This document shows, one piece after another, positions 1-64,000 of a stretch of DNA of 64,000 nt. The translations under genes and the position numbers were made by a program. Source of the stretch: Nakamurella sp. PAMC28650 (GTDB lineage Bacteria > Actinomycetota > Actinomycetes > Mycobacteriales > Nakamurellaceae); contig NZ_CP060298.1 of the NCBI RefSeq assembly GCF_014303395.1, positions 1,550,001 to 1,614,000 of the forward strand. Reading direction: 5' to 3'. Numbering within the stretch: position 1 is the stretch's first letter; each line of letters starts with the position of its first letter. Below the pieces are notes generated by a model that was given only the letters and a program-made list of their open reading frames with translations, made no database searches and had not been told where the DNA came from.

Positions 1-1
1 G

Positions 2-307
2 GAGCAACTGCGGGCCGTGTTCCAGGTCAAGGGCCAGGGCGGCCGGGAACTGTTGGCCGGGTGGATCGCCTGGGCCAGCCGCTCCCAACTGCCCGGGTTC
101 ATCGCCCTGGCCGCAACGTTGAAGCGGTTCCAGCAGCTGATCTGGAACACCCTGATCCACCAGATGAGCAACGCTCAGTCCGAGGCCACCAACACTCACC
201 TACGGGCCTTGACCCGCCGGTCCTACGGCTTTCACAGCCCAGAAGCGTTGATAGCCATGGCGATGCTTACCAGAGGCGGGTTATGCCCGCCGCTACCAGG
301 CCGCTAA
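2..307 (+). CDS. ISL3-family transposase, C-terminal fragment cut by the window edge
   Basis: The frame is open from the first bases and ends at a TAA at 305-307, so only about the last 101 residues are visible. The sequence (a LAGWIAWASRSQLPGF stretch, then NTLIHQMSNAQSEATNTHLRAL and a terminal YGFHSPEALIAMAML) is the typical C-terminus of ISL3-type DDE transposases, which cut and paste an insertion sequence. The conserved Glu of the DDE triad would be in the SNAQSEATN segment. No left end, partner inverted repeat or target duplication can be checked because the rest lies outside the window. Family assignment is from recognition of the C-terminal motif. Confidence 0.8.
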   Translation, partial: EQLRAVFQVKGQGGRELLAGWIAWASRSQLPGFIALAATLKRFQQLIWNTLIHQMSNAQSEATNTHLRALTRRSYGFHSPEALIAMAMLTRGGLCPPLPGR

Positions 308-498
308 CTGGCCCACGAAAACGTCAGGAGACCCCAAAAAATGAGTCACTCTCCGGAATCAAAGCACTACTCATGTGCCATGCCGAGTTCTCGACGGGGT
401 TACGGGGTAAATCTCCGGCGTGTCCCGACATGCAGTCGGGAGCGATCTTGAGGCATCATGATGTCGATACAGGCATCGGGCGTGGTACCGAGCCGTTG

Positions 499-1377
499 AT
501 GTGGAGGCCGGGTTTGACGCAAATCAGGGTGCATGAGTTGGCTTCGGAACTGAATGTCAGCACCCAGCAGGTTCTCACGATTCTGGTGGACCTCGGCCAG
601 AAGGTCCGCGGATCCTCGACGGTGATCGGGGTCTCTGCTGCCGCGCGGGTGCGAGGCAGGTTCCGACTGCCGAAGGCGCCATCGGGTCCATCGGTCGTGC
701 GCGCCGGCGAACCCACGGAGGGCTCGCACCCGGCGGGATCCTCGGTGGAGGTCGAAAGATCGACCCCCACTCCAGGGTCGGCGATCGTGATGGCGCCGAC
801 CGTGACGGCTTCGGCCGTGACAGCGCCGGCAGTGACAGCACCCGCCGTGCCGGTGCTGCCGACGGTGCCCGTGCCCGGAGTCGCAGCGGGGGCCGGCCAC
901 TCGCTGTTCCTGCCGCCCGTCGCCCCTGCCGGGCCGGTGACGGTGGCCAGGTCGACCGGTGCGTTCTCGAATCCGTTCACCGTTCCGGCGGGCAGGGCCC
1001 CGCGGCCGTCCCACCCGGCGATGCATGCGGTACCGCAACCGCCGCGGTCGGTGGCCAATCGCGTCCCGCCCGTCCCGCCCGTCACCGAACCGGAACCGGA
1101 TTTCGATGCTCTGTGGGAGGGCCGGGGGATCAGCAGGTCCGAGAAGGCCCGTTGGCTCGCGGTGGGGCTCCGTCCCTCCGAGGCCGAACTGGCCGACCGG
1201 TGTCGGGCCGCTGACATCGCTCCTGACGAACTACCTGCGCGACTGTCCGGTCGCACGGCACTCCAGCGTCTGCGCGATGGCGAGGCCAGTACCTCGGTCT
1301 GGGCCAGGATCAGGGAGGCCGAGCAACAGCCGCGCCGTGCCGGTACCAAGCTCACAGGACGATTTCAGCTGAGCTGA
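499..1377 (+). CDS. Protein with an N-terminal IF2_N-like domain and a Pro/Ala/Val-rich middle
   Basis: Predicted 292 residues from the ATG at 499 (a TTG directly before it is also possible; no good ribosome binding site is visible). Residues about 5-50 (RVHELASELNVSTQQVLTIL then GSSTVIGVSAAARV) match the small helical IF2_N domain that opens translation initiation factor IF-2 and some RNase E-like proteins. The rest is not IF-2: there is no GTPase domain. The middle is a low-complexity Val/Thr/Ala/Pro region and the C-terminal 100 residues are charged and helical (SRSEKARWLAVGL, PSEAELADRCRAADI). The function is unknown; a role at the ribosome or on RNA is only suggested by the domain and by the SRP RNA gene that follows. 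Dedicated homologues were not checked. Confidence 0.6.
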   Translation: MWRPGLTQIRVHELASELNVSTQQVLTILVDLGQKVRGSSTVIGVSAAARVRGRFRLPKAPSGPSVVRAGEPTEGSHPAGSSVEVERSTPTPGSAIVMAPTVTASAVTAPAVTAPAVPVLPTVPVPGVAAGAGHSLFLPPVAPAGPVTVARSTGAFSNPFTVPAGRAPRPSHPAMHAVPQPPRSVANRVPPVPPVTEPEPDFDALWEGRGISRSEKARWLAVGLRPSEAELADRCRAADIAPDELPARLSGRTALQRLRDGEASTSVWARIREAEQQPRRAGTKLTGRFQLS

Positions 1378-1420
1378 GCTGCGGAGATGCGCGCGGTCGG
1401 CGACTGCGGATCAGAGCAGT

Positions 1421-1426
1421 TAGACT
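1421..1426 (+). promoter_or_regulatory. -10 hexamer of the SRP RNA promoter (TAGACT)
   Basis: TAGACT fits the actinobacterial -10 pattern TANNNT. The next purine at normal spacing is G1433, which is the first paired base of the SRP RNA terminal stem. No clear -35 element is seen. Confidence 0.55.
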
Positions 1427-1431
1427 CAGCC

Positions 1432-1517
1432 CGGACCCCCGCGGCGTCCATCTCATCAACCCCCCCAGGGCCGGAAGGCAGCAAGGGTCCGTGAGCTCTG
1501 ACGGGTGCGGGGGTCCC
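1432..1517 (+). ncRNA. ffs: Signal recognition particle RNA, small bacterial (4.5S) type
   Basis: The RNA scaffold of the signal recognition particle, which binds Ffh and targets nascent membrane proteins. The terminal stem is visible as GGACCCCCGC (1433-1442) pairing perfectly with GCGGGGGTCC (1507-1516). The apical hairpin holds the conserved Ffh-binding sequence CAGGGCCGGAAGGCAGCA with its GGAA tetraloop (about 1466-1483). The length of about 86 nt fits the 4.5S class, and a position just upstream of dnaX is common in actinobacteria. The exact ends are estimated from the stem. Confidence 0.95.
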
Positions 1518-1611
1518 CTCATGTCCGGCCCCACAGCCTGGTCCTGCCTACCGCTCCCACACCACCGGGAGCCCGAGCGGCAGCTCTGACGGGACTGTCG
1601 GTGCCACCACG

Positions 1612-1617
1612 TACTCT
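1612..1617 (+). promoter_or_regulatory. -10 hexamer for a leaderless dnaX transcript (TACTCT)
   Basis: TACTCT matches TANNNT and is separated by exactly six bases from the GTG start of dnaX at 1624. There is no Shine-Dalgarno sequence before that GTG. This is the standard geometry of an actinobacterial leaderless mRNA, with transcription starting at the G of the start codon. Confidence 0.5.
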
Positions 1618-1623
1618 CGGGCC

Positions 1624-4062
1624 GTGGCATTGGCTCTGTATCGAAAATACCGTCCGGCGACCTTCGCCGAGGTGGTCGGGCAGGAGCACGTCACCGAACC
1701 GCTCCGCATCGCGCTGGCCGCCGGTCGGATCAACCACGCGTACCTCTTCTCCGGTCCGCGGGGCTGCGGGAAGACGTCGTCCGCGCGGATCCTGGCCCGC
1801 TCGCTGAACTGCGTGCAGGGTCCGACGCCCGACCCGTGCGGGGTCTGCCCGTCCTGCATCGCGCTGGCCCCCGAGGGCCCGGGCTCCCTCGACGTCGTCG
1901 AACTCGACGCGGCGAGCCATGGCGGCGTCGACGACACCCGCGAGCTGCGTGATCGGGCCTTCTACATGCCGGCCGAGTCGCGCTATCGGGTGTTCATCAT
2001 CGACGAGGCCCACATGGTCACGCCACAGGGTTTCAACGCGCTGCTGAAGATCGTCGAGGAGCCACCCGAGCACCTCGTGTTCATCTTCGCGACGACCGAA
2101 CCGGACAAGGTGCTGACGACCATCCGGTCGCGCACCCATCACTACCCCTTCCGGCTGATCCCGCCGGCCACCCTTCGGTCCCTGCTGGAGCGTCTGTGCG
2201 CCGAGGAGCAGGTGAGGGTCGAACCGGCCGTCTTCCCCCTGGTGATCCAGTCCGGTGGTGGGTCGGCCCGCGACTCGCTGTCGGTCCTGGATCAATTGCT
2301 GGCCGGCGCGGGTGACGAGGGCGTCACCTACCGCCATGCGGTGGCCCTGCTCGGTGTCACCGATGCGGCCCTGCTGGACGAGATGGCCGATGCGCTGGCC
2401 GCCGGCGACGGTTCTTCCGTCTTCGGCGTGGTGGACAAGGTCGTCGAGGCGGGCCACGATCCGCGTCGGTTCGCGGCGGATCTCCTCCAGCGGATGCGGG
2501 ATCTGGTCATCCTCTGCGCAGTACCCGATGCGGCCGGCAAGGGGCTCATCGACGCGCCGGAGGACCAATTGGCGCTCATGTCGATTCAGGCCGAAAGGCT
2601 CGGCACAGCAACAGTTTCCAGGTTTGCAGAGGTGTTGCACACAGGCTTGGTGGAGATGCGCGGCACCACCTCGCCGCGGTTGGTGCTGGAGTTGATGTGT
2701 GCGCGCATGCTGCTTCCGGCAGCCTCGCTCGCCGACGGCGCGCTCCTGCAGCGGCTCGAGCGCATGGAACGGCGGATGTCGATCGCCGGGGAGGATCCGG
2801 GACCCGGGACCGGCCAGCAGGCCCGCGTGTCGTCACCACCGCCGCCCCCCGCACATGCGCCGGCGCCGGTGGCCGCGCCTACCCCGCAGGCGGTGGCGGC
2901 CGCCGCGCTCGATACCGCGCCCCGGACCGTGCTGCCGGAGATCCCGGCGCTGGTGGCGCCGGGCCCGCTGTCTGCCCCGGTGCCCGCGGCTGCGACAGCC
3001 GAGCCCCCTCCCGCTGCCGGCGCCCGGTTCCGTCGTCCCTCCCAGGTCGCCACCGGACCGGATGCGCCGTCGGCGCCGACCGGGCCGTCCCGTCCCGCCG
3101 TCGAGCGTCCGACGGCCGACCGTCCCGCCGTCGAGCGTCCGACGGCCGACCGTCCCGCCGTCGAGCGTCCGACGGCCGACCGTCCCGCCGTCGAGCGTCC
3201 CGCAGTCGAGCGTCCCGCCGCCGGTGCAGCCTCCCCGGCCGGCCCCGACCTCGGACTACCCCTACCGCCGCGGCTCTCGTCCTCCCGGCCCGTCGCCGCG
3301 CCGCAGTCGCCGGAGAGGCGTCCGTCGGAGCAGCGCCCCATGGAGCCGCACACCACGGAGCAACGTCCAGCGGGGCAGCGCCCACCTCCGGATGCCCGGT
3401 GGGACCAGCCTGCGCCGGGGAGAACCGAACGGCCTGATCAGGCACGTCAGGAACGGGCCGGGTCGACCGAGCCGCACCGTGCCCCCGGCGCGCCGGCTGC
3501 GGCACCGGTGGCCGCCGGACCTCCGAGCGCGCCGTCCCCGACGTCGGCCGGGGTGGACGTCACGGACGTACGGCGTGTCTGGAACGAGGTGTTGGCGGCC
3601 GTGCAGCGCCACCGACGCACCACGCAGATCCTCCTGGCCTCCGCCACCGTCGCCTCGGTCAGCGGCGGGGCCCTGCATCTGACGATGCCGGCCGCCGGCA
3701 TGGCGCGCCGCGTGGTGGAACCGGCGAACGCGGACCTGTTGCGCGCCGCGCTGAAGGAGGTGCTCGGAGTCGACTGGGTCATCCGTTGCGACGCTGCCGA
3801 CGGACAGGGTGGATCGTCATCGGGCCCTGCGCGCGGCGCTCAGGGCGGACCTTCCGGTGGCCCGGGTGGGACCCGTGGCGGTCAGCCGCGGGGTCCCGTC
3901 TCGGACCTGATCCCACCGCCCGACGAGGAGGAGATCCCCGACGACTACGGGGATGACGTCGATCCGTCCGCTCCGCGAGCCGCGGTGCGCGACGCGGAGG
4001 AGATGGCCATCGAGCTGTTGACCGCTCAGCTCGGCGCCAAGCGCCTGGATCCCCAGGCCTGA
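1624..4062 (+). CDS. dnaX: DNA polymerase III subunit gamma/tau
   Basis: Clamp-loader ATPase that loads the beta clamp and couples polymerases at the replication fork; 812 residues. Walker A is GPRGCGKT (44-51), the zinc module has Cys63, 72, 75 and 78, and a DEAH-type Walker B follows (VFIIDEAHM). The AAA+ part ends near residue 370. After that comes a long Pro/Ala-rich linker with a ten-residue repeat VERPTADRPA (from residue 490), and then a short conserved C-terminal domain beginning near VRRVWNEVLAAVQRHRR. The GTG start has a -10 hexamer six bases upstream and no Shine-Dalgarno. The usual partners ybaB and recR are not adjacent but lie about 50 kb away at 54577-55662. Confidence 0.97.
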   Translation: MALALYRKYRPATFAEVVGQEHVTEPLRIALAAGRINHAYLFSGPRGCGKTSSARILARSLNCVQGPTPDPCGVCPSCIALAPEGPGSLDVVELDAASHGGVDDTRELRDRAFYMPAESRYRVFIIDEAHMVTPQGFNALLKIVEEPPEHLVFIFATTEPDKVLTTIRSRTHHYPFRLIPPATLRSLLERLCAEEQVRVEPAVFPLVIQSGGGSARDSLSVLDQLLAGAGDEGVTYRHAVALLGVTDAALLDEMADALAAGDGSSVFGVVDKVVEAGHDPRRFAADLLQRMRDLVILCAVPDAAGKGLIDAPEDQLALMSIQAERLGTATVSRFAEVLHTGLVEMRGTTSPRLVLELMCARMLLPAASLADGALLQRLERMERRMSIAGEDPGPGTGQQARVSSPPPPPAHAPAPVAAPTPQAVAAAALDTAPRTVLPEIPALVAPGPLSAPVPAAATAEPPPAAGARFRRPSQVATGPDAPSAPTGPSRPAVERPTADRPAVERPTADRPAVERPTADRPAVERPAVERPAAGAASPAGPDLGLPLPPRLSSSRPVAAPQSPERRPSEQRPMEPHTTEQRPAGQRPPPDARWDQPAPGRTERPDQARQERAGSTEPHRAPGAPAAAPVAAGPPSAPSPTSAGVDVTDVRRVWNEVLAAVQRHRRTTQILLASATVASVSGGALHLTMPAAGMARRVVEPANADLLRAALKEVLGVDWVIRCDAADGQGGSSSGPARGAQGGPSGGPGGTRGGQPRGPVSDLIPPPDEEEIPDDYGDDVDPSAPRAAVRDAEEMAIELLTAQLGAKRLDPQA
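3091..3200 (+). repeat. 30-bp perfect tandem repeat inside dnaX (about 3.7 copies)
   Basis: Three identical 30-bp units (3091-3120, 3121-3150, 3151-3180) plus a 20-bp partial unit to 3200. The unit is a multiple of three and encodes the decapeptide RPAVERPTAD in the linker of DnaX. Perfect identity at DNA level, including third positions, indicates recent slippage or duplication. Confidence 0.95.
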
Positions 4063-4142
4063 CGGACCTGCAGGCCCGAGGGGACTGGCCTCGCGGAGCC
4101 GATGCGGGCTGCGGCGACCGGCGACCGGCGACCGGGGAATCG

Positions 4143-5786
4143 TCAGCCCACAGGCCGCCCCACACCGATCGCCTCCAGCTCGTCATCCAGACCCAGGAGC
4201 TCCCAACGGCACAACGCGATCGGCACATTGCCGTTGAGCCAGAGATAGTCGTGCAGCGGTTGCAGGGGGGTGTCGCGGCCGCCGAGACGGACGGCGTCGG
4301 CGATCAACGACAGGATCTGCGTCTTGCCGATCTGGTAGGAGATCGCCTGTCCCGGTCCCTCGGCGAAATCGGCGGCCTCCTGGGCCGCCGTCGGCTCGTC
4401 CATCGGAACCTCGGTGGCAAGGTAGGTCGCTGCGGCGGCGATGGTCAGGACGCCGGTGGCCAGCCCGACGTCGACCTTCACCCGGAGAGCGCGCAGTCGC
4501 ATGAAGTTGTAGATGATCGCCCGTGTCTCCGGGGCATCGTCGAAAAGCCCGGCGGCCAGCATCATCTCCTCGTTGTAGAAGGCGATGCCCTCGTTCGCCG
4601 CGGAATCGTAGAAATGGCGGCGCAATGGCCGCTCGTGCCGCCACGACAGGGCGAGCTGTTGGTAGTGGGCACCCTCGTGGACGATGCCGGCCCTCGGGTC
4701 GATCGCATTCGCCGCGTAGAAGTACGGCAGGCCGGGACCCGGCGGCGGCAGGTAGGAGACGGCGTTCTCGCTCAATCTGGTGGGTGAGGTCAGATCGTCG
4801 CTGACGCCGAGGAACCGCAGTGGCTCCAGATGGGCCGGCATGGCAGCGACCAGGTAGTGACCGAGCGAGGCCGGCTGGGACAGCAGGGAATGGTCGACGT
4901 AGAACGCCCGCACCCCGGCCTCCATCCCCGCCTCGAGGCCGACCTGGGCCTCGGCGTCTGCGGGCAGGGTCGGCGCCGGTCGGTGGGCCACCCGATTGCG
5001 GTTGCGTTCCAGATGTTCGAGCACGATGGCCCGGTCCAGTTCGCCCGACCCGATGGCCAGCAGTCGTTCCGCGGTGAAGGGCAACGCGGCCACTTCGCGC
5101 AGGAACCATTGGTACCGGTCCACTCCGACGGGCTGCCAGGCGGGCATTCCAGGAAGAGCAGCGACCAGCCAGTCGCGGAACTCCGCCAACGCGCGCGCGG
5201 CGAGAGACGTGGATCGGTCGATCTCGTCCTGCAGTTCAGGGCAGATCGCGACAAGGGCAAGGGCCAGGGCCGCGCACCGGGTCTCGATGTCCTGCAACTC
5301 CTCGATGGCCAAGCCGGTGGACTCGGCCACCGCCCGGCCGGCCAGGTTCTGACTTCCGTGCGCCAGGATGCCCGGTACCGCCCGCAGCAGCCGCACCACC
5401 TCCCGCACCCGAGCACGGTCGACCCCCGGCCGCAGCAAGGTGTCGAAGACGGTCCCGAGGGCCTGGTCGATGTAGAACCGAGGCTGACACTGCCAGGTGC
5501 GCAACACCTCCAGTTCCCAGGTGACCCTGGCCAACAGCGAGGCCAGGAGTCGATGGTCGACGCGGTCGGCCACCACGTCCCCCGGGTCGATCGCGTCGAG
5601 CTCGGCGGTGAACCGATCACGCTCCGCGCGGACCCGCTGCACCGTGGCCTCGGCGAAGTCCGGCAGCCATCCGGTCGGTCGTTCGACTCGGGGGATGTCG
5701 TCCCTGGTGCGTGGCTGGGTCCGGATCCGCCATTCCCAGATCCGGGATCCCAGCTCTTCGATCGCGGTTCGGGGTGATGTGTCCAC
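4143..5786 (-). CDS. DUF885 family protein (putative metal-dependent hydrolase)
   Basis: Predicted 547 residues from the GTG at 5786, which has a GGGAG ribosome binding site seven bases upstream; the longer open frame beyond it overlaps the divergent regulator and is not used. DUF885 proteins are about 550-600 residues and carry an HExxH-like metal motif; here HEGAHYQQ lies near residue 369, followed by NEGIAFYNEEMM. The C-terminal GQAISYQIGKTQI segment is also typical. Some relatives are thought to be zinc peptidases, but the substrate here is unknown. It is convergent with dnaX and divergent from the LacI-type gene at 6015, so it may belong to that regulator's function. No signal peptide is seen, so it is probably cytoplasmic. 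Confidence 0.8.
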   Translation of the reverse strand: MDTSPRTAIEELGSRIWEWRIRTQPRTRDDIPRVERPTGWLPDFAEATVQRVRAERDRFTAELDAIDPGDVVADRVDHRLLASLLARVTWELEVLRTWQCQPRFYIDQALGTVFDTLLRPGVDRARVREVVRLLRAVPGILAHGSQNLAGRAVAESTGLAIEELQDIETRCAALALALVAICPELQDEIDRSTSLAARALAEFRDWLVAALPGMPAWQPVGVDRYQWFLREVAALPFTAERLLAIGSGELDRAIVLEHLERNRNRVAHRPAPTLPADAEAQVGLEAGMEAGVRAFYVDHSLLSQPASLGHYLVAAMPAHLEPLRFLGVSDDLTSPTRLSENAVSYLPPPGPGLPYFYAANAIDPRAGIVHEGAHYQQLALSWRHERPLRRHFYDSAANEGIAFYNEEMMLAAGLFDDAPETRAIIYNFMRLRALRVKVDVGLATGVLTIAAAATYLATEVPMDEPTAAQEAADFAEGPGQAISYQIGKTQILSLIADAVRLGGRDTPLQPLHDYLWLNGNVPIALCRWELLGLDDELEAIGVGRPVG

Positions 5787-6014
5787 GCCGGTCTCCCATT
5801 CTGAAGCCGTGATGCCCGGCACCTGTGAGAAGGTAGCGGACGGCACGGCGTGGTGCATTCTGCGGCGGTCGCAATACGATGAACCATTCGCATGTGCCGG
5901 GGGGCCACCGCATCGCAATACATCCCACCGGTGGAGAGGTCCCCATCCGCCGGCGATGTCGTCCGACCCGGCCGCAATCAACCGATGCAGTCGAACCAGC
6001 AGGGGGAGCGCGCC

Positions 6015-7046
6015 GTGGCGAACGATCTGCGTGAGGTGGCGCGGCGCAGCGGCGTCTCGATCAGCACGGCCTCCCGATCGCTGGCCGGCTCCAGCCTGGT
6101 CAGTGCAGCAACCCGGATCCGGGTCGAGCAGGTGGCGGCCGCGGTGGGATATCGCCCCAACGCCAGCGCCAGGGCACTGCGCACCGCACGTTCCCAACTG
6201 GTCGGCCTCGTCATCACCAACCTGGTCAACAACAGTTTCCGGGTGATCGCCGAGATCGTGCAGCAGCGGCTCGCGGAGGCGGGGCATCATCTGGTGCTCT
6301 CGATCACCGGTGGCGACCCGATGCAGGAGCGCGCGGCGCTGCACACCCTGATGGAACTCAACGCCTCCGGTGTGGTGGTGGTCGGGTCGGACAGCAAGGC
6401 GTTCGCCGAGATCCGCAGCCGGGGGATACCGGTCGTGCATCTCGGGCGGCGTCCCGGGAAGCTGGTCGGTGACTGCGTTCTCGGTGACGAGAGCGCCGGC
6501 GCCCGGCTGGCGGTCGACCTGCTGCTGGCGCACGGACATCGACGGGTCGGGATCGTCTGCGGCCCCGCAACGGTCACCTCCGGCCGGGAGCGTCTGGATG
6601 GCTATCGGCGGGCGCTGGTGTCGGCGGGCCGAGCCGTCGCCGAGGAACTCGTGGTGGCCGGCCCGTTCACCGCCCAGACCGGGTTGGATGCGGTGAAGAC
6701 CTTCCTGGCTCTGCCCAGGAGCCGGCGTCCCACTGCGCTACTGGTGGCCAACCACGAGTCGGCCTACGGGGTACTGCCCGCGCTGCGGGAACTCTCCATC
6801 GACATCCCCGGCCAGATGAGCGTGATCTGCTACGAGGATGCGCCGATCATGCAGTGGTGGTCGCCGGCCGTCACCGTGGTCGACAACCAGCCTGCTCAGA
6901 TGGCTGAACTGGTGGCGCGGCTGCTGATGGAGCGCGTGACGGGCCTCCGTGCCGTCACGACCAGGCCTGCGGTCCACCGGATCCCGACCCACCTGGTCGA
7001 ACGCGGCTCGGTTGGCTCCGTACCGCCGAGGTCACCTGGGCCCTGA
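6015..7046 (+). CDS. LacI-family transcriptional regulator
   Basis: 343 residues from the GTG at 6015, which follows a GGGGGA ribosome binding site; the open frame upstream of it has no such support. The N-terminal helix-turn-helix (LREVARRSGVSISTASRSLAG, about residues 5-25) and the hinge helix around YRPNASARALRT are classic LacI/GalR. The rest is a periplasmic-binding-protein-like effector domain (LVGLVITNLVNNSF, VVVVGSD, GHRRVGIVCG). It lies 155 bp before a peptide-type ABC operon with a perfect LacI-family operator in the gap, so it most likely represses that operon until an inducer, probably the imported compound or its product, is bound. Confidence 0.93.
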   Translation: MANDLREVARRSGVSISTASRSLAGSSLVSAATRIRVEQVAAAVGYRPNASARALRTARSQLVGLVITNLVNNSFRVIAEIVQQRLAEAGHHLVLSITGGDPMQERAALHTLMELNASGVVVVGSDSKAFAEIRSRGIPVVHLGRRPGKLVGDCVLGDESAGARLAVDLLLAHGHRRVGIVCGPATVTSGRERLDGYRRALVSAGRAVAEELVVAGPFTAQTGLDAVKTFLALPRSRRPTALLVANHESAYGVLPALRELSIDIPGQMSVICYEDAPIMQWWSPAVTVVDNQPAQMAELVARLLMERVTGLRAVTTRPAVHRIPTHLVERGSVGSVPPRSPGP

Positions 7047-7113
7047 CCGGCAAATGTTTTCTCATTTGTAACACCTGCCGTTGACAGGACAATGACCTCG
7101 GTGCGACTGTGTC

Positions 7114-7127
7114 TGCAATCGTTTGCA
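7114..7127 (+). promoter_or_regulatory. LacI-family operator TGCAATCGTTTGCA
   Basis: This 14-mer fits the general LacI/GalR operator pattern TGNAANCGNTTNCA at every fixed position, with half-sites TGCAA and TTGCA around a central CG. It lies between the LacI-type gene and the substrate-binding protein gene, 73 bp before the latter. A TTGACA-like -35 element lies at 7081-7086, so the site would overlap or directly follow the promoter, as expected for a repressor. Confidence 0.75.
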
Positions 7128-7200
7128 TTCCAGCAGCGAGCAGCGCTGAGAAGCACCGTGGACTATGGGTGATCCGTAGCCGGTGGGTGAAAGGGATCAG

Positions 7201-8880
7201 ATGCGCATACGCAGATGGACGGCCGGTTGTGTCGCCGCATCCTTGGTGCTCGGCGTCGCGGCCTGCAGCAGCAGCAGTACCGCCGCGACCTCCGCCACGT
7301 CCGGGTCCTCCAGTGCCGTCGGCAGCTCGTCCGGGGCGGCGCCCGGTGCGGGGGCAAGCCAAGGGGCGAGCTCGTCCAGCAGCAGCGCCGTCGTGACGAG
7401 CAGCGGAACCATCGTGGTGGACACCGCTTTCCAGCTCAAGACGGCTGACCCGGGCCGGATGTTCGAGCCCACCGGTCTGCTGATCGACCACGCGATCTAC
7501 TCCACGCTGTTGACCTTCGCGGGCGACGACGTCAAGAAGCCCGTCCCGGATCTGGCCTCGTCCTACACCGCGTCCGCCGACGGCAAGGTGTACACCTTCA
7601 AGCTCCGCAAGGATGCCGTCTTCTCCGACGGCACCCCGGTGACCTCTGCCGATGTCGTCTTCTCGCTGAACCGGGTGGCCAACCTCAAGGGCAACCCGTC
7701 GTTTCTGATGGCGGGCATCACGGTCACCGCTCCGGACGCCTACACGGTGGTGCTCACCAGCGCGACGCCCAACCCGGCCATCCCGTTCATCGTCCCGAAC
7801 TCGGCGCTCGGCATCCTCAACTCGAAGGCCGTCAAGGCCGAGGGCGGATCCGACGCCGTCGGTGCCGACAAGGCGGACACCGCGGAGACGGCGCTGAACA
7901 CCAAGTCGCAGGGCGCCGGCCCGTACGTGCTCGACTCCTACAGCACCACCACGCAGGTGACCCTCACGGCGAACCCGAAGTACTGGGGCACGAGGCCGAA
8001 GTACGAGAAGATCATCGTCCGCAACGTGCAGGCGAACGTGCAGAAGCTGAACGTGCTGAAGGGGCAGTCGCAGATCGCCGTCGACCTCTCGCCGGCCCAG
8101 GCCGACGGATTGGGATCGGGGGTGCAGACGATCAACGGGGCGTCCCCCAACGTGTTCTTCCTGTTCACCAACAACAGCGCCAAGATCTCCAAGGTCACCA
8201 GCAACCCGTCCTTCCAGGAAGCCGTCCGATACGGCGTCGACTACGACAGCCTGGTGAACCTCGCCGGCACCGGAGCGGTTCAGGCCAACGGCATCATCCC
8301 GACGATGTTCCTGGGATCGCTCGCGGCCGGTACCGGTGTCAAGCGCGACGTGGCCAGGGCCAAGGCGGCCCTGGCCAAATCAGGTCTGTCCAATCCGACG
8401 GTGACCCTCTCCTACCCGAGCGACATCCAGGTCAACGGACTGAACTTCGGCGATCTGGCGGCCCGCGTACAGGCCAACCTCAAGGAGGTCGGCATCACCG
8501 TCAACCTCGCGCCGGCCTCGGTGCAGACCGCCCTGGACACCTACCGGGGCGGCAAGGAGGAGATGGGACTGTGGGAGTGGGGTCCTGACTACCCGGATCC
8601 CAGCGACTACCTGAACTTCCTGCCCGGCCAGGTCGTCGGCAAGCGGGCCAACTGGCTCACCGGACAGTCCCCGACGCTGGAAGCCCTTGGCACCAAGGCG
8701 GCCGCCACCATCGACGACGCGACCCGGGTCACCCAGTACACCGACATCCAGAAGATGATGAACCAGGCCGGCCCGATCATGCCGCTGATCCAGCCCGCCC
8801 AGATCCTGGTCGCGGCGAACTCGGTGAAGAACGTGAAGGCCAACGCACTCTGGCTGGTCGACCTCAGTGAGCTCGGTTAG
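7201..8880 (+). CDS. ABC transporter substrate-binding lipoprotein, peptide/opine family 5
   Basis: Extracytoplasmic receptor of a dipeptide/oligopeptide/nickel-type ABC importer; 559 residues. The N-terminus has a signal peptide and lipobox LGVAAC with the lipidated Cys at residue 22, then a Ser/Ala-rich linker of about 50 residues. The mature part shows family-5 motifs (DPGRMFEPTGLL, TFKLRKDAVFSDGTPVTSADVVFSLNR). The ATG at 7201 has a GAAAGGGA ribosome binding site. It is the first gene of the LacI-controlled run and is followed by both permeases and both ATPases. The ligand cannot be read from sequence; the downstream enzymes suggest a small amide or N-heterocycle rather than a true peptide. 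Confidence 0.93.
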   Translation: MRIRRWTAGCVAASLVLGVAACSSSSTAATSATSGSSSAVGSSSGAAPGAGASQGASSSSSSAVVTSSGTIVVDTAFQLKTADPGRMFEPTGLLIDHAIYSTLLTFAGDDVKKPVPDLASSYTASADGKVYTFKLRKDAVFSDGTPVTSADVVFSLNRVANLKGNPSFLMAGITVTAPDAYTVVLTSATPNPAIPFIVPNSALGILNSKAVKAEGGSDAVGADKADTAETALNTKSQGAGPYVLDSYSTTTQVTLTANPKYWGTRPKYEKIIVRNVQANVQKLNVLKGQSQIAVDLSPAQADGLGSGVQTINGASPNVFFLFTNNSAKISKVTSNPSFQEAVRYGVDYDSLVNLAGTGAVQANGIIPTMFLGSLAAGTGVKRDVARAKAALAKSGLSNPTVTLSYPSDIQVNGLNFGDLAARVQANLKEVGITVNLAPASVQTALDTYRGGKEEMGLWEWGPDYPDPSDYLNFLPGQVVGKRANWLTGQSPTLEALGTKAAATIDDATRVTQYTDIQKMMNQAGPIMPLIQPAQILVAANSVKNVKANALWLVDLSELG

Positions 8881-9952
8881 CGACCGTCGGGCCCCAGTGG
8901 GTGTGCCGGGAGCGCGAAAGCGTTCCCGGCACAGCGATCTGTGGTTGTTCATCCTCAAACGACTGGGCATCGGCGTCCTGCTGATACTGGGCGTCACGCT
9001 GATCTCGTTCGTCCTGACCCAGTTGGTCCCCGGCGATCCGGCTGCGGCCAACCTCGGCCAGCGGGCCGTGGAGGATCCGGCCGCCGTGGTGGCGTTCCGG
9101 CAGAAGTACGGCCTGGACAAGCCGCTGCCGATCCAATTCCTGACCTACATCTGGAATGTGCTGCACGGTGATCTCGGGCTGTCCCAGCAGAGTCACCGCC
9201 CCGTCGGCACCGATCTGGCGGAGTACGTGCCGGCCACATTCGAGCTGGCCATCTTCGCCATTGCGCTCTCGCTCCTGATCGGCGTCACCCTCGGCATTCT
9301 CGCGGCGGTGACCAGGGATCGCTGGCCCGACCAGGTGCTCCGCGTCGTCAGTCTGGGCGGCGTGTCGATGCCGACCTTCTGGATTGCCCTGATGGCCTTC
9401 TACCTGCTGTTCTTCAAGTGGGGAATACTGCCGGGTGGCGGTCGGCTGGATCCCACCGAGACGGCGCCCGCGCACATCACCGGGATGTACACGATCGATG
9501 CTCTCCTGCACGGACAGTGGGCCCTGTTCGGATCGGCGCTCTACCACCTGGTGCTCCCGGGGCTGGTGCTGGCCACCTACACGATCGGTCTGCTGCTGCG
9601 TTTCACCAGAGCCTCTGTGCTGGAGATCCTGGGCAACGACTACGTGAGGGCCGCCAGGGCCAAGGGTCTGCCGGAACGGGTGGTGGTGATGCGGCACGTG
9701 CTGCGTCCTGCGCTGGTGTCGATCATCACCGTCGCCGGGGTGGCCTTCGGGAGCCTGCTGTCCGGTGCCGTGCTCGTCGAGAACATCTTCTCCTGGCCGG
9801 GTCTGGGCCAATATGCCTACCTGAGTGCGATCAACCTCGACCTTCCGGCGATCCTGGGGGTCTCCCTCGTGGTGGCGGTGGTCTACATCGCGCTGAATCT
9901 CCTGGTCGACGTCCTGTACGGCGTCATCGACCCCAGGATCAGGCTCTCGTGA
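8867..9952 (+). CDS. ABC transporter permease, DppB type
   Basis: First inner-membrane channel subunit of the importer; 361 residues with about six membrane segments. The N-terminal FILKRLGIGVLLILGVTLISF helix and the EAA-like loop DYVRAARAKGLPERVVVMRHVLRPALV near residue 255 are typical of DppB/OppB. The proposed GTG start overlaps the end of the substrate-binding gene by 14 bp, implying translational coupling. It pairs with the DppC-type permease that overlaps its stop codon. Confidence 0.93.
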   Translation: MSSVSDRRAPVGVPGARKRSRHSDLWLFILKRLGIGVLLILGVTLISFVLTQLVPGDPAAANLGQRAVEDPAAVVAFRQKYGLDKPLPIQFLTYIWNVLHGDLGLSQQSHRPVGTDLAEYVPATFELAIFAIALSLLIGVTLGILAAVTRDRWPDQVLRVVSLGGVSMPTFWIALMAFYLLFFKWGILPGGGRLDPTETAPAHITGMYTIDALLHGQWALFGSALYHLVLPGLVLATYTIGLLLRFTRASVLEILGNDYVRAARAKGLPERVVVMRHVLRPALVSIITVAGVAFGSLLSGAVLVENIFSWPGLGQYAYLSAINLDLPAILGVSLVVAVVYIALNLLVDVLYGVIDPRIRLS

Positions 9953-10887
9953 TCACTCCCGAACCGGCCTTCGGGGTCGACTTCGCCGTCGTCGAGGTCG
10001 GTGTCGACGGCAGCCACCGGCCATCCGCACTCCCGCCCGAACTGCAGGCGGCGAAGCGACGTTCGTCATCGCCGTGGCGTCAGCCACTCGCGGTCATCGG
10101 GATGGCGGTGGTGCTGATCTGGATCGTGGTGGCGGTCTTCGCCCCGCTGATCGCGCCGTCCGATCCGCTGGCCCAGGATTTCGTGCAGCTCAAGGGACCG
10201 ACGGCCCAGCACTGGTTCGGCACCGACGAACTCGGCCGGGACGTACTGTCCAGAATCGTCTACGGGTCCCGTGTCTCGCTGCCGCTGGCGGTCCTGCTGG
10301 TGGTCGGCGCAATGCTGGTGGGCTCGATCGTCGGCTCTCTCGCCGGCTTCTTCGGCGGCTGGGTCGACGCCATCGGGATGCGACTGGCCGACATCGTGTT
10401 CGCCTTCCCCGGCATCATTCTCGCCATGGCGGTGACGGCGGCGCTCGGTCCGCAGTTGCGCAATGCCGTGCTGGCCGTGCTGATCGTGTCCTGGCCGGCC
10501 TACGCCCGCCTGATGCGTGGCCTGGTCCTGTCCGCACGCAGCAGCCAGTACGTGGTCGCCTCCAGGCTTCTCGGTGCGTCGTCGATGCGGGCGCTGCTGG
10601 TGGACATCCGGCCCAACGTGCTCGGACCGGTGCTGGTGATGGCCGCCCTGGATGTCGGCAACGCCGTGTTGCTGCTGTCCGGCCTCTCGTTCCTCGGCCT
10701 GGGTGCCCAGCCGCCCACGGCCGAGTGGGGTGCGATGGTCGCGGCCGGCGCCCAGAATTTCGACAAGTGGTGGATCGGGCTGTTTCCCGGCCTGGCCATC
10801 CTGACCGTCGTACTGGCCTTCAACTTCATCGGCGACTCGCTCCGGGATGCGCTGGATCCCCGCACGGCCAGAGCGATCAGGGGCTGA
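9949..10887 (+). CDS. ABC transporter permease, DppC type
   Basis: Second channel subunit; 312 residues. The GTG start at 9949 overlaps the upstream stop as GTGA; a longer upstream open frame is a shadow of the previous gene. Family features are the N-terminal membrane helix (AVIGMAVVLIWIVVAVFAPLI), the periplasmic HWFGTDELGRDVLSRIVYGSR motif and the cytoplasmic EAA-like loop (VASRLLGASSMRALLVDIRPNV). It acts with the DppB-type permease and the two ATPases downstream. Confidence 0.93.
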   Translation: MITPEPAFGVDFAVVEVGVDGSHRPSALPPELQAAKRRSSSPWRQPLAVIGMAVVLIWIVVAVFAPLIAPSDPLAQDFVQLKGPTAQHWFGTDELGRDVLSRIVYGSRVSLPLAVLLVVGAMLVGSIVGSLAGFFGGWVDAIGMRLADIVFAFPGIILAMAVTAALGPQLRNAVLAVLIVSWPAYARLMRGLVLSARSSQYVVASRLLGASSMRALLVDIRPNVLGPVLVMAALDVGNAVLLLSGLSFLGLGAQPPTAEWGAMVAAGAQNFDKWWIGLFPGLAILTVVLAFNFIGDSLRDALDPRTARAIRG

Positions 10888-10893
10888 GACACA

Positions 10894-11898
10894 GTGGGTC
10901 CATTGCTGAGCATCGAGCACCTGAGCGTCGCCCTGAGTACCGGCCGGGGCTCGTTCAAGGCCGTCGACGACGTCTCCCTGGGCATCGGCACCGGCGAGAT
11001 CGTCGGCATCGCGGGCGAGAGCGGCAGCGGCAAGACGATGACCGCGCTGAGCCTGCTCGGACTGCTGCCGCACGGCGCCAGGACAGCCGGGTCCGCCCTT
11101 TTCGACGGCACCGACCTGCTGCGCTGCTCCCCGAAGCAGTTGCGCGACCTGCGGGGACGCCAGATCGCCATGGTGTTGCAGGATCCGGCGACCAGCCTGC
11201 ACCCGATCCTCACGGTCGAGCGCCAGCTGACCGAGCACATGCGGCACCACCTCGGCGTCGGCAAGGGCGAGGCCAGGACCAGGGCGATCGACCTGCTCGC
11301 GACCGCCCGCATCCCCGACCCGGAGCAGGCACTGGGGGCCTACCCCGGCCAGTTCTCCGGTGGCATGCGCCAACGGATCGCGATCGCGGTGGCGCTGGCC
11401 TGCGAGCCGCGGCTGCTGCTGGCGGACGAGCCGACCACCGCGCTCGACGTCACCGTGCAGGCGGGCATTCTCCGCCTGCTGCAACGCCTCCGAGTGGAAC
11501 GCGGGCTTGCCGTCATGATCATCACGCACGATCTCGGCGTGATGTCGGCGCTGGCCGATCGGGTGTGCGTGATGTACGCCGGTCGGTTGGCGGAGGTCGG
11601 GCCGCGGGCCGAAGTCCTCGCCCACCCGCGGCATCCCTACACCCGGGGCCTGCTCGACGCGCTGCCTCATCCCGAGGGCGGCGCTGCCGAGCTGCGGCCG
11701 ATCACCGGTAGTCCGCCGAGCCTGGGCCGGGTGCCCTCAGGCTGCCCGTTCCACCCGCGCTGCCCGCATGCTCTGACGAGCTGTGCCACCGACCGTCCCG
11801 AGCTGGTCGCCGTCACTCCCAACCATCTGCTGGCGTGCCCGGTGGATCCGCTGGTCGAGCCGGCCCGCGCCGAGATCTCCGCGGAGACTGCGGGATGA
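10894..11898 (+). CDS. ABC transporter ATP-binding protein, DppD type
   Basis: Energises the importer; 334 residues. Walker A is GESGSGKT (41-48), the signature is SGGMRQR, and Walker B is LLLADEPTTALD. The C-terminal Cys-containing segment GCPFHPRCPHAL is the oligopeptide-transporter-specific extension that in some relatives holds an iron-sulfur cluster. The gene starts six bases after the DppC stop with a GTG and its stop overlaps the next ATG, so the four transporter genes are tightly coupled. Confidence 0.94.
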   Translation: MGPLLSIEHLSVALSTGRGSFKAVDDVSLGIGTGEIVGIAGESGSGKTMTALSLLGLLPHGARTAGSALFDGTDLLRCSPKQLRDLRGRQIAMVLQDPATSLHPILTVERQLTEHMRHHLGVGKGEARTRAIDLLATARIPDPEQALGAYPGQFSGGMRQRIAIAVALACEPRLLLADEPTTALDVTVQAGILRLLQRLRVERGLAVMIITHDLGVMSALADRVCVMYAGRLAEVGPRAEVLAHPRHPYTRGLLDALPHPEGGAAELRPITGSPPSLGRVPSGCPFHPRCPHALTSCATDRPELVAVTPNHLLACPVDPLVEPARAEISAETAG

Positions 11899-12854
11899 CG
11901 GCGCTCGTCGAAGTCTCCGGCCTCTGCGTCGACTACGGCCGCGGCGGCGCGAGGGTCCGCGCCGTCGACGGCGTCGACCTGACGGTCGGTCCCGGTGAGA
12001 TCCTGGGTCTGGTGGGTGAATCCGGCTGTGGGAAGTCGACGCTCGGCCGTGCGATCGTCGGCCTGGAACCCGCCGCAGAAGGCAGGGTGACGTTCGCCGG
12101 AGCCGGTGTCGCCCCGCTCGGCCGTCGCAAACGCCCTGACTCGCTGCGCAAGCTGCAGATGGTTTTCCAGGACCCGTACTCCTCGCTCAATCCACGGCGG
12201 TCGGTCGGCGCCCTGATCGCTGACGGAGTCGTCCTGGGCGGAGGAACGAAACAGGCTGCGGCCCAGCGTGTCGTCGAGCTCCTGGACCGGGTCGGACTGC
12301 CCGCTGACGCCGCCGAGAAGTATCCACACGAGTTCAGCGGCGGCCAGCGGCAGCGGATCGCCATCGCCCGGACGCTGGCCGCAGACCCGGCCGCTCTGGT
12401 GGCGGACGAGCCGATCAGTGCACTGGACGCGTCGGCGCAGGCCCAGGTGGCCAACCTGCTCGGGGATCTGGTCCGGCAGACGGGTCTGGCGCTGGTCTTC
12501 ATCTCGCACGACCTGTCGGTGGTGCGGCAGATCGCCGACCGGGTGGCCGTGATGTACCTCGGCCGCATCATCGAGATCGGAGCCACCGAAAGGGTCTGGG
12601 CGGATCCGGTGCATCCCTACACGCAGGCGCTGATCTCGGCGATTCCGAGGGCCGACGGGGCCGGCATCCTGCCGATCGATCTGCCCGGCGACGTACCGGA
12701 CCCGGCCGCCCCGCCCACCGGGTGTCGGTTCCACCCGCGTTGCCCGATCGCCGAGGATCGATGCAGGGTGGCGGATCCCCGGCCGGTGTTCGTCGACGAG
12801 CGGGAGGTGGCCTGCCTGGTTCGCGCGCCGGCAGCCGCCGGCTTGGTGCGTTGA
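11895..12854 (+). CDS. ABC transporter ATP-binding protein, DppF type
   Basis: Second nucleotide-binding subunit; 319 residues from the ATG at 11895 (ATGA overlap with the previous stop). Walker A GESGCGKST (41-49), signature SGGQRQR, Walker B LVADEPISALD, and the oligopeptide-type C-terminus GCRFHPRCPIAEDRC are all present. DppD and DppF form a heterodimer on the two permeases. This completes a full importer of SBP, two permeases and two ATPases. Confidence 0.94.
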   Translation: MTALVEVSGLCVDYGRGGARVRAVDGVDLTVGPGEILGLVGESGCGKSTLGRAIVGLEPAAEGRVTFAGAGVAPLGRRKRPDSLRKLQMVFQDPYSSLNPRRSVGALIADGVVLGGGTKQAAAQRVVELLDRVGLPADAAEKYPHEFSGGQRQRIAIARTLAADPAALVADEPISALDASAQAQVANLLGDLVRQTGLALVFISHDLSVVRQIADRVAVMYLGRIIEIGATERVWADPVHPYTQALISAIPRADGAGILPIDLPGDVPDPAAPPTGCRFHPRCPIAEDRCRVADPRPVFVDEREVACLVRAPAAAGLVR

Positions 12855-12908
12855 GGATCTGAATGCGGTGTGGAACCGTCCTGGCTACCAGAGAGAAGGA
12901 GCACCATC

Positions 12909-14144
12909 GTGTGGTTGGTCAACGCCAATGTCGTCGATGTCCTGAACGGCGAGAAATTGCTCGACCGGGCCGTGCACATCGGTCACGACGGACGCATCGC
13001 CGAGGTCGCGTCGGCGCCTCCGGTCGGCGAGAGCGATGGCGAGGTCATCGATGTCGCCGGCCGTTGGCTGCTACCGGGCCTGATCTCCTGCCACACCCAC
13101 CTGTCCGTGGTGTTCCCCTTCTCCGAGACCGACGAGAACGAGGACCCGGCGATCACCGCCTACCGCTCCGCGACCAGGGCCCACCAGGCCCTGCAGGCGG
13201 GTATCACCACGATTCGATGCGTGCACGAGCAGAACCGGGCCGATCTCTCGCTGCGGCGGGCGGCGGCCCGCGGATGGATCAAGGTGCCCAGGATCCGCGG
13301 CGCGGGACGTGCCATCTCCACGGTCGGTGGCCACGGTGAGGGCTCCGCCACGGCGTATGCGACCGGTGAGGAGGAGTTCTACCGGGCGGCCGCAGCCGAG
13401 ATCGAGGCCGGCGCCGACCATGTCAAGATCTTCATCAATGGCGGGCTGGCCAAGGCGGGCGAGCACTACGACGCGCAGGAGATGCAGGACGGCGAGATCC
13501 GCGGTGCGGTGCGGGCGGCCAACGACCGCGACAAGTACGTCGTCGCGCATTCCGGTGACTCGGTCGCGATCCGACAGGCGCTGGCCCAGGGCGTCACCTC
13601 GTTCGAACATGCCTACCGTCTCGACGAGGACACCGCCCGGATGCTGGTCGGACCGGATCTCTTCCTGACCCCGACGCTGTGCGTCACGCGCAGCGAATCC
13701 TGGATGCGGGCCAACCACTTCCAGGAGCACTCCATCCAGCAGGCGCTGGCGGCCGCCGACGACCACCTGCTCAGCATCCAGCGCGCCATCCGGGCCGGTG
13801 TCACCCTGGTCAACGGGACCGACTACCCACCGGGTGATCTCGTGGACGGGGTCCCGGCCGCGGTGCACGAGATGCTGCTGATGGCCGACGCAGGGCTGAC
13901 GCCACTGCAGGCGCTGCAGTCGATCTCCAGCCACGCGGCGCGGTTGCTCCGGATCGACGACCACGTGGGTCAGGTCCGTCCCGGTTACGTCGGCGACCTC
14001 GTCGCCGTCGACCGGGATCCGCTCCAGGACCTCGACGCGCTGCGGAACATCTCGCTCGTGATCCAGGGCGGCCAGGTGGTACGCGGCAGCACGGTGGCCG
14101 GTGCCGGTGCCGGTGCCGGTGCCGGTGTCGGCGGTGCGGCGTGA
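12909..14144 (+). CDS. Amidohydrolase-superfamily protein (metal-dependent hydrolase)
   Basis: 411 residues from the GTG at 12909, chosen because AAGGAG lies seven bases upstream. The superfamily metal motif HxH is seen as CHTHL (His62, His64), with later His in VVAHSGDS and FEHAYR and the catalytic-type Asp in NGTDYPPGD. The fold and motif order resemble imidazolonepropionase/prolidase-like amidohydrolases, which hydrolyse cyclic or linear amides at a mono- or binuclear metal. It directly follows the ABC importer, so it may act on the imported compound or a product. The C-terminus ends in a Gly/Ala repeat encoded by five copies of GCCGGT. The exact substrate is unknown. Confidence 0.85.
   Translation: MWLVNANVVDVLNGEKLLDRAVHIGHDGRIAEVASAPPVGESDGEVIDVAGRWLLPGLISCHTHLSVVFPFSETDENEDPAITAYRSATRAHQALQAGITTIRCVHEQNRADLSLRRAAARGWIKVPRIRGAGRAISTVGGHGEGSATAYATGEEEFYRAAAAEIEAGADHVKIFINGGLAKAGEHYDAQEMQDGEIRGAVRAANDRDKYVVAHSGDSVAIRQALAQGVTSFEHAYRLDEDTARMLVGPDLFLTPTLCVTRSESWMRANHFQEHSIQQALAAADDHLLSIQRAIRAGVTLVNGTDYPPGDLVDGVPAAVHEMLLMADAGLTPLQALQSISSHAARLLRIDDHVGQVRPGYVGDLVAVDRDPLQDLDALRNISLVIQGGQVVRGSTVAGAGAGAGAGVGGAA
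14097..14126 (+). repeat. Hexanucleotide GCCGGT repeat, five copies
   Basis: Five perfect copies of GCCGGT at the 3' end of the amidohydrolase gene encode an alternating Ala-Gly tail. The tract is a multiple of three, so slippage would change tail length without a frameshift. Confidence 0.9.
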
Positions 14145-14581
14145 GGCCGTCCACCCCACCGCCCGCTCCGACCCGGTACCGCGACGGCACCAGTTGGGAG
14201 GCCTGGGCCGGCTACAGCAGGGCCGCCAGAGCAGGAACCTTCATCTCGGTCAGCGGCACCACCGCACCGCAGGGCGCGGAACGCTTTCCGGGTGACACCT
14301 ACGGCCAGACGGCCGCGGCACTACGACGGGTGATCGAGGCGGTCGAGGCGTTGGGCGGCGTCGACTCCGACATCACCCGCACCCGGATCCTGTTGGTCCC
14401 CGGCGCCGATGTCGATGCCGCATCCCGGGCCCACCGTGAGATCCTCGGCCATGTCGCACCGGCCAATTCGCTCTATTTCGTGGCGGGGCTCGTCGGTGAG
14501 GGACTGCTCGTCGAGGTGGAGGCCGACGCCGTGCTGGCTCCCGGTATGGCGGTCTCCGAAGATCAGGCTGTTCCCGGATGA
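14141..14581 (+). CDS. RidA/YjgF/UK114-family protein
   Basis: 146 residues; the GTG start overlaps the amidohydrolase stop. RidA proteins hydrolyse reactive enamines/imines or, in catabolic operons, act on aminoacrylate-like intermediates. Visible family features are FISVSGTTAPQG, the DTYGQTAAALRRVIEAVEALGG helix, DITRTRILLV and the C-terminal GLLVEVEADAV. The Arg in the TRTRILL strand corresponds to the usual substrate-binding Arg. Next to a flavin monooxygenase-like gene this recalls the RutA/RutC pairing of pyrimidine ring opening, but that is analogy only. Confidence 0.88.
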   Translation: MRPSTPPPAPTRYRDGTSWEAWAGYSRAARAGTFISVSGTTAPQGAERFPGDTYGQTAAALRRVIEAVEALGGVDSDITRTRILLVPGADVDAASRAHREILGHVAPANSLYFVAGLVGEGLLVEVEADAVLAPGMAVSEDQAVPG

Positions 14582-15642
14582 TGTGGTCGCTGCGGCTGAA
14601 CAACGACCTCCCCGCCCATGATCTGCTCGAGATCGCACTCCTGGCCGAAGAACTCGGATGCGACCAGCTCTGGGTGTCCAACGACCTGTACCTGCGGTCG
14701 GCGCCCGTGCTGATCAGCACCCTCGCTGCCCGGACCTCCCGGATCAGACTCGGGATCGCGATCATGAATCCCTACTCGGTGCACGTGGCCGAGCTTGCGA
14801 TGATGGCCGCCACACTGGCCGAGGTGTCGGGTGGCCGGTTCCTGCTGGGGGTCGGGGCCGGCTCCGAAGAGTTTCTCGGGTGGGCGGGGTTGGCGCGTCC
14901 GCAGCCGCTGCGAAACACCGCGTATGCGGTGGCCGCCCTGCGTCGCCTGCTCGGCCACCCGGACGTCCTCGACACCGATCTGCCACCGTGGTTCGGTGAT
15001 CACAGCGTCCTGCGTTTTGCGCAGTACGGGCCGGTTCCGGTCTACGTCGGCGGAATGGCACCGAAGATGCTGGGCATGGCCGGGCGGCTGGCCGACGGGG
15101 CGTTGCCCCTGCTCTATCCGCCGGAGCACTTCGTGACGGCGCGGGCGCAGGTGTACGCGGGTTTGCAGGAGGCGGGGCGCGACCCGGCGGAGTTCGACCT
15201 CCCGGCCTGCATCTGGGTATCTCTGTCGGACAACGCATCCGCCGGGCGGGCGGCACTGGCGGAGAAGCTGGCCTACTACGGCCCGTCGATCTCTCCGTAC
15301 CTGCTGGCCGAGGTCGGTCTCCGCCCGGAGGACTTCCTCCCGGCGGCGGCCCTGGCCCAGCGCGGCCGCGGTGCGGAGGCCGCGGCGCTGATCGAGGATC
15401 GGATGCTGGTGCTCGGAATCGCCGGTGATCAGGAGGATGTCGTCGATCGGTGTCGCTCGCTCCAGGCGTTGGGGGCCGAACACCTGTCGTTCGGCCCACC
15501 GCTGGGTCCAGATCCGCTCGAGGCGGTGCGGATCCTGGGGGAAGCCGTGATGCCGGCGCTCGAGACCCCCAGGGTGACAGAGGGTTCGGTCGCTGCCGAG
15601 TCCGGCTGCGGCGCCACGACGACGGCGGGAGCCAAGTGCTGA
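14578..15642 (+). CDS. Luciferase-like (LLM class) flavin-dependent oxidoreductase
   Basis: 354 residues with an ATGA overlap to the RidA gene. It has the TIM-barrel pattern of bacterial luciferase and F420-dependent methylene-H4MPT reductase relatives: LLEIALLAEELGCDQLWVSND, TSRIRLGIAIMNPYSVHVAELAMM and GRFLLGVGAGSEEFLGWAG. Such enzymes use FMNH2 or F420H2 for oxygenation or reduction, often opening N-heterocycles. The cofactor cannot be settled by eye. A second LLM gene follows at 16467; no flavin reductase partner is seen nearby. The last 20 residues are a low-complexity tail. Confidence 0.88.
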   Translation: MMWSLRLNNDLPAHDLLEIALLAEELGCDQLWVSNDLYLRSAPVLISTLAARTSRIRLGIAIMNPYSVHVAELAMMAATLAEVSGGRFLLGVGAGSEEFLGWAGLARPQPLRNTAYAVAALRRLLGHPDVLDTDLPPWFGDHSVLRFAQYGPVPVYVGGMAPKMLGMAGRLADGALPLLYPPEHFVTARAQVYAGLQEAGRDPAEFDLPACIWVSLSDNASAGRAALAEKLAYYGPSISPYLLAEVGLRPEDFLPAAALAQRGRGAEAAALIEDRMLVLGIAGDQEDVVDRCRSLQALGAEHLSFGPPLGPDPLEAVRILGEAVMPALETPRVTEGSVAAESGCGATTTAGAKC

Positions 15643-16073
15643 TGGCAGAACAGGTGTGGAGCGTCGACCAGGAGGCAGTCTGGGCTGCCACTCAGGAGGT
15701 CTATCACGGTTTCCTGGCCGCAGATCGTCCACGGATCGACGCGAACCTCCACCCGGACGGGACGTTCTGGGATTCCGAGGAGGCCGAGATGATCTGCGGT
15801 AGGGCCGAACTCGATGCCGCACGTGATCGACGTCCTGGGTCCGGTGACGCGCCGACGGTGGTGGCCCTGGACGCCGTCGACCCGGTGGTCGATGTGTGGG
15901 GTGACACCGCACTGGCTCGTCACTGGCTGACCGTCCGTTTCGCCGGCGACGCCCTGCCGCCCGAAAGCGTGCGGGTCACTGCGGTCTGGCGACGCCAGGG
16001 TGGGCGGTGGTTGGCCGTGCACAACCACGAGGACGTCCGTAGCAGTCCGCGCCGGCCGGCGGGGCAGTCATGA
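15642..16073 (+). CDS. SnoaL/NTF2-like protein
   Basis: 143 residues starting at an ATG that overlaps the preceding TGA (TGATG). The sequence begins VWAATQEVYHGFLAADRPRIDANLHPDGTFWDSEEAEM and ends with an ITAVWRRQGGRWLAVHNHED strand pair, the pattern of DUF4440/SnoaL-like alpha+beta barrel proteins. These are small pocket proteins used as cyclases, isomerases or hydrolases, or with no catalytic role. Its tight coupling places it in the catabolic run; the reaction is unknown. Confidence 0.75.
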   Translation: MAEQVWSVDQEAVWAATQEVYHGFLAADRPRIDANLHPDGTFWDSEEAEMICGRAELDAARDRRPGSGDAPTVVALDAVDPVVDVWGDTALARHWLTVRFAGDALPPESVRVTAVWRRQGGRWLAVHNHEDVRSSPRRPAGQS

Positions 16074-16077
16074 ACAC

Positions 16078-16130
16078 GGGGCAGCGATGAAAACGTGGCA
16101 GCGATGAAGCCGGGCCGGCGATGAAGAACG
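16078..16130 (+). repeat. Imperfect tandem repeat around GCAGCGATGAA (three units)
   Basis: Three units of about 17-18 bp, each containing (G/C)CGATGAA, lie between the SnoaL-like stop and the next gene. Each unit supplies an ATG, so the correct start of the following gene is uncertain. Confidence 0.55.
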
Positions 16131-16459
16131 GGGCGGACGAGCCCGGACGGCCGATGGAACTGTTCGATCTTCGAGTCACGGTGGAGCGGATCGAGGGACG
16201 CTCGGTCTGTGGGCTCGAGGTCGGTGACTACTTCGATCTCGATCATTCCTCGCAACTGAGAATACCGGCGGGCAAGCATTTCTGCGTCTTCGCGCTGCAG
16301 TCGGCGCTGCCCTTCCTGGCGGCCAAGCAGCGGCAGCTACCGGCTGACGACTGGCTCGAGACCGACTCGCTGATCAGCTGTCCCGACCCGGACGAACGGC
16401 TCGTCATGCGCATCGAGCGCACGCGGGTACGCACGATGGACGCCGGCGACCTGACGTGA
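16121..16459 (+). CDS. TIGR04076-like small protein
   Basis: 112 residues from the ATG at 16121; an in-frame ATG at 16154 (MELFDLRVTV) is an equally good start because neither has a clear ribosome binding site. The body (VTVERIEGRSVCGLEVGDYFDL, then PAGKHFCVFALQSALPFLAAKQRQL, then SCPDPDERLVMRIERTR) resembles the uncharacterised TIGR04076 family, in which two Cys and a CPDP motif recur. Here Cys residues are present in SVCGL, KHFCVF and ISCPDP, so metal binding is possible. It sits between two LLM flavoenzyme genes, suggesting a helper role in the same pathway. Confidence 0.6.
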   Translation: MKNGADEPGRPMELFDLRVTVERIEGRSVCGLEVGDYFDLDHSSQLRIPAGKHFCVFALQSALPFLAAKQRQLPADDWLETDSLISCPDPDERLVMRIERTRVRTMDAGDLT

Positions 16460-16466
16460 CCGGCGC

Positions 16467-17486
16467 GTGGTGGTGACCGGATCGGTCCGGCCGGTGGAGA
16501 TCGGGCTGGGACTCCAGAGCGACAAGGCGATCGGCAGGTATGCGCAGCTGGCCGTACTTGCCGAGGAGTACGACTTCGACGTCATCAGCGTGTTCGGCGA
16601 CCTGCTGTTCCAGCCGCCGATCGTGCCGCTGCTGGAGATGGCGGCAGCCACCCGCCGCGTACGGTTGGGCGCCGCCTGCTGGAATCCGTTCACACTGCAC
16701 CCCTACGAGATCGCCGGACAGCTGCTGGCGCTCGATGCGGCGTCGGGTGGACGGGCCTACCTCGGGCTGGCCCGCGGAACATGGTTGGGCAGCATCGGTC
16801 TCACCCAGCCCCGCCCGATCCGGCACATCGAGGAGGCGGTCTCGGTGATTCGCGCGCTGGTCACCGGCGACGACTCCGGGAGGCAGGGGTCGGTGTTCTC
16901 GCTGGCCGCCGGCACCCGCCTGCGCTATCGGACCGGCGGTCATGAGCCCAGGGTGCTGATCGGCACCTGGGGAGCCAGGATGGCAGAGGTCGCGGGACGG
17001 ATTGCCGACGAGGTCAAGATCGGCGGAACGGCAAACCCGGCGATGGTCGACGTCATGATCCAACGGATCTCACCCGGCCTGCAGTCGGCCGGGCGACCCG
17101 CGCGCGCGGTCGGGGTGGTCGTGGGGGCGGTGACAGTGGTGGACCGGGACGGCGCACTGGCCAGGGCGAAGGCCAGGTCAGAGGTGGCCATGTACCTGGA
17201 CGTGGTGGCCGACCTCGATCCGACCGTCACGGTCGAGCCGGAGCTGATCACCGAGATCAGGACGCTGGTCGCACTCGGGAAGCATGACGAGGCAGGCCGT
17301 CTCGTCCCGGACGAGGTTCTCGATCTGTTCGCCTTCTCCGGTACACCCGATCAGGTCGCCGCGCAGGCCCAGGCCCTGATCGACGCCGGGGCGAGTCGGG
17401 TCGAGTTCGGAACCCCGCTCGGACTCACCGACCAGCTCGGGATCGAGTTGCTCGGCCGGGAAGTGCTTCCGCTTCTCCGGCGCTGA
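16467..17486 (+). CDS. Second luciferase-like (LLM class) flavin-dependent oxidoreductase
   Basis: 339 residues from a GTG at 16467, seven bases after the previous stop. Motifs are those of the F420/FMN-dependent barrel family: GRYAQLAVLAEEYDFDVISVFGD, TRRVRLGAACWNPFTLHPYEIAGQLLAL, SGGRAYLGLARGTWLGSIGL and the C-terminal FSGTPDQVAAQAQALIDAGASRVEFGTPLG. It is clearly a paralogue of the protein at 14578, with a similar order of motifs but much divergence. The two may form a heterodimer, as luciferase alpha and beta do, or catalyse successive steps. It is the last gene of the run and is followed by a strong hairpin. Confidence 0.88.
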   Translation: MVVTGSVRPVEIGLGLQSDKAIGRYAQLAVLAEEYDFDVISVFGDLLFQPPIVPLLEMAAATRRVRLGAACWNPFTLHPYEIAGQLLALDAASGGRAYLGLARGTWLGSIGLTQPRPIRHIEEAVSVIRALVTGDDSGRQGSVFSLAAGTRLRYRTGGHEPRVLIGTWGARMAEVAGRIADEVKIGGTANPAMVDVMIQRISPGLQSAGRPARAVGVVVGAVTVVDRDGALARAKARSEVAMYLDVVADLDPTVTVEPELITEIRTLVALGKHDEAGRLVPDEVLDLFAFSGTPDQVAAQAQALIDAGASRVEFGTPLGLTDQLGIELLGREVLPLLRR

Positions 17487-17517
17487 CGGGTCAGGCGTCG
17501 GTGCCCCAGTAGCAGCA

Positions 17518-17561
17518 ACGTCCTGCAAAGTGATCGCGATAGCGATCACTTTGCAGGACGT
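17518..17561 (+). terminator. 20-bp perfect inverted repeat, bidirectional terminator
   Basis: Twenty bases (17518-17537) pair perfectly with 17542-17561 around a GATA loop. It lies between the convergent ends of the LLM gene and the metallo-beta-lactamase-fold gene. No T tract follows, as is usual in high-GC actinobacteria. It would work in both directions. Confidence 0.8.
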
Positions 17562-17591
17562 CAGCGGCGGCTGTGGCAGGACGTCAGCGGC
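17553..17591 (+). repeat. 16-bp direct repeat GCAGGACGTCAGCGGC, two copies
   Basis: Perfect copies at 17553-17568 and 17576-17591, a 23-bp period. The first overlaps the right arm of the terminator hairpin and the second ends just before the stop codon of the minus-strand gene. It probably arose by local duplication. Confidence 0.85.
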
Positions 17592-17595
17592 TGTG

Positions 17596-18225
17596 TCAGT
17601 GCCCGCGGACGACCCACTCGTCGAGCTGCGGCGCTTCGGCGCCGATCGTCGTGTCATCCCCGTGACCGGTGTGCACCACGGTCTCCGACGGGAGGTTCAG
17701 CAGGCGCGAGCTGATCGATTCGACGATGGTCGGGAAGTCGGAGAACGACCGCCCGGTGGCACCCGGGCCGCCGCTGAACAGCGTGTCGCCGCTGAACAGG
17801 GCGTCGAGCGCGGGGAAGTAGATGCAGACCGCTCCGGGTGCGTGGCCCGGCGTGTGCAGAACGGTGCCCTCGACGCCGGCGACCGAGATGATCTGGCCGT
17901 CCGACAGGTCGGCGTCCGGACGACGGTCCTCGTGCTTCATCCCCCACAGATGGGCATCGGCCGGGTGCAGCAGGATCGGGGCCCCGGTGAGGTCGGCGAG
18001 GGCTGGAGCTGCGTCGATGTGGTCGTCGTGGCCATGGGTGCACAGGATCGCGACCACCTTCCGGCCGCCGATCGCGTCAGCGATCTTCTTCGCATCGTGG
18101 GCGGCGTCGATGACGAGCACCTCGGCGTCGTCCCCGACCAGCCAGACGTTGTTGTCCACGTCCCACGTCCCGCCGTCCAGCGAGAACGTACCGGATGTGA
18201 CGACCTTGTCGATGCGCGCTGCCAC
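17596..18225 (-). CDS. Metallo-beta-lactamase-fold hydrolase (glyoxalase II-like)
   Basis: 209 residues; the GTG start follows AAGGAG with a five-base spacer. The zinc motif THGHDDHID (His64, His66, Asp68, His69) is followed by the later ligands in TPGHAPG, SGDTLFSG and VHTGHGDDT. The size and the GRSFSDFPTIVESI segment match the actinobacterial small MBL-fold group often annotated as hydroxyacylglutathione hydrolase-like. Actinobacteria mostly use mycothiol, so an S-acyl or S-formyl mycothiol-type thioester is a possible substrate, but this is inference. It stands alone between convergent and divergent neighbours. Confidence 0.88.
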   Translation of the reverse strand: MAARIDKVVTSGTFSLDGGTWDVDNNVWLVGDDAEVLVIDAAHDAKKIADAIGGRKVVAILCTHGHDDHIDAAPALADLTGAPILLHPADAHLWGMKHEDRRPDADLSDGQIISVAGVEGTVLHTPGHAPGAVCIYFPALDALFSGDTLFSGGPGATGRSFSDFPTIVESISSRLLNLPSETVVHTGHGDDTTIGAEAPQLDEWVVRGH

Positions 18226-18375
18226 GAGTCTCCTTCTGTCGGTGCCGGACTGCCGCGCCGTCCCTCACGAGCGTGACACGAGAGGATACCGGCCGGAGCT
18301 GGGACTCTAGCCTTTCACGAACGCCCGATGTTCGGGCGGCGTCCGGTTCCTCTCGCGCATTGGGTAAGTGCAGGC

Positions 18376-18381
18376 TAAGCT
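18376..18381 (+). promoter_or_regulatory. -10 hexamer for a leaderless small gene (TAAGCT)
   Basis: TAAGCT fits TANNNT and lies six bases before the GTG at 18388, which has no Shine-Dalgarno. The surrounding AGGCTAAGCTGACCT also resembles a partial DtxR/IdeR iron box (12 of 19 consensus positions by my alignment), which is too weak to claim. Confidence 0.45.
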
Positions 18382-18387
18382 GACCTC

Positions 18388-18525
18388 GTGAGCCAGAAGA
18401 TGCCGAAGAAGGAGTGCTGCGTCGACAAGCCGCGCTGCGGTCGATGCCCGCTTCGCATGCTCGCCGAGGGCACCCTGCCGGCCGGTTACACGGTCAAGAA
18501 ACGGAAGTTGGTCAAGGTCAGGTAG
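18388..18525 (+). CDS. 45-residue Cys-rich basic protein of unknown function
   Basis: A short open frame GTG to TAG encoding 45 residues: an N-terminal KKECCVDKPRCGRCPLRML segment with four Cys (residues 10, 11, 17, 20) followed by a strongly basic tail ending KKRKLVKVR. The CC-x5-C-x2-C spacing suggests a small metal knuckle, and the tail suggests nucleic-acid or ribosome contact. It begins six bases after a TAAGCT hexamer without a Shine-Dalgarno, so it is probably translated from a leaderless mRNA. Similar short Cys-rich proteins are known to me in actinobacteria, but this was not checked. The opposite-strand open frame across the same bases lacks any family match. Confidence 0.65.
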   Translation: MSQKMPKKECCVDKPRCGRCPLRMLAEGTLPAGYTVKKRKLVKVR

Positions 18526-18596
18526 CGGGGTTCCGACCGCGATGTCCCGGACGTTGCGGCGGTTGCGGGGGGTTGCGACGGCGGCGTCGAGAGGAC

Positions 18597-21500
18597 TCAG
18601 ACGTACTCGGGAGCGGTGAGCAGGAGCCACTGGGCCAGGTGCGCGGCAAAGGAACTGCGGACCAGCACCTTCACCAGGTCGTCGTCGGTCCAGGCCGGCC
18701 CGTCGCTGAACACGACCACCGCGCACTGTGCGAGAAGGGTCTGCGCGCAGGTACTCTCGGGCAGCCGGTCCAGGTCGATCGCGAGACCGTGCGCGAGCAG
18801 CTTCCTCGCGTTCCGTCCGGAGATCCGCAGCATCGTGCGGGAGGCCGACACGTCAGTCACCGCTGCCGGTTCGTCCCCGATGGCCGCCCGCAGGCGTTGC
18901 TCGATCTCGGCGCCGTGGCCGGGCCCGGCCAGGATCAGGAACTCGTCAGGACCGAGGGCCAGCACCGCGTCGCTGTGCGCGTAGGTGACGCCGCCCGTGC
19001 TGCCAGGCAGCGCCGTGCCGAGGGCAGTCGCCGCCGCCCCGGCGGCCGCCGACCCCTTCGTGACCCGCAACAGGACCTGTGTCATCAGAGCGGACTCGCC
19101 GATCCGGACGCCCGCGTGGCCACCGCGGGACAGTGCAGCGAAGGCCTCGTGGTATCCGAACAGTGGTGAGATCGGAAGTGCGGCATGGATGCTCGGCCCC
19201 GGAACGGGCTCGCCGTCACCACCGGGGTCGCCGTCGCGCCGAAGCCCGTCTGGATCGACCACCACCGGGCTCGCGACGCGGGCGGGCTGCGGCACACCGT
19301 CGACGACGACGTACACCGTGCTGCCGATGCGGGCCCGCCCGCCCTTGAGCAGGGCCAGCGCGAAGGTCCGGTCCAGCGCGGCCGACGGGTAGGACGAGGT
19401 GACGTGCCCGACCATCGGCACCGGAGGTTCCGGCAGTTCGGACAGCTCCACGATCTGGGCGCCTTCGGGAAGCAGCAACCCGGGATCCACCGTCAGGAGC
19501 GCGATCAGGTTCTTGCGGTCCGGTCGAGAGTTGTCCTCGCGCGCGAACGAACGCTTGCCGATGAAGTCCGGCTTCTTCTTCGAGACAGCCCAGCCCATCC
19601 CGAGATCCTGTGGCGTGATGGTGCCGTCGGTGTCCTGGCCGATGATGGGATAACCCTTCTCGGCCCGCAGGACGTGCATCGCCTCGGTCCCGTAGGGGAC
19701 CAGGCCGACCGGTTCGCCCACCTTCCAGACCGCGTCCCACAACGCAGCGGCCTCATGCCAGGCCACGTTGATCTCGTAGGCGAGTTCTCCGGAGAAAGAG
19801 ATGCGGGCGACCCGCGCGGTCAGCCCCGCGACCGTGCAGTCCCGCCAGGCCATGAAGGGAAATTCCTCGTTGGCGACGGCTAGACCCGGTGCCAGCGCGG
19901 ACAGCAGTGCGCGGGAACGGGGCCCGACCAGAGCCATGGTCGCCCACTGCTCGGTCACCGAGCAACACCACACGCGCAGTTCCGGCCACTCGGTCTGGAG
20001 CCATTCCTCCATCCAGTCCAGGATCTTCGCGGCGTTCCCGGTGGTGGTGGTGACCAGGTAGCGGTCGGCGGCCAGGCGGAAGACGGTGCCGTCGTCCATG
20101 GCCATGCCGTCCGGCCCGCACATGACGCCGTAGCGGATCACGCCGACCTTCAGGCTCGACATCAGATTGGTGTAGAGCATGTCCAGGAAGGCGGGTGCGT
20201 CCGGTCCCTGGACGTCGATCTTGCCGAGCGTCGAGCCGTCCATGAACGCGACATTCGTTCTGGCTGCGACACATTCGCGCGCCACGGCGGAATGCATGTC
20301 CTCGCCGTCGACCGGGTAGAACCACGGTCGCTTCCACTGCCCGACGTTCTCGAACCGTGCGCCGTTGGCCACGTGCCAGGGGTGGGCGCCGGTGGTGCGC
20401 ACCGGGTCGTAGAGGTCGCCGCGTTCCCGTCCGGCCAAGGCCGCGAACGAGATCGGCGTGTAGGGCGGCCGGTAGGTGGTGGTCCCGAGATCGCCGGGTT
20501 CGACCCCGAGGACGTGGGCGATCACCGCGGTCGCGAGCACGCCTGAGGTCTTGCCCTGATCGTGCGCGGTCCCGGCGGTGGTGTAGCGCTTGACGTGTTC
20601 GACCGACGCCAGTCCGGCGCCGGTCGCGCGCATCAGATCCGCGACGGTGACGTCTCTCTGGACGTCGACGAAGTGGTCGGTCAGGCCGGCGGGATCGTCG
20701 GAATCGCCGGTCACCAGGTACAGCTGCGCGCCCGGTGCGATCTCCAGCAGCAGGTCGTCGTCGGGGGGCAGGATGATCGCATTGCCGGTCAGCCCGGTGT
20801 TGCCGCCGACCGCAGCCCCGTCCGCCACGCATTCGGCGGTGGTGCGCAGTCCGCTGGCCGACCCGATGACGGTCACACGCTGACGTGCGCCGGCGGGCAG
20901 GAACGAGCCGATGGCTGAGTCGAACTCCAACCGGCCGCCGGCCTGCGAATACAGATGTACGGCCGGGTTCCAGCCACCGGAGACCGCCAGCAGATCCGCT
21001 GGTACGGAGATGGTGTCGCCGTCCGGCAGGGTGACCAGCACGGCGGTCAGCGCGCCGTCCGGACCGGTCAGGGTGCCACTGACGACGCTCCCGATCAGAA
21101 CCGTCCCGGTGCTCAGTTCCGGCGTCGGGTCCGGGACCTGGTCGGCAGGCAGGCGAGGGTCGACGACGATGACCGAGGCGCCTACTGCCATCAGTTCGCC
21201 CGCCACCCGGTAGCCGTCGTCGTGCGCGGTGAACAGGACGACCTGATCGCCGGCCAGCACGCCGTAGCGCTGCAGGTAGACGCGGACGGATTCGGCGAGC
21301 ATCACGCCGGGAACGTCGTTGCCCGAGAAGACGATCGGCCGCTCGTGGGCGCCGGTGGCCAGCACCACCCGGGCCGAGCGGATACGCCAGATGCGTTCGC
21401 GCACCGCACCTTCGGTGGTCTGCGCACTCAGGTGGCCGGTCATCCGCTGCACCGCGATCAGGAAGTTGTCGTCGTAGTAGCCCGTCACCGTGGTGCGCTG

Positions 21501-22064
21501 CAGGTGCACGACGTTCGGCAGGGTGGCCAGTTCGCGGACGAGGTCGGCGGCCCAGCTCATCTCGGCGCGGGTCAGCAGTGCCCCGCCGGGTTGGGGGCGC
21601 TCGTCGATCAGCAGCACGCGCTCGCCACCACGGGCGGCGGTGAGGGCGGCCGACAGCCCGGCCGGCCCGGCGCCGACGATCGTCACCTCGCAGTGGTGGT
21701 GGACCGCGTCGTAGGTGTGGGGATCACCGGCGGGCCAGGCACTGTCGTCGGCCAGCCGACCCTGACCGTAGATGCTGGACGCGGCAAGACCATCGACCGC
21801 TTCCACGGTGGTGGCGGTGAGCATCGGCTCCGGGAACGGCCGCTCCACCTGGATGACGCCGGTGGGTTCCTCGGCCCCGGCCGACATGATGCCGCGGGGA
21901 CGGCCGAGCATGACGGAGTGCCCAGCGACCCGGATACCGGAGGCCAGCATGGCCGAAGCCAACGAGTCGCCGTGGAAGGCGTCGAGGCGTCGGCCGTCGA
22001 ACGTCACGTCCAGGGGTTGGTTCCGGTCGATGCGCCCACCCGAGGCCAGCCTGCTGCCCGTCAT
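18597..22064 (-). CDS. soxA: Sarcosine oxidase alpha subunit fused to gamma subunit
   Basis: 1155 residues, where heterotetrameric SoxA is usually near 970. Residues 1 to about 960 are SoxA: an N-terminal ferredoxin-fold region (GDSLASAMLASGIRVAGHS), an NAD-binding Rossmann motif VTIVGAGPAGLSAALTAARGG and a C-terminal GcvT-like THF-binding half. After SPVVVDPDGLRRDG and a Gly/Pro linker, the last 180 residues (SPLFGYHEAFAAL, then ALMTQVLLRV, ending LLLTAPEYV) look like the separate SoxG subunit. Together with SoxB and SoxD it oxidises sarcosine to glycine, H2O2 and 5,10-methylene-THF. The ATG overlaps the soxD stop (ATGA). The junction is near 19190; no stop or frameshift separates the parts. 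Confidence 0.92.
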   Translation of the reverse strand: MTGSRLASGGRIDRNQPLDVTFDGRRLDAFHGDSLASAMLASGIRVAGHSVMLGRPRGIMSAGAEEPTGVIQVERPFPEPMLTATTVEAVDGLAASSIYGQGRLADDSAWPAGDPHTYDAVHHHCEVTIVGAGPAGLSAALTAARGGERVLLIDERPQPGGALLTRAEMSWAADLVRELATLPNVVHLQRTTVTGYYDDNFLIAVQRMTGHLSAQTTEGAVRERIWRIRSARVVLATGAHERPIVFSGNDVPGVMLAESVRVYLQRYGVLAGDQVVLFTAHDDGYRVAGELMAVGASVIVVDPRLPADQVPDPTPELSTGTVLIGSVVSGTLTGPDGALTAVLVTLPDGDTISVPADLLAVSGGWNPAVHLYSQAGGRLEFDSAIGSFLPAGARQRVTVIGSASGLRTTAECVADGAAVGGNTGLTGNAIILPPDDDLLLEIAPGAQLYLVTGDSDDPAGLTDHFVDVQRDVTVADLMRATGAGLASVEHVKRYTTAGTAHDQGKTSGVLATAVIAHVLGVEPGDLGTTTYRPPYTPISFAALAGRERGDLYDPVRTTGAHPWHVANGARFENVGQWKRPWFYPVDGEDMHSAVARECVAARTNVAFMDGSTLGKIDVQGPDAPAFLDMLYTNLMSSLKVGVIRYGVMCGPDGMAMDDGTVFRLAADRYLVTTTTGNAAKILDWMEEWLQTEWPELRVWCCSVTEQWATMALVGPRSRALLSALAPGLAVANEEFPFMAWRDCTVAGLTARVARISFSGELAYEINVAWHEAAALWDAVWKVGEPVGLVPYGTEAMHVLRAEKGYPIIGQDTDGTITPQDLGMGWAVSKKKPDFIGKRSFAREDNSRPDRKNLIALLTVDPGLLLPEGAQIVELSELPEPPVPMVGHVTSSYPSAALDRTFALALLKGGRARIGSTVYVVVDGVPQPARVASPVVVDPDGLRRDGDPGGDGEPVPGPSIHAALPISPLFGYHEAFAALSRGGHAGVRIGESALMTQVLLRVTKGSAAAGAAATALGTALPGSTGGVTYAHSDAVLALGPDEFLILAGPGHGAEIEQRLRAAIGDEPAAVTDVSASRTMLRISGRNARKLLAHGLAIDLDRLPESTCAQTLLAQCAVVVFSDGPAWTDDDLVKVLVRSSFAAHLAQWLLLTAPEYV

Positions 22065-22384
22065 GCCGTGGCCCCGGTGGTGGTAGCCCCAGAAACGTTG
22101 TCGGCCACCAGGTCCGGGCGCGGCGTACCGGCACGGTAGACCGCCAGGAATTCGTACGTCACGGTGTCCCGCACGGCGTTGAACCAGCGTCGGCAACCGG
22201 CCGAGTGCAGCCACCGTTCGGCGAACGCACCTTTGGTGTTGTCGCGGAAGAAGAGGTACTCCGACCACTCCTGATCGGTCAGGTGCGCGCCGCCGGCCTC
22301 GGGGTACGGCACATGTGCCTGGCCGCCGTAGTGGAACTCGTTCTCGTTGCGGGGCCCGCATTCCGGGCAGTCGATCAACATCAT
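22061..22384 (-). CDS. soxD: Sarcosine oxidase delta subunit
   Basis: 107 residues, close to the usual 95-105. It begins MMLIDCPECGPRNENEFHYGG, with the CPxCG zinc-binding pair, and has the family signature EWSEYLFFRDNTKGAFAERWLHSAGCRRWFNAVRDT. SoxD is a zinc-containing structural subunit that helps hold the flavin subunits together. Gene order here is soxB-soxD-soxAG, the usual B-D-A-G order with the last two joined. Confidence 0.95.
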   Translation of the reverse strand: MMLIDCPECGPRNENEFHYGGQAHVPYPEAGGAHLTDQEWSEYLFFRDNTKGAFAERWLHSAGCRRWFNAVRDTVTYEFLAVYRAGTPRPDLVADNVSGATTTGATA

Positions 22385-22418
22385 GGTCCGTGTGCTCCGT
22401 GCTACGAGGAAGAAAGAA

Positions 22419-23651
22419 TCAGTGGGCGACGGCGGCAGCGCCGTGTTCGTCGACGAGACGGCCGGTGGCGAAGCGTTCGAGAGAGAATTCCGCCATCAGA
22501 TCCGGGACCTTGCCGGTGGCGATCAGCTCGGCCATCTGATGCCCGACTCCGCAGGTGGCCTTGAAACCGCCGGTGCCCCAACCACAGTTGACGTACAGGT
22601 TCTCCACCGGGGTGAGGCCCATGATCGCCGAGGCGTCCGGCGTCGTGTCCACGATGCCGCCCCAGGTGCGCAGCACGTGCGCGCGGGCGAAGATCGGGAA
22701 GAGCTCGACGGCGGCGGACATCTGGCGTTCTATGACGTGGAACGCACCACGCTGGCCGTAGCCGTTGTACGTGTCGACGCCGGCGCCCATCACGAGTTCA
22801 CCCTTGTGGGCCTGCGAGACGTACACGTGCACGGCATTCGACATCACGACCGTCGGGTGGACCGTCTCGAGCAGTTCGGACACCAACGCCTGCAATGGAT
22901 GTGACTGGATGGGGAGACGGAAGCCGGCCATCGCGGCCAGCATCGAGGAATGCCCGGCGCCCACCATCGCCACCGCGTCCGCAGTGATCGGGCCCTGCGA
23001 GGTCTGCACGCCGGTGACCTTGCCGCCGGCGATGTCGATGCCCGTCACCTCGCAGTTCTGGATCAGGTCGATGCCGGCCGCATCCGCGGACCGCGCGAAG
23101 CCCCAGGCCACGTAGTCGTGCTTGGCGATTCCGCCCCGCGGCTGGTACGTGCCGCCGAGCACCGGATAGCGGATGTTGTCGCTGATGTTCAGGATCGGGC
23201 AGATCTCCTTGGCGCCCTTGGCATCCACCCACTCCGCGTCGATGCCGTTCAGCTTGTTCGCCTCGACCCGGCGACGGGAGTCCCGGATGTCGGTGAGCGA
23301 GTGATCCAGGTTCAGCACCCCTCGCTGGGAGAACAGGATCGGATAGTCCAGGTCCTGGTCAAGCGTCTCCCAGAGCTTCAGCGAGTGCTCGTAGAAGCCC
23401 GCGCTCGCGTCCCACAGGTAGTTGGACCGGATGATCGTCGTGTTGCGGGCCATGTTCCCGCCGGCCAGCCAGCCCTTTTCCAGCACGGCGACATCGGTGA
23501 TCCCGAGCTTGGCCAGGTAGTGGGCGGTGGCCAGCCCGTGGCCACCTCCGCCGATCAGGATGACCTGGTAGTGATGCTTGGGTTCCGGTGTGCGCCAGAG
23601 GAACTCCGGATGTTCGGGGAGGCCGGCACCCGGCGGAACCTGCGGCGTCAC
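22419..23651 (-). CDS. soxB: Sarcosine oxidase beta subunit
   Basis: 410 residues, normal size. An FAD-binding motif [22 protein letters not shown] opens the protein (about 30-51). His178 in [11 protein letters not shown] aligns by context with the His that carries covalent FMN in characterised heterotetrameric sarcosine oxidases. The C-terminal [14 protein letters not shown] segment is also typical. SoxB is the oxidising subunit that demethylates sarcosine. It lies 27 bp downstream of glyA and 34 bp upstream of soxD, so all are likely co-transcribed from the dmgO side. Confidence 0.95.
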
Positions 23652-23678
23652 GTGATGTCCTTTCGTGCAGAACGGGAG

Positions 23679-25028
23679 CTAGTAGGCGAGATCGGGGTAG
23701 AGCGGGTGCGAGCCGGTCAGAGCGGCGACACGCGCCTTCAGCGACGAGGCCAGTTCGTGGTCCAGCTCGCCGACCGGCGCGATCAGGGCGGCGGCGATGA
23801 TGTCGCCGACCTCGGCGAAATCGGCGTCGCCGAATCCGCGGGTTGACAACGCCGGCGTCCCGATGCGCAGCCCCGAGGTGACCATCGGCGGGCGGGGGTC
23901 GAAGGGCACGGCATTGCGGTTGACGGTGATGCCGATCGAGTGCAGCCGGTCCTCGGCGGACTTGCCGTCCAGGTCGGAGTTGCGGAGGTCGACGAGCACG
24001 AGATGCACGTCGGTGCCGCCGGTCAGCACGCTGATGCCGGCTGCCGTGACGTCATCTGCGACCAGCCGCTTCGCCACCAGCGATGCGCCGCGGAGGGTCC
24101 GTCCGGCGCGCTCGGCGAACGACGGGTCGGCGGCCATCTTGAAGGCGACGGCCTTGCCGGCGATGACGTGCTCGAGTGGACCGCCCTGCTGCCCCGGGAA
24201 GACGGCGGAGTTGATCTTCTTGGCCAGCGCGGCGTCGTTCGTCATGATGACGCCGCCGCGGGGGCCGCCCAGGGTCTTGTGCGTGGTCGTGGTGGTGACG
24301 TGCGCGTGGGGGATCGGCGACGGGTGCAGGCCGGCGGCGACCAGGCCGGAGAAGTGGGCCATGTCGACCATCAGGTAGGCGCCGACCTCGTCGGCGATCT
24401 GCCGGAATCGGGCGAAGTCGAGCTGCCGCGGGTACGCCGACCACCCGGCGATGATCAGCTGCGGTCGGTGCTCACGCGCCAGCCTCGCGACCTCGTCCAT
24501 GTCGACGCGGTGGTCCTCCTTGGACACCTCGTAGGCGGTGGCGTGGTAGAGCAGACCGGAGAAGTTGATCCGCATGCCGTGGGTCAGGTGGCCGCCGTGG
24601 GCCAGGGACAGGCCCAGGATGGTGTCGCCCGGCTTGATCAACGCCTGCATCGCGGCGGCATTGGCCTGCGCGCCCGAGTGGGGCTGGACGTTGGCGAAGT
24701 CCGCACCGAAGAGAGCCTTGAGGCGGTCGATGGCCAGCTGCTCGATGACGTCGACGAACTCGCAGCCGCCGTAGTAGCGACGCCCCGGGTAGCCCTCGGC
24801 GTACTTGTTGGTCAGCACGCTGCCCTGGGCCTGCATGACCGAGACCTGTGCGAAGTTCTCGCTGGCGATCATCTCCAGCGTGCTCTGCTGGCGGTGCAGC
24901 TCGAGGGCGATCTGGGCGGCGACCTCCGGGTCGGCCTCGGCCAGTCCGGCGTCGAGCCCGGGCCATGGCGTCGTGGGCGCGGCCGGCGCGGTCAGTTCTT
25001 CGGTGGCTGGTGCTTCGGTGATCGTCAT
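23679..25028 (-). CDS. glyA: Serine hydroxymethyltransferase
   Basis: 449 residues from the ATG at 25028, which has AGGGAG eight bases upstream. The PLP lysine is Lys251 in [14 protein letters not shown], and other family motifs are [22 protein letters not shown] and [11 protein letters not shown]. It joins glycine with methylene-THF to make serine. In this locus it uses both products of sarcosine oxidase, glycine and methylene-THF, so it closes the pathway. The 25-residue Ala/Pro-rich N-terminal extension is unremarkable. A housekeeping glyA copy is likely elsewhere in the genome. Confidence 0.96.
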
Positions 25029-25179
25029 CGCGAGCTCTCCCTGATGGTGTGCGCCGTTGACAGCTGGTGCCGCCGGCCGAAGGCGCGGTGTGCGGGCACG
25101 GGAGCCGATCGCCCGTATCCGCTGTCCACCGTAGTGAGGTCGGCCGGAAATCCCCATCCCCGCAGATCAGGGGTGAACC

Positions 25180-27759
25180 TCAGCATCGGATCTTCTTCAT
25201 CTCCGGGTCGAACGCCGGTTCGGCCGTGACCACCGCCCGGTAACGATCGCCGAAGTAGCCGATCTCCACCGCCGTCCCCGGAGCCGTCAAGTCGGCCGGG
25301 AGCCAGGCGTAGGCCAACGGGACCCCCAGCGTGTAGGAGTACGCCGCGGAGGTGACGTAGCCGACCGCCGCCCGGCCTGGGCCGGTCGCGCTCATGATCG
25401 GGTCGATTCCTGCCCCACCTGTCACATCTGGGCCAACTTCGTGAGCGCCTTCGATGTTGATCAGCGCGGGAGTGGCGGGCGCGGGGTAGACCGGCTCGGA
25501 ACCCAGGACGATGTCGTTGGGTCCGTCGACGGTCAGCAGGCACAGGCGCCTGCCGTCGTCTTCGCGGGCCACCAGCGCCTGCTTGCCGAGGAACTCCTGG
25601 TCGGGCTTGACCGCGAAGTCGACCCCGGCCTGGATCGGCGTGTGCTCGTTCGTCATGTCGCCGCCGAAGCTCCGGTAACCCTTCTCGATGCGCAGCGCGT
25701 TGAAGGCCCCGCGGCCGGCGGCGATGATGCCGTGCTCGGCGCCCGCCTTCATCAGCAGGTCCCACAGCACCAGCCCCTGGTCGGCGGTGGTGTAGAGCTC
25801 CCAGCCCAGTTCGCCGACGTAGGACAGCCGCATCGCGGTCACCTCGACGGTGCCCAGGAAGCACGTCTGGGCCCGGAAGTACTTGAAGCCGGCGTTGGAG
25901 AAGTCGGCATCCGTGAGGGGTTGGACGACGTCGCGGGCCCGCGGACCCCAGATGCCGATGCAGCAGGTCCCTGCGGTGATGTCCCGGACCTGCACGGCGG
26001 AGCCTGACGGCAGATGACGCCGCATCCAGTCGAGGTCGATCGCGCCGTTCGCCCCGACCTGGTAGTGCTCGGGGCCGAGGCGAGCGACCGTGACGTCGGA
26101 GCGGATGCCGCCATCGACGTCGAGCATCAGGCAGTAGGTGACCGAGCCGATGGACTTCGCCATCTTTCCGGTGACCAGGCTCTGCAGGAATTCGGTGGAA
26201 CCGGTCCCGGTCACCTCGATCCGCTTGAGTGCCGTCATGTCGTAGATCGCGACGTCGGTGCGGGTGACCGCCGCCTCGGCGGCGATGGTGGGGGACCAGA
26301 ACTGCGCGGCCCAGTCACCCGGCGTCGGGATGTGCCACCCGGTGTTGCGATCGCCGGCGACCAGCGCGTCGTTGGCCGCATACCAGTGCGGCCGTTCCCA
26401 GCCGCTCGCCTCGAGGAACTTCCCACCCAGCTCTACCTGACGCAGGTAGAACGGCGAGGTGCGCAACGGGCGCGAATGGTTCATCGGTTCCAGCGGGTGC
26501 AGGATGTCGTAGACCTCGACGAAGTTCTGGCAGTCCTTGGCCTGGATGTAGGCGGGGCCGAGCTGATGCCGCTCGAAGCGGTTGAGGTCGCAGGCGTGCA
26601 CGTCGAAGCTCTTGCTGAAGCCGTCGATGATCCACTCCGCCATCGCCCTCGCCACACCGGCGGAATGGGTGACCCAGACTGCTTCGGCGGTCCAGAAGCC
26701 GTCGATGGTGGCGTGCGGGCCGATCAGCGGCATGTTGTCGGTGGTGAACGAGAACACACCGTTGAAAGCAGTTTTCAGTTCCAACTCGCCGAGACTGGGG
26801 AGGATCCGGGCGGTCTCGGCCAGTGGGAATTCGAAGTCGGCCGGGGTGAAGTCCAGTATCGAGGGCTGGCCGCCGGCCGCCTCCGCAGCGCGCCAGGACG
26901 CGAGATCACCTGCCTTCACCGGCATCGGCCGGTGGCGGTAGGAACCGATCCCGAGCCCGGTGCCGTTCTCGCGGTAGTACAGATCGGCGTCCTGGTGACG
27001 CAGCACCGGACGGACGGACTCGACGGTGCGGCCGGCGAGGTCGTCGACCGGGCCGGTCCAGACGAACTGGTGGGCAAGGGGGGTCAGGGCCAACGTCTGG
27101 CCGACCATGGCGGCCACCTTCGGTCCCCAGATGCCGGCGCAGCACACGACGATGTCGGCCGGGAGGTCGCCCTGGTCCGTGCGGACCCCGGTGACCCGGT
27201 TCCCGGCCGTCAGGACGTCGAGCACCTCGTGACGGGGGAGAACCGTTGCGCCCCTGGAGACCGCCCGGCCCAGTTGGGCCCCGACGGCCCGGACGGCCTT
27301 CGCGATCCCGTCGTCGGGGACGAACAGCCCGCCGTGGATGGCGCTGGGCTCCAACAGGTCCCAGGTCCGGACGGTCTCGGCCGGGTCCAGCAGCCGGGCC
27401 CCGGGAACCCCCCAGGACTGTGCGTAGCCGAAGCGCCGCTCGAGTTCGACCGCGCGTTCGGGCGTCGTGGCGATCTCGAGTCCGCCGACCGGCAGATAGC
27501 ACGGATCACCCTGGTAGGTCAGGTTCTTGAACTTGTCCACCGTGTACATGGCGAACTCGCTCATCACCTTGCTGCCGTTGGTCTGGAAGACGACACCCGG
27601 TGCGTGCGACGTGGAACCGCCGGAGACGGGCAGTGGGCCGCCGTCCACCACGGTGACGTTCGTCCAGCCGCGCGCGGTGATCTCGTCGGCCAGACTGGCG
27701 CCGACGATGCCGCCCCCGATGATGACGACCGACGGCTGAGCGGCGGTTCCTGATGTCAT
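25180..27759 (-). CDS. dmgO: Dimethylglycine oxidase (FAD / THF-binding)
   Basis: 859 residues from the ATG at 27759, which follows GGAGG closely. It closely resembles Arthrobacter globiformis dimethylglycine oxidase as I recall it (about 830 residues). The FAD part starts VVIIGGGIVGASLADEITARGW; His52 in GGSTSHAPG is the likely covalent-flavin His. The C-terminal half is a GcvT/aminomethyltransferase domain (YDMTALKRIEVTG, AMRLSYVGELGWELYT, GYVTSAAYSYTLGVPLAYAWL). It oxidises dimethylglycine to sarcosine and passes the methylene group to THF. About 30 extra residues (near TPALINIEGAHEVGP) sit in the C-terminal part. An IclR-type double operator lies directly upstream. Confidence 0.93.
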   Translation of the reverse strand: MTSGTAAQPSVVIIGGGIVGASLADEITARGWTNVTVVDGGPLPVSGGSTSHAPGVVFQTNGSKVMSEFAMYTVDKFKNLTYQGDPCYLPVGGLEIATTPERAVELERRFGYAQSWGVPGARLLDPAETVRTWDLLEPSAIHGGLFVPDDGIAKAVRAVGAQLGRAVSRGATVLPRHEVLDVLTAGNRVTGVRTDQGDLPADIVVCCAGIWGPKVAAMVGQTLALTPLAHQFVWTGPVDDLAGRTVESVRPVLRHQDADLYYRENGTGLGIGSYRHRPMPVKAGDLASWRAAEAAGGQPSILDFTPADFEFPLAETARILPSLGELELKTAFNGVFSFTTDNMPLIGPHATIDGFWTAEAVWVTHSAGVARAMAEWIIDGFSKSFDVHACDLNRFERHQLGPAYIQAKDCQNFVEVYDILHPLEPMNHSRPLRTSPFYLRQVELGGKFLEASGWERPHWYAANDALVAGDRNTGWHIPTPGDWAAQFWSPTIAAEAAVTRTDVAIYDMTALKRIEVTGTGSTEFLQSLVTGKMAKSIGSVTYCLMLDVDGGIRSDVTVARLGPEHYQVGANGAIDLDWMRRHLPSGSAVQVRDITAGTCCIGIWGPRARDVVQPLTDADFSNAGFKYFRAQTCFLGTVEVTAMRLSYVGELGWELYTTADQGLVLWDLLMKAGAEHGIIAAGRGAFNALRIEKGYRSFGGDMTNEHTPIQAGVDFAVKPDQEFLGKQALVAREDDGRRLCLLTVDGPNDIVLGSEPVYPAPATPALINIEGAHEVGPDVTGGAGIDPIMSATGPGRAAVGYVTSAAYSYTLGVPLAYAWLPADLTAPGTAVEIGYFGDRYRAVVTAEPAFDPEMKKIRC

Positions 27760-27769
27760 CTTTCCTCCG

Positions 27770-27805
27770 GTTCCGTAATACGCAACGCTCCGCGCTGTAT
27801 GCAAC
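27770..27805 (+). promoter_or_regulatory. Double palindrome operator site 1 (dmgO promoter)
   Basis: Reads GTTCC-N7-GCAAC-N2-TCCGC-N7-GCAAC on the plus strand, the same 36-bp layout as five other sites in the window. It ends 11 bp before the dmgO start codon, so a bound protein would block transcription or translation start. The proposed binder is one of the two IclR proteins. Confidence 0.7.
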
Positions 27806-27922
27806 AACCCTGTGTCGAATCACAGTGATCGAGCGCGGAGCGGCTGTCAAGGGTTTGCTGATCACGGTCCGGGGAGCGGAACCGACAGGATGGGTCGGTT
27901 CTGCTCCCCGGAACGGTGATCC

Positions 27923-29056
27923 CTACTTGCCGAGCCAGGCGTTGACCTTGGCGGGGTTCGCGTCGATCCACTTCTTCGCGGCAGCCTCGGGGGTCATCTT
28001 GTCCGCGGTGATGTACTTCGCGACCAGGTTCTGGTCGTCGTTGGTCCAGTGGAAGTTCTTGATCAGGGCGGCGGCCGGCGAACCGGAGTTCGCCAACTTC
28101 GCCGACATGATCTTGTTCAGGTTGTAGTTCGGGTAGTCACAGGCGATCTTCTGCAGATCGGTGTCGCAGCCGGGGGTGTACTTGGGCAGGTTGATCTTGG
28201 TCAGCGGCACCTCGGACAGGAACCACTGCGGTGAGTAGAAGTAGCCGATCACCGGCGTGTTGTTCTGCTGGCCGGTGCGGAAGGCCTGGATCAGCGCCGC
28301 CTCGGAGCCGGCGTAGACGACCTTGTAGTTCAACTTCAGGTTCGTCACCAATGCCGCGTCGTTGGTGACGAATGACGGGTCACCGTCGAGAAGCTGGCCC
28401 TGGCCGCCGGACTCGGAGGTGGCGAACTTGCTCGCATACTTGTTCAGGTTCTGCCAGTTGGTGATGTCCGGGAATTCCTTGAGGGTGGCCGGCGTGACGT
28501 ACCAGCCGATCTGCCCGAGGTTGCCCGTCAGGCCGGCGTCGACGGCCACCTTCTGCTGGGTGATGTACTTCAGCGTCAGGTCGTCGTGGCCCCAGTTCTC
28601 CATGATCACGTCGATCTGGCCGGTCGGGAAGCCCTGCCACGCCAGCTGTTCGGCCAGTGCCTTCTGGTTCACCCGGCATTTCAGGTCGTTCTTCAGGATG
28701 TAGGTGACGACGGCGGCGTCGGCCGTGTACCCCACCCAGTCGTTCATCGCCATGTTGATAGGCGCGCTGCAGGTGCCGCTCACCGGGAGCATCTTGGCGG
28801 TGCTGGCAGCGCCGGAGCCCGCTGCGGTGGAACTGCCCGCGGACGCTGCCGAAGTCGCGCTGGAGGCCGGCGCGGCGGACGCGGCGGACGCGGCGGACGC
28901 GGAGGACGCGGCCGGCGTACTGGCGGCTGCGGAGGGCGAGGAGGAGGCGCCGCCGGCCTGGTTCACCGTCGCGGCGCAGGCGCTGGAGATGAGCAGGCCG
29001 AGCGCGGTCAGCCCGATGCCGAGCCTCTTGACGGTCGTTGACTGGGTGTGGCGCAT
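27923..29056 (-). CDS. Glycine betaine-type ABC transporter substrate-binding lipoprotein
   Basis: 377 residues. A signal peptide ends in the lipobox LLISSAC with Cys27, then a 65-residue Ala/Ser linker, part of it coded by a repeated GCGGACGCG motif. The binding domain is of the OpuAC/ProX type (PINMAMNDWVGYTADAAVVTYIL, QGFPTGQIDVIMENWGH, GYFYSPQWFLSEVPL), which folds around quaternary ammonium ligands with aromatic residues; several Trp are present at the usual places. Together with the permease and ATPase upstream it imports betaine or choline, the feed for the catabolic genes around it. Confidence 0.92.
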   Translation of the reverse strand: MRHTQSTTVKRLGIGLTALGLLISSACAATVNQAGGASSSPSAAASTPAASSASAASAASAAPASSATSAASAGSSTAAGSGAASTAKMLPVSGTCSAPINMAMNDWVGYTADAAVVTYILKNDLKCRVNQKALAEQLAWQGFPTGQIDVIMENWGHDDLTLKYITQQKVAVDAGLTGNLGQIGWYVTPATLKEFPDITNWQNLNKYASKFATSESGGQGQLLDGDPSFVTNDAALVTNLKLNYKVVYAGSEAALIQAFRTGQQNNTPVIGYFYSPQWFLSEVPLTKINLPKYTPGCDTDLQKIACDYPNYNLNKIMSAKLANSGSPAAALIKNFHWTNDDQNLVAKYITADKMTPEAAAKKWIDANPAKVNAWLGK

Positions 29057-29119
29057 GTGGTGCTCCTAGATCTTCGGGGGTGGGATGGGGTGGGCGGTCA
29101 GGTCTGCTCGTGCGGCTGC

Positions 29120-31252
29120 TCAGGCGGTGGCCGGTTCGATGACCTTGGCGGTGGAGATCCGTCGGGTCGGTGCGGCGCCGGACTCGGTGGCCTTCCGGGC
29201 CCGCTGGCCGGAGCGCTGGGCGGCGGCCTGGGTCAGCCGGTCGACCATGATGCCCAGGACGACGAGCGCGAGGCCGGCGGCCAGGCCCTTGCCGAAGTAC
29301 GGCGGATTCTGCAGGCCGCTGATCACCAGGTAGCCGAGCCCGCCGCCGCCGACGGCCGCGCCGATCACCACCATCGATAGCGTGTAGATCACCGCCTGGT
29401 TGGAGGCCAGCGCGATCGATTTGATCGACATCGGGATCTGCACCCTGGTGATCATCTGCCATTTGGTCGAGCCGGCGGACAGGGCGGATTCAACGGTGTT
29501 CTCCGGCACCTGGCGGATACCGTCGGCGACGATCTTGATGGCGGCCGGTGCGGCGTAGATGACGCCGGCGAAGATGGCGGTCACCCGGCCGGGTCCGAAG
29601 AGGCCGAGGAACGGCACCAGGTAGACGAAGGCCGGCATGGTCTGGGCCGCATCGAGAACCGGCCGGATCAAGCGGTCGGCGCCCTTGGAACGACCCATCC
29701 AGACGCCGATCAGCACTCCGAGGGCGATCGCCGCGATGCTGGCCAGGATGGTCGAGGCCAGGGTGAACATGGCGTCGGACCAGACGCCCAGCACGACCAG
29801 CGCGGCGACGCCGACCACCATGATGACGGCGATGCGCAGGCCGCCGACTGCGTAGCCGATCACGGCGAAGGCCACACCGACGACGAACCAAGGGGTCTGG
29901 ACCAGCAGCGACTGCAGCGGGTTCAGCAGACCGTAGGCGATGGCGTTCTTGAAGTTCAGGGTGATCAGCGACAGGTGCGTCTGCACCCAGGTGGAGACGG
30001 TGTTGACGCCGGCAGTGATGGACCGGCCCCAGTCCGGCCAGTTCTGCGGCGGCTGGGCCGCCCACAGGTAGGTGCGCGAGAGGTAGACCGCGACCGCCGT
30101 GATCACCAGTCCGGCCGCGATCACCGCCCGTCGCGTCGTCTTCTTCCCGGTCCCCTTGCGCACGGCGATCTCGGCACGGACGCTGGCCGCGGTGGAGACA
30201 CGGTCGAACACGATGGCCATCAACACGATCGACAGGCCGGCGTTGAACGCGGTGCCGACATCCAGGCTCTGCAGTGCCTGCTGGACGTCGGAGCCGAGGC
30301 CGGGGGCGGCGATGTAGGCCGCGATCACCACCATCGACAGGGCCGCCATGAATGTCTGGTTGACGCCGATCACCGTGGTGCGCTTGGACATCGGGAGCAG
30401 CACCTGCCGAAGGCGTTGGGCCCCGGTAACACCCATGGAATCGACTGCCTCCCTGGTGGTCAGGGGAACCTGGCGGATGCCGTGCGCGGTGATCCTGATG
30501 ATCGGCGGCGCCGCGAAGATGAAGACCGCGGCCGTCACGGAGGCGGTTCCGAGCCCGAAGATCAGGACCAGTGGGGCGAGATAGGCGAAGGACGGCATGA
30601 TCTGCATGAAATCCAGGACCGGCGTGATGATCTTGTTCACCCGGTCGCTGGTGCCCGCCCAGATTCCCAGCGGAATGCCGATCACGAAGGCGAACAGGAC
30701 GGCGGCGATCACCTGGGCGAAGCTGGCCATCGCGTCGGTCCACACACCCTGGAGGACGAACAGCAGGAACACCGCTGCGGTCAGGGCGGCAACCTTGACA
30801 TTGCCGACGGCGTAGGCGATCCAGGTCACCAGGACGGTGGTGCCCAGCCATCCGATGTAGGGGATGCCGAGCCCGTTCGGGGTCTGGTAGAACGTCGCGG
30901 AGATGAAGTCGCTGACGTGCTGCAGCACGATCTGGATGTAGTTGACGAAGTAGAGGAAGACCGGGCTGCTGTTCCGGTTCTGGGCGACCCAGTCCGGCCA
31001 GGTGTTCAGGTTCGTGTGGATGGTGGTGAGTTCCTGTGGATCCAGGGCCAGCGTCCACCGGTCGGCCAGCGCGAAACGGAAGATGACCCACACCACCAGG
31101 ATCCCGATGACGGTGACGGCCGCCGTCCCGGACGGGAACCATCGCCCGCCAGGGGGTTCCGGCGGTCCGACCCGGTCGGCGTTCGCACCGAGCTGGGCCT
31201 CCGACTTCTCCAGATCGGCTTCCGATGCCGGGTCCGTGGTGGTGGTGGTCAT
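29120..31252 (-). CDS. Glycine betaine-type ABC permease with two fused channel domains
   Basis: 710 residues, about twice the normal ProW/OpuAB length. Each half carries a set of membrane helices and a cytoplasmic EAA loop: first AVDSMGVTGAQRLRQVLLPMS, then ESALSAGSTKWQMITRVQIPM. Repeated helix signatures (VLIFGLGTASVTAAVFIF and FLGLFGPGRVTAIFAGVIYA; SMVVIAAYI and SMVVIGAAV) show internal duplication. One polypeptide would therefore form the whole membrane channel that two identical permeases form in ordinary systems. The start codon shares a base with the stop of the ATPase gene. Confidence 0.92.
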   Translation of the reverse strand: MTTTTTDPASEADLEKSEAQLGANADRVGPPEPPGGRWFPSGTAAVTVIGILVVWVIFRFALADRWTLALDPQELTTIHTNLNTWPDWVAQNRNSSPVFLYFVNYIQIVLQHVSDFISATFYQTPNGLGIPYIGWLGTTVLVTWIAYAVGNVKVAALTAAVFLLFVLQGVWTDAMASFAQVIAAVLFAFVIGIPLGIWAGTSDRVNKIITPVLDFMQIMPSFAYLAPLVLIFGLGTASVTAAVFIFAAPPIIRITAHGIRQVPLTTREAVDSMGVTGAQRLRQVLLPMSKRTTVIGVNQTFMAALSMVVIAAYIAAPGLGSDVQQALQSLDVGTAFNAGLSIVLMAIVFDRVSTAASVRAEIAVRKGTGKKTTRRAVIAAGLVITAVAVYLSRTYLWAAQPPQNWPDWGRSITAGVNTVSTWVQTHLSLITLNFKNAIAYGLLNPLQSLLVQTPWFVVGVAFAVIGYAVGGLRIAVIMVVGVAALVVLGVWSDAMFTLASTILASIAAIALGVLIGVWMGRSKGADRLIRPVLDAAQTMPAFVYLVPFLGLFGPGRVTAIFAGVIYAAPAAIKIVADGIRQVPENTVESALSAGSTKWQMITRVQIPMSIKSIALASNQAVIYTLSMVVIGAAVGGGGLGYLVISGLQNPPYFGKGLAAGLALVVLGIMVDRLTQAAAQRSGQRARKATESGAAPTRRISTAKVIEPATA

Positions 31253-32328
31253 CAGGCCACGGCCTGCCCGGCGACGTTGGTCGACACCTTGCCGGACCGG
31301 GATCCGATCAGGGCGAGGATGTCGTCACGGGTGACCATCCCGATCGTTTCGTTGCCGTCGACGACGCGCACGGGGGTCGCCGAGCCGACGACGGTCGGAA
31401 TCGCGTCACGGATCACCGTGCCGGCCGGCAGGGCGGCGGACGTCGCGTCGAGTCCCAGCGCGGCCCGGGCGATCCACTTCAGCGTCAGCACATCGGCTTT
31501 CGGGACCTCGGACACGAAATCGGCGACGTAGTCGTCGGCCGGGGCGCCGACCAGTTCGTCACCGGTGCCGATCTGCACGAGTTCGCCGTGCCGCATGATC
31601 AGGATCCGGTCACCGAGTTTCAGGGCCTCGGAGAGATCATGGGTGATGAAGATCATCGTCTTGCCCATGTCGCGGTGCAGCCGGATGACCTCGGCCTGCA
31701 TGTCACGCCGGATCAGCGGATCCAGCGCCGAGAACGGCTCGTCGAACAGCAGGACGTCCGGGTCGCCGGCCAGGGCGCGGGCCAGCCCGACGCGTTGCTG
31801 CATGCCGCCCGAAAGTTGATCAGGGAAGCGCTTCTCGTATCCGTGCAGTCCGACGAGTTCGATCACCTCGTGGGCCCGCTCGTACCGTTCGACCTTGCCC
31901 ATGCCGCGGACCTGCAGTCCGTACGCGACGTTGTCCAGGACGCTCCGGTGCGGCAGCAGACCGAAGTGCTGGAACACCATCGAGATCCGCCTGCGACGGA
32001 TGTCGCGCAGCGCGGAGCCCGACGATTTCATGATGTCCTGGCCCGACAGCAGCACCTGCCCGGCGGTCGGTTCGATCAGCCGGGTGAGACATCTGACCAG
32101 GGTGGACTTCCCGGAGCCGGAGAGGCCCATCACGACGAAGACCTCGCCGCGGGCGACGTCGAAGTTCATGTTCCGGACGGCCGGCACGCACCCGGTCCGC
32201 TCGAGGATCTCCGGCCCGGTGAGCCCGGCCATCGCGGGGTCGGTCGGGATCTTGTCCGCCTTGTGCCCGAAAACCTTCCACAGATTGCGGACCGAGAAGT
32301 CGGGAGTGTCGAGGATCGGTGCAGTCAT
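31252..32328 (-). CDS. proV: Glycine betaine/proline-type ABC ATPase with C-terminal CBS domain
   Basis: 358 residues from the ATG at 32328, which has AGGAG six bases upstream; the longer open frame overlaps the next gene's leader. Walker A is GLSGSGKST (68-76), signature LSGGMQQRV, Walker [13 protein letters not shown], and the N-terminal [10 protein letters not shown] is the typical OpuAA/ProV lead-in. The last 70 residues ([25 protein letters not shown]) are a CBS-type module, which in OpuA senses ionic strength. Only one CBS repeat seems to be present. It powers the importer with the fused permease and lipoprotein. Confidence 0.93.
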
Positions 32329-32425
32329 CACATCTCCTGGAGTAGGGAGAACGAAGAGCGGGCTGTGCGCTTTCGGGCTGTGCTCGTGCGGGTGCGTCAG
32401 GTCGATGAGGGTGAGGGGTGAGAAG

Positions 32426-33949
32426 TCAGCGGGGGAACCAGTACTGCGGGGCGGGGGAGGTGTTCTGCCAGATGTGCTTGATCTCGCGATATTCGGACAG
32501 GCCGGTGGGCCCGAGTTCGCGTCCGTTGCCGGACTGACCGAAACCGCCCCATTCCGCCTGTGGCACGTAGGGGTGGTAGTCGTTGATCCAGACCGTGCCG
32601 TGGCGCAGTGCCCCAGCGACCCGCTGCGCGCGGGAGGCGTCCGAGGTCCAGACCGCACCGGCCAGGCCGTAGTCGGTGTCGTTGGCGATCTCGATCGCCT
32701 CCGACTCGGAGGTGAAGGTCTCGACCGTCATCACCGGCCCGAACGACTCCTCCCGGATCACCGTCATGCCACGGGTGCAGCCGTCCAGCACCGTCGGCGG
32801 GTAGTAGAAGCCCTTCGACAGTTCGCCGTCGGTCGGGATGATGCCGCCGGTGCGCAGGACGGCACCCTCGGCGACCCCGGCCTCGACGTAGGCGTGCACC
32901 TTGGCCCGGTGCGCCGCGGAGATGAGCGGTCCGGTCTGCGCAGCATCGTCGAACGGTCCACCGAGCCTGATCCGGGCTGCCCGGGAGACGATCTCGTCCA
33001 CCACCCGGTCGTGCAGGCCCGCGTCGACGATGAGCCGGGCACCGGCCGAGCAGACCTGGCCGGAGTGCAGGAAGACCGCGGTCAACGCGTAGTCGATGGC
33101 GGCTTCCACGTCTGCGTCTGCGAAGATGATGTTCGGGTTCTTGCCGCCCAGTTCCAGGGTAACCTTCTTCACGGTGGCGGCGCCGGCCACCATGATGGCC
33201 TTGCCGGTGGCCAGGCCGCCGGTGAACGAGACCATGTCGACCCGCGGATCACTGGCCAGGACCGCGCCGACCTCTGGTCCGCTGCCGGTCACCAGGTTCG
33301 CGACACCGGCCGGGACGCCGGCTTCGGTGAGCGTGTCCATCAGCAGGATCGCGGTCGAGGGCGTCAGCTCGCTGGGTTTGAGGACGAAGGTGTTGCCGGC
33401 CAGCAGCGCGGGTGCCACCTTCCAGGACACCTGGAGCAGCGGGTAGTTCCAGGGCGTGATCAGGCTGCAGACACCGACCGGTGCGTAGACGATCCGGCTG
33501 ATCGCGTGCGGATTGCCGGTGTCCACCACCCGTCCGGCATCCGTGCCCGCGATACCGCCGTAGTAGCGGAAGCACGCGACGACGTCATCGATGTCGTACT
33601 CTGCCTCGACGAATCGCTTGCCCGTGTCCAGTGCCTCGGCCCTGGCGTAACGGGCCTTGTCCCGGTGGAGCAGATCGGCGGTGCGCAGCAGCATCTCACC
33701 GCGCTGCTTCTCCGGGAGCGCCGCCCAGGAGCCGGAGTCGAAAGCCGTCCGCGCCGCTGCCACCGCCGCAGTGGCATCTGCGGCGGACCCCTCGACCACC
33801 GACCGTACGGCGGTACCGTCGGCCGGGCAGCTGATCAGTCTTGACCCGCCGCCATCGGACGCGGCCCACCGTCCGGCGAGGTACAGGCCGCGCAGCGTCG
33901 GGTCGGCGCCGGCCACCGGGGTGGCCTGCTCGGCAAGGCTCGTACTCAC
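32426..33949 (-). CDS. betB: Betaine aldehyde dehydrogenase (NAD(P)+ aldehyde dehydrogenase)
   Basis: 507 residues from the GTG at 33949, chosen because GGAGG lies eight bases upstream; a GTG nine bases earlier is an alternative. Catalytic residues are Cys300 in HSGQVCSAG and Glu266 in LELGGK, with the cofactor motif [10 protein letters not shown]. The C-terminal ending and the overall sequence resemble BetB/GbsA enzymes that oxidise betaine aldehyde to glycine betaine. The assignment to betaine aldehyde rests on similarity and on the pathway genes on both sides (BetA at 48660, betaine transporter next door). An IclR-type double operator lies about 95 bp upstream. Confidence 0.88.
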
Positions 33950-34043
33950 TTCCGGCACCTCCGGCTCTGCTCCCGACGGATCCTGGCGGCGCCAATGATC
34001 TCCGATGTACGACTGCCTGTGACGACTGGGTCCGAGACTGGGT

Positions 34044-34079
34044 GTTGCGTATTACGCATCACTGCGCTTCCTGAGCAAC
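34044..34079 (+). promoter_or_regulatory. Double palindrome operator site 2 (betB promoter)
   Basis: Reads GTTGC-N7-GCATC-N2-TGCGC-N7-GCAAC. The first N7 is GTATTAC, the same bases as one spacer in site 1 when read on the opposite strand (GTAATAC). It lies in the gap between the betB start and the end of the IclR gene. Confidence 0.65.
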
Positions 34080-34244
34080 AGCATGGAACGGCAGCGGAGG
34101 GGTGTCAAGGGCGTGAGGCGTATACACCCACCGATACCGGGGAAGATTTACCTGGCCGTGATGCAGGGCGGCCCGGACGGTACATCGGGCGTGACATGAC
34201 GGTGACACGTGACGGTGCCGCGCCGGACGGCCGGTCCCGGTCGA

Positions 34245-35165
34245 TCAGGGGCGGCCGCTGGACGGAGCGAGATAGCCCATGCGTGCGGAGACGGCTGACG
34301 CAGCGCCCCGGACGGCTCCGACCACCTGCGGGATCCGGGCGGCGTCGAGTCGGAAGCTGGGGCCCGAGATCGACAGGGAGGCGATCACCGATCCGTCGAC
34401 CCCACGGACGGGTGCCGCAACGGCCGTCAGGCCGATCTCGAGCTCGTCGACCGCCACCGAGTAGCCGTCCCGGCGGACGCTCTCCAGCGAGGCAGCCAGG
34501 GCAACGCGGTCGGTGATCGTGTGGGGTGTGATCGCCCGCAACCGGCCGGAGGAGGTGCTGGCCGCGCCCAGGATCGCCTCGGCCTCACCGGACGAGGCGT
34601 GGGCCAACAGGACACGGCCGTTCGCGGTGGCGTGCACCGGGTTCCGCCTACCGATCCAGTTGTGGATCTGCAGTGCGGAGGTGCCGGCCACCTGGTCGAG
34701 GTAGAGCGTCTCGGTGCCCGAGAGGATGACGATGTTCACCGTCTCGCCGACCTCCGCGGCCAGCGGGCCGGTGACCGGTCGGCTCTCCCGGACGATGTCC
34801 AGCCGCGACCGGGTGGCGCCCGCGAGCCGCAGCACGCCGACGCCCAGCCGATACCGGCCCCGGTCGGGTAGCTGCTCGGCCAGACCGTGGGATTCCAGGG
34901 TGGCCAGGAGTCGGGAAGCCGTCGACTTGTGCACTCCGAGCAGCCCGGCGATCTCGGTGACACCGAGTTCGCCGTCGGCGGCGAGCAGTTTCAGGATGGT
35001 GAGCGCGCGATCCACCGACTGCACCGACCCGCCGGTGCCGTCGGGGCGGTCGGTTCGGTCGGGGCGGTCGGTGATCTCGGCGGGGGCCGAGCGAATCCCG
35101 CGACGGCCGAGATCGGCTGCGGTGACGTGCGGAGCCGTCGGGTGCGGCCGCAGGAGGTCGGGCAT
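34245..35165 (-). CDS. IclR-family transcriptional regulator 1
   Basis: 306 residues from the ATG at 35165; a GTG six codons upstream is possible and neither has a strong ribosome binding site. The N-terminal 45 residues are Asp/Arg/Pro-rich and probably disordered. The winged helix follows (SVDRALTILKLLAADGELGVTEIAGLLGVHKSTASRLLATLESHGL), then the IclR effector domain (GETVNIVILSGTETLYLDQV, RNPVHATANGRVLLA). The recognition helix GVHKSTASRLL is identical to that of the regulator at 50411. It is divergent from purU, with a double operator between them, and next to betB. Confidence 0.93.
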   Translation of the reverse strand: MPDLLRPHPTAPHVTAADLGRRGIRSAPAEITDRPDRTDRPDGTGGSVQSVDRALTILKLLAADGELGVTEIAGLLGVHKSTASRLLATLESHGLAEQLPDRGRYRLGVGVLRLAGATRSRLDIVRESRPVTGPLAAEVGETVNIVILSGTETLYLDQVAGTSALQIHNWIGRRNPVHATANGRVLLAHASSGEAEAILGAASTSSGRLRAITPHTITDRVALAASLESVRRDGYSVAVDELEIGLTAVAAPVRGVDGSVIASLSISGPSFRLDAARIPQVVGAVRGAASAVSARMGYLAPSSGRP

Positions 35166-35266
35166 AGCTCGGAGCGTAACCACATCTGGGCGCGTCCGAC
35201 CCGTGGGCGGATCGAGTCCGTTACCGGTCCCTCTTGACCGGACCGCTGCTACCCAACATGCTGTTC

Positions 35267-35302
35267 GTTGCACATGGAGCAGTGTGTTGCGTTCTGTGCA
35301 AC
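35267..35302 (+). promoter_or_regulatory. Double palindrome operator site 3 (purU / iclR 1 intergenic)
   Basis: Reads GTTGC-N7-GCAGT-N2-GTTGC-N7-GCAAC; the second palindrome is perfect. It ends 27 bp before the purU start and could also control the divergent regulator, giving autoregulation. Confidence 0.72.
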
Positions 35303-35329
35303 CAACCAAGTTCGAGCTGTGGAGGTTCG

Positions 35330-36202
35330 GTGTCCCCTCGTCCCCATGCCGGTCAGGAGTTCATCCTGACGTTGTCCTGCCAGGACGGGCCCGGCCTGGT
35401 CTACGCCGTGACCGGTTACCTGGTGGAGTTCGGAGCGAACATCCTGGCCAGTCAGCAGTTCGACGATCGGCTCACCGGTCGCTTCTTCATGCGGGTGCAC
35501 TTCGTGTTCATCGGCGAGGCACCGGAGCTGGCCGATCTCCGGTCCGGGTTCGACCAGGTGTCGGCCCGTCATGCGATGGAGTTCGAACTGGTCGATGCCG
35601 CGACGCCGACCAGGACGATGATCATGGTCTCGAGATTCGGCCATTGCCTGAATGATCTGCTCTACCGCTACCGGATGGGAACGCTCAACATCGATATCCC
35701 GGTCATCATTTCCAACCACGACGATTTTGCGGCCCTCGCCGCGTCGTACGAGATTCCCTACGTGCACCTACCCGTAACGCCGGATACCAAGGCAGCAGCG
35801 GAGTCCCGGATGTTGGAATTGATCGCAGAGCATCAGATCGACCTGGTGGTGCTGGCGCGCTACATGCAGGTTCTCTCCGAATCCACCAGTCGGGCGTTGT
35901 CCGGAAGAGCGATCAACATCCACCATTCCTTCCTCCCCAGTTTCAAGGGTGCCAGGCCCTATCACCAGGCGCACGATCGCGGCGTGAAACTGATCGGTGC
36001 GACGGCGCACTACATCAACGACGACCTCGACGAGGGCCCGATCATCGAGCAGGACGTGGCCAGGGTTGACCACAACCTGGGTCCGGACGACCTGGTCGCC
36101 GCCGGCCGCGACGTGGAGACGCAGGTGTTGTCCCGGGCGGTGAAATGGCACTGCGAGCGGCGCGTGATGCCCAACGGCTCCCGGACGGTCGTGTTCCGCT
36201 GA
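35330..36202 (+). CDS. purU: Formyltetrahydrofolate deformylase
   Basis: 290 residues from the GTG at 35330, four bases after GGAGG. An N-terminal ACT domain (FILTLSCQDGPGLVYAVTGYLVEFGANILASQQF) is followed by a formyltransferase-fold hydrolase. Catalytic residues are seen as Asn196 and His198 (INIHHSFLPSFKGA) and Asp234 (DDLDEGPII). It hydrolyses 10-formyl-THF to formate and THF. In betaine degradation, dimethylglycine and sarcosine oxidation load THF with one-carbon units, so PurU recycles free THF. Its shared operator with the other betaine genes supports that role. Confidence 0.96.
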   Translation: MSPRPHAGQEFILTLSCQDGPGLVYAVTGYLVEFGANILASQQFDDRLTGRFFMRVHFVFIGEAPELADLRSGFDQVSARHAMEFELVDAATPTRTMIMVSRFGHCLNDLLYRYRMGTLNIDIPVIISNHDDFAALAASYEIPYVHLPVTPDTKAAAESRMLELIAEHQIDLVVLARYMQVLSESTSRALSGRAINIHHSFLPSFKGARPYHQAHDRGVKLIGATAHYINDDLDEGPIIEQDVARVDHNLGPDDLVAAGRDVETQVLSRAVKWHCERRVMPNGSRTVVFR

Positions 36203-36269
36203 GGCCGGGCCGGGCCGGGCCGGGCCTGGCCTGGCCGGGCTGGGCTGGGCTGAGCTGGGCTGGGCAGGG
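36203..36269 (+). repeat. G-rich pentamer tract (GGGCC/GGGCT repeats)
   Basis: About 13 consecutive variants of a 5-bp unit directly after the purU stop. Runs of three G at five-base intervals could form a G-quadruplex on the plus strand. It may act in termination of purU or simply be a slippage product. Confidence 0.8.
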
Positions 36270-36273
36270 GTTC

Positions 36274-36373
36274 GCATGGATCAACATCGTCTGCATGGAT
36301 CAACTTGGACGATTTGGGACGTGAGTGACAGGAGTCGCCACTTTCGTCCATGCCTGCGATGTTGATCCACGCC
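36274..36373 (-). repeat. Intergenic palindromic repeat, copy A
   Basis: About 100 bp bounded by TGGATCAACATCG (36277-36289) and its exact complement CGATGTTGATCCA (36357-36369). An inner TGGATCAACTTGG arm follows at 36296. The core reads on the minus strand GCAGGCATGGACGAAAGT, then TCCTGTCACTCACGTCCCAAA. Copies B (51248-51328) and C (45650-45717) share this core. No coding potential is seen. Confidence 0.8.
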
Positions 36374-36438
36374 ACGCATCAGGGAGCCACGCGACACAAA
36401 TGATCCCCCCGGGCGACACGGCGACCGGGGGCCGGGGC

Positions 36439-36879
36439 TCAGTGATCGGGGTGGAGCGTCGAGTGGCTCGCGCCGACCGCATGCAGGATGTCGTGGATCT
36501 CGTGGTCGGTGATCGACCATCGCCGGAACCGTCCGTCGCGGGCTGCGGTCACCACGCCCGCCATCCGCAGGGCGGACAGGGCGTGGGAGGCGGCGTTGTC
36601 GCTCATCCCGACCGCCGCGGCAAGGTCCCCCACGGTGATGCCGGGTGCGCGGTGCAGGGCGAGCAGGATCTTCAGCCGGTTCTCATCGCCCAGCAGACCG
36701 AAACGGACGGCCCAGGTCTGGATCTCGCCGGCATCGTGGAGCGCCTGACGGGCCTGCTCGGCCCGGTGCAGATCCTCCAGCATCGCCAACGCCACGCTCG
36801 GCAGGTTCCCGGGTGGCGGTTCGTCCGCAACGATCGGCTGGACGTCCGCGTCGCCGGCCGCAGGATCGGGGAGGTTCAT
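36439..36879 (-). CDS. ArsR-family winged-helix regulator
   Basis: 146 residues. The winged helix is clear: RFGLLGDENRLKILLALHRAPGITVGDLAAAVGMSDNAASHALSALRMAGVV. The family are metal- or stress-sensing repressors. The C-terminus HSTLHPDH and HEIHDILHAVGASHS supply several His, as in the Ni/Co sensors KmtR and NmtR, so metal sensing is plausible. No metal transporter is adjacent; the nearest genes are the MimR-like activator and purU. It may be a passenger of the propane cluster or serve an unlinked target. Confidence 0.9.
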   Translation of the reverse strand: MNLPDPAAGDADVQPIVADEPPPGNLPSVALAMLEDLHRAEQARQALHDAGEIQTWAVRFGLLGDENRLKILLALHRAPGITVGDLAAAVGMSDNAASHALSALRMAGVVTAARDGRFRRWSITDHEIHDILHAVGASHSTLHPDH

Positions 36880-36951
36880 CGGTCCATCCTGGCAGTCGGG
36901 AACGCCGCCGCACCCGGCGCACCCGAACCGCTAGGACCGGGGGAGTGGGGC

Positions 36952-38811
36952 TCACGAGGCCGGCGGCCGGTTGGCGGCCCTTCCGCCACCGAGCTGGACG
37001 TGGATTCCGTAGTCGCGGATCTTCCGGTAGATGGAGGCCCTGGACATCCCGACCTCCTGGGCGGCCCTTTCCTTGTTGCCGTCGTTGGCGACCAGGCTGC
37101 CGACGATCGCATCCCGCTCCAGGTTCTCCAGCGGTGTCAGCTGACGCCGGCTGCCGGAGCGGCACTGGGCCGGCAGGTCCTCGATGGTGAAACTGCCAGA
37201 GCGTCGCAGCCGTACGACCTTCTGCAGGACCTCCCGCAGTTCGGCGACATTTCCCAGCCATGGCAGCTTCATCAGTTGGCGCATCGCCTCCGGCGAACAG
37301 CTCAGGCTCTGCTGGACCCCGGTGATCCGGTTCAGCAGATGCGGGATCAGCAGCGGCAGGTCGTCCAGCCGATGCCGCAGCGGCGGAAGTTGCAGGGAGT
37401 GCGGGAAATGCGGGAGCAGCTGTGCGTCGAGTTCGGTACCCGTGCGCTCCGCAGCCATGGTGATGGCCACCCACGGATGCCCGGGTTGGTCGACCAGGGC
37501 GGCGGCCTCGGCCAGCAGATCCACCAGACCGCTCAATCCCGCCGGGTCGAGTCGGTCGACGTGCTGCAGGATCACTGCGCCGCCGTCCTCGGCCAGGGCA
37601 TCGGAGACCTCGTCAAGCCAGGTTTCGGTGTCCCCCAGCTCGGCGGCGTCGAGGACGACGATCCGTCCCGTCGGATGATGTTTCTGGTGGACGGCCCTGG
37701 CCAGCGCCAGCTTCCCGACGCCGGCCTCGCCCTCCAGCGCCACCCATTCCCGTCGCCGATACCAGCCGTCGATCGATCGGCAGCACCGTGTCCAGGTCGG
37801 TGAGTTGCCCACCAGACCCGGCAGCGTCAGGGCCATCGGCACCAGCGAGGAGACGGGGCTGTCGACCGCGGCCGAACTCGAGCTGAACTGCACCCGGAGG
37901 ACTCCGCCGACCGGCCGGTCGTCCAGGAAGGCCGGCTGGAAGTGCATCCGCGACATCAGACCGCTGGGCAGTTCGGTCACCAGGGTGATCGGCCGGTTCA
38001 GGCCGCGGGCGTCCGCCGCCCGGGCCAACAGGGCGGCCTGGTCGGCCGGATTCAGGCTCTGACGTGCCTGGTCGTTCATCATCACGAGCTCGTCGCTGAT
38101 GGCCAGCACCACACCCCCGGCGTGCTGGCAGGCGTTGAGATACTCGCGCAGCAGGGCCAGTTCGTCCTGGCTCGACTGGGTCAGCATGTTGCGTTCGATG
38201 CTGCTCGCGGTGGTCACCGCGAGTGTCAGCAGGAGGGAACCCGGCTCCTTCGCCCACGTCGTCAGGTCGATCGCGCCGAGCAGGGCACCGCTGATCGGGT
38301 GATGGATCGGCGCACCGGCACAGGTCAGCCGTTCGAGGTTCTCTGCGTAGTGCTCATGCCCGCTGACCAGCGTCGGGACCCGTGACTCCAGCGCAGTGCC
38401 GACACCGTTGGTGCCGACCAGACTCTCGGCGTAGCTGAAGCCCGGCGCCAGGTTGACCGCGTCGAGATGGCGGGAGAGCTGTCCGCGGGGAGCCCGCCGG
38501 TTGAGCACGAGGCCGTTCGCGTCGGTCAGCACGATGCTGATCGGCTGATCGGTGAGTTCGTCCTGCAGCTGTCGCAGGATCGGCTCCGAGCACAGCATCA
38601 GCGGGGAGTGGAGGTTGGGTTCCTTGACGAAGTGCAGGTCGGGGCGATCGGCGAGCACCCGGAAGGCACGCGATCGCTGCCACGAGGTCAGGATCGTCGG
38701 GCGTACGGACGCTTCGTCGACGGGTTCCGCGGTCAGGAACGCTTCACGCGCCACCGCCAGTTGCACAGGCCTCTGCAGTGGTGCCGTTCGCGCTCGAGGT
38801 AGTGGCGTCAT
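36952..38811 (-). CDS. mimR: MimR/AcoR-like activator (GAF, degenerate AAA+, Fis-type HTH)
   Basis: 619 residues, divergent from the propane monooxygenase genes. An N-terminal sensor region (TSWQRSRAFRV, GFSYAESLVGTNGVGTALESRVPTLVSGHEHYAENL) is typical of AcoR-type GAF proteins. The central ATPase-like domain has a changed Walker A, GEAGVGKL (361-368), with Leu where Ser/Thr is normal, and no GAFTGA loop. The C-terminal HTH (NKERAAQEVGMSRASIYRKIRDYGI) is Fis-like. Actinobacteria lack sigma-54, so this protein must activate by another route. MimR is the known activator of mimABCD in Mycobacterium; the assignment here rests on domain order and location. Confidence 0.88.
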   Translation of the reverse strand: MTPLPRARTAPLQRPVQLAVAREAFLTAEPVDEASVRPTILTSWQRSRAFRVLADRPDLHFVKEPNLHSPLMLCSEPILRQLQDELTDQPISIVLTDANGLVLNRRAPRGQLSRHLDAVNLAPGFSYAESLVGTNGVGTALESRVPTLVSGHEHYAENLERLTCAGAPIHHPISGALLGAIDLTTWAKEPGSLLLTLAVTTASSIERNMLTQSSQDELALLREYLNACQHAGGVVLAISDELVMMNDQARQSLNPADQAALLARAADARGLNRPITLVTELPSGLMSRMHFQPAFLDDRPVGGVLRVQFSSSSAAVDSPVSSLVPMALTLPGLVGNSPTWTRCCRSIDGWYRRREWVALEGEAGVGKLALARAVHQKHHPTGRIVVLDAAELGDTETWLDEVSDALAEDGGAVILQHVDRLDPAGLSGLVDLLAEAAALVDQPGHPWVAITMAAERTGTELDAQLLPHFPHSLQLPPLRHRLDDLPLLIPHLLNRITGVQQSLSCSPEAMRQLMKLPWLGNVAELREVLQKVVRLRRSGSFTIEDLPAQCRSGSRRQLTPLENLERDAIVGSLVANDGNKERAAQEVGMSRASIYRKIRDYGIHVQLGGGRAANRPPAS

Positions 38812-39164
38812 TGCCAGTGTCCTTCGTTCAGCGTGAGTCGGAAGAGATTGATGCCGGACTCAAGTCCTATGAAGCGTCGGTCGACATCGGCGGCGACCGG
38901 CGCATGTGCGCTCCACCGGGTCCTGCAGTCGTCCGGTAGGGCCAATTCTATGCAGTTCGGAATCCGGTGCGTCAAGGGATCTCAGATTGAGACGGGCCCG
39001 GCATCGGCTCGGGGGTGTGATTCGTGGCACGACGACTTGACCTGGTGCCCCGCGGCCGGATCGGGAACCGCTCGACTTCGACCCTGGCCGATGACGGCAA
39101 CCCCGATACGAACTCAAGTCTGAATTCGATCGTCGCAAGCCACCGAGCAACAGGAGGACGAGCA
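38812..39164. promoter_or_regulatory. Divergent control region between the MimR-like gene and the monooxygenase operon
   Basis: 353 bp without a credible gene. It must hold both promoters. A short palindrome TCTCA-GAT-TGAGA lies at 38980-38992, a TTGACC hexamer is at 39035, and AGGAGG at 39153-39158 is the ribosome binding site of prmA. I see no convincing paired -35/-10, so activator dependence is likely. Confidence 0.5.
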
Positions 39165-40832
39165 GTGAGCAGACAGAGTCTGAGCAAGGCCCACAAGAAG
39201 ATCACCGAGCTGTCGTGGGAACCCACCTTCGCCACACCGGCGACGCGCTTCGGTACCGACTACAAGTTCGACAAGTCGCCGAAGAAGGATCCGCTGAAGC
39301 AGATCCTGCGGTCCTATTTCCCGATGGAGGAGGAGAAGGACAACCGCGTCTTCGGGGCGATGGACGGAGCGATCCGCGGCAACATGTTCCGTCAGGTCCA
39401 GGAGCGCTGGATGGAGTGGCAGAAGCTGTTCCTGTCGATCATCCCGTTCCCGGAGATCTCCGCAGCTCGCGCGATGCCGATGGCGATCGACGCCGTGCCG
39501 AACCCGGAGATCCACAACGGTCTGGCCGTGCAGATGATCGACGAGGTGCGCCACTCGACGATCCAGATGAACCTCAAGCGGCTCTACATGAACCACTACA
39601 TCGATCCGGCCGGCTTCGACATCACCGAGAAGGCATTCTCGAACAACTACGCGGGCACCATCGGTCGTCAGTTCGGCGAGGGCTTCATCACCGGTGACGC
39701 CATCACCGCCGCCAACATCTACCTGACGGTCGTCGCCGAGACCGCGTTCACGAACACCCTGTTCGTGGCCATGCCGTCCGAGGCCGCGGCCAACGGCGAC
39801 TACCTGCTGCCGACCGTTTTCCACTCGGTGCAGTCGGACGAGTCACGGCACATCAGCAACGGTTACTCCATCCTTCTGATGGCCCTGGCCGACGAGGACA
39901 ACCGCCAGCTGCTCGAGCGCGACCTCCGGTACGCCTGGTGGAACAACCACTGCGTGGTGGACGCCGCCATCGGCACGTTCATCGAGTACGGCACCAAGGA
40001 TCGCCGCAAGGAGCGCGACAGCTACGCAGAGATGTGGCGCCGCTGGATCTACGACGACTACTACCGCAGCTACCTGATCCCGCTCGAGAAGTACGGCCTG
40101 AAGATCCCCCACGACCTGGTCGAAGAGGCCTGGAACCGGATCATCAACAAGGGCTACGTGCACGAGACCGCACAGTTCTTCGCGACGGGCTGGCCGGTCA
40201 ACTACTGGCGCATCGACGCCATGACGGACGTCGACTTCGAGTGGTTCGAGTACAAGTACCCGGGTTGGTACTCGAAGTACGGGAAGTGGTGGGAGGAGTA
40301 CAACCGTCTCGCCTACCCGGGTCTGAACAAGCCGATCGCGTTTGAGGACGTCGGCTACCAGTACCCGCACCGCTGCTGGACCTGCATGGTCCCGTGCCTC
40401 ATCCGTGAGGACATGGTCACCGAGAAGGTCGACGGCACGTGGAAGACCTACTGCTCGGAGACCTGCGCCTGGACCGACATGGTGGCGTTCCGTCCCGAGT
40501 ACGAAGGTCGCGCCACCCCGAACATGGGCCGGCTGACCGGTCATCGGGAATGGGAGACCCTGCACCACAACAGGGATCTCGCCGACATCATCCAGGATCT
40601 GGGCTACGTCCGCGACGACGGCAAGACGCTCATCCCGCAGCCACACCTGCATCTGGACGATCCGAAGAAGCTGTGGACGCTCGACGACATGCGCGGCATC
40701 AACTTCGCCAGCCCGAACATCCTGCTGAACGCGATGTCCGACGCAGACCGCGAAGCGCACATCGCCGACTACAAGGCGGGTGGGCCCGGCGGCCGGACCT
40801 CCGCCCAGGCGGCGGCCTACGCCGCGCGCTGA
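39165..40832 (+). CDS. prmA: Propane monooxygenase-type diiron hydroxylase, large subunit
   Basis: 555 residues from the GTG at 39165, seven bases after AGGAGG. It holds the diiron site of the soluble diiron monooxygenases: two ExxH motifs, EVRH (Glu127, His130) and ESRH (Glu226, His229), with Glu97 and Glu192 at the other carboxylate positions. The sequence around these and the C-terminal half ([19 protein letters not shown]) match PrmA/MimA, which hydroxylate propane at C2 and often also acetone or phenols. The order hydroxylase, reductase, small subunit, coupling protein is that of group 5 enzymes. The real substrate should be treated as short alkanes or ketones until tested. Confidence 0.93.
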
Positions 40833-40838
40833 TCGACG

Positions 40839-40874
40839 AGCCGGCCCGACGGTCTGATGATCGTCGGGCCGGCT
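40839..40874 (+). promoter_or_regulatory. Intra-operon hairpin between prmA and prmB
   Basis: A 13-bp perfect stem (40839-40851 with 40862-40874; AGCCGGCCCGACG) and a 10-nt loop start seven bases after the prmA stop. It would protect the prmA message or stop part of transcription, lowering expression of the reductase relative to the hydroxylase. Confidence 0.75.
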
Positions 40875-40989
40875 GCTCCACCGCTCAGCACGTCCGGCAG
40901 CGGATGGTCACCCGCCCACCCGCTGCCGGACGACGGTGAGATCTGTTCTCTTGCTCAACCAATTCCACCTGCGATCAGGAGCGAACGCC

Positions 40990-42033
40990 ATGGGGGAGAC
41001 CCACCGCGTCAAGTTCGAACCGGTTGACCTCGAGATGGAGGTCGAGGAATCGGAAACTGTGCTGGACGCAGCCTTCCGCCAGGGCATCACCCTGATGCAC
41101 GGTTGTCGCGAGGGTCAGTGCTCCGCCTGCAAGTCCTTCCTCATCGAGGGTGACGTGCAGATGGACCGCTACTCGACCTTCGCCCTCGCCGACTACGAGA
41201 GCGAGGAGGGATACATCCTGCTGTGCAAGGCCCACGTGTACAGCGACGCCGAGATAGAACTGATCAACTACGACGAAGAGGTGCTCCGCGACGCAGTACC
41301 GCTGCAGAAGGTGATGACGACCGTCCGCCACCTGGACTCGTTGACGCACGACATCGTCTCGCTGGGTCTGGCGTTGGACGACGGCAAGACCTTCGACTTC
41401 AAACCCGGTCAGTACAGCGATATCTCGATCCCGGGTACCAGCGAGCACCGGTCGTTCTCGATGGCCACCACGACCACCTCGACCGGCCGGCTCGAATTCA
41501 TCATCAAGAAGTACCCCGGAGGTCACTTCTCCGGCCTGCTCGACGGCGGCATCAAGGTCGGTGACCAGCTGGAGGTGACCGGACCGTACGGTACCTTCAC
41601 ACTGCGCGCCAAATCAGACCGTCGCATCGTCTGCATCGGCGGCGGAGCGGGGATGGCGCCGATCCTGAGCCTGATGCGGCACATGGCCGAAACCGAGAAC
41701 CGCCGTCCGGTCACCTTCTACTACGGCGCTCGCAACCCGAGCGATCTGTTCTACATCACCGAGATCATGGCCTTGGCCGACCGTCTGGTGGACTTCAAGT
41801 TCGTCCCCGCGCTCTCGGAGACCTGGCCGGACGACTGGTCCGGGCTGGGCGTCGACGGAGACACCGGCTTCGTCACCGATGTCGTCGACCGCAGGGAAGC
41901 CGACCTCACCGACGCCGACCTCTATCTCTGCGGGCCGCCGCCGATGGTCGACGCCGCCATCCCGATCCTGGAGGCCAGAGGCGTTCCGACAGAACGGATC
42001 TACTTCGACAAATTCACCACATCAGTCGTCTGA
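40990..42033 (+). CDS. prmB: Propane monooxygenase reductase
   Basis: 347 residues from the ATG at 40990, with AGGAG nine bases upstream. The plant-type 2Fe-2S site is Cys39, Cys44, Cys47 and Cys79 (HGCREGQCSACKSF, then ILLCK). An FAD domain follows (HRSFSMATT) and an NAD domain (CIGGGAGMAPILSLMRHM, YLCGPPPMVDAA). It transfers electrons from NADH to the diiron hydroxylase. The gap of 157 bp after prmA is unusually long for this operon and contains a strong hairpin. Confidence 0.95.
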   Translation: MGETHRVKFEPVDLEMEVEESETVLDAAFRQGITLMHGCREGQCSACKSFLIEGDVQMDRYSTFALADYESEEGYILLCKAHVYSDAEIELINYDEEVLRDAVPLQKVMTTVRHLDSLTHDIVSLGLALDDGKTFDFKPGQYSDISIPGTSEHRSFSMATTTTSTGRLEFIIKKYPGGHFSGLLDGGIKVGDQLEVTGPYGTFTLRAKSDRRIVCIGGGAGMAPILSLMRHMAETENRRPVTFYYGARNPSDLFYITEIMALADRLVDFKFVPALSETWPDDWSGLGVDGDTGFVTDVVDRREADLTDADLYLCGPPPMVDAAIPILEARGVPTERIYFDKFTTSVV

Positions 42034-42052
42034 CAAGAGAGAGCTGGAAAAC

Positions 42053-43159
42053 ATGACACAAACCACCGCGACGCCCGTGCGTAGCTTCCCGAAACAGGAA
42101 TTCACCGATGCCGAGGCCGGCGCGCTGGACTTCCCGAGTTCGAAGAGCCGCACCTACAACTACTTCAAGCCCACCAAGCTCCGCGCGACGACGTACGAGG
42201 ACGTCACCGTCGACGTCCAGCCCGACCCGGACCGGCACCTGAGCCAGGGCTGGGTCTACGGCTTCGCAGACGCCCCCGGTGGGTATCCGAAGGACTGGAC
42301 GACGCTGAAGTCCAGTGACTGGCACCTGTTCCGTGATCCCAACGAGGAGTGGGAACAGACGATCTTCCGGAACAACGCGAACATCGTCCGGCAGGTGCAG
42401 CAGAACCTGGCCAACGCCCGGGGTGCGCACGCATTCGAAGGGTTCTCCCCGACCTGGGTGAGGTTCCTGGAGCGCAACATCGGCGCCTGGATGCACGCCG
42501 AGCACGGTCTGGGCATGCACGTCTTCGTCGCCGCCCAGCGTTCGGCGCCGACGAACATGCTGAACAACGCGATCTGCGTCAACAGCGTCCACAAGCTGCG
42601 TTTCGCACAGGATCTCGCGCTCTACAACCTGGACCTGTCCGAAGCCGAGATCGGCTTCGACGGCGAGGTGCACCGCGACGTCTGGCAGAACGACCCGGTC
42701 TGGCAGGGTGTCCGTGAGAACGTCGAGCGCCTGACCTCCATCGGGGACTGGGCCGAAGCCGTCTTCGCCACCAACGTCGTCTACGAGTCGCTGGTCGGGG
42801 TGCTGTTCCGCAGCCACCTGGTGATGCAGATCGCCGCCCGCAACGGCGACTACGTCACCCCGACCATCGTCGGCGCGGGCGAGAACGACTACTCACGAGA
42901 CCTCAACTACACCAGGACCCTCTTCTCGATGCTGGCCAAGGACGTCGAGCACGGAGAGGCCAACCGGGTGATCATGCAGGGCTGGCTGGCGAAGTGGATT
43001 CCACAGAGCCTGGCCGCCGCCCGTTCGCTGCAGCCGATCTGGTCGCAGCCGCTGGAGAAGATCATCAGCTTCCAGTCCTCGCTCGACGCCTCCAAGGCCG
43101 GCCTGGTGGCCACCCTGAACGACCTCGGCCTGACCGAACCCAAGGAGCTTTCCGCATGA
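42053..43159 (+). CDS. prmC: Propane monooxygenase-type hydroxylase, small subunit
   Basis: 368 residues from the ATG at 42053, 19 bp after prmB. It is the non-metal beta subunit that pairs with PrmA; the fold is related to PrmA but the carboxylate/histidine ligands are missing. Recognisable segments are [36 protein letters not shown] and [20 protein letters not shown]. Its stop overlaps the start of prmD, so the two are translationally coupled. Confidence 0.93.
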
Positions 43160-43518
43160 CCGAAACCGTGCAGTCCACCGCCTTCGGCGCCATCAACCGC
43201 ACCTCGTCCAACATGTGCGGTGTCACCCTGATGAACAACCAGAACGGCTACGTCGTCGCGGAGATCATGGGCCACAAGCCGGGTGTCGTCATCTCGGAGT
43301 TCCCCTCGATGATCCGGGTGGACGGCAGCGGCTCGATCACCTTCGACTTCGCCGAGATCACCGAGGCCCTCGGTTCCGAGTTCGACCAGTCTGACTTCGA
43401 GGAGATCATGTCCACCCACTACGGGCGGATGGTCCACTTCGACGACAAGACGATGCTCTTCGCCAACCCCGAGGATGCCGCCGAGTACATCGATTTCGAT
43501 CTACCGGTCGTCAACTGA
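43156..43518 (+). CDS. prmD: Propane monooxygenase coupling (effector) protein
   Basis: 120 residues with an ATGA overlap to prmC. It belongs to the MmoB/DmpM group of cofactor-free effector proteins that bind the hydroxylase and tune its reaction with oxygen. Typical pieces are [43 protein letters not shown] and [18 protein letters not shown]. It ends the four-gene core; a large hairpin follows before the GroEL gene. Confidence 0.93.
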
Positions 43519-43532
43519 GTCAGCCGTTCACT

Positions 43533-43599
43533 CTCGTATGACCGCCGGTCGCTCGTCTGACGTTTCATGGTCAGCCGAGCGCACCGACGGTCATACGAG
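43533..43599 (+). terminator. Long imperfect hairpin between prmD and groEL
   Basis: Outer arms CTCGTATGACCG (43533-43544) and CGGTCATACGAG (43588-43599) pair perfectly, and most inner bases also pair, including CTGAC with GTCAG. It begins 15 bp after the prmD stop. It may be a partial terminator so that the chaperonin is made at a lower level, or may have its own promoter downstream. GAGCGCACCGAC occurs again just after it at 43597. Confidence 0.7.
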
Positions 43600-43631
43600 C
43601 GCACCGACTGCCTTGGCAACTCCTCCACTAG

Positions 43632-45410
<1,779 letters not shown>

Positions 45411-45500
45411 CCCGGACACAGCCTCGAGGAAACCGCTGCGATGATCCCGGCCGCGCCGGTGCTCGCTGTACCACCCCGTGCAGCGACGCCCCACGACGAT

Positions 45501-45558
45501 GGAGCCCGGGCTCCACCTGAACAGCCGGGTGCCTCTCGTGTCGCGGCGAGAGGTACCC
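45501..45558 (+). terminator. Two hairpins downstream of groEL
   Basis: A perfect 14-bp palindrome GGAGCCCGGGCTCC at 45501-45514 is followed by a 12-bp stem with one mismatch (45527-45538 with 45547-45558, 8-nt loop). They lie 90-150 bp after the groEL stop and could end the operon before the unknown gene at 45760. Confidence 0.6.
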
Positions 45559-45627
45559 TGCTGCGCTCATCAAGAAACAGTCCTGCGGGCGGCTCGCGAC
45601 ATCGTCGCGGCGAGAGTTGCCCTGCTG
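45541..45627 (+). repeat. 23-bp imperfect direct repeat
   Basis: TCGCGGCGAGAG-x2-CCCTGCTG-type units at 45541-45563 and 45605-45627 differ at only a few bases. They fill part of the 349-bp gap between groEL and the unknown gene; no gene is seen in this gap. Confidence 0.65.
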
Positions 45628-45649
45628 TGTCCTGCTGGCCCCACCACCG

Positions 45650-45717
45650 CGCTGATCAACTTCGCCGGCGTTGATGAACGGGTTGACTCCTGTCACCCTC
45701 GTCCCAGAACCGCAACG
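45650..45717 (+). repeat. Intergenic palindromic repeat, copy C (truncated, opposite orientation)
   Basis: Reads CTGATCAACTTCGCCGGCGT, then TCCTGTCACCCTCGTCCCAGAACCGC. It matches the minus-strand reading of copies A and B but lacks the right arm. It ends about 43 bp before the start of the unknown gene. Confidence 0.65.
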
Positions 45718-45759
45718 TTCGTCAGCGCGAGCGAACCCGTCCCCCACCGGAGGTTGAAG

Positions 45760-46317
45760 ATGGCTCTGCTGCCCACACGCGACGAGAAGGTCCCGGGCCG
45801 GGCCGGGTTCGCCGAGATCAAGATCGAGGACCTGCCGAGCCTGGAGATCCTGGTGATCGACGAGATCGCCAGTTGGATCTTCTCCCCGGAGAACCCGGGG
45901 AAGGACTACAACGGAGAACACGGCGGAGCCATCGTGACGGTCGTGCTCAATGCAGTGCAGGGTGCGTCCAAGTTCCGGCCGGAGTCGGCTCCGGAGCCCA
46001 CCGAAGCCGTCACCGACATGCGTGAACGGGTCTTCGAGGGTGTCCAGCAGATCGCGTCATCGGCCCAGGCGCTCAGTACGTACGTCATCACCCTGATGCC
46101 GGCCGTGATCAGCGAACTGGAGCGGCGTGCGGGCGATCCGGCCAGCCAGCTGTACTGGCTCTACTGCTACGCCCTGCTGGTACTGGCCGGCGGCCGCAGC
46201 GGTGATCTCGACCAGAATCTGATGATCGGCATCATGGGTTCTTTCGACGGCTGGAACGAGAAGATGACGGAGGGTTTCACCCTCCCCTGGCGTGTGGAAG
46301 CTCCCCGCCAGCCCTGA
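45760..46317 (+). CDS. Unknown protein of the propane monooxygenase locus
   Basis: 185 residues from the ATG at 45760, six bases after GGAGG. I do not recognise the family. No signal peptide is seen. The protein is mostly helical, with an acidic N-terminal half (IKIEDLPSLEILVIDEIASWIF) and a hydrophobic helix pair near residues 105-150 (STYVITLMPAVISELERR, QLYWLYCYALLVLAGGRSGD) that could be buried or membrane-associated. Its place after prmABCD-groEL on the same strand suggests an assembly or stability factor for the monooxygenase, but hairpins and a repeat lie between, so separate expression is possible. Confidence 0.75.
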   Translation: MALLPTRDEKVPGRAGFAEIKIEDLPSLEILVIDEIASWIFSPENPGKDYNGEHGGAIVTVVLNAVQGASKFRPESAPEPTEAVTDMRERVFEGVQQIASSAQALSTYVITLMPAVISELERRAGDPASQLYWLYCYALLVLAGGRSGDLDQNLMIGIMGSFDGWNEKMTEGFTLPWRVEAPRQP

Positions 46318-46370
46318 CCGGGGAGAGGCGGAGCGACGACCAGAGCTCGCAGACGACTGGTCCGTGTTCG

Positions 46371-47750
46371 TCAAATACCCTTTGCCATCTTGACTCTCGG
46401 GGCCAGCACCGCGCCGGTCAGTGCCGCGGCGGCGGCGATGCCGAACCCGGCCAGGTACGGGGCGGTGTGCGAGCGACCCAGGAGGGCGGCGAAGACCGCA
46501 CCAGACGCCGCCAGTGTGATCGACTGCAGCAGAGCGTCATTGACCTGCAGCGCCGAAGAATTGCGACCCTCCTCGTCCGGTGCGGACAATTCCAGCGTCA
46601 GGACCGACATCGTGGGGTAGGCGATCCCGATGCCAAGGCCCGCGACCACCCACGAGATGTAGACCGTGAAGAGCGGAACGGCAGTCCAGACCGTTGCGGA
46701 GGCCAGCACGATCCCGACCGCCAGTAGGCCGAGTCCGGTGCCGAGCATGGCCGCGCGTCGTTCGGCGGAGCTGAATTTTCCTTGCAGCGCCGACCCTGCC
46801 GACCAGCCGAGAGCTCCGACGGTCAACACGATCCCGGCCTCTGCAGGGGACAGTCCCCGTTCGCGGGACAGCAGCAGCGGCAGGAAGACCTCGGCGCCGG
46901 TGAAGGCTGCCGAAGCCAGGCCCCGCAACAGGATCACCGTCGGAAGGCCGCGTGCGGCACGGTAGGTGCCGCGGGGGAGGAGTCTGGGTACCGACACGAT
47001 CAGCAGCCCCAGCGACACCGCCGTCATCACGATGGCCAGCGAGCTCCCACTCTGCCCGGCGACGGAGAGCAGGCAGGCCGCCGCGCCTGCGATGGTGGCG
47101 AACAGTGTGCGGCTCAAACCTTGTCGCGCGCCGGCCGGCGACTCAGGCTTCTCCGCCCGTTCGGCCAGCAGTCTGCGGCACGGCCCCCAGCCCGCGATCG
47201 CGGCCGCAAGGGCGACGAACGGGACCGTCAGGAAGACCCAACGCCATCCGACGTGGACGACCAGAAAGCCCGCTATCGCCGGTCCGACCAGAGCCGGCAG
47301 CACCCACGCTGCCGCGAACGCGGAGAAGATCTTGGGTCTGCTGGCCTCCGGATAGGTCCGTGCGACGACGACGTAGATGGCCACCGAGGTCAGCCCTGTG
47401 CCCAGTCCCTGCAGAGCCCGGCCGCCGATCAGCATCGGCATGGAGAGTGCGGTGCCGCTGATCAGCAGGCCCGCGACGAACAACAGCCAACCCGTCGCCA
47501 ACGCCCCGACCGGCCCGCGTCGATCACTCCAACCACCGGCGGAGACCATTCCGATGATGGCGGCCGCGGCGGGGATCCCGAACGCGAGCGCGTATTGCTG
47601 CAGTCCGCCGAGAGCCGCAGCCACCGTGGGCATCGCCGTCGAGACTGCGATCGCCTCGAAGGCCTGGACGGCCACCATCGTCACGGCGGCTGTCGTCACC
47701 GCGCGCAGCCCGGGCGAGAAGACACCCGCCCTGGTCGTCGATGTCGTCAT
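46371..47750 (-). CDS. MFS transporter (drug/solute exporter type)
   Basis: 459 residues with 12-14 predicted membrane helices. The first helices (VTTAAVTMVAVQAFEAIAVSTAMPTVAAAL) and motif A (GGWSDRRGPVGALATGWLL) fit the DHA2-like exporter branch, as do ALQGLGTGLTSVAIYVVVARTYP and the motif C region AWVLPALVGPAIAGFLV. Such proteins use the proton gradient to export drugs or metabolites. It is convergent with the propane cluster and has no partner, so its substrate is unknown. Confidence 0.88.
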   Translation of the reverse strand: MTTSTTRAGVFSPGLRAVTTAAVTMVAVQAFEAIAVSTAMPTVAAALGGLQQYALAFGIPAAAAIIGMVSAGGWSDRRGPVGALATGWLLFVAGLLISGTALSMPMLIGGRALQGLGTGLTSVAIYVVVARTYPEASRPKIFSAFAAAWVLPALVGPAIAGFLVVHVGWRWVFLTVPFVALAAAIAGWGPCRRLLAERAEKPESPAGARQGLSRTLFATIAGAAACLLSVAGQSGSSLAIVMTAVSLGLLIVSVPRLLPRGTYRAARGLPTVILLRGLASAAFTGAEVFLPLLLSRERGLSPAEAGIVLTVGALGWSAGSALQGKFSSAERRAAMLGTGLGLLAVGIVLASATVWTAVPLFTVYISWVVAGLGIGIAYPTMSVLTLELSAPDEEGRNSSALQVNDALLQSITLAASGAVFAALLGRSHTAPYLAGFGIAAAAALTGAVLAPRVKMAKGI

Positions 47751-47778
47751 CCCTGCACGCTAATAGGTGAAGTCAGCT

Positions 47779-48522
47779 TCAAGTCAAAACCAGGTCGGCG
47801 CGGAAGCACTGGGTCACGTACGGGAGTTCGATGGTCTCCGCGCCGGCCAGGGCCGGATGGGTGGAGACCAGTGCTGCGACCTGGGCCAGCAGCGTCGCAC
47901 GTTGCGACGCCGATGCGGTGATGACGTAGCTGCGCGACGCGACCATGTCCATCAACTGCGGCGCGGTCGTGTGATGGACCCACGCCAATTCGCACGACTC
48001 GACCGGGCCGAAATGCGGGCCCAGATCCTCCACCGACATCGAGTCGCTCGTGCCGCCGGCCGGTCGGAGCACGCGGCCCAATTCGGCCACCCAGTCGACC
48101 CGTTCGTCCCGCAGGTTCCACAGCAGACCCAGCCGGCCACCCGGACGCAGGACGCGAGCGACCTCGGGCAGGGCGATGTCCGGATCCACCCAGTGCCAGG
48201 CCTGCGCGGCGAGAACGCAGTCGCAACTGTCGTCCGGCAGCGGAAGGTGCTCCCCGGTCCCGGCGAACACCGGCACCTGCGGAAGCGCACCGGCCAATTT
48301 CTCGCGCATGCCCTCCGACGGGTCGACGGCCGTCACATCCAAGCCTCTGGAGCTGAGCAGGCGGGTCAGCTTGCCCGTCCCGGCCCCGAGATCAACCACG
48401 TGAAGTGCGTTCTCGGGCAGGAGCCAGTCCAGGGCCTGTTCCGGATAGGACGGGCGGCCGCGCTCGTAGGCCTCCGCCGCCCGCCCGAAGGACGCCGCGT
48501 TCTCCCTCTGCTTCTCGTCCAC
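47779..48522 (-). CDS. Class I SAM-dependent methyltransferase
   Basis: 247 residues from the GTG at 48522. The SAM-binding motif I is VVDLGAGTGKLTRLLSSRG (about 42-61), motif II VTAVDPSEGM, and a later AWHWVDPDIALPEVARVLRPGGRLGLLWN is the UbiE/Methyltransf_11 pattern. The family methylates small molecules; the substrate cannot be deduced. It sits between the MFS gene (same strand, 28 bp downstream) and betA, so it could be co-transcribed with the exporter. Confidence 0.88.
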   Translation of the reverse strand: MDEKQRENAASFGRAAEAYERGRPSYPEQALDWLLPENALHVVDLGAGTGKLTRLLSSRGLDVTAVDPSEGMREKLAGALPQVPVFAGTGEHLPLPDDSCDCVLAAQAWHWVDPDIALPEVARVLRPGGRLGLLWNLRDERVDWVAELGRVLRPAGGTSDSMSVEDLGPHFGPVESCELAWVHHTTAPQLMDMVASRSYVITASASQRATLLAQVAALVSTHPALAGAETIELPYVTQCFRADLVLT

Positions 48523-48553
48523 GTGCCCAGTGTGCCGGACTCGCTGCGGTGCG

Positions 48554-48614
48554 ATCGACCGGAATGAGATCCGCAGATTCCGGGTGCCAGAGTGCGGATC
48601 CTGTTCCGGTCGAT
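48554..48614 (-). terminator. Two-tier hairpin after betA
   Basis: Outer arms ATCGACCGGAA (48554-48564) and TTCCGGTCGAT (48604-48614) and inner arms GATCCGCA (48568-48575) and TGCGGATC (48593-48600) pair perfectly around symmetric 3-nt internal loops. It begins 46 bp after the betA stop and likely ends the betA transcript. Confidence 0.75.
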
Positions 48615-48659
48615 GAGGCTGGGCGGTCGATGAGATGGGCACGCGGCCGGCCGAGGGGC

Positions 48660-50336
48660 TTACCGGGTGTGCCGGTAGAACGGCGCATCAGAGGGGGCCA
48701 GCGGGGTGCGGCCCAGGATCAGGTCGGCGGCCTTCTCGGCGAGCATCATCACCGGCGCGTAGATGTTGCCGTTCGTCACGTAGGGCATGACGGACGCATC
48801 CACCACGCGCAGTCCCTCTGTGCCGTGCACCCGCATGCTGGTCGGATCGACGACGGCGAACGGGTCGGATGCCGGTCCCATCTTCGCGGTGCACGACGGG
48901 TGCAGCGCGGTCTCGGCGTCGGCCGCCACCCAATCGAGAATCTCCTGATCGGTGGAAACCGAAGGGCCCGGGGAGGTCTCACCACCGTTGAACGGGGCCA
49001 TCGCCGGTTGGTTCAGGATGTCCCTGGCCACCCTGATCGATTCGACCCACTCCCGCTTGTCCTGGTCGGTGGACAGATAGTTGAACCTCAGCGCCGGATG
49101 CTGTCGAGGGTCCTTCGAGACGATCTTGAGGGTGCCGCGTGCATCGGAGTACATCGGGCCGACGTGGACCTGGTAGCCGTGGCCGGTGCGGCGGACCTCC
49201 TCGGACACCGAGCCGTCGTACCGCACGGCGATCGGCAGGAAGTGGAACATCAGGTTCGGGTAGTCGACCTCGTCGTTGGACCGGACGAAGCCGCCGCCCT
49301 CGAAATGATTGGTGGCTGCCGGCCCCTTCCGGGCCAGGATCCACTCCAGACCGATGAACGGCTGTCGCCATTTCTGGAGATAGGGCTGCATCGTGACCGG
49401 TTCGGTGCAGGCGTACTGGATGTAGACCTCGAGGTGGTCCTGCAGATTGGCGCCCACCCCGGGTAGGTCCACGACCGATTTGACACCCAACTGGCGCAAT
49501 TCTTCTGCATTGCCGATCCCCGAGAGCTGCAGCAGCTGGGGCGAATTGATCGCGCCGCCGCAGAGGATGACCTCGCCGGCGTGTGCCGTGTGGTTGCGGC
49601 CGTTGCGCGAGTAGGTGACTCCCGTCGCGCGAGTGCCCGAGAAGTTGATTCCGGTGGCCAGCGCCCTGGTCAGGACGGTGAGATTCTGGCGACGCATGCT
49701 GGGCCGCAGATACGCACGGGAGGCCGAGAGCCGGCGGCCCTTGTGGACGTTGCGGTCGAAGGGCGCGAATCCCTCCTGACGGAAACCGTTGACGTCATCG
49801 GTCAACGGGTAGCCCGCCTGTACCGCTGCATCGAAGAAGGCACCGAACAGGGGATTCGTCGCGGGTCCACGCTCCAGGACCAGCGGCCCGCCACGGCCGC
49901 GCTGGACGTCGTCACGGTCGGCCGCCAGACAGTTCTCCATCCGGCGGAAGTAGGGCAGGCAGTGTGCCCAGTCCCAGTCGGACATGCCGGCGTCGGCGCC
50001 CCAGCGCTCGTAGTCGAGGGGGTTGCCGCGCTGGAAGATCATCCCGTTGATCGAGCTGGATCCGCCCAGCACCTTGCCCCGGGCGTGGGCGATCCGGCGT
50101 CCCTTCATGTGGGGTTCGGGCTCCGACTCGTACCGCCAGTCGTAGAAGCGGCTTCCGCTGGGGAACGTCAGGGCCGCGGGCATCTGGATGAACAGATCCC
50201 AGGGATAGTCGCTCCGGCCGGCCTCCAGCACCAGGACGGTTGACTTCCCGTCGGCCGAGAGGCGGTCTCCCAGAACGGATCCCGCGCTCCCGCCGCCGAC
50301 GATGACGTAGTCGAAGGTATTCCTGGGGTTGGTCAC
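48660..50336 (-). CDS. betA: Choline dehydrogenase (GMC oxidoreductase)
   Basis: 558 residues, normal for BetA. The FAD motif is [19 protein letters not shown] (10-28), followed by [21 protein letters not shown] and the second GMC signature [15 protein letters not shown]. The active-site His is in [11 protein letters not shown], and the C-terminal [30 protein letters not shown] is typical. It oxidises choline to betaine aldehyde at the membrane. The GTG start has GAGGAG eleven bases upstream. It is divergent from an IclR gene with a double operator in the gap, and the next enzyme, BetB, is 15 kb away. Confidence 0.93.
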
Positions 50337-50383
50337 GGTCGGCTGGACTCCTCTTGATCAAGATGGCGGGACATGGTGACGTT

Positions 50384-50419
50384 GATGCGCCCAGCGCCTA
50401 GGGTTGCGCTATGAGCAAC
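50384..50419 (+). promoter_or_regulatory. Double palindrome operator site 6 (betA / iclR 2 intergenic)
   Basis: Reads GATGC-N7-GCCTA-N2-GTTGC-N7-GCAAC. The perfect second palindrome covers the start codon of the IclR gene at 50411 and part of its -10 hexamer, which implies autorepression. The first palindrome is weak. Confidence 0.68.
50399..50404 (+). promoter_or_regulatory. -10 hexamer for a leaderless iclR 2 transcript (TAGGGT)
   Basis: TAGGGT lies six bases before the ATG at 50411, and there is no Shine-Dalgarno. The hexamer and start codon overlap operator site 6. Confidence 0.5.
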
Positions 50420-51232
50420 GTCGAGTCGGGGGTAGAGGACCGGGGTGCGCGTGGTGCGCCCGCCGTGATCGGACCCCCGGCCAGCGCGGTCCAGTCGGTG
50501 GATCGTGCCATCACGGCCCTTGAGTTCCTGGCCCGCCGCGGGGAGGCGGGCGTTTCCGAGGTCGCGGCCGCGATCGGGGTGCACAAGTCCACGGCCTCGC
50601 GACTCCTGGGCGCCCTGCAGTCGCGAGGACTCATCGAGGTCGCCGGCGATCGGGGCCGCTACCGCCTCGGCTACGGGATCCTCCGCCTGGCCGGTGCGAT
50701 GGGTGGTCGGTTGGACGTCACCAGTCAGGGTCGGGAAATCTGCGAGGAACTCGCCGAGCAGCTGGGCGAAACGGTGAACATCGCTGTGCTGCAGGGTGAT
50801 CAGGTGATCAACGTCTACCAGGCCCATGGCGGGGGGGCAATCTCCGTCAACAACTGGGTCGGGCGACCCACCCCGTTGCACGCCACCTCGTCGGGCAAGG
50901 TACTGCTGGCCTACCTGTCCAGATCGGTGCAGGACAAGCTCCTGGAATCCGGCCTCGTCAGGTTCACCGCACTCACCGTCACCGACTCGCGAGCGCTCCG
51001 CCGCCAGTTGGCGCAGGTGCACGTCGACGGGTACGCGATCACCGCCGAAGAGTACGAAACGGGTTTGAATGCTGTGGCTGCGCCGGTCTTCGGCACTCAC
51101 GGCGCGGCCATTGCGGCGGTATCCCTGTCCGGACCTGCCTACCGTCTTCCCGTCGCGGAGCTGGCCACCACAGCGGGGACCGTCATGGCCGCCACCGCAC
51201 GGATCAGCGAGCGGATGGGACATCTCGGCTGA
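50411..51232 (+). CDS. IclR-family transcriptional regulator 2
   Basis: 273 residues. The winged helix (SVDRAITALEFLARRGEAGVSEVAAAIGVHKSTASRLLGAL) and effector domain (LGETVNIAVLQGDQVINVYQ, TPLHATSSGKVLLAYLS) are typical. It is a paralogue of the protein at 34245: the recognition helix GVHKSTASRLL, GRYRLG and GETVNI are shared. It lies between betA and the Rieske betaine demethylase genes and probably controls both, with a quaternary amine as effector. The start is leaderless by the -10 position. Confidence 0.94.
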   Translation: MSNVESGVEDRGARGAPAVIGPPASAVQSVDRAITALEFLARRGEAGVSEVAAAIGVHKSTASRLLGALQSRGLIEVAGDRGRYRLGYGILRLAGAMGGRLDVTSQGREICEELAEQLGETVNIAVLQGDQVINVYQAHGGGAISVNNWVGRPTPLHATSSGKVLLAYLSRSVQDKLLESGLVRFTALTVTDSRALRRQLAQVHVDGYAITAEEYETGLNAVAAPVFGTHGAAIAAVSLSGPAYRLPVAELATTAGTVMAATARISERMGHLG

Positions 51233-51247
51233 GCCTTCCCTCGGCCT

Positions 51248-51328
51248 GCATGGATCAACTTCGCGATTTTGGGACTGATGGGACGAGAGTGAACAACTTC
51301 GTCCATGCCTGCGAAGTTGATCCACGCC
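51248..51328 (-). repeat. Intergenic palindromic repeat, copy B
   Basis: 81 bp bounded by TGGATCAACTTCGC (51251-51264) and its perfect complement GCGAAGTTGATCCA (51311-51324). The core matches copies A and C. It lies between the convergent ends of iclR 2 and gbcA, where it could also serve as a terminator. Confidence 0.8.
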
Positions 51329-51396
51329 ACGGGGGTACACGCCACAGGGATCCACGCCAGAAGGGGGGGCAGGGGGGGCGGTCGGGAGCACCCTCG

Positions 51397-52518
51397 TCAG
51401 ACCTTGATCTTGTCCTGCAGCCAATCGTGGAAGACACCGATGTGGTGCTCGCTGGGCACCAGCACTCCGCCGTCGCGGTAGACGCGGGAGGACATCGCCG
51501 GCTGGCAGCGCTCGCAGGCGTCGAAGTCCTGGCGGTTGACCCGGTCGAACAACTCCACCGACTTGGTGACGTCCCGGCCCTGCTCGACGACACTGGGCAG
51601 ATAGAGCCAGTCACACTCGACAACGGTGCGGTCGGCCGCCATCGGGTACATGCGGTGGAAGATGATGTGGTCGGGCACCATGTTGATGAAGACCTGCGGC
51701 TTGATGGTGATCGCGTAGTACTTGCGGTCCTGATCCGGATCGATACCCGGTAGCATTTCAAGGCCCTCACTGCCATCGATCGTGAAACCCTTGACCTCGT
51801 CGGCGAAGTCGGCGCCGTGATTGACGAAGGCCTGTGCCGCGTAGCCGTCTGCGAACTCCGGAAGCACCTCGGTGAGCTCGGGATGGATCGTCGCGCAGTG
51901 GTAGCACTCCATGAAGTTCTCGATGATGAGTTTCCAGTTCGCCTTGACGTCGTAGACGATCCGGCGGCCGACGGAGAGCGACTCGACCTGGTAGTGATCC
52001 AGGTTCGCGACCTCGCCGAGACGATCGACCACCTCCTGCAGCACGGTGTCCTCGAACGACGGCGGTTCGTCGGCCAGGCTGACCCAGACGTAGCCGAGCC
52101 ACTCGCGCAGGTGCACCTTCTTCAGGCCGTATTCCTGACGATCGATGTCGGGCATCTTCGTGAGATTCGGTGCGGCGATGAGCTTTCCGTCAAGGTCATA
52201 GGTCCAAGCGTGGTACGGGCAGCGGAAGGCGCGACCGACGTCGCCGGACTCCTCCATGCACAGCCTGAGGCCCCGGTGCCGACATATGTTGAAGAAGGCC
52301 CGGATCTCGCCCCTGCGACTGCGCGAGATGATGATCGATTCGGTGCCGACCTGGACGGTCCGGAAGCTACCGGGCGTCGGGACGTCCGACGCACGGATTG
52401 CGCAGAACCACATGTCCTCGAAAATCCTGGCCTGCTCCAGTGCGAAGACCTGTGGGTCCGTGTAGAAGTGGCCGGGCAGCGTGGAGATCAGCGACTCCGG
52501 CAGTTCGGTCGTGGTCAT
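51397..52518 (-). CDS. gbcA: Rieske oxygenase, putative glycine betaine monooxygenase (demethylase)
   Basis: 373 residues from the ATG at 52518 with AAGG upstream. The Rieske 2Fe-2S ligands are Cys79, His81, Cys100 and His103 (CRHRGLRL, CPYHAWTY). The mononuclear iron site is in ENFMECYHCATIHPEL (His207, His212) with a distal Asp/Glu not placed. The sequence fits the GbcA/carnitine-stachydrine group of N-demethylating Rieske oxygenases. It would convert glycine betaine to dimethylglycine and formaldehyde, feeding DmgO. The specific substrate is inferred from neighbouring betA, the IclR operator and the downstream pathway. Confidence 0.85.
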   Translation of the reverse strand: MTTTELPESLISTLPGHFYTDPQVFALEQARIFEDMWFCAIRASDVPTPGSFRTVQVGTESIIISRSRRGEIRAFFNICRHRGLRLCMEESGDVGRAFRCPYHAWTYDLDGKLIAAPNLTKMPDIDRQEYGLKKVHLREWLGYVWVSLADEPPSFEDTVLQEVVDRLGEVANLDHYQVESLSVGRRIVYDVKANWKLIIENFMECYHCATIHPELTEVLPEFADGYAAQAFVNHGADFADEVKGFTIDGSEGLEMLPGIDPDQDRKYYAITIKPQVFINMVPDHIIFHRMYPMAADRTVVECDWLYLPSVVEQGRDVTKSVELFDRVNRQDFDACERCQPAMSSRVYRDGGVLVPSEHHIGVFHDWLQDKIKV

Positions 52519-52588
52519 GGCAATCACCTTCGCGGTCACGGCGGGAACTTCGCGTCGATCGACAGGCATCGACCTGACGGTCACCCTC

Positions 52589-52624
52589 GTTGCGCTAGAC
52601 GCAACAAGTTCTGCTCAGTGCAAC
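52589..52624 (+). promoter_or_regulatory. Double palindrome operator site 4 (gbcA promoter)
   Basis: Reads GTTGC-N7-GCAAC-N2-GTTCT-N7-GCAAC, the best-preserved of the six sites with only two half-site mismatches. It ends 70 bp upstream of the gbcA start, between it and the reductase gene. Confidence 0.75.
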
Positions 52625-52656
52625 CACCTCAGTTTCCTGCCGGAACCGCCGGGCTG

Positions 52657-53856
52657 TCAAGATGTGGTCGCCTTCGCCGGGGCAGAGAGCTGCCTGCGCC
52701 ATCTGGTGAAGAGTTTCGGCTGGTTGAGGCCGAGTACTGCGACCGGCTCTCCGTCGCGCCGGTACACCGCGAGGATGTCGCCGGTCTCGACGCTCCCGGC
52801 TTCGATGGTGATGTCCTCGGTGCCGTCGCGGCGGCCCGTGAACTGGATCTTGACCCCGTACTGGTCGGACCAGAAGTACGGCGGTCGAAGGGATGTCGCC
52901 GGGGGCGATCCGAGCATCCCGGCCACCATCACGGCCGGCCGGTCCCGGGAGTCCGTCCAGTGCTCGATCCGGTGGTGCCCACCCCGGACGTCGTCGAACC
53001 ACGCCGAACAGTCGCCGACCGCGAAGATCCCGGGGAACGAAGTGGCACCGAGGGCGTTGCAGACGACCCCGGCGCTGATATCGATGCCGGAGTCCGCGAG
53101 CCATTCGACGGTCGGTACGGCGCCGATCCCGGCGACCACGACGTCGGCGGCAATCTGCGTCCCGTCGGCGAGCAGCACGCCGGTGACCCTGTCGTCGCCG
53201 AGCAGTCCGGCCACGGCGGTGCCGCACCGCAGCGTGACGCCGTGGTTGGTGTGCAGGCCTGCGACGATCAGGCCCATCTCGGGGCCGAGGGGGCCGGCCA
53301 GCGGCGTCGCCGCGGCTTCGATCACGGTGACGTGCAGGCCCAGGGCGTGTGCGGTGGAAGCGATCTCGGCACCGATGAAGCCGGCCCCGATGACCGCGAG
53401 CCGGGTGCCGGGGACCAACTCGGCGCGCAGGGCGGTGGCGTCGGCCAGGGTGCGGACGGTGTGCACCCCCGGCGGTGCTCCGGGCATCCGGCGGGCCCGC
53501 GATCCGGTGGCGATCACCACCGCATCGGACGTGACGCTGTCCCCGTCGTCCAGGGTCAGGATGCGGGTCGCCGGGTCGAGGGCAACGGCGCGGACGCCCA
53601 GCACCCACTGCGCATCCAGTGCCTCGTCCGGGAGTTCGAGTCCGAGATCGGCCTCGGCCATCGTGCCGGCAAGGAACTCCTTGGACAGGGGCGGGCGGTC
53701 GTAGGGGCGGTCCCGTTCCTCTCCGATGATCGTCAGCCGGCCGGTGAATCCCTGCCGTCGCAGGGCTTTCGCGGTGGCATGGCCGGCCAGGCCGGCTCCG
53801 ACGACGGTCACGCTCCCGAGGGGCAGGGCGTGGTGACCAGAGGTCGGAGCACTCAT
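52657..53856 (-). CDS. FAD-dependent ferredoxin reductase of the Rieske system
   Basis: 399 residues from the ATG at 53856, which overlaps the ferredoxin stop as ATGA. Two dinucleotide motifs are visible, VTVVGAGLAGHATAKALRRQG (FAD) and LAVIGAGFIGAEIASTAHALG (NAD), plus GIFAVGDCSAWFDD. This is the BphA4/PdR-like class that passes NADH electrons to a small ferredoxin. With the Rieske ferredoxin and GbcA it makes a three-component oxygenase. Known GbcAB-type demethylases instead use a one-piece reductase with its own ferredoxin domain. Confidence 0.92.
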   Translation of the reverse strand: MSAPTSGHHALPLGSVTVVGAGLAGHATAKALRRQGFTGRLTIIGEERDRPYDRPPLSKEFLAGTMAEADLGLELPDEALDAQWVLGVRAVALDPATRILTLDDGDSVTSDAVVIATGSRARRMPGAPPGVHTVRTLADATALRAELVPGTRLAVIGAGFIGAEIASTAHALGLHVTVIEAAATPLAGPLGPEMGLIVAGLHTNHGVTLRCGTAVAGLLGDDRVTGVLLADGTQIAADVVVAGIGAVPTVEWLADSGIDISAGVVCNALGATSFPGIFAVGDCSAWFDDVRGGHHRIEHWTDSRDRPAVMVAGMLGSPPATSLRPPYFWSDQYGVKIQFTGRRDGTEDITIEAGSVETGDILAVYRRDGEPVAVLGLNQPKLFTRWRRQLSAPAKATTS

Positions 53857-54209
53857 GGAGCGGTGACTCCCGGGGGCAGGTTCGGGGCCTGTTCGGACAG
53901 CGTCACGTAGATGTCGCCGTCGGTGATGGTGACCTGGTGGGTGCGGACGCCGCGCTTGGCCGGCGGTTCGTCGACCTCGCCGGTCCGCAGATCGAACTTG
54001 GAGGCGTGCAGCGGACACTCGATCTCGCAACCGTCGAGCCACCCGTCCGCGAGCGATGCATCCTGGTGGGTGCAGGTGTCGTCGATGGCGTACACCTCGC
54101 CGTCGTCGGTGTGGAAGACGGAGATCGGCGGCGAGACCTCGTCGACGCGCAGGGCTTCGCCGGCCGGCAGGTCGGCCAGCGGGCAGATCCGCAGCGCTGG
54201 CGCACTCAT
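53853..54209 (-). CDS. Rieske 2Fe-2S ferredoxin
   Basis: 118 residues from the ATG at 54209, chosen because GAGG lies eight bases upstream; a GTG six bases earlier is less well placed. The Rieske ligands are Cys46-T-His48 and Cys65-P-L-His68 (DTCTHQDASL, ECPLHASKFDLRTGEV). It shuttles electrons from the FAD reductase to the oxygenase. It is the first gene of its unit, followed by the reductase by an ATGA overlap, and has its own IclR-type operator upstream. Confidence 0.93.
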   Translation of the reverse strand: MSAPALRICPLADLPAGEALRVDEVSPPISVFHTDDGEVYAIDDTCTHQDASLADGWLDGCEIECPLHASKFDLRTGEVDEPPAKRGVRTHQVTITDGDIYVTLSEQAPNLPPGVTAP

Positions 54210-54257
54210 TTGCACTGCCTCATTGATGCTGCCTCATCTGTGCTGGGTACTGGGTTG

Positions 54258-54293
54258 TTTGCACTGGACACAACTCGATTCGTACTACGCAAC
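54258..54293 (+). promoter_or_regulatory. Double palindrome operator site 5 (ferredoxin promoter)
   Basis: Reads TTTGC-N7-ACAAC-N2-GATTC-N7-GCAAC. The spacing equals the other five sites; three half-sites carry one or two changes. It ends 49 bp before the ferredoxin start. Confidence 0.6.
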
Positions 54294-54576
54294 AGCTTCG
54301 AGCAGGTCGGTGGCCCTGTCAAGCCGTCGGACCGGCCGTAGGTCACTCGGGTTCTCACAGGGGCGGGCACAAGGGCGGGCACTCGGCTGGCGCTCGGGTG
54401 GCGCCGGTCATGCGGCCGAAACGTGAGGGCCGCCCGGTGGGGCGCGTTGCCAGGGGGCGGGCCGGGTGAACACCCGTAGGCTGGTCGTACTCCGGCCCCC
54501 CACGCCGGCCGGTCACCCGCTGGTCCGTCACGCACCGACGTCACTCGCCACGCACCCACGAAAGAGGATCCGCCAC

Positions 54577-55056
54577 ATGATGCCCGGCATGCCAGATCTG
54601 CAGGCCCTCCTGCATCAGGCCCAGCAGATGCAGGCCGACATGGCGCAGGCTCAGGCCGACCTGGCCTCCGCCGAGATCACCGGCCACGCCGGCGGTGGAC
54701 TCGTCTCGGCGACCGTCACCGGAGACGGGCAGCTCAAGGGGCTGGTCATCGATCCTTCGGTGGTGGACCCCGACGATGTCGAGACGCTTGCCGACCTGAT
54801 CATCGCCGCCGTTCGCGATGCCGGTCGGGCGGCGGCCGAGCTGGCCGAGCTGAAGATGGGCGCGGTGGCCAACCCCGCGGCCGGGTTCGATCTGTCCGCC
54901 TTCGGCATGCCGGCCATCGACGGGTTCCCGGCCGACGACGACGATGACGACGATGACGTCTACGAAGACGACGACAACGACGACGAAGAGGACCAGGGGC
55001 CGAGCGCCACGCCGGTCGATCCGCGTGCTCTCCCGCCGACGCGGTCAGGAGCCTGA
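54577..55056 (+). CDS. ybaB: YbaB/EbfC nucleoid-associated protein with an acidic tail
   Basis: 159 residues from the ATG at 54577 (AAAGAGGA upstream; a second ATG follows at once). The conserved YbaB core (LLHQAQQMQADMAQAQADLAS, VTGDGQLKGLVIDPSVVD, DLIIAAVRDA) binds DNA as a dimer. Beyond the core is a C-terminal run of Asp and Glu (DDDDDDDDVYEDDDNDDEED) that is absent from the short E. coli protein. It is three bases from recR and forms the usual ybaB-recR pair, although the usual third partner dnaX is 50 kb away. Confidence 0.93.
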   Translation: MMPGMPDLQALLHQAQQMQADMAQAQADLASAEITGHAGGGLVSATVTGDGQLKGLVIDPSVVDPDDVETLADLIIAAVRDAGRAAAELAELKMGAVANPAAGFDLSAFGMPAIDGFPADDDDDDDDVYEDDDNDDEEDQGPSATPVDPRALPPTRSGA

Positions 55057-55059
55057 TCG

Positions 55060-55662
55060 GTGTACGAAGGTCCCGTCCAGGACTTGATCGACGAACTCGG
55101 GAGACTGCCGGGGATCGGGCCGAAGTCTGCGCAGCGCCTGGCCTTTCATCTGCTCACTGCAGACGGCGCGGACATCACGCGCCTGCAGACGGCACTCCAG
55201 AGGGTCAAGGACGAAGTGCGGTTCTGCATCGAATGCGGCAACGTCGCGGAGGCCGAACTCTGTCGGATCTGTAGCGATACCCGGCGGGATGCGTCCGTCA
55301 TCTGCGTGGTCGAGGAACCCAAGGACGTGCCCGCGATCGAGCGCACGCGGGAGTTCCGCGGTCGCTATCACGTGCTGGGCGGCGCAATCTCGCCGATCGA
55401 CGGCATCGGGCCCGACCAGTTGCGGATCGCCCAACTGCTCCGACGGATCGCCGAGCCGGGGATCGGTGAGGTCATCCTGGCCACGGATCCGAACCTCGAA
55501 GGCGAAGCGACCGCGACCTACCTGATCCGGCTGCTGCGGAACTTCCCGGACCTGTCGGTCACCAGGCTGGCCAGCGGACTGCCGGTCGGCGGGGATCTCG
55601 AGTACGCCGACGAGGTCACGCTGGGCCGGGCCTTCTCCGGTCGCCGCTCCGTCGACGCCTGA
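55060..55662 (+). CDS. recR: Recombination mediator protein RecR
   Basis: 200 residues, normal length. It has the N-terminal helix-hairpin-helix ([24 protein letters not shown]), the Cys4 zinc finger (FCIECGN, LCRICSD) and a Toprim domain ([36 protein letters not shown]). With RecO and RecF it helps load RecA onto gapped DNA. The GTG start lies three bases after ybaB, with GGAG inside the end of that gene. Confidence 0.97.
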
Positions 55663-55968
55663 CCCTCCACCCACGGGTGGGCCGAGGATTCCGCAAGACC
55701 CACTGCACCCGGGCCCAGAACCGGACGGATCTACCGCACCCCGACATCCGGACATGCAGTTTTTCCTCATCGGCCGGACGGGTCGAAGATCGCTCCCGAG
55801 TTTTCCCAAGCGTTTCCCAAACGTGACCAAGGCCCGACACAGCCGACGATCGCCTGGCGTAGGGTCCACCAATCGCCCTACGCCGGTCATCGGCGGACCC
55901 GGGCCATCGTTCGCTGTCCGCTCGCCCCCCAGTCGGTCCCTGATCCCAGGGCCGCGGAAAGAGGTTCC
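55663..55968. promoter_or_regulatory. Control region upstream of the second ABC operon
   Basis: 306 bp with no credible gene. A small stem CCACC-GGTGG lies just after recR. Tandem TTTCCCAAGCG and TTTCCCAAACG (55802-55823) contain the palindrome CGTTT-CCC-AAACG (55811-55823), a candidate operator. A ribosome binding site AAAGAGG precedes the ATG at 55969. Confidence 0.5.
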
Positions 55969-57750
55969 ATGCGCAGCACCACATCCCGGCGGTTCTTTGC
56001 CGCCGCTGCAGCTCTGACGCTCGCCGTCTCCATCGCCGCCTGCGGAGCGGGGCGTACGGACAACGCGTCGTCCTCCTCCAGCGCCCCGTCCACCCCGTCC
56101 GCGGCAGCCCCCGGACCGGCGGCCTCCGGTTCGGCCGGTTCGGTTTCCGGCTCCGCAAGTTCGGCGCCCCCGGTGTCGGCCGGTACCTCGCCATCGGCCC
56201 CGGCCGCGAATCTGCCGGCCATCAAGATCGGCACCACCGACCAGGTGGTCAGTCTCGATCCGGCCGGGTCCTACGACAACGGCTCTCTCATGCTCGAGGT
56301 CCAGCTGTACCAGTTCCTGCTGGTCATCCCGGCCGGCGAGAAGGTCCCGACCCCGGATGCGGCGAGCAAGTGCGCCTTCGGTGCCGGTGGCACCACCTAC
56401 ACCTGCACCATGAAGCCCGGCCTGAAGTTCTCCAACGGCGACCCGCTGACGGCCAAGGACGTCGCGTTCACCTTCAACCGGGTGCTCACGGTCAACGATC
56501 CCAACGGGCCGGCGTCGCTGCTCGGCAACATGAAGTCGGTCAAGGCCACCGACGACAGCACCGTCACCTTCACCCTGAACACGCCGAACGACCAGACCTT
56601 CCCGTTCGTGCTCGGCACCTCGGCCGGCCCGATCGTCGACTCCAAGATCTTCCCGGCCAACAAGCTGCTGGAGGATTCCAAGGTCGTCGGCTCCGGACCG
56701 TACAAGTTGGCCGCCGGATACCAGAAGAACCAGCTCGCGGCCCTGACGCCCAATGCCGACTACCAGGGCAACGGGGGCGCGGTGCACAACTCGGGCGTGG
56801 CGCTGAGCTACTTCACCGATGCCTCGAACCTCAAGCTGGCGGTGCAGCAGGGCGATGTCGACGTCGCGTGGCGCTCGCTCGACGCCCAGTCCATCTCCGA
56901 CCTCCGCAAGGACTCCAAGGTCAAGGTGCTCGACGGGCCGGGTGGCGAACTCCGCTACATGGTCTTCAATTTGAACACGATGCCGGGCGGCACCGCAGCG
57001 CAGAAGCTCGCCGTTCGTCGCGCGGTCTCCTACTCGGTCGACCGCCAGGCGTTGGCCACTAGCATCTACCAGGACACGTACACCCCGCTGTACTCGATGG
57101 TCCCGGACGGGATCCCGGGTCACATCGACGCGTTCAAGACCCAGTTCGGTGCCACGCCGGACAAGGCGAAGGCCGCGGCCGCGCTGACGGCGGCCGGCGT
57201 CACCACCCCGGTCACCATCAACCTGCAGTACGCGCTCGGCCACTACGGCCCGACGTCGGCCGACGAGTACGGCGAGATCAAGCGCCAGCTCGAGGCGACC
57301 GGGCTGTTCAAGGTCAACCTGCAGTCGACCGAGTGGACGACCTACTCCAAGCAGCGCAGGGCCGACGCCTACCCGGTGTACCAGCTTGGCTGGTTCCCGG
57401 ACTTCCCGGATGCCGACAACTACATCTCGCCGTTCCTGGTGCAGAACAACTTCGTCGGCGCGCACTACTGCGACGATCCGAAGACGTTCCCGGCAGTCAA
57501 GGTCGGCACCCGCCCGTGCGACACGGACAAGGTGCTCCCGTTGATCGCCACCGAGTCGGCCACGACCGGTGCCGCCCGGACGGCTGCGATCGAGCAGATC
57601 CAGACCATCGCCGCCAGCGGTGTGCTTCCCACCCTGCCGCTGCTGCAGGGCAAGCAGATCGCTGTCACCGGAATGACTGTCACCGGCGTCGACAAGACGC
57701 TCGACTCGACTTTCCTGTTCCGCTTCTGGTTGATCGGCAAGTCCTCCTGA
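55969..57750 (+). CDS. ABC transporter substrate-binding lipoprotein, peptide family 5
   Basis: 593 residues. A signal peptide ends in the lipobox SIAAC with Cys25, then a Ser/Ala/Pro linker of about 50 residues. The body has family-5 motifs (SLDPAGSYDNGSLMLEVQLYQFL, MKPGLKFSNGDPLTAKDVAFTFNR, LGWFPDFPDADNYISPFL). It is the receptor for the importer encoded by the next four genes. It differs clearly from the first substrate-binding protein at 7201. The ligand is probably a peptide or opine; no catabolic gene accompanies this operon. A strong hairpin follows the stop. Confidence 0.93.
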   Translation: MRSTTSRRFFAAAAALTLAVSIAACGAGRTDNASSSSSAPSTPSAAAPGPAASGSAGSVSGSASSAPPVSAGTSPSAPAANLPAIKIGTTDQVVSLDPAGSYDNGSLMLEVQLYQFLLVIPAGEKVPTPDAASKCAFGAGGTTYTCTMKPGLKFSNGDPLTAKDVAFTFNRVLTVNDPNGPASLLGNMKSVKATDDSTVTFTLNTPNDQTFPFVLGTSAGPIVDSKIFPANKLLEDSKVVGSGPYKLAAGYQKNQLAALTPNADYQGNGGAVHNSGVALSYFTDASNLKLAVQQGDVDVAWRSLDAQSISDLRKDSKVKVLDGPGGELRYMVFNLNTMPGGTAAQKLAVRRAVSYSVDRQALATSIYQDTYTPLYSMVPDGIPGHIDAFKTQFGATPDKAKAAAALTAAGVTTPVTINLQYALGHYGPTSADEYGEIKRQLEATGLFKVNLQSTEWTTYSKQRRADAYPVYQLGWFPDFPDADNYISPFLVQNNFVGAHYCDDPKTFPAVKVGTRPCDTDKVLPLIATESATTGAARTAAIEQIQTIAASGVLPTLPLLQGKQIAVTGMTVTGVDKTLDSTFLFRFWLIGKSS

Positions 57751-57782
57751 CCGGTGGGACTTCAGTGATCTGTTGAACGACA

Positions 57783-57825
57783 GAGGGGGCCGGCCGGGCC
57801 GCACCACAGCCCGGCCGGCCCCCTC
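57783..57825 (+). terminator. Strong hairpin between substrate-binding gene and permeases
   Basis: A 17-bp perfect stem (57783-57799 with 57809-57825) and a 9-nt loop lie 32 bp after the stop. In importers this usually causes partial termination or 3' protection, so that the receptor is made in excess of the membrane parts. Confidence 0.8.
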
Positions 57826-57845
57826 GCATGACGGGGAGTGCATCG

Positions 57846-58889
57846 ATGAGCACCACCACTGCCACATCCGGCGGACTGCGTCGCTACCTGCTGACCAGAC
57901 TCGCGCTGATGATCCCGATGATCTGGATCCTGGTCACGCTGGTCTTCTTCTTCATGCGGGTGATCGGCAACCCGATCGACGCCGCCCTCGGCGGCCGGTT
58001 GCCACCGGACCAGATCGCCGAACGCAAACATGCCGCCGGCTTCGACCGACCGATCCTGACGCAGTACTTCTCCTACATCGGGAAACTGCTGCACGGTGAC
58101 TTCGGGACCACTCTGACCGACAACCAGCAGGTGTCCAGGATCATCCTCGAAAAGGGTGCTGCCACACTGGAACTCACCTTCTGGGCCTTTTTGATCGCCG
58201 TCGGCGTCGGCATCCCTCTCGGCCGGGTGGCCGCCCGGAATCGCGACCGGATCCCGGACATCTTCCTGCGGGTGACGGGCGTGCTGTTCTACGCGGCCCC
58301 GGTGTACTTCGTCGGCCTGCTGGCCAAGTTGCTCTTCGGTGTGGTGCTGAACTGGGTGCCCATCTCCGGGCGCGCCGAACCGGCCACGGAGCTGGCGATC
58401 GCCAACGTCTCACCCCACACGCACATCTACATCATCGACTCGATCCTCTACGGTCAGCCCAGCTACATCTGGGATGTGCTGCGGCACACCATTCTTCCGG
58501 CGATGGTGCTGGGGCTGCTGACGGCGGGGATCTTCCTGCGACTGGTGCGCACCAACCTGCTGCAGACGATGCGGTCGGACTACGTCGAGGCGGCGCGTGC
58601 CCGCGGGGTTCCGGAGGGACGGGTGGTCCGCAAGCACGCCTTCCGCAATGCGCTCGTCCCGGTGGTCACGGTGATGGGGCTGCAGGGAGCGCTGCTGCTC
58701 GGCGGGGCGATCCTGACCGAGCGGACGTTCGAGTGGCAGGGGCTCGGGTACGCCCTGGCGAGCTACCTGACCCAGCGAGATTTCGTGGCGGTACAGGGCA
58801 TCGTCACCGTCATCGCCATCGTGGTCGTCATCGTGAGCTTCCTGATCGACGTGGCCACCGCGCTCATCGACCCGAGGGTGAGGTACTGA
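57846..58889 (+). CDS. ABC transporter permease, DppB type (second operon)
   Basis: 347 residues from the ATG at 57846, with GGGAG upstream; an ATG 18 bp earlier overlaps the hairpin and is less likely. The N-terminal helix (YLLTRLALMIPMIWILVTLVFFFM) and the EAA-like loop (DYVEAARARGVPEGRVVRKHAFRNALVP) identify it. It has the large periplasmic insertion around GRAEPATELAIANVSPHTHIY seen in many actinobacterial DppB proteins. Confidence 0.93.
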   Translation: MSTTTATSGGLRRYLLTRLALMIPMIWILVTLVFFFMRVIGNPIDAALGGRLPPDQIAERKHAAGFDRPILTQYFSYIGKLLHGDFGTTLTDNQQVSRIILEKGAATLELTFWAFLIAVGVGIPLGRVAARNRDRIPDIFLRVTGVLFYAAPVYFVGLLAKLLFGVVLNWVPISGRAEPATELAIANVSPHTHIYIIDSILYGQPSYIWDVLRHTILPAMVLGLLTAGIFLRLVRTNLLQTMRSDYVEAARARGVPEGRVVRKHAFRNALVPVVTVMGLQGALLLGGAILTERTFEWQGLGYALASYLTQRDFVAVQGIVTVIAIVVVIVSFLIDVATALIDPRVRY

Positions 58890-58890
58890 G

Positions 58891-60015
58891 ATGGCTGTCG
58901 CACTGACTGATTCCTCTGCGAACAGTTCCCCCAGGAGCAGGAAGTCCGGTGTGCTCGGTGCGCTGAGGCAGACGGGTGGGGTCCAACGCGGAATGCTGCT
59001 GATCGGCGGGGTGATCACCGGGATCTTCGTCCTGATGGCTATTCTCGCGCCCTGGATCTCCCCGTACGGCTTCAACGACGTGACCGATGCGGCGGGGGTC
59101 CGATTCCCGCGCCTGTCCACGCCGAGCGCCGCGCATTGGTTCGGCACCACCAACGGGCAGGGGGCCGACGTGCTCTCGCAGGTGATCTACGGGTCTCGCA
59201 CCGCCCTGATCGTGGTGGTGCTCGCGGTCCTGATGTCGTTGATCATCGGTGTTCCGCTCGGTCTGTATTCCGGTTACCGCAGTGGCTGGGTCGACCGGGT
59301 GCTGGTGTTGATCACCGACGCGCTGTTCGCCTTCCCGTCGCTGCTGTTGGCCATCGTGGTGTCCATCGCCCTGGTGGGCGGGAGTTCCGGCGAGGGCGGC
59401 GGCATCCTCGCCGCCTCGATCTCGATCACCGTGATCTACATCCCGCAGTACTTCCGCGTGGTGCGGAACGCGACCATCTCGGCCAAGCAGGAGCCCTACG
59501 TCGAGGCAGCCCGCGCGGTCGGCGCCTCGCCGTGGACGATCATGCGGCGCTATCTGTTCGGCAACGTGGTGCAGTCGGTCCCGATCATCGCCACCGTCAA
59601 CGCTGCCGACGCGATCCTGACGCTTGCCGGTCTCGGCTTCCTCGGGTTCGGCATCGAGCCGTCGTCCGCAGCCGAGTGGGGCTACCAACTGAACAAGGCC
59701 CGATCCGACTTCGCCTCCCACATCTGGTGGACCGCAGTATTTCCCGGCCTGGCCATCGTGCTGCTGGTGTTGGGTCTGTCGCTGATCGGCGAGAGCCTCA
59801 ACGACGTGCTGAACCCGCTGCTGCGGGCGCGCCGGCTGCCCCAGGTGGTGATGCCGGGACGTCTCCGTCGAAAGCACCGGAGCGCTCTGGGGGCCGAAGC
59901 GCTCCCTCGTGACGACAGCGCCGATGCCTTCGACGGCACGGAACAACCCGGTGGATCGGCCGACGGATCCATGGACCGGCCGTACGGCCAGGGCACGATC
60001 GGGGGGACCCGCTGA
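58891..60015 (+). CDS. ABC transporter permease, DppC type (second operon)
   Basis: 374 residues starting two bases after the DppB stop. Features are an N-terminal helix (GVITGIFVLMAILAPWISPYG), a periplasmic HWFGTTNGQGADVLSQVIYGSR motif and the EAA-like loop (YVEAARAVGASPWTIMRRYLFGNVV). The last 60 residues are a charged cytoplasmic tail (GRLRRKHRSALGAEALPRDD) longer than in its counterpart at 9949. Confidence 0.93.
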   Translation: MAVALTDSSANSSPRSRKSGVLGALRQTGGVQRGMLLIGGVITGIFVLMAILAPWISPYGFNDVTDAAGVRFPRLSTPSAAHWFGTTNGQGADVLSQVIYGSRTALIVVVLAVLMSLIIGVPLGLYSGYRSGWVDRVLVLITDALFAFPSLLLAIVVSIALVGGSSGEGGGILAASISITVIYIPQYFRVVRNATISAKQEPYVEAARAVGASPWTIMRRYLFGNVVQSVPIIATVNAADAILTLAGLGFLGFGIEPSSAAEWGYQLNKARSDFASHIWWTAVFPGLAIVLLVLGLSLIGESLNDVLNPLLRARRLPQVVMPGRLRRKHRSALGAEALPRDDSADAFDGTEQPGGSADGSMDRPYGQGTIGGTR

Positions 60016-61067
60016 TGGCGAGAACTCCGTTGCTGCCGAAGACGTCGATGACCGACGCGGTGCTGGACGTCGAGGATCTGCGCGTCTGGTACGCCGGGGC
60101 GGGTGGCCCGATCAAGGCCGTCGACGGCGTGACGTTCAGCCTCGAGCGCGGCGAGGTGCTCGGGTTGGTGGGTGAGAGCGGTTGCGGCAAATCGACTCTG
60201 GGGCGCGGGCTGCTGGGGCTGACGCCTGCGGGTGCTGCCATGGACGGCCGGATCACGTTCGGTGGGCGGAACCTGGTGGAGCTGCCGACGAAGAACTGGC
60301 CGTCGCTCCGCGGTGCCGGGCTCGGGATGATCTTCCAGGAGCCGATGACCAGGCTGGACCCGCTGATGCGGATCAGCGACCACTTCCGGGAGGCGATCCG
60401 TGCGCACGAGAAGATTTCTCGCAGTGACGCCGACCTGCGGGCGCTGGAAACCCTTCGGTCCCTCGGCATCCCGCCGTCGCGGTACAAGAACTATCCGCAC
60501 GAGTTCTCCGGCGGCATGCGGCAGCGCATCATGATTGCGCTGGCGCTGGCGCTGCGCCCGGCCTTCGTGGTGGCCGATGAGCCCACCACGGCCCTGGATG
60601 TGCTGGTCGAGGCGCAGATCATCAAGATCCTGAGCCAGATCCGGACGACGTTCTCGCCGGCCATGCTGCTGATCACGCACAATCTCGGCATCGTGGGGCA
60701 GGCCTGCGACCGGGTCGCCGTGATGTACGCGGGACGGATCGTCGAGCAGGGCACGGTGGCCGAGGTGTTCGCCGATCCACAGCACCCGTACACCCGGGAG
60801 CTCCTGGGGGCCACCATCTCACTGACCACCACCGAGTTGCGGACGATTCCTGGTGCGCCTCCGGACCTGGGCGATCCGCCACCGGGCTGCCGGTTCCATC
60901 CGCGCTGCGCCCATGCGATGGCGATCTGCGCCACCCAGATCCCGCCGGTGACCGACTTTCCGGATGGGCGGGAAGTGGAATGCCATCTGCTGCAGTCCGA
61001 ATCGCTGTCTGACGCCGACAGAGCGCCCCTGGCGCGGGAGGAGGTGCTGGTCGCCGATGAGGCCTGA
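60015..61067 (+). CDS. ABC transporter ATP-binding protein, DppD type (second operon)
   Basis: 350 residues; its ATG shares a base with the preceding stop (TGATG). Walker A GESGCGKST, signature FSGGMRQRI, Walker B VVADEPTTALD and the C-terminal GCRFHPRCAHAMAIC are present. It pairs with the ATPase that overlaps its 3' end. Confidence 0.94.
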   Translation: MARTPLLPKTSMTDAVLDVEDLRVWYAGAGGPIKAVDGVTFSLERGEVLGLVGESGCGKSTLGRGLLGLTPAGAAMDGRITFGGRNLVELPTKNWPSLRGAGLGMIFQEPMTRLDPLMRISDHFREAIRAHEKISRSDADLRALETLRSLGIPPSRYKNYPHEFSGGMRQRIMIALALALRPAFVVADEPTTALDVLVEAQIIKILSQIRTTFSPAMLLITHNLGIVGQACDRVAVMYAGRIVEQGTVAEVFADPQHPYTRELLGATISLTTTELRTIPGAPPDLGDPPPGCRFHPRCAHAMAICATQIPPVTDFPDGREVECHLLQSESLSDADRAPLAREEVLVADEA

Positions 61068-62400
61068 CGCAGCAGCGCACTCAACGGAATCGAGCGATTC
61101 GGTGGGGACGCAGACCCCCATCCTCTCGCTCACCGACCTGTCGGTGCATTTCGCTCTCCGTGGCTCGGCTCTCGGCCGCCTGGTCGGCCGGTCGTCGGGT
61201 TCGGTCCGCGCCCTGGACGGTGTGAGCCTGGACGTGATGCCTGGCGAGGTCGTCGGTCTGGTGGGTGAATCAGGCTCCGGCAAGTCGACGCTGGGTCGTG
61301 CGGTGCTCGGTCTGGCCCCCGTCACCGGCGGCAGCATCAAGTACCGCGGCCGGGAGATCGGTGGTCTGAAGGAACGTGAGATGCGCCCGCTCCGGGCCAA
61401 GCTGCAGATGATCTTCCAGGATCCGCACGCGGCGCTGAATCCGTCGATGACGGTGGAGCAGGCCATCTCTGATGCACTCCGCATCCACGGGGTGCCGACG
61501 GCCCAGCGTCACGGGCAGGTGTCCTCGGCGCTGGAGCGGGTGGGACTGGCGCCGGTGGAACGCTTCGCGCCGAAGTATCCGGCGGAGCTCTCGGGCGGTC
61601 AGAAGCAGCGCGCGGTGATCGCGCGGGCGATCGCCCTCGGTCCGGAGGTGCTGGTCGCCGACGAGCCCATCTCGATGCTCGACATGAGCGTGCGGGCGAA
61701 GATCCTCTCGTTGATGGGCGAGCTGCGCACCAATCTGGGCATCTCGTTCATCTACATCACCCACGACCTGGCCAGCGCCCGATTCTTCTGCGACCGGGTG
61801 GCCATCATGTATCTGGGGAAGATCGTCGAGATCGGGCCGGTGGCCGAGATCTTCGCCAACCCCCGACACCCCTACACGCAGGCGTTGCTGAGGGCCATCC
61901 CGGACGTCTCGGTGGTCGGGGGTCCGCCTGCAGAACTGCCGCGTGGCGAGATCCCGGACGCGGCAAGGCCGCCGCAGGGCTGCCCGTTCCATCCTCGCTG
62001 CCCCAGGGCTTTCGGGTCCTGTGGCTGGGAGGCAAGGGATCTCAAGGTGGTCCTGGAGGAGCGGTGGACCACGGTGGACATCGCTGTCTACGAGCGGGAG
62101 TCGGCGCTGTTTCCCGATCCGGGGGCGTTGGTGACCACCGACGGGAAGGCGCTCCTGCGGACGTCCAAGCCCGCTGAGGTGCTCGCCGTCCTCGAGGCCA
62201 TCCGCCGGGAGAAGCCGGACGAGCCGTTCTTCACCGGCCTGGTCTCCATCAGCCAGGCTGCGGGGGGAGTGCAACTCCAGTTCGCCGAGTCGCAGCGCCC
62301 GGTGCTGCTGCCGATCGCGGCCGTCACCGGCCCGAGTCCCGCGTCGGTGGCCTGCCACCTCTTTTCTGCGTCGCCCACCCTGCATCGAGCGGATGCTTAA
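61057..62400 (+). CDS. ABC transporter ATP-binding protein, DppF type, with a C-terminal extension
   Basis: 447 residues from the ATG at 61057, overlapping the previous gene by 11 bp. Walker A GESGSGKST, signature LSGGQKQRA and Walker B LVADEPISMLD are intact, and the oligopeptide tail GCPFHPRCPRAFGSC is present. About 100 residues follow that tail (from DLKVVLEERWTTVDIAVYE to the end), where DppF normally stops. The extension is of mixed charge with no membrane helix; I do not recognise its family. The operon ends here. Confidence 0.92.
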   Translation: MRPDAAAHSTESSDSVGTQTPILSLTDLSVHFALRGSALGRLVGRSSGSVRALDGVSLDVMPGEVVGLVGESGSGKSTLGRAVLGLAPVTGGSIKYRGREIGGLKEREMRPLRAKLQMIFQDPHAALNPSMTVEQAISDALRIHGVPTAQRHGQVSSALERVGLAPVERFAPKYPAELSGGQKQRAVIARAIALGPEVLVADEPISMLDMSVRAKILSLMGELRTNLGISFIYITHDLASARFFCDRVAIMYLGKIVEIGPVAEIFANPRHPYTQALLRAIPDVSVVGGPPAELPRGEIPDAARPPQGCPFHPRCPRAFGSCGWEARDLKVVLEERWTTVDIAVYERESALFPDPGALVTTDGKALLRTSKPAEVLAVLEAIRREKPDEPFFTGLVSISQAAGGVQLQFAESQRPVLLPIAAVTGPSPASVACHLFSASPTLHRADA

Positions 62401-62470
62401 ACCGGGCCAAACGGACATAATTGGACGATAGCCAACCGATCGATCGTCAGGAGGCGAACCGGCGCCGCCC

Positions 62471-62476
62471 TATGGT
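62471..62476 (+). promoter_or_regulatory. -10 hexamer for a leaderless rlmC transcript (TATGGT)
   Basis: TATGGT matches TANNNT and lies six bases before the GTG at 62483. No Shine-Dalgarno precedes that start. Confidence 0.5.
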
Positions 62477-62482
62477 GGTGCG

Positions 62483-63604
62483 GTGCAGTGCGACTACTTC
62501 AGCGCCGGTCGATGCCGTTCGTGTTCACTCATGGGTGTGCCGTACCACCGGCAGCTGGCCGACAAGCAGTCCCTGGCGGCCCGGGCGCTGCGGCCCGTCG
62601 CCCCGGACGTAGATTGGGCGGCGCCGTTCGCCAGCGCAGAGTCCGGTTATCGCAACAAGGCGAAGTGGGTGGTCGGCGGTGACGGGAAGAATCCGTCGAT
62701 CGGGATCCTGGACGAGCACCGCGAGGGCATCGACCTGCGCCGGTGCGGGATCTGCGAGCCGGCGTTGGTCGACGCGTTCCCCCCGCTGGTCGAGTTCATC
62801 GCCCGGACCGGATTGGTGCCCTATGACGTCAACCGCCGGGCCGGCGACATCAAGTACCTGATCGTCACGGCGTCACCGCAGGGCGAGTTGCTCGTCCGGT
62901 TCGTCCTGCGGTCGCTCGACCGACTGCACGACATCCGGCGCCGACTGCCCGAGCTGCAGTCCGTGCTCCCCCAGCTCGCGGTCGCGTCGGTGAATCTGCA
63001 TCCGGAACACAAGGCGGTGATCGAAGGCGATCAGGAGATCGTGCTCACCGAGCAGAGCACATTGCTCATGCGTCTCGGGGACGTCAACCTGTACCTGGGG
63101 CCGCAGTCGTTCTTCCAGACCAACACCGCAGTCGCCGCGGGCCTCTATCGGCAGGCCGCCGCCTGGGCCGCCCGGATCGTGCCCGACTCGGTCCTCGACC
63201 TCTATTGCGGCGTAGGAGGTTTCGCCCTGCACTGCGCGCCCGCATCCGTCCGCAGCGTCCACGGTGTCGAGGTATCCGCGGACGCAGTGTCCGGCGCCAG
63301 ACGTAGCGCCGCCGACCTCCCGGACCCGGATCGCTTCACCTTCGACACCGATGACGCCGTGACCGGGCGGTCGGACGCCGATCTGGTGATCGTCAACCCG
63401 CCGCGCCGTGGGCTCGGCGCAACCCTCGCCGACCGGATCGACTCCGGCGCTGCCCGGCACGTCATCTACTCCAGCTGCAACCCGGCGACCCTCGCCGCCG
63501 ACCTGGGCCGGATGCCGTCGCTGCGGGCGGTCGAGGCCCGGCTTTTCGACATGTTCCCCCAGACCGCGCACGTCGAGGTGGCAGTTCTCCTGGAACGACG
63601 ATGA
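62483..63604 (+). CDS. rlmC: 23S rRNA (uracil-5-)-methyltransferase, RlmC/RumB type
   Basis: 373 residues, normal size. The N-terminus MQCDYFSAGRCRSCSLM carries the iron-sulfur Cys3, Cys11 and Cys14 as in E. coli RlmC, with a further Cys pair in RRCGICEPA. The SAM-binding motif is VLDLYCGVGGFALHCAP and the catalytic Cys lies in VIYSSCNPATLAADL. It methylates uracil C5 in 23S rRNA. The GTG start lies six bases after a -10 hexamer, so the mRNA is probably leaderless. Specificity for a particular uracil was not checked. Confidence 0.92.
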   Translation: MQCDYFSAGRCRSCSLMGVPYHRQLADKQSLAARALRPVAPDVDWAAPFASAESGYRNKAKWVVGGDGKNPSIGILDEHREGIDLRRCGICEPALVDAFPPLVEFIARTGLVPYDVNRRAGDIKYLIVTASPQGELLVRFVLRSLDRLHDIRRRLPELQSVLPQLAVASVNLHPEHKAVIEGDQEIVLTEQSTLLMRLGDVNLYLGPQSFFQTNTAVAAGLYRQAAAWAARIVPDSVLDLYCGVGGFALHCAPASVRSVHGVEVSADAVSGARRSAADLPDPDRFTFDTDDAVTGRSDADLVIVNPPRRGLGATLADRIDSGAARHVIYSSCNPATLAADLGRMPSLRAVEARLFDMFPQTAHVEVAVLLERR

Positions 63605-63620
63605 CCTACGGGCCGCGCCT

Positions 63621-63643
63621 GGCCGAGCGGACCCGACTCGGCC
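63621..63643 (+). terminator. Short hairpin after rlmC
   Basis: GGCCGAG (63621-63627) pairs with CTCGGCC (63637-63643) across a 9-nt loop, 17 bp after the rlmC stop. No T tract follows. Confidence 0.5.
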
Positions 63644-63760
63644 TCGTGTGCCCTACGCCACCACGTCTGCCGGAATAGCCCACGGCGCCGGACCGCTGTG
63701 TCACAGGTCGGGCGCAGGACGCCCGACTGCCCGCGCTCCTACACACGCTTGGACATTCCC

Positions 63761-64000
63761 ATGGATCTGTTCTCTCCCGTCACCCTCGGCTCGTTGAACC
63801 TGCGCAACCGGATCGCGATGGCCCCTCTCACCCGGATGCGGTCGGGCGCGGACGGCGTCCCGGGCGAGCTGGTCGCCGAGCACTATGCCCAGCGCGCCGG
63901 TCTGGGACTGCTGGTCACCGAGGGCACCTACCCCAGCGCCGAGTCACGCGGGTACCCGGGCCAGCCGGGTATCGTCACCGCCGAGCAGGCCGCCGGCTGG
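63761..64000 (+). CDS. Old yellow enzyme-family NADH:flavin oxidoreductase, 5' part
   Basis: 80 residues are visible before the window ends in frame. The start MDLFSPVTLGSLNLRNRIAM, APLTRMRS and the later HYAQRAGLGLLVTEGTYPS are the N-terminal FMN-binding strands of the NemA/OYE barrel. Such enzymes reduce activated C=C or nitro groups with NAD(P)H. The final part, including the active-site Tyr, is outside the window. Confidence 0.9.
   Translation, partial: MDLFSPVTLGSLNLRNRIAMAPLTRMRSGADGVPGELVAEHYAQRAGLGLLVTEGTYPSAESRGYPGQPGIVTAEQAAGW

Follow-up and report, generated by a model that had tools for sequence, protein, structure and literature searches.

Six similar 36-bp sites lie dispersed through a choline and glycine betaine gene region of Nakamurella sp. 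PAMC28650, and they raise the question of whether these genes form a single regulon and, if so, which protein would control it. Both choline and glycine betaine contain nitrogen and carbon and are common in soil and plant material. Family searches within the window (the whole stretch of 64,000 nucleotides analysed here) confirmed a pathway for their breakdown, comprising betA, betB, gbcA, the ferredoxin reductase gene, dmgO, soxB, soxA-soxG, glyA, purU and a choline-type ABC transporter (Table 1). The soxA-soxG fusion encodes one protein of 1254 aa, and many Streptomyces match this query in two separate pieces; the permease gene of the transporter (29120-31252) encodes a 710-aa protein with two permease stretches. 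A preliminary description had proposed that the six sites, each made of two GTTGC-N7-GCAAC palindromes, define an IclR regulon for this pathway. Our analysis makes it very likely that they are operators of an IclR-family regulon for the catabolism of choline and glycine betaine that is distributed widely across the actinomycetes. In this genome they are placed at the promoters of almost all the genes needed for the pathway.

Table 1. Pathway genes, candidate regulators and predicted operators, in window coordinates
Feature	Position	Strand	Remarks
soxA fused to soxG, sarcosine oxidase alpha+gamma	18597..22361	-	family search
soxB, sarcosine oxidase beta subunit	22419..23651	-	family search
glyA, serine hydroxymethyltransferase	23679..25157	-	family search
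dmgO, dimethylglycine oxidase-like (DAO + GCV_T domains)	25180..27759	-	family/domain search
Predicted double-palindrome operator, dmgO-glyA-soxB-soxA operon	27770..27805	-	10 bp upstream of dmgO ATG (27759)
Choline/betaine-type ABC transporter: ATPase, double permease, binding protein	27923..32337	-	downstream of betB
betB, betaine aldehyde dehydrogenase	32426..33958	-	family search
Predicted double-palindrome operator, betB-choline ABC transporter operon	34044..34079	-	-35 TTGACA, 18-bp spacer, ATGCTG abut
iclR1, IclR-family regulator, recognition helix HKSTASRLL	34245..35165	-	start codon inferred
Predicted double-palindrome operator between purU (+) and iclR1 (-)	35267..35302	.	TTGACC-N18-ATGCTG, purU side
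purU, formyltetrahydrofolate deformylase	35330..36202	+	family search
betA, choline dehydrogenase	48660..50336	-	upstream region common with iclR2
Degenerate left palindrome of 50384 site	50384..50400	+	absent in five congeners
Predicted single 17-bp palindrome GTTGCGCTATGAGCAAC over iclR2 start codon (50411)	50403..50419	+	kept in six genus genomes
iclR2, IclR-family regulator, recognition helix HKSTASRLL	50411..51232	+	49% identical to IclR1
gbcA, glycine betaine monooxygenase oxygenase subunit	51397..52518	-	family search
Predicted double-palindrome operator of gbcA	52589..52624	-	TTGACA-N18-GAAACT immediately upstream
Ferredoxin reductase for GbcA	52657 to about 53856	-	family search
Rieske ferredoxin for GbcA (fdx)	53853-54209	-	identified by reading its translation
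Predicted double-palindrome operator, Rieske ferredoxin/ferredoxin reductase pair	54258..54293	-	TTGACA-N18-AAGCTG abuts

Predicted operators in the window and the genome

The sequence bore out the reported positions of all six sites (27770, 34044, 35267, 50384, 52589 and 54258), their 17+2+17 layout with palindromes repeated 19 bp apart, and a final GCAAC that is perfect in each. The sites are imperfect copies, with two to four mismatches per 20 specified bases. A strict pattern search of the window permitting three mismatches passed only those at 35267 and 52589; because it missed four of the six it was rejected, and matrix models were used. A matrix built from any five sites recovered the sixth at 20.0-35.2 bits in the window, where the best non-site position scored at most 12.0 bits; in 40 Mb of simulated sequence nothing scored as high as any of the left-out sites. 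The window scan also agreed with the preliminary description in placing no site before the propane monooxygenase or peptide-type ABC transporter genes.

Genome-wide scans relied on sequence-only covariance models. Applied to the 5.63-Mb genome, the model of the six sites, a whole-genome check that the preliminary description had proposed, returned only these six and no matches at random positions. Since this search scores only pre-filtered candidates, a weak site can be missed, and one was: a broader model added a seventh (genome position 61263-61298, locus L177:4264), which falls outside the window, about 134 bp ahead of the operon for an SBP_bac_6 ABC transporter. This site is found upstream of the orthologue in genomes G001 (score 26.5) and G013 (24.0), is weak in G006, G007 and G011, and is absent in G004, a congener without gbcA. 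The permeases of the operon weakly resemble 2-aminoethylphosphonate types, and the predicted site suggests that the transporter is possibly a further importer of the regulon. The proposal that every site precedes a gene of one pathway stood as regards a single choline and betaine catabolism regulon, but the window does not contain all of it, at least one further member lying outside.

Conservation across the actinomycetes

Comparison of orthologous promoters in related actinomycetes, also proposed at the outset, found the motif before the same genes: sites of the same layout precede fdx, gbcA, dmgO, betB, purU and iclR genes. The strongest of the window sites, at 35267, is conserved in G001 and G011 and weak in G006, and that at 54258 is conserved in G001, G006, G011 and G013 and weaker in G007. 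The site at 27770 is kept upstream of dmgO in G001 and G011, that at 34044 is conserved in G001 and weaker in G011, and that at 52589 is conserved in G001. Among 17 members of the genus, the model found sites in five of the seven with gbcA and in none of the ten without it (Fisher p 0.003). Genomes of other families of the order (G040, G052 and G060) also carry sites, and each shows just one IclR2-like gene close to gbcA in the stretches that were read.

At a threshold of 18 bits, the window-trained matrix gave 293 matches in 80 gbcA loci from named actinomycetes, a sample with many Streptomyces and hence non-independent, and 30 column-permuted matrices gave on average 0.4 and at most 4 matches on the same loci. 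The matches fall before fdx, gbcA, betA, betB, dmgO, purU, iclR and further genes; for 260 of them a query gene starts within 500 bp, and the remaining 33 all fall outside the query genes. Several of these 33 precede genes for BCCT-family betaine transporters, S-(hydroxymethyl)mycothiol dehydrogenase (TIGR03451, above cut-off; a mycothiol-dependent formaldehyde dehydrogenase), L-serine ammonia-lyase (TIGR00720, above cut-off) and an FdhF-type oxidoreductase. Formaldehyde is released by GbcA, and glycine and serine are the end products of the pathway, so that these genes are coherent additions to the regulon, and they were absent from the training set.

Two further observations concern one-carbon genes. 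A strong site (37 bits) at L121:2703-2738 lies before an FdhF/YdeP-family oxidoreductase, which possibly disposes of the formate made by PurU. In some genomes of family f41, which lacks gbcA but retains a choline cluster, a site lies where a gene with an MTHFR domain begins; at L181:8367-9215, L183:7784, L179:8204 and L186:6263 the predicted operator is at the start codon of a protein of about 285 aa, the MTHFR domain having been shown for the L181 copy.

Candidate regulators

IclR1 and IclR2 each have an N-terminal HTH_IclR and a C-terminal IclR_C domain above the gathering score, which places both in the IclR family, and they fall in one clade (98/98) that excludes the five other IclR proteins of this genome. 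The recognition helix HKST(A/V)(S/F)R is found in nearly all neighbours. The motif was detected in 27 of 297 genomes of the class, 26 of which have a regulator of the IclR1/IclR2 clade (Fisher p 1.5e-21); one of the 244 genomes without the regulator has the motif, and all 31 class genomes with gbcA encode a regulator of the clade. Under strict filters, 27 of the 53 regulator-bearing genomes had no motif match, so that the link is not one to one there. Seven motif-bearing genomes without gbcA were considered as counter-examples and rejected as such, since six have a clade regulator; in four of these six, the sites lie within choline gene clusters. Motif genomes without gbcA have a single clade gene, whose identity to IclR1 is mostly 58-61%; the exception is G169, which lacks such a gene and whose match was taken as chance. 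This pattern of co-occurrence points, with high probability, to the IclR clade encoded next to the pathway as the regulator.

Both IclR1 and IclR2 probably bind the motif in this genome, given that their recognition helices are identical and that each sub-clade occurs with the motif in the absence of the other. We attach a lower, though appreciable, likelihood to binding by only one of them, the other regulating something else. The two proteins share only 49% identity, and in G007 and G013 an fdx site has IclR2 close by, with no IclR1 seen in the stretches read, as would be expected of a single binder. Shared operators are favored by the common recognition helix, by the motif before pathway genes in four genomes whose only clade match is of the IclR1 type (G349, G341, G231 and G292), and by its presence before pathway genes in loci of Streptomyces, Geodermatophilaceae and Mycolicibacterium that have the IclR2 side only.

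Operator geometry and mode of regulation

Palindrome pairs were counted using a score that treats both palindromes alike, and spacings from 12 to 54 bp were compared: 213 pairs were exactly 19 bp apart, 7 were at 20 bp, and no other spacing had more than 3. Smaller peaks at 55/56, 74/75 and 81-84 bp come from neighbouring double sites. In Streptomyces loci such as L063, L080, L088 and L131, the iclR-betA and purU-betB intergenic regions contain two closely placed double operators. Spacings of 55/56 and 74/75 bp (about seven helical turns) might allow looping or higher-order binding. Agreement with GTTGC is 4.5 of 5 bases for the outer half-sites and 3.5 of 5 for the inner ones. In the mechanism we propose, an IclR tetramer, as a dimer of dimers, would bind the two palindromes on the same face of the DNA, 19 bp being about two helical turns; most of the specificity would reside in the outer half-sites, with the inner ones held cooperatively.

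Read towards the regulated gene, 145 of 191 operator occurrences have a TTGAC box that starts 26-34 bp ahead of the operator, as against 13 expected. In the window, the betB, purU, fdx and gbcA promoters have this box followed by an 18-bp spacer (Table 1), and their operators begin at the -10 or at most six bases after it; the dmgO operator begins 15 bases after the -10. The box is slightly further from the operator at the window gbcA and dmgO genes (36 and 45 bp). No TTGAC box at the fixed distance was found in the betA, iclR1 and iclR2 orientations, so the control of these three genes is less clear.

An operator on or just after the -10/+1 region, with the -35 box about 30 bp before it, has the geometry of repression, and we infer from this arrangement that the regulator is probably a repressor. 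The bound protein would block RNA polymerase at a TTGACA-type promoter, and a pathway compound would release it from the operator. Activation from the same sites appears unlikely. The IclR family has members of both signs, PcaU and PobR being activators, and some sites are further upstream of the start codon (gbcA and betA); against this, the position of the -35 box, about 30 bp ahead of the operator in the direction of the gene, means that the operator covers or follows the -10/+1 region, and at iclR2 the palindrome shares bases with the gene's own -10 and extends over the start codon.

The site at iclR2 requires an amendment to the initial count of six double palindromes, of which five are indeed double: the left palindrome at 50384 is poor (9.7 bits) and non-conserved, so this site is effectively single. 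All six genus genomes retain the right palindrome, which spans the iclR2 start codon, and the other five lack the left one. In all six, a TAnnnT -10 located six bases before the iclR2 start codon overlaps the first two bases of the palindrome; in the window this -10 is TAGGGT, overlapping the palindrome at 50403. We read 50403 as a putative single-palindrome autoregulatory site. Because the -10 overlaps the palindrome at the start codon, the iclR2 transcript is probably leaderless, and iclR2 would be autorepressed via one palindrome spanning its leaderless start.

Comparison with known systems

Among IclR-family proteins named in NCBIfam, BhcR (NF045644) was the best-scoring family for both IclR1 and IclR2; membership of this family was rejected, since the scores of 177 and 183 bits are about half of the curated cut-off of 350 bits. 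In Gram-negative bacteria, betaine and choline genes are controlled by GbdR and BetI, which belong to the AraC and TetR families. The predicted system in Nakamurella would serve the same pathway, but through an IclR-family regulator and another type of operator.

A survey of 94 IclR groups (Suvorova and Gelfand 2021; PMC8222616) describes in its main text a GTT-11-AAC subgroup with the consensus GTTYCRYW3RYGRAAC, and tandem sites 18-22 nt apart. The sites reported here resemble the operators of this group 1 in their 17-bp palindrome, in the same outer bases and in their position over or near the gene start, but differ from the consensus as given there at position 4, which is G (C at position 14) versus Y/R. 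Their centres are 19 nt apart, within the published tandem range, except at iclR2 itself. Apart from position 4, palindrome and spacing both place the sites with the group 1 operators, and the suggestion that paired palindromes suit an IclR protein is in agreement with the tandem sites of the survey (PMC8222616). The same paper describes TtgV of Pseudomonas putida, an IclR-family protein, bound to DNA (PDB 2XRO); TtgV regulates efflux pumps, unlike the system proposed here, and its dimer-of-dimers binding is the model borrowed for the putative IclR1/IclR2 tetramer.

A different transcription factor, encoded elsewhere, might in principle bind the motif, leaving the IclR genes as bystanders. The motif was assigned to its protein by co-occurrence only, and a few site-bearing loci (e.g., L102, L138 and L139) show no IclR gene within the DNA examined; the presence of the clade in 26 of the 27 motif genomes, together with the fit to the group 1 consensus and tandem spacing (PMC8222616), makes such a factor very improbable. 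Chance, or a repeated element instead of an operator, for which nothing speaks beyond the clustering of the sites in one region, is contradicted by the simulation, permuted-matrix, spacing and cross-genus tests and can be dismissed almost entirely.

Significance of the predicted regulon

The main text of PMC8222616 names no choline, betaine or sarcosine regulon. The open literature that was searched yielded no description of an IclR regulon for betaine, choline, dimethylglycine, sarcosine or gbcA, and no regulator of choline or glycine betaine breakdown in actinomycetes. The tandem-palindrome geometry is of a known IclR kind, and the choline and betaine regulon appears to be undescribed. IclR1 and IclR2, which have the same recognition helix, would be old paralogues that probably use common operators. 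More tentatively, and as a possibility that we would not yet favor, two ancient paralogues may share operators and integrate two pathway signals, with the operator of one repressor overlapping its own leaderless start codon, in a regulon that, across the Actinomycetes, extends to the disposal of formaldehyde, formate and serine. The motif provides an annotation handle for the pathway, its transporters and its one-carbon branches in Streptomyces, Mycolicibacterium, relatives of Arthrobacter and others, and it assigns a likely function to a clade of IclR proteins.
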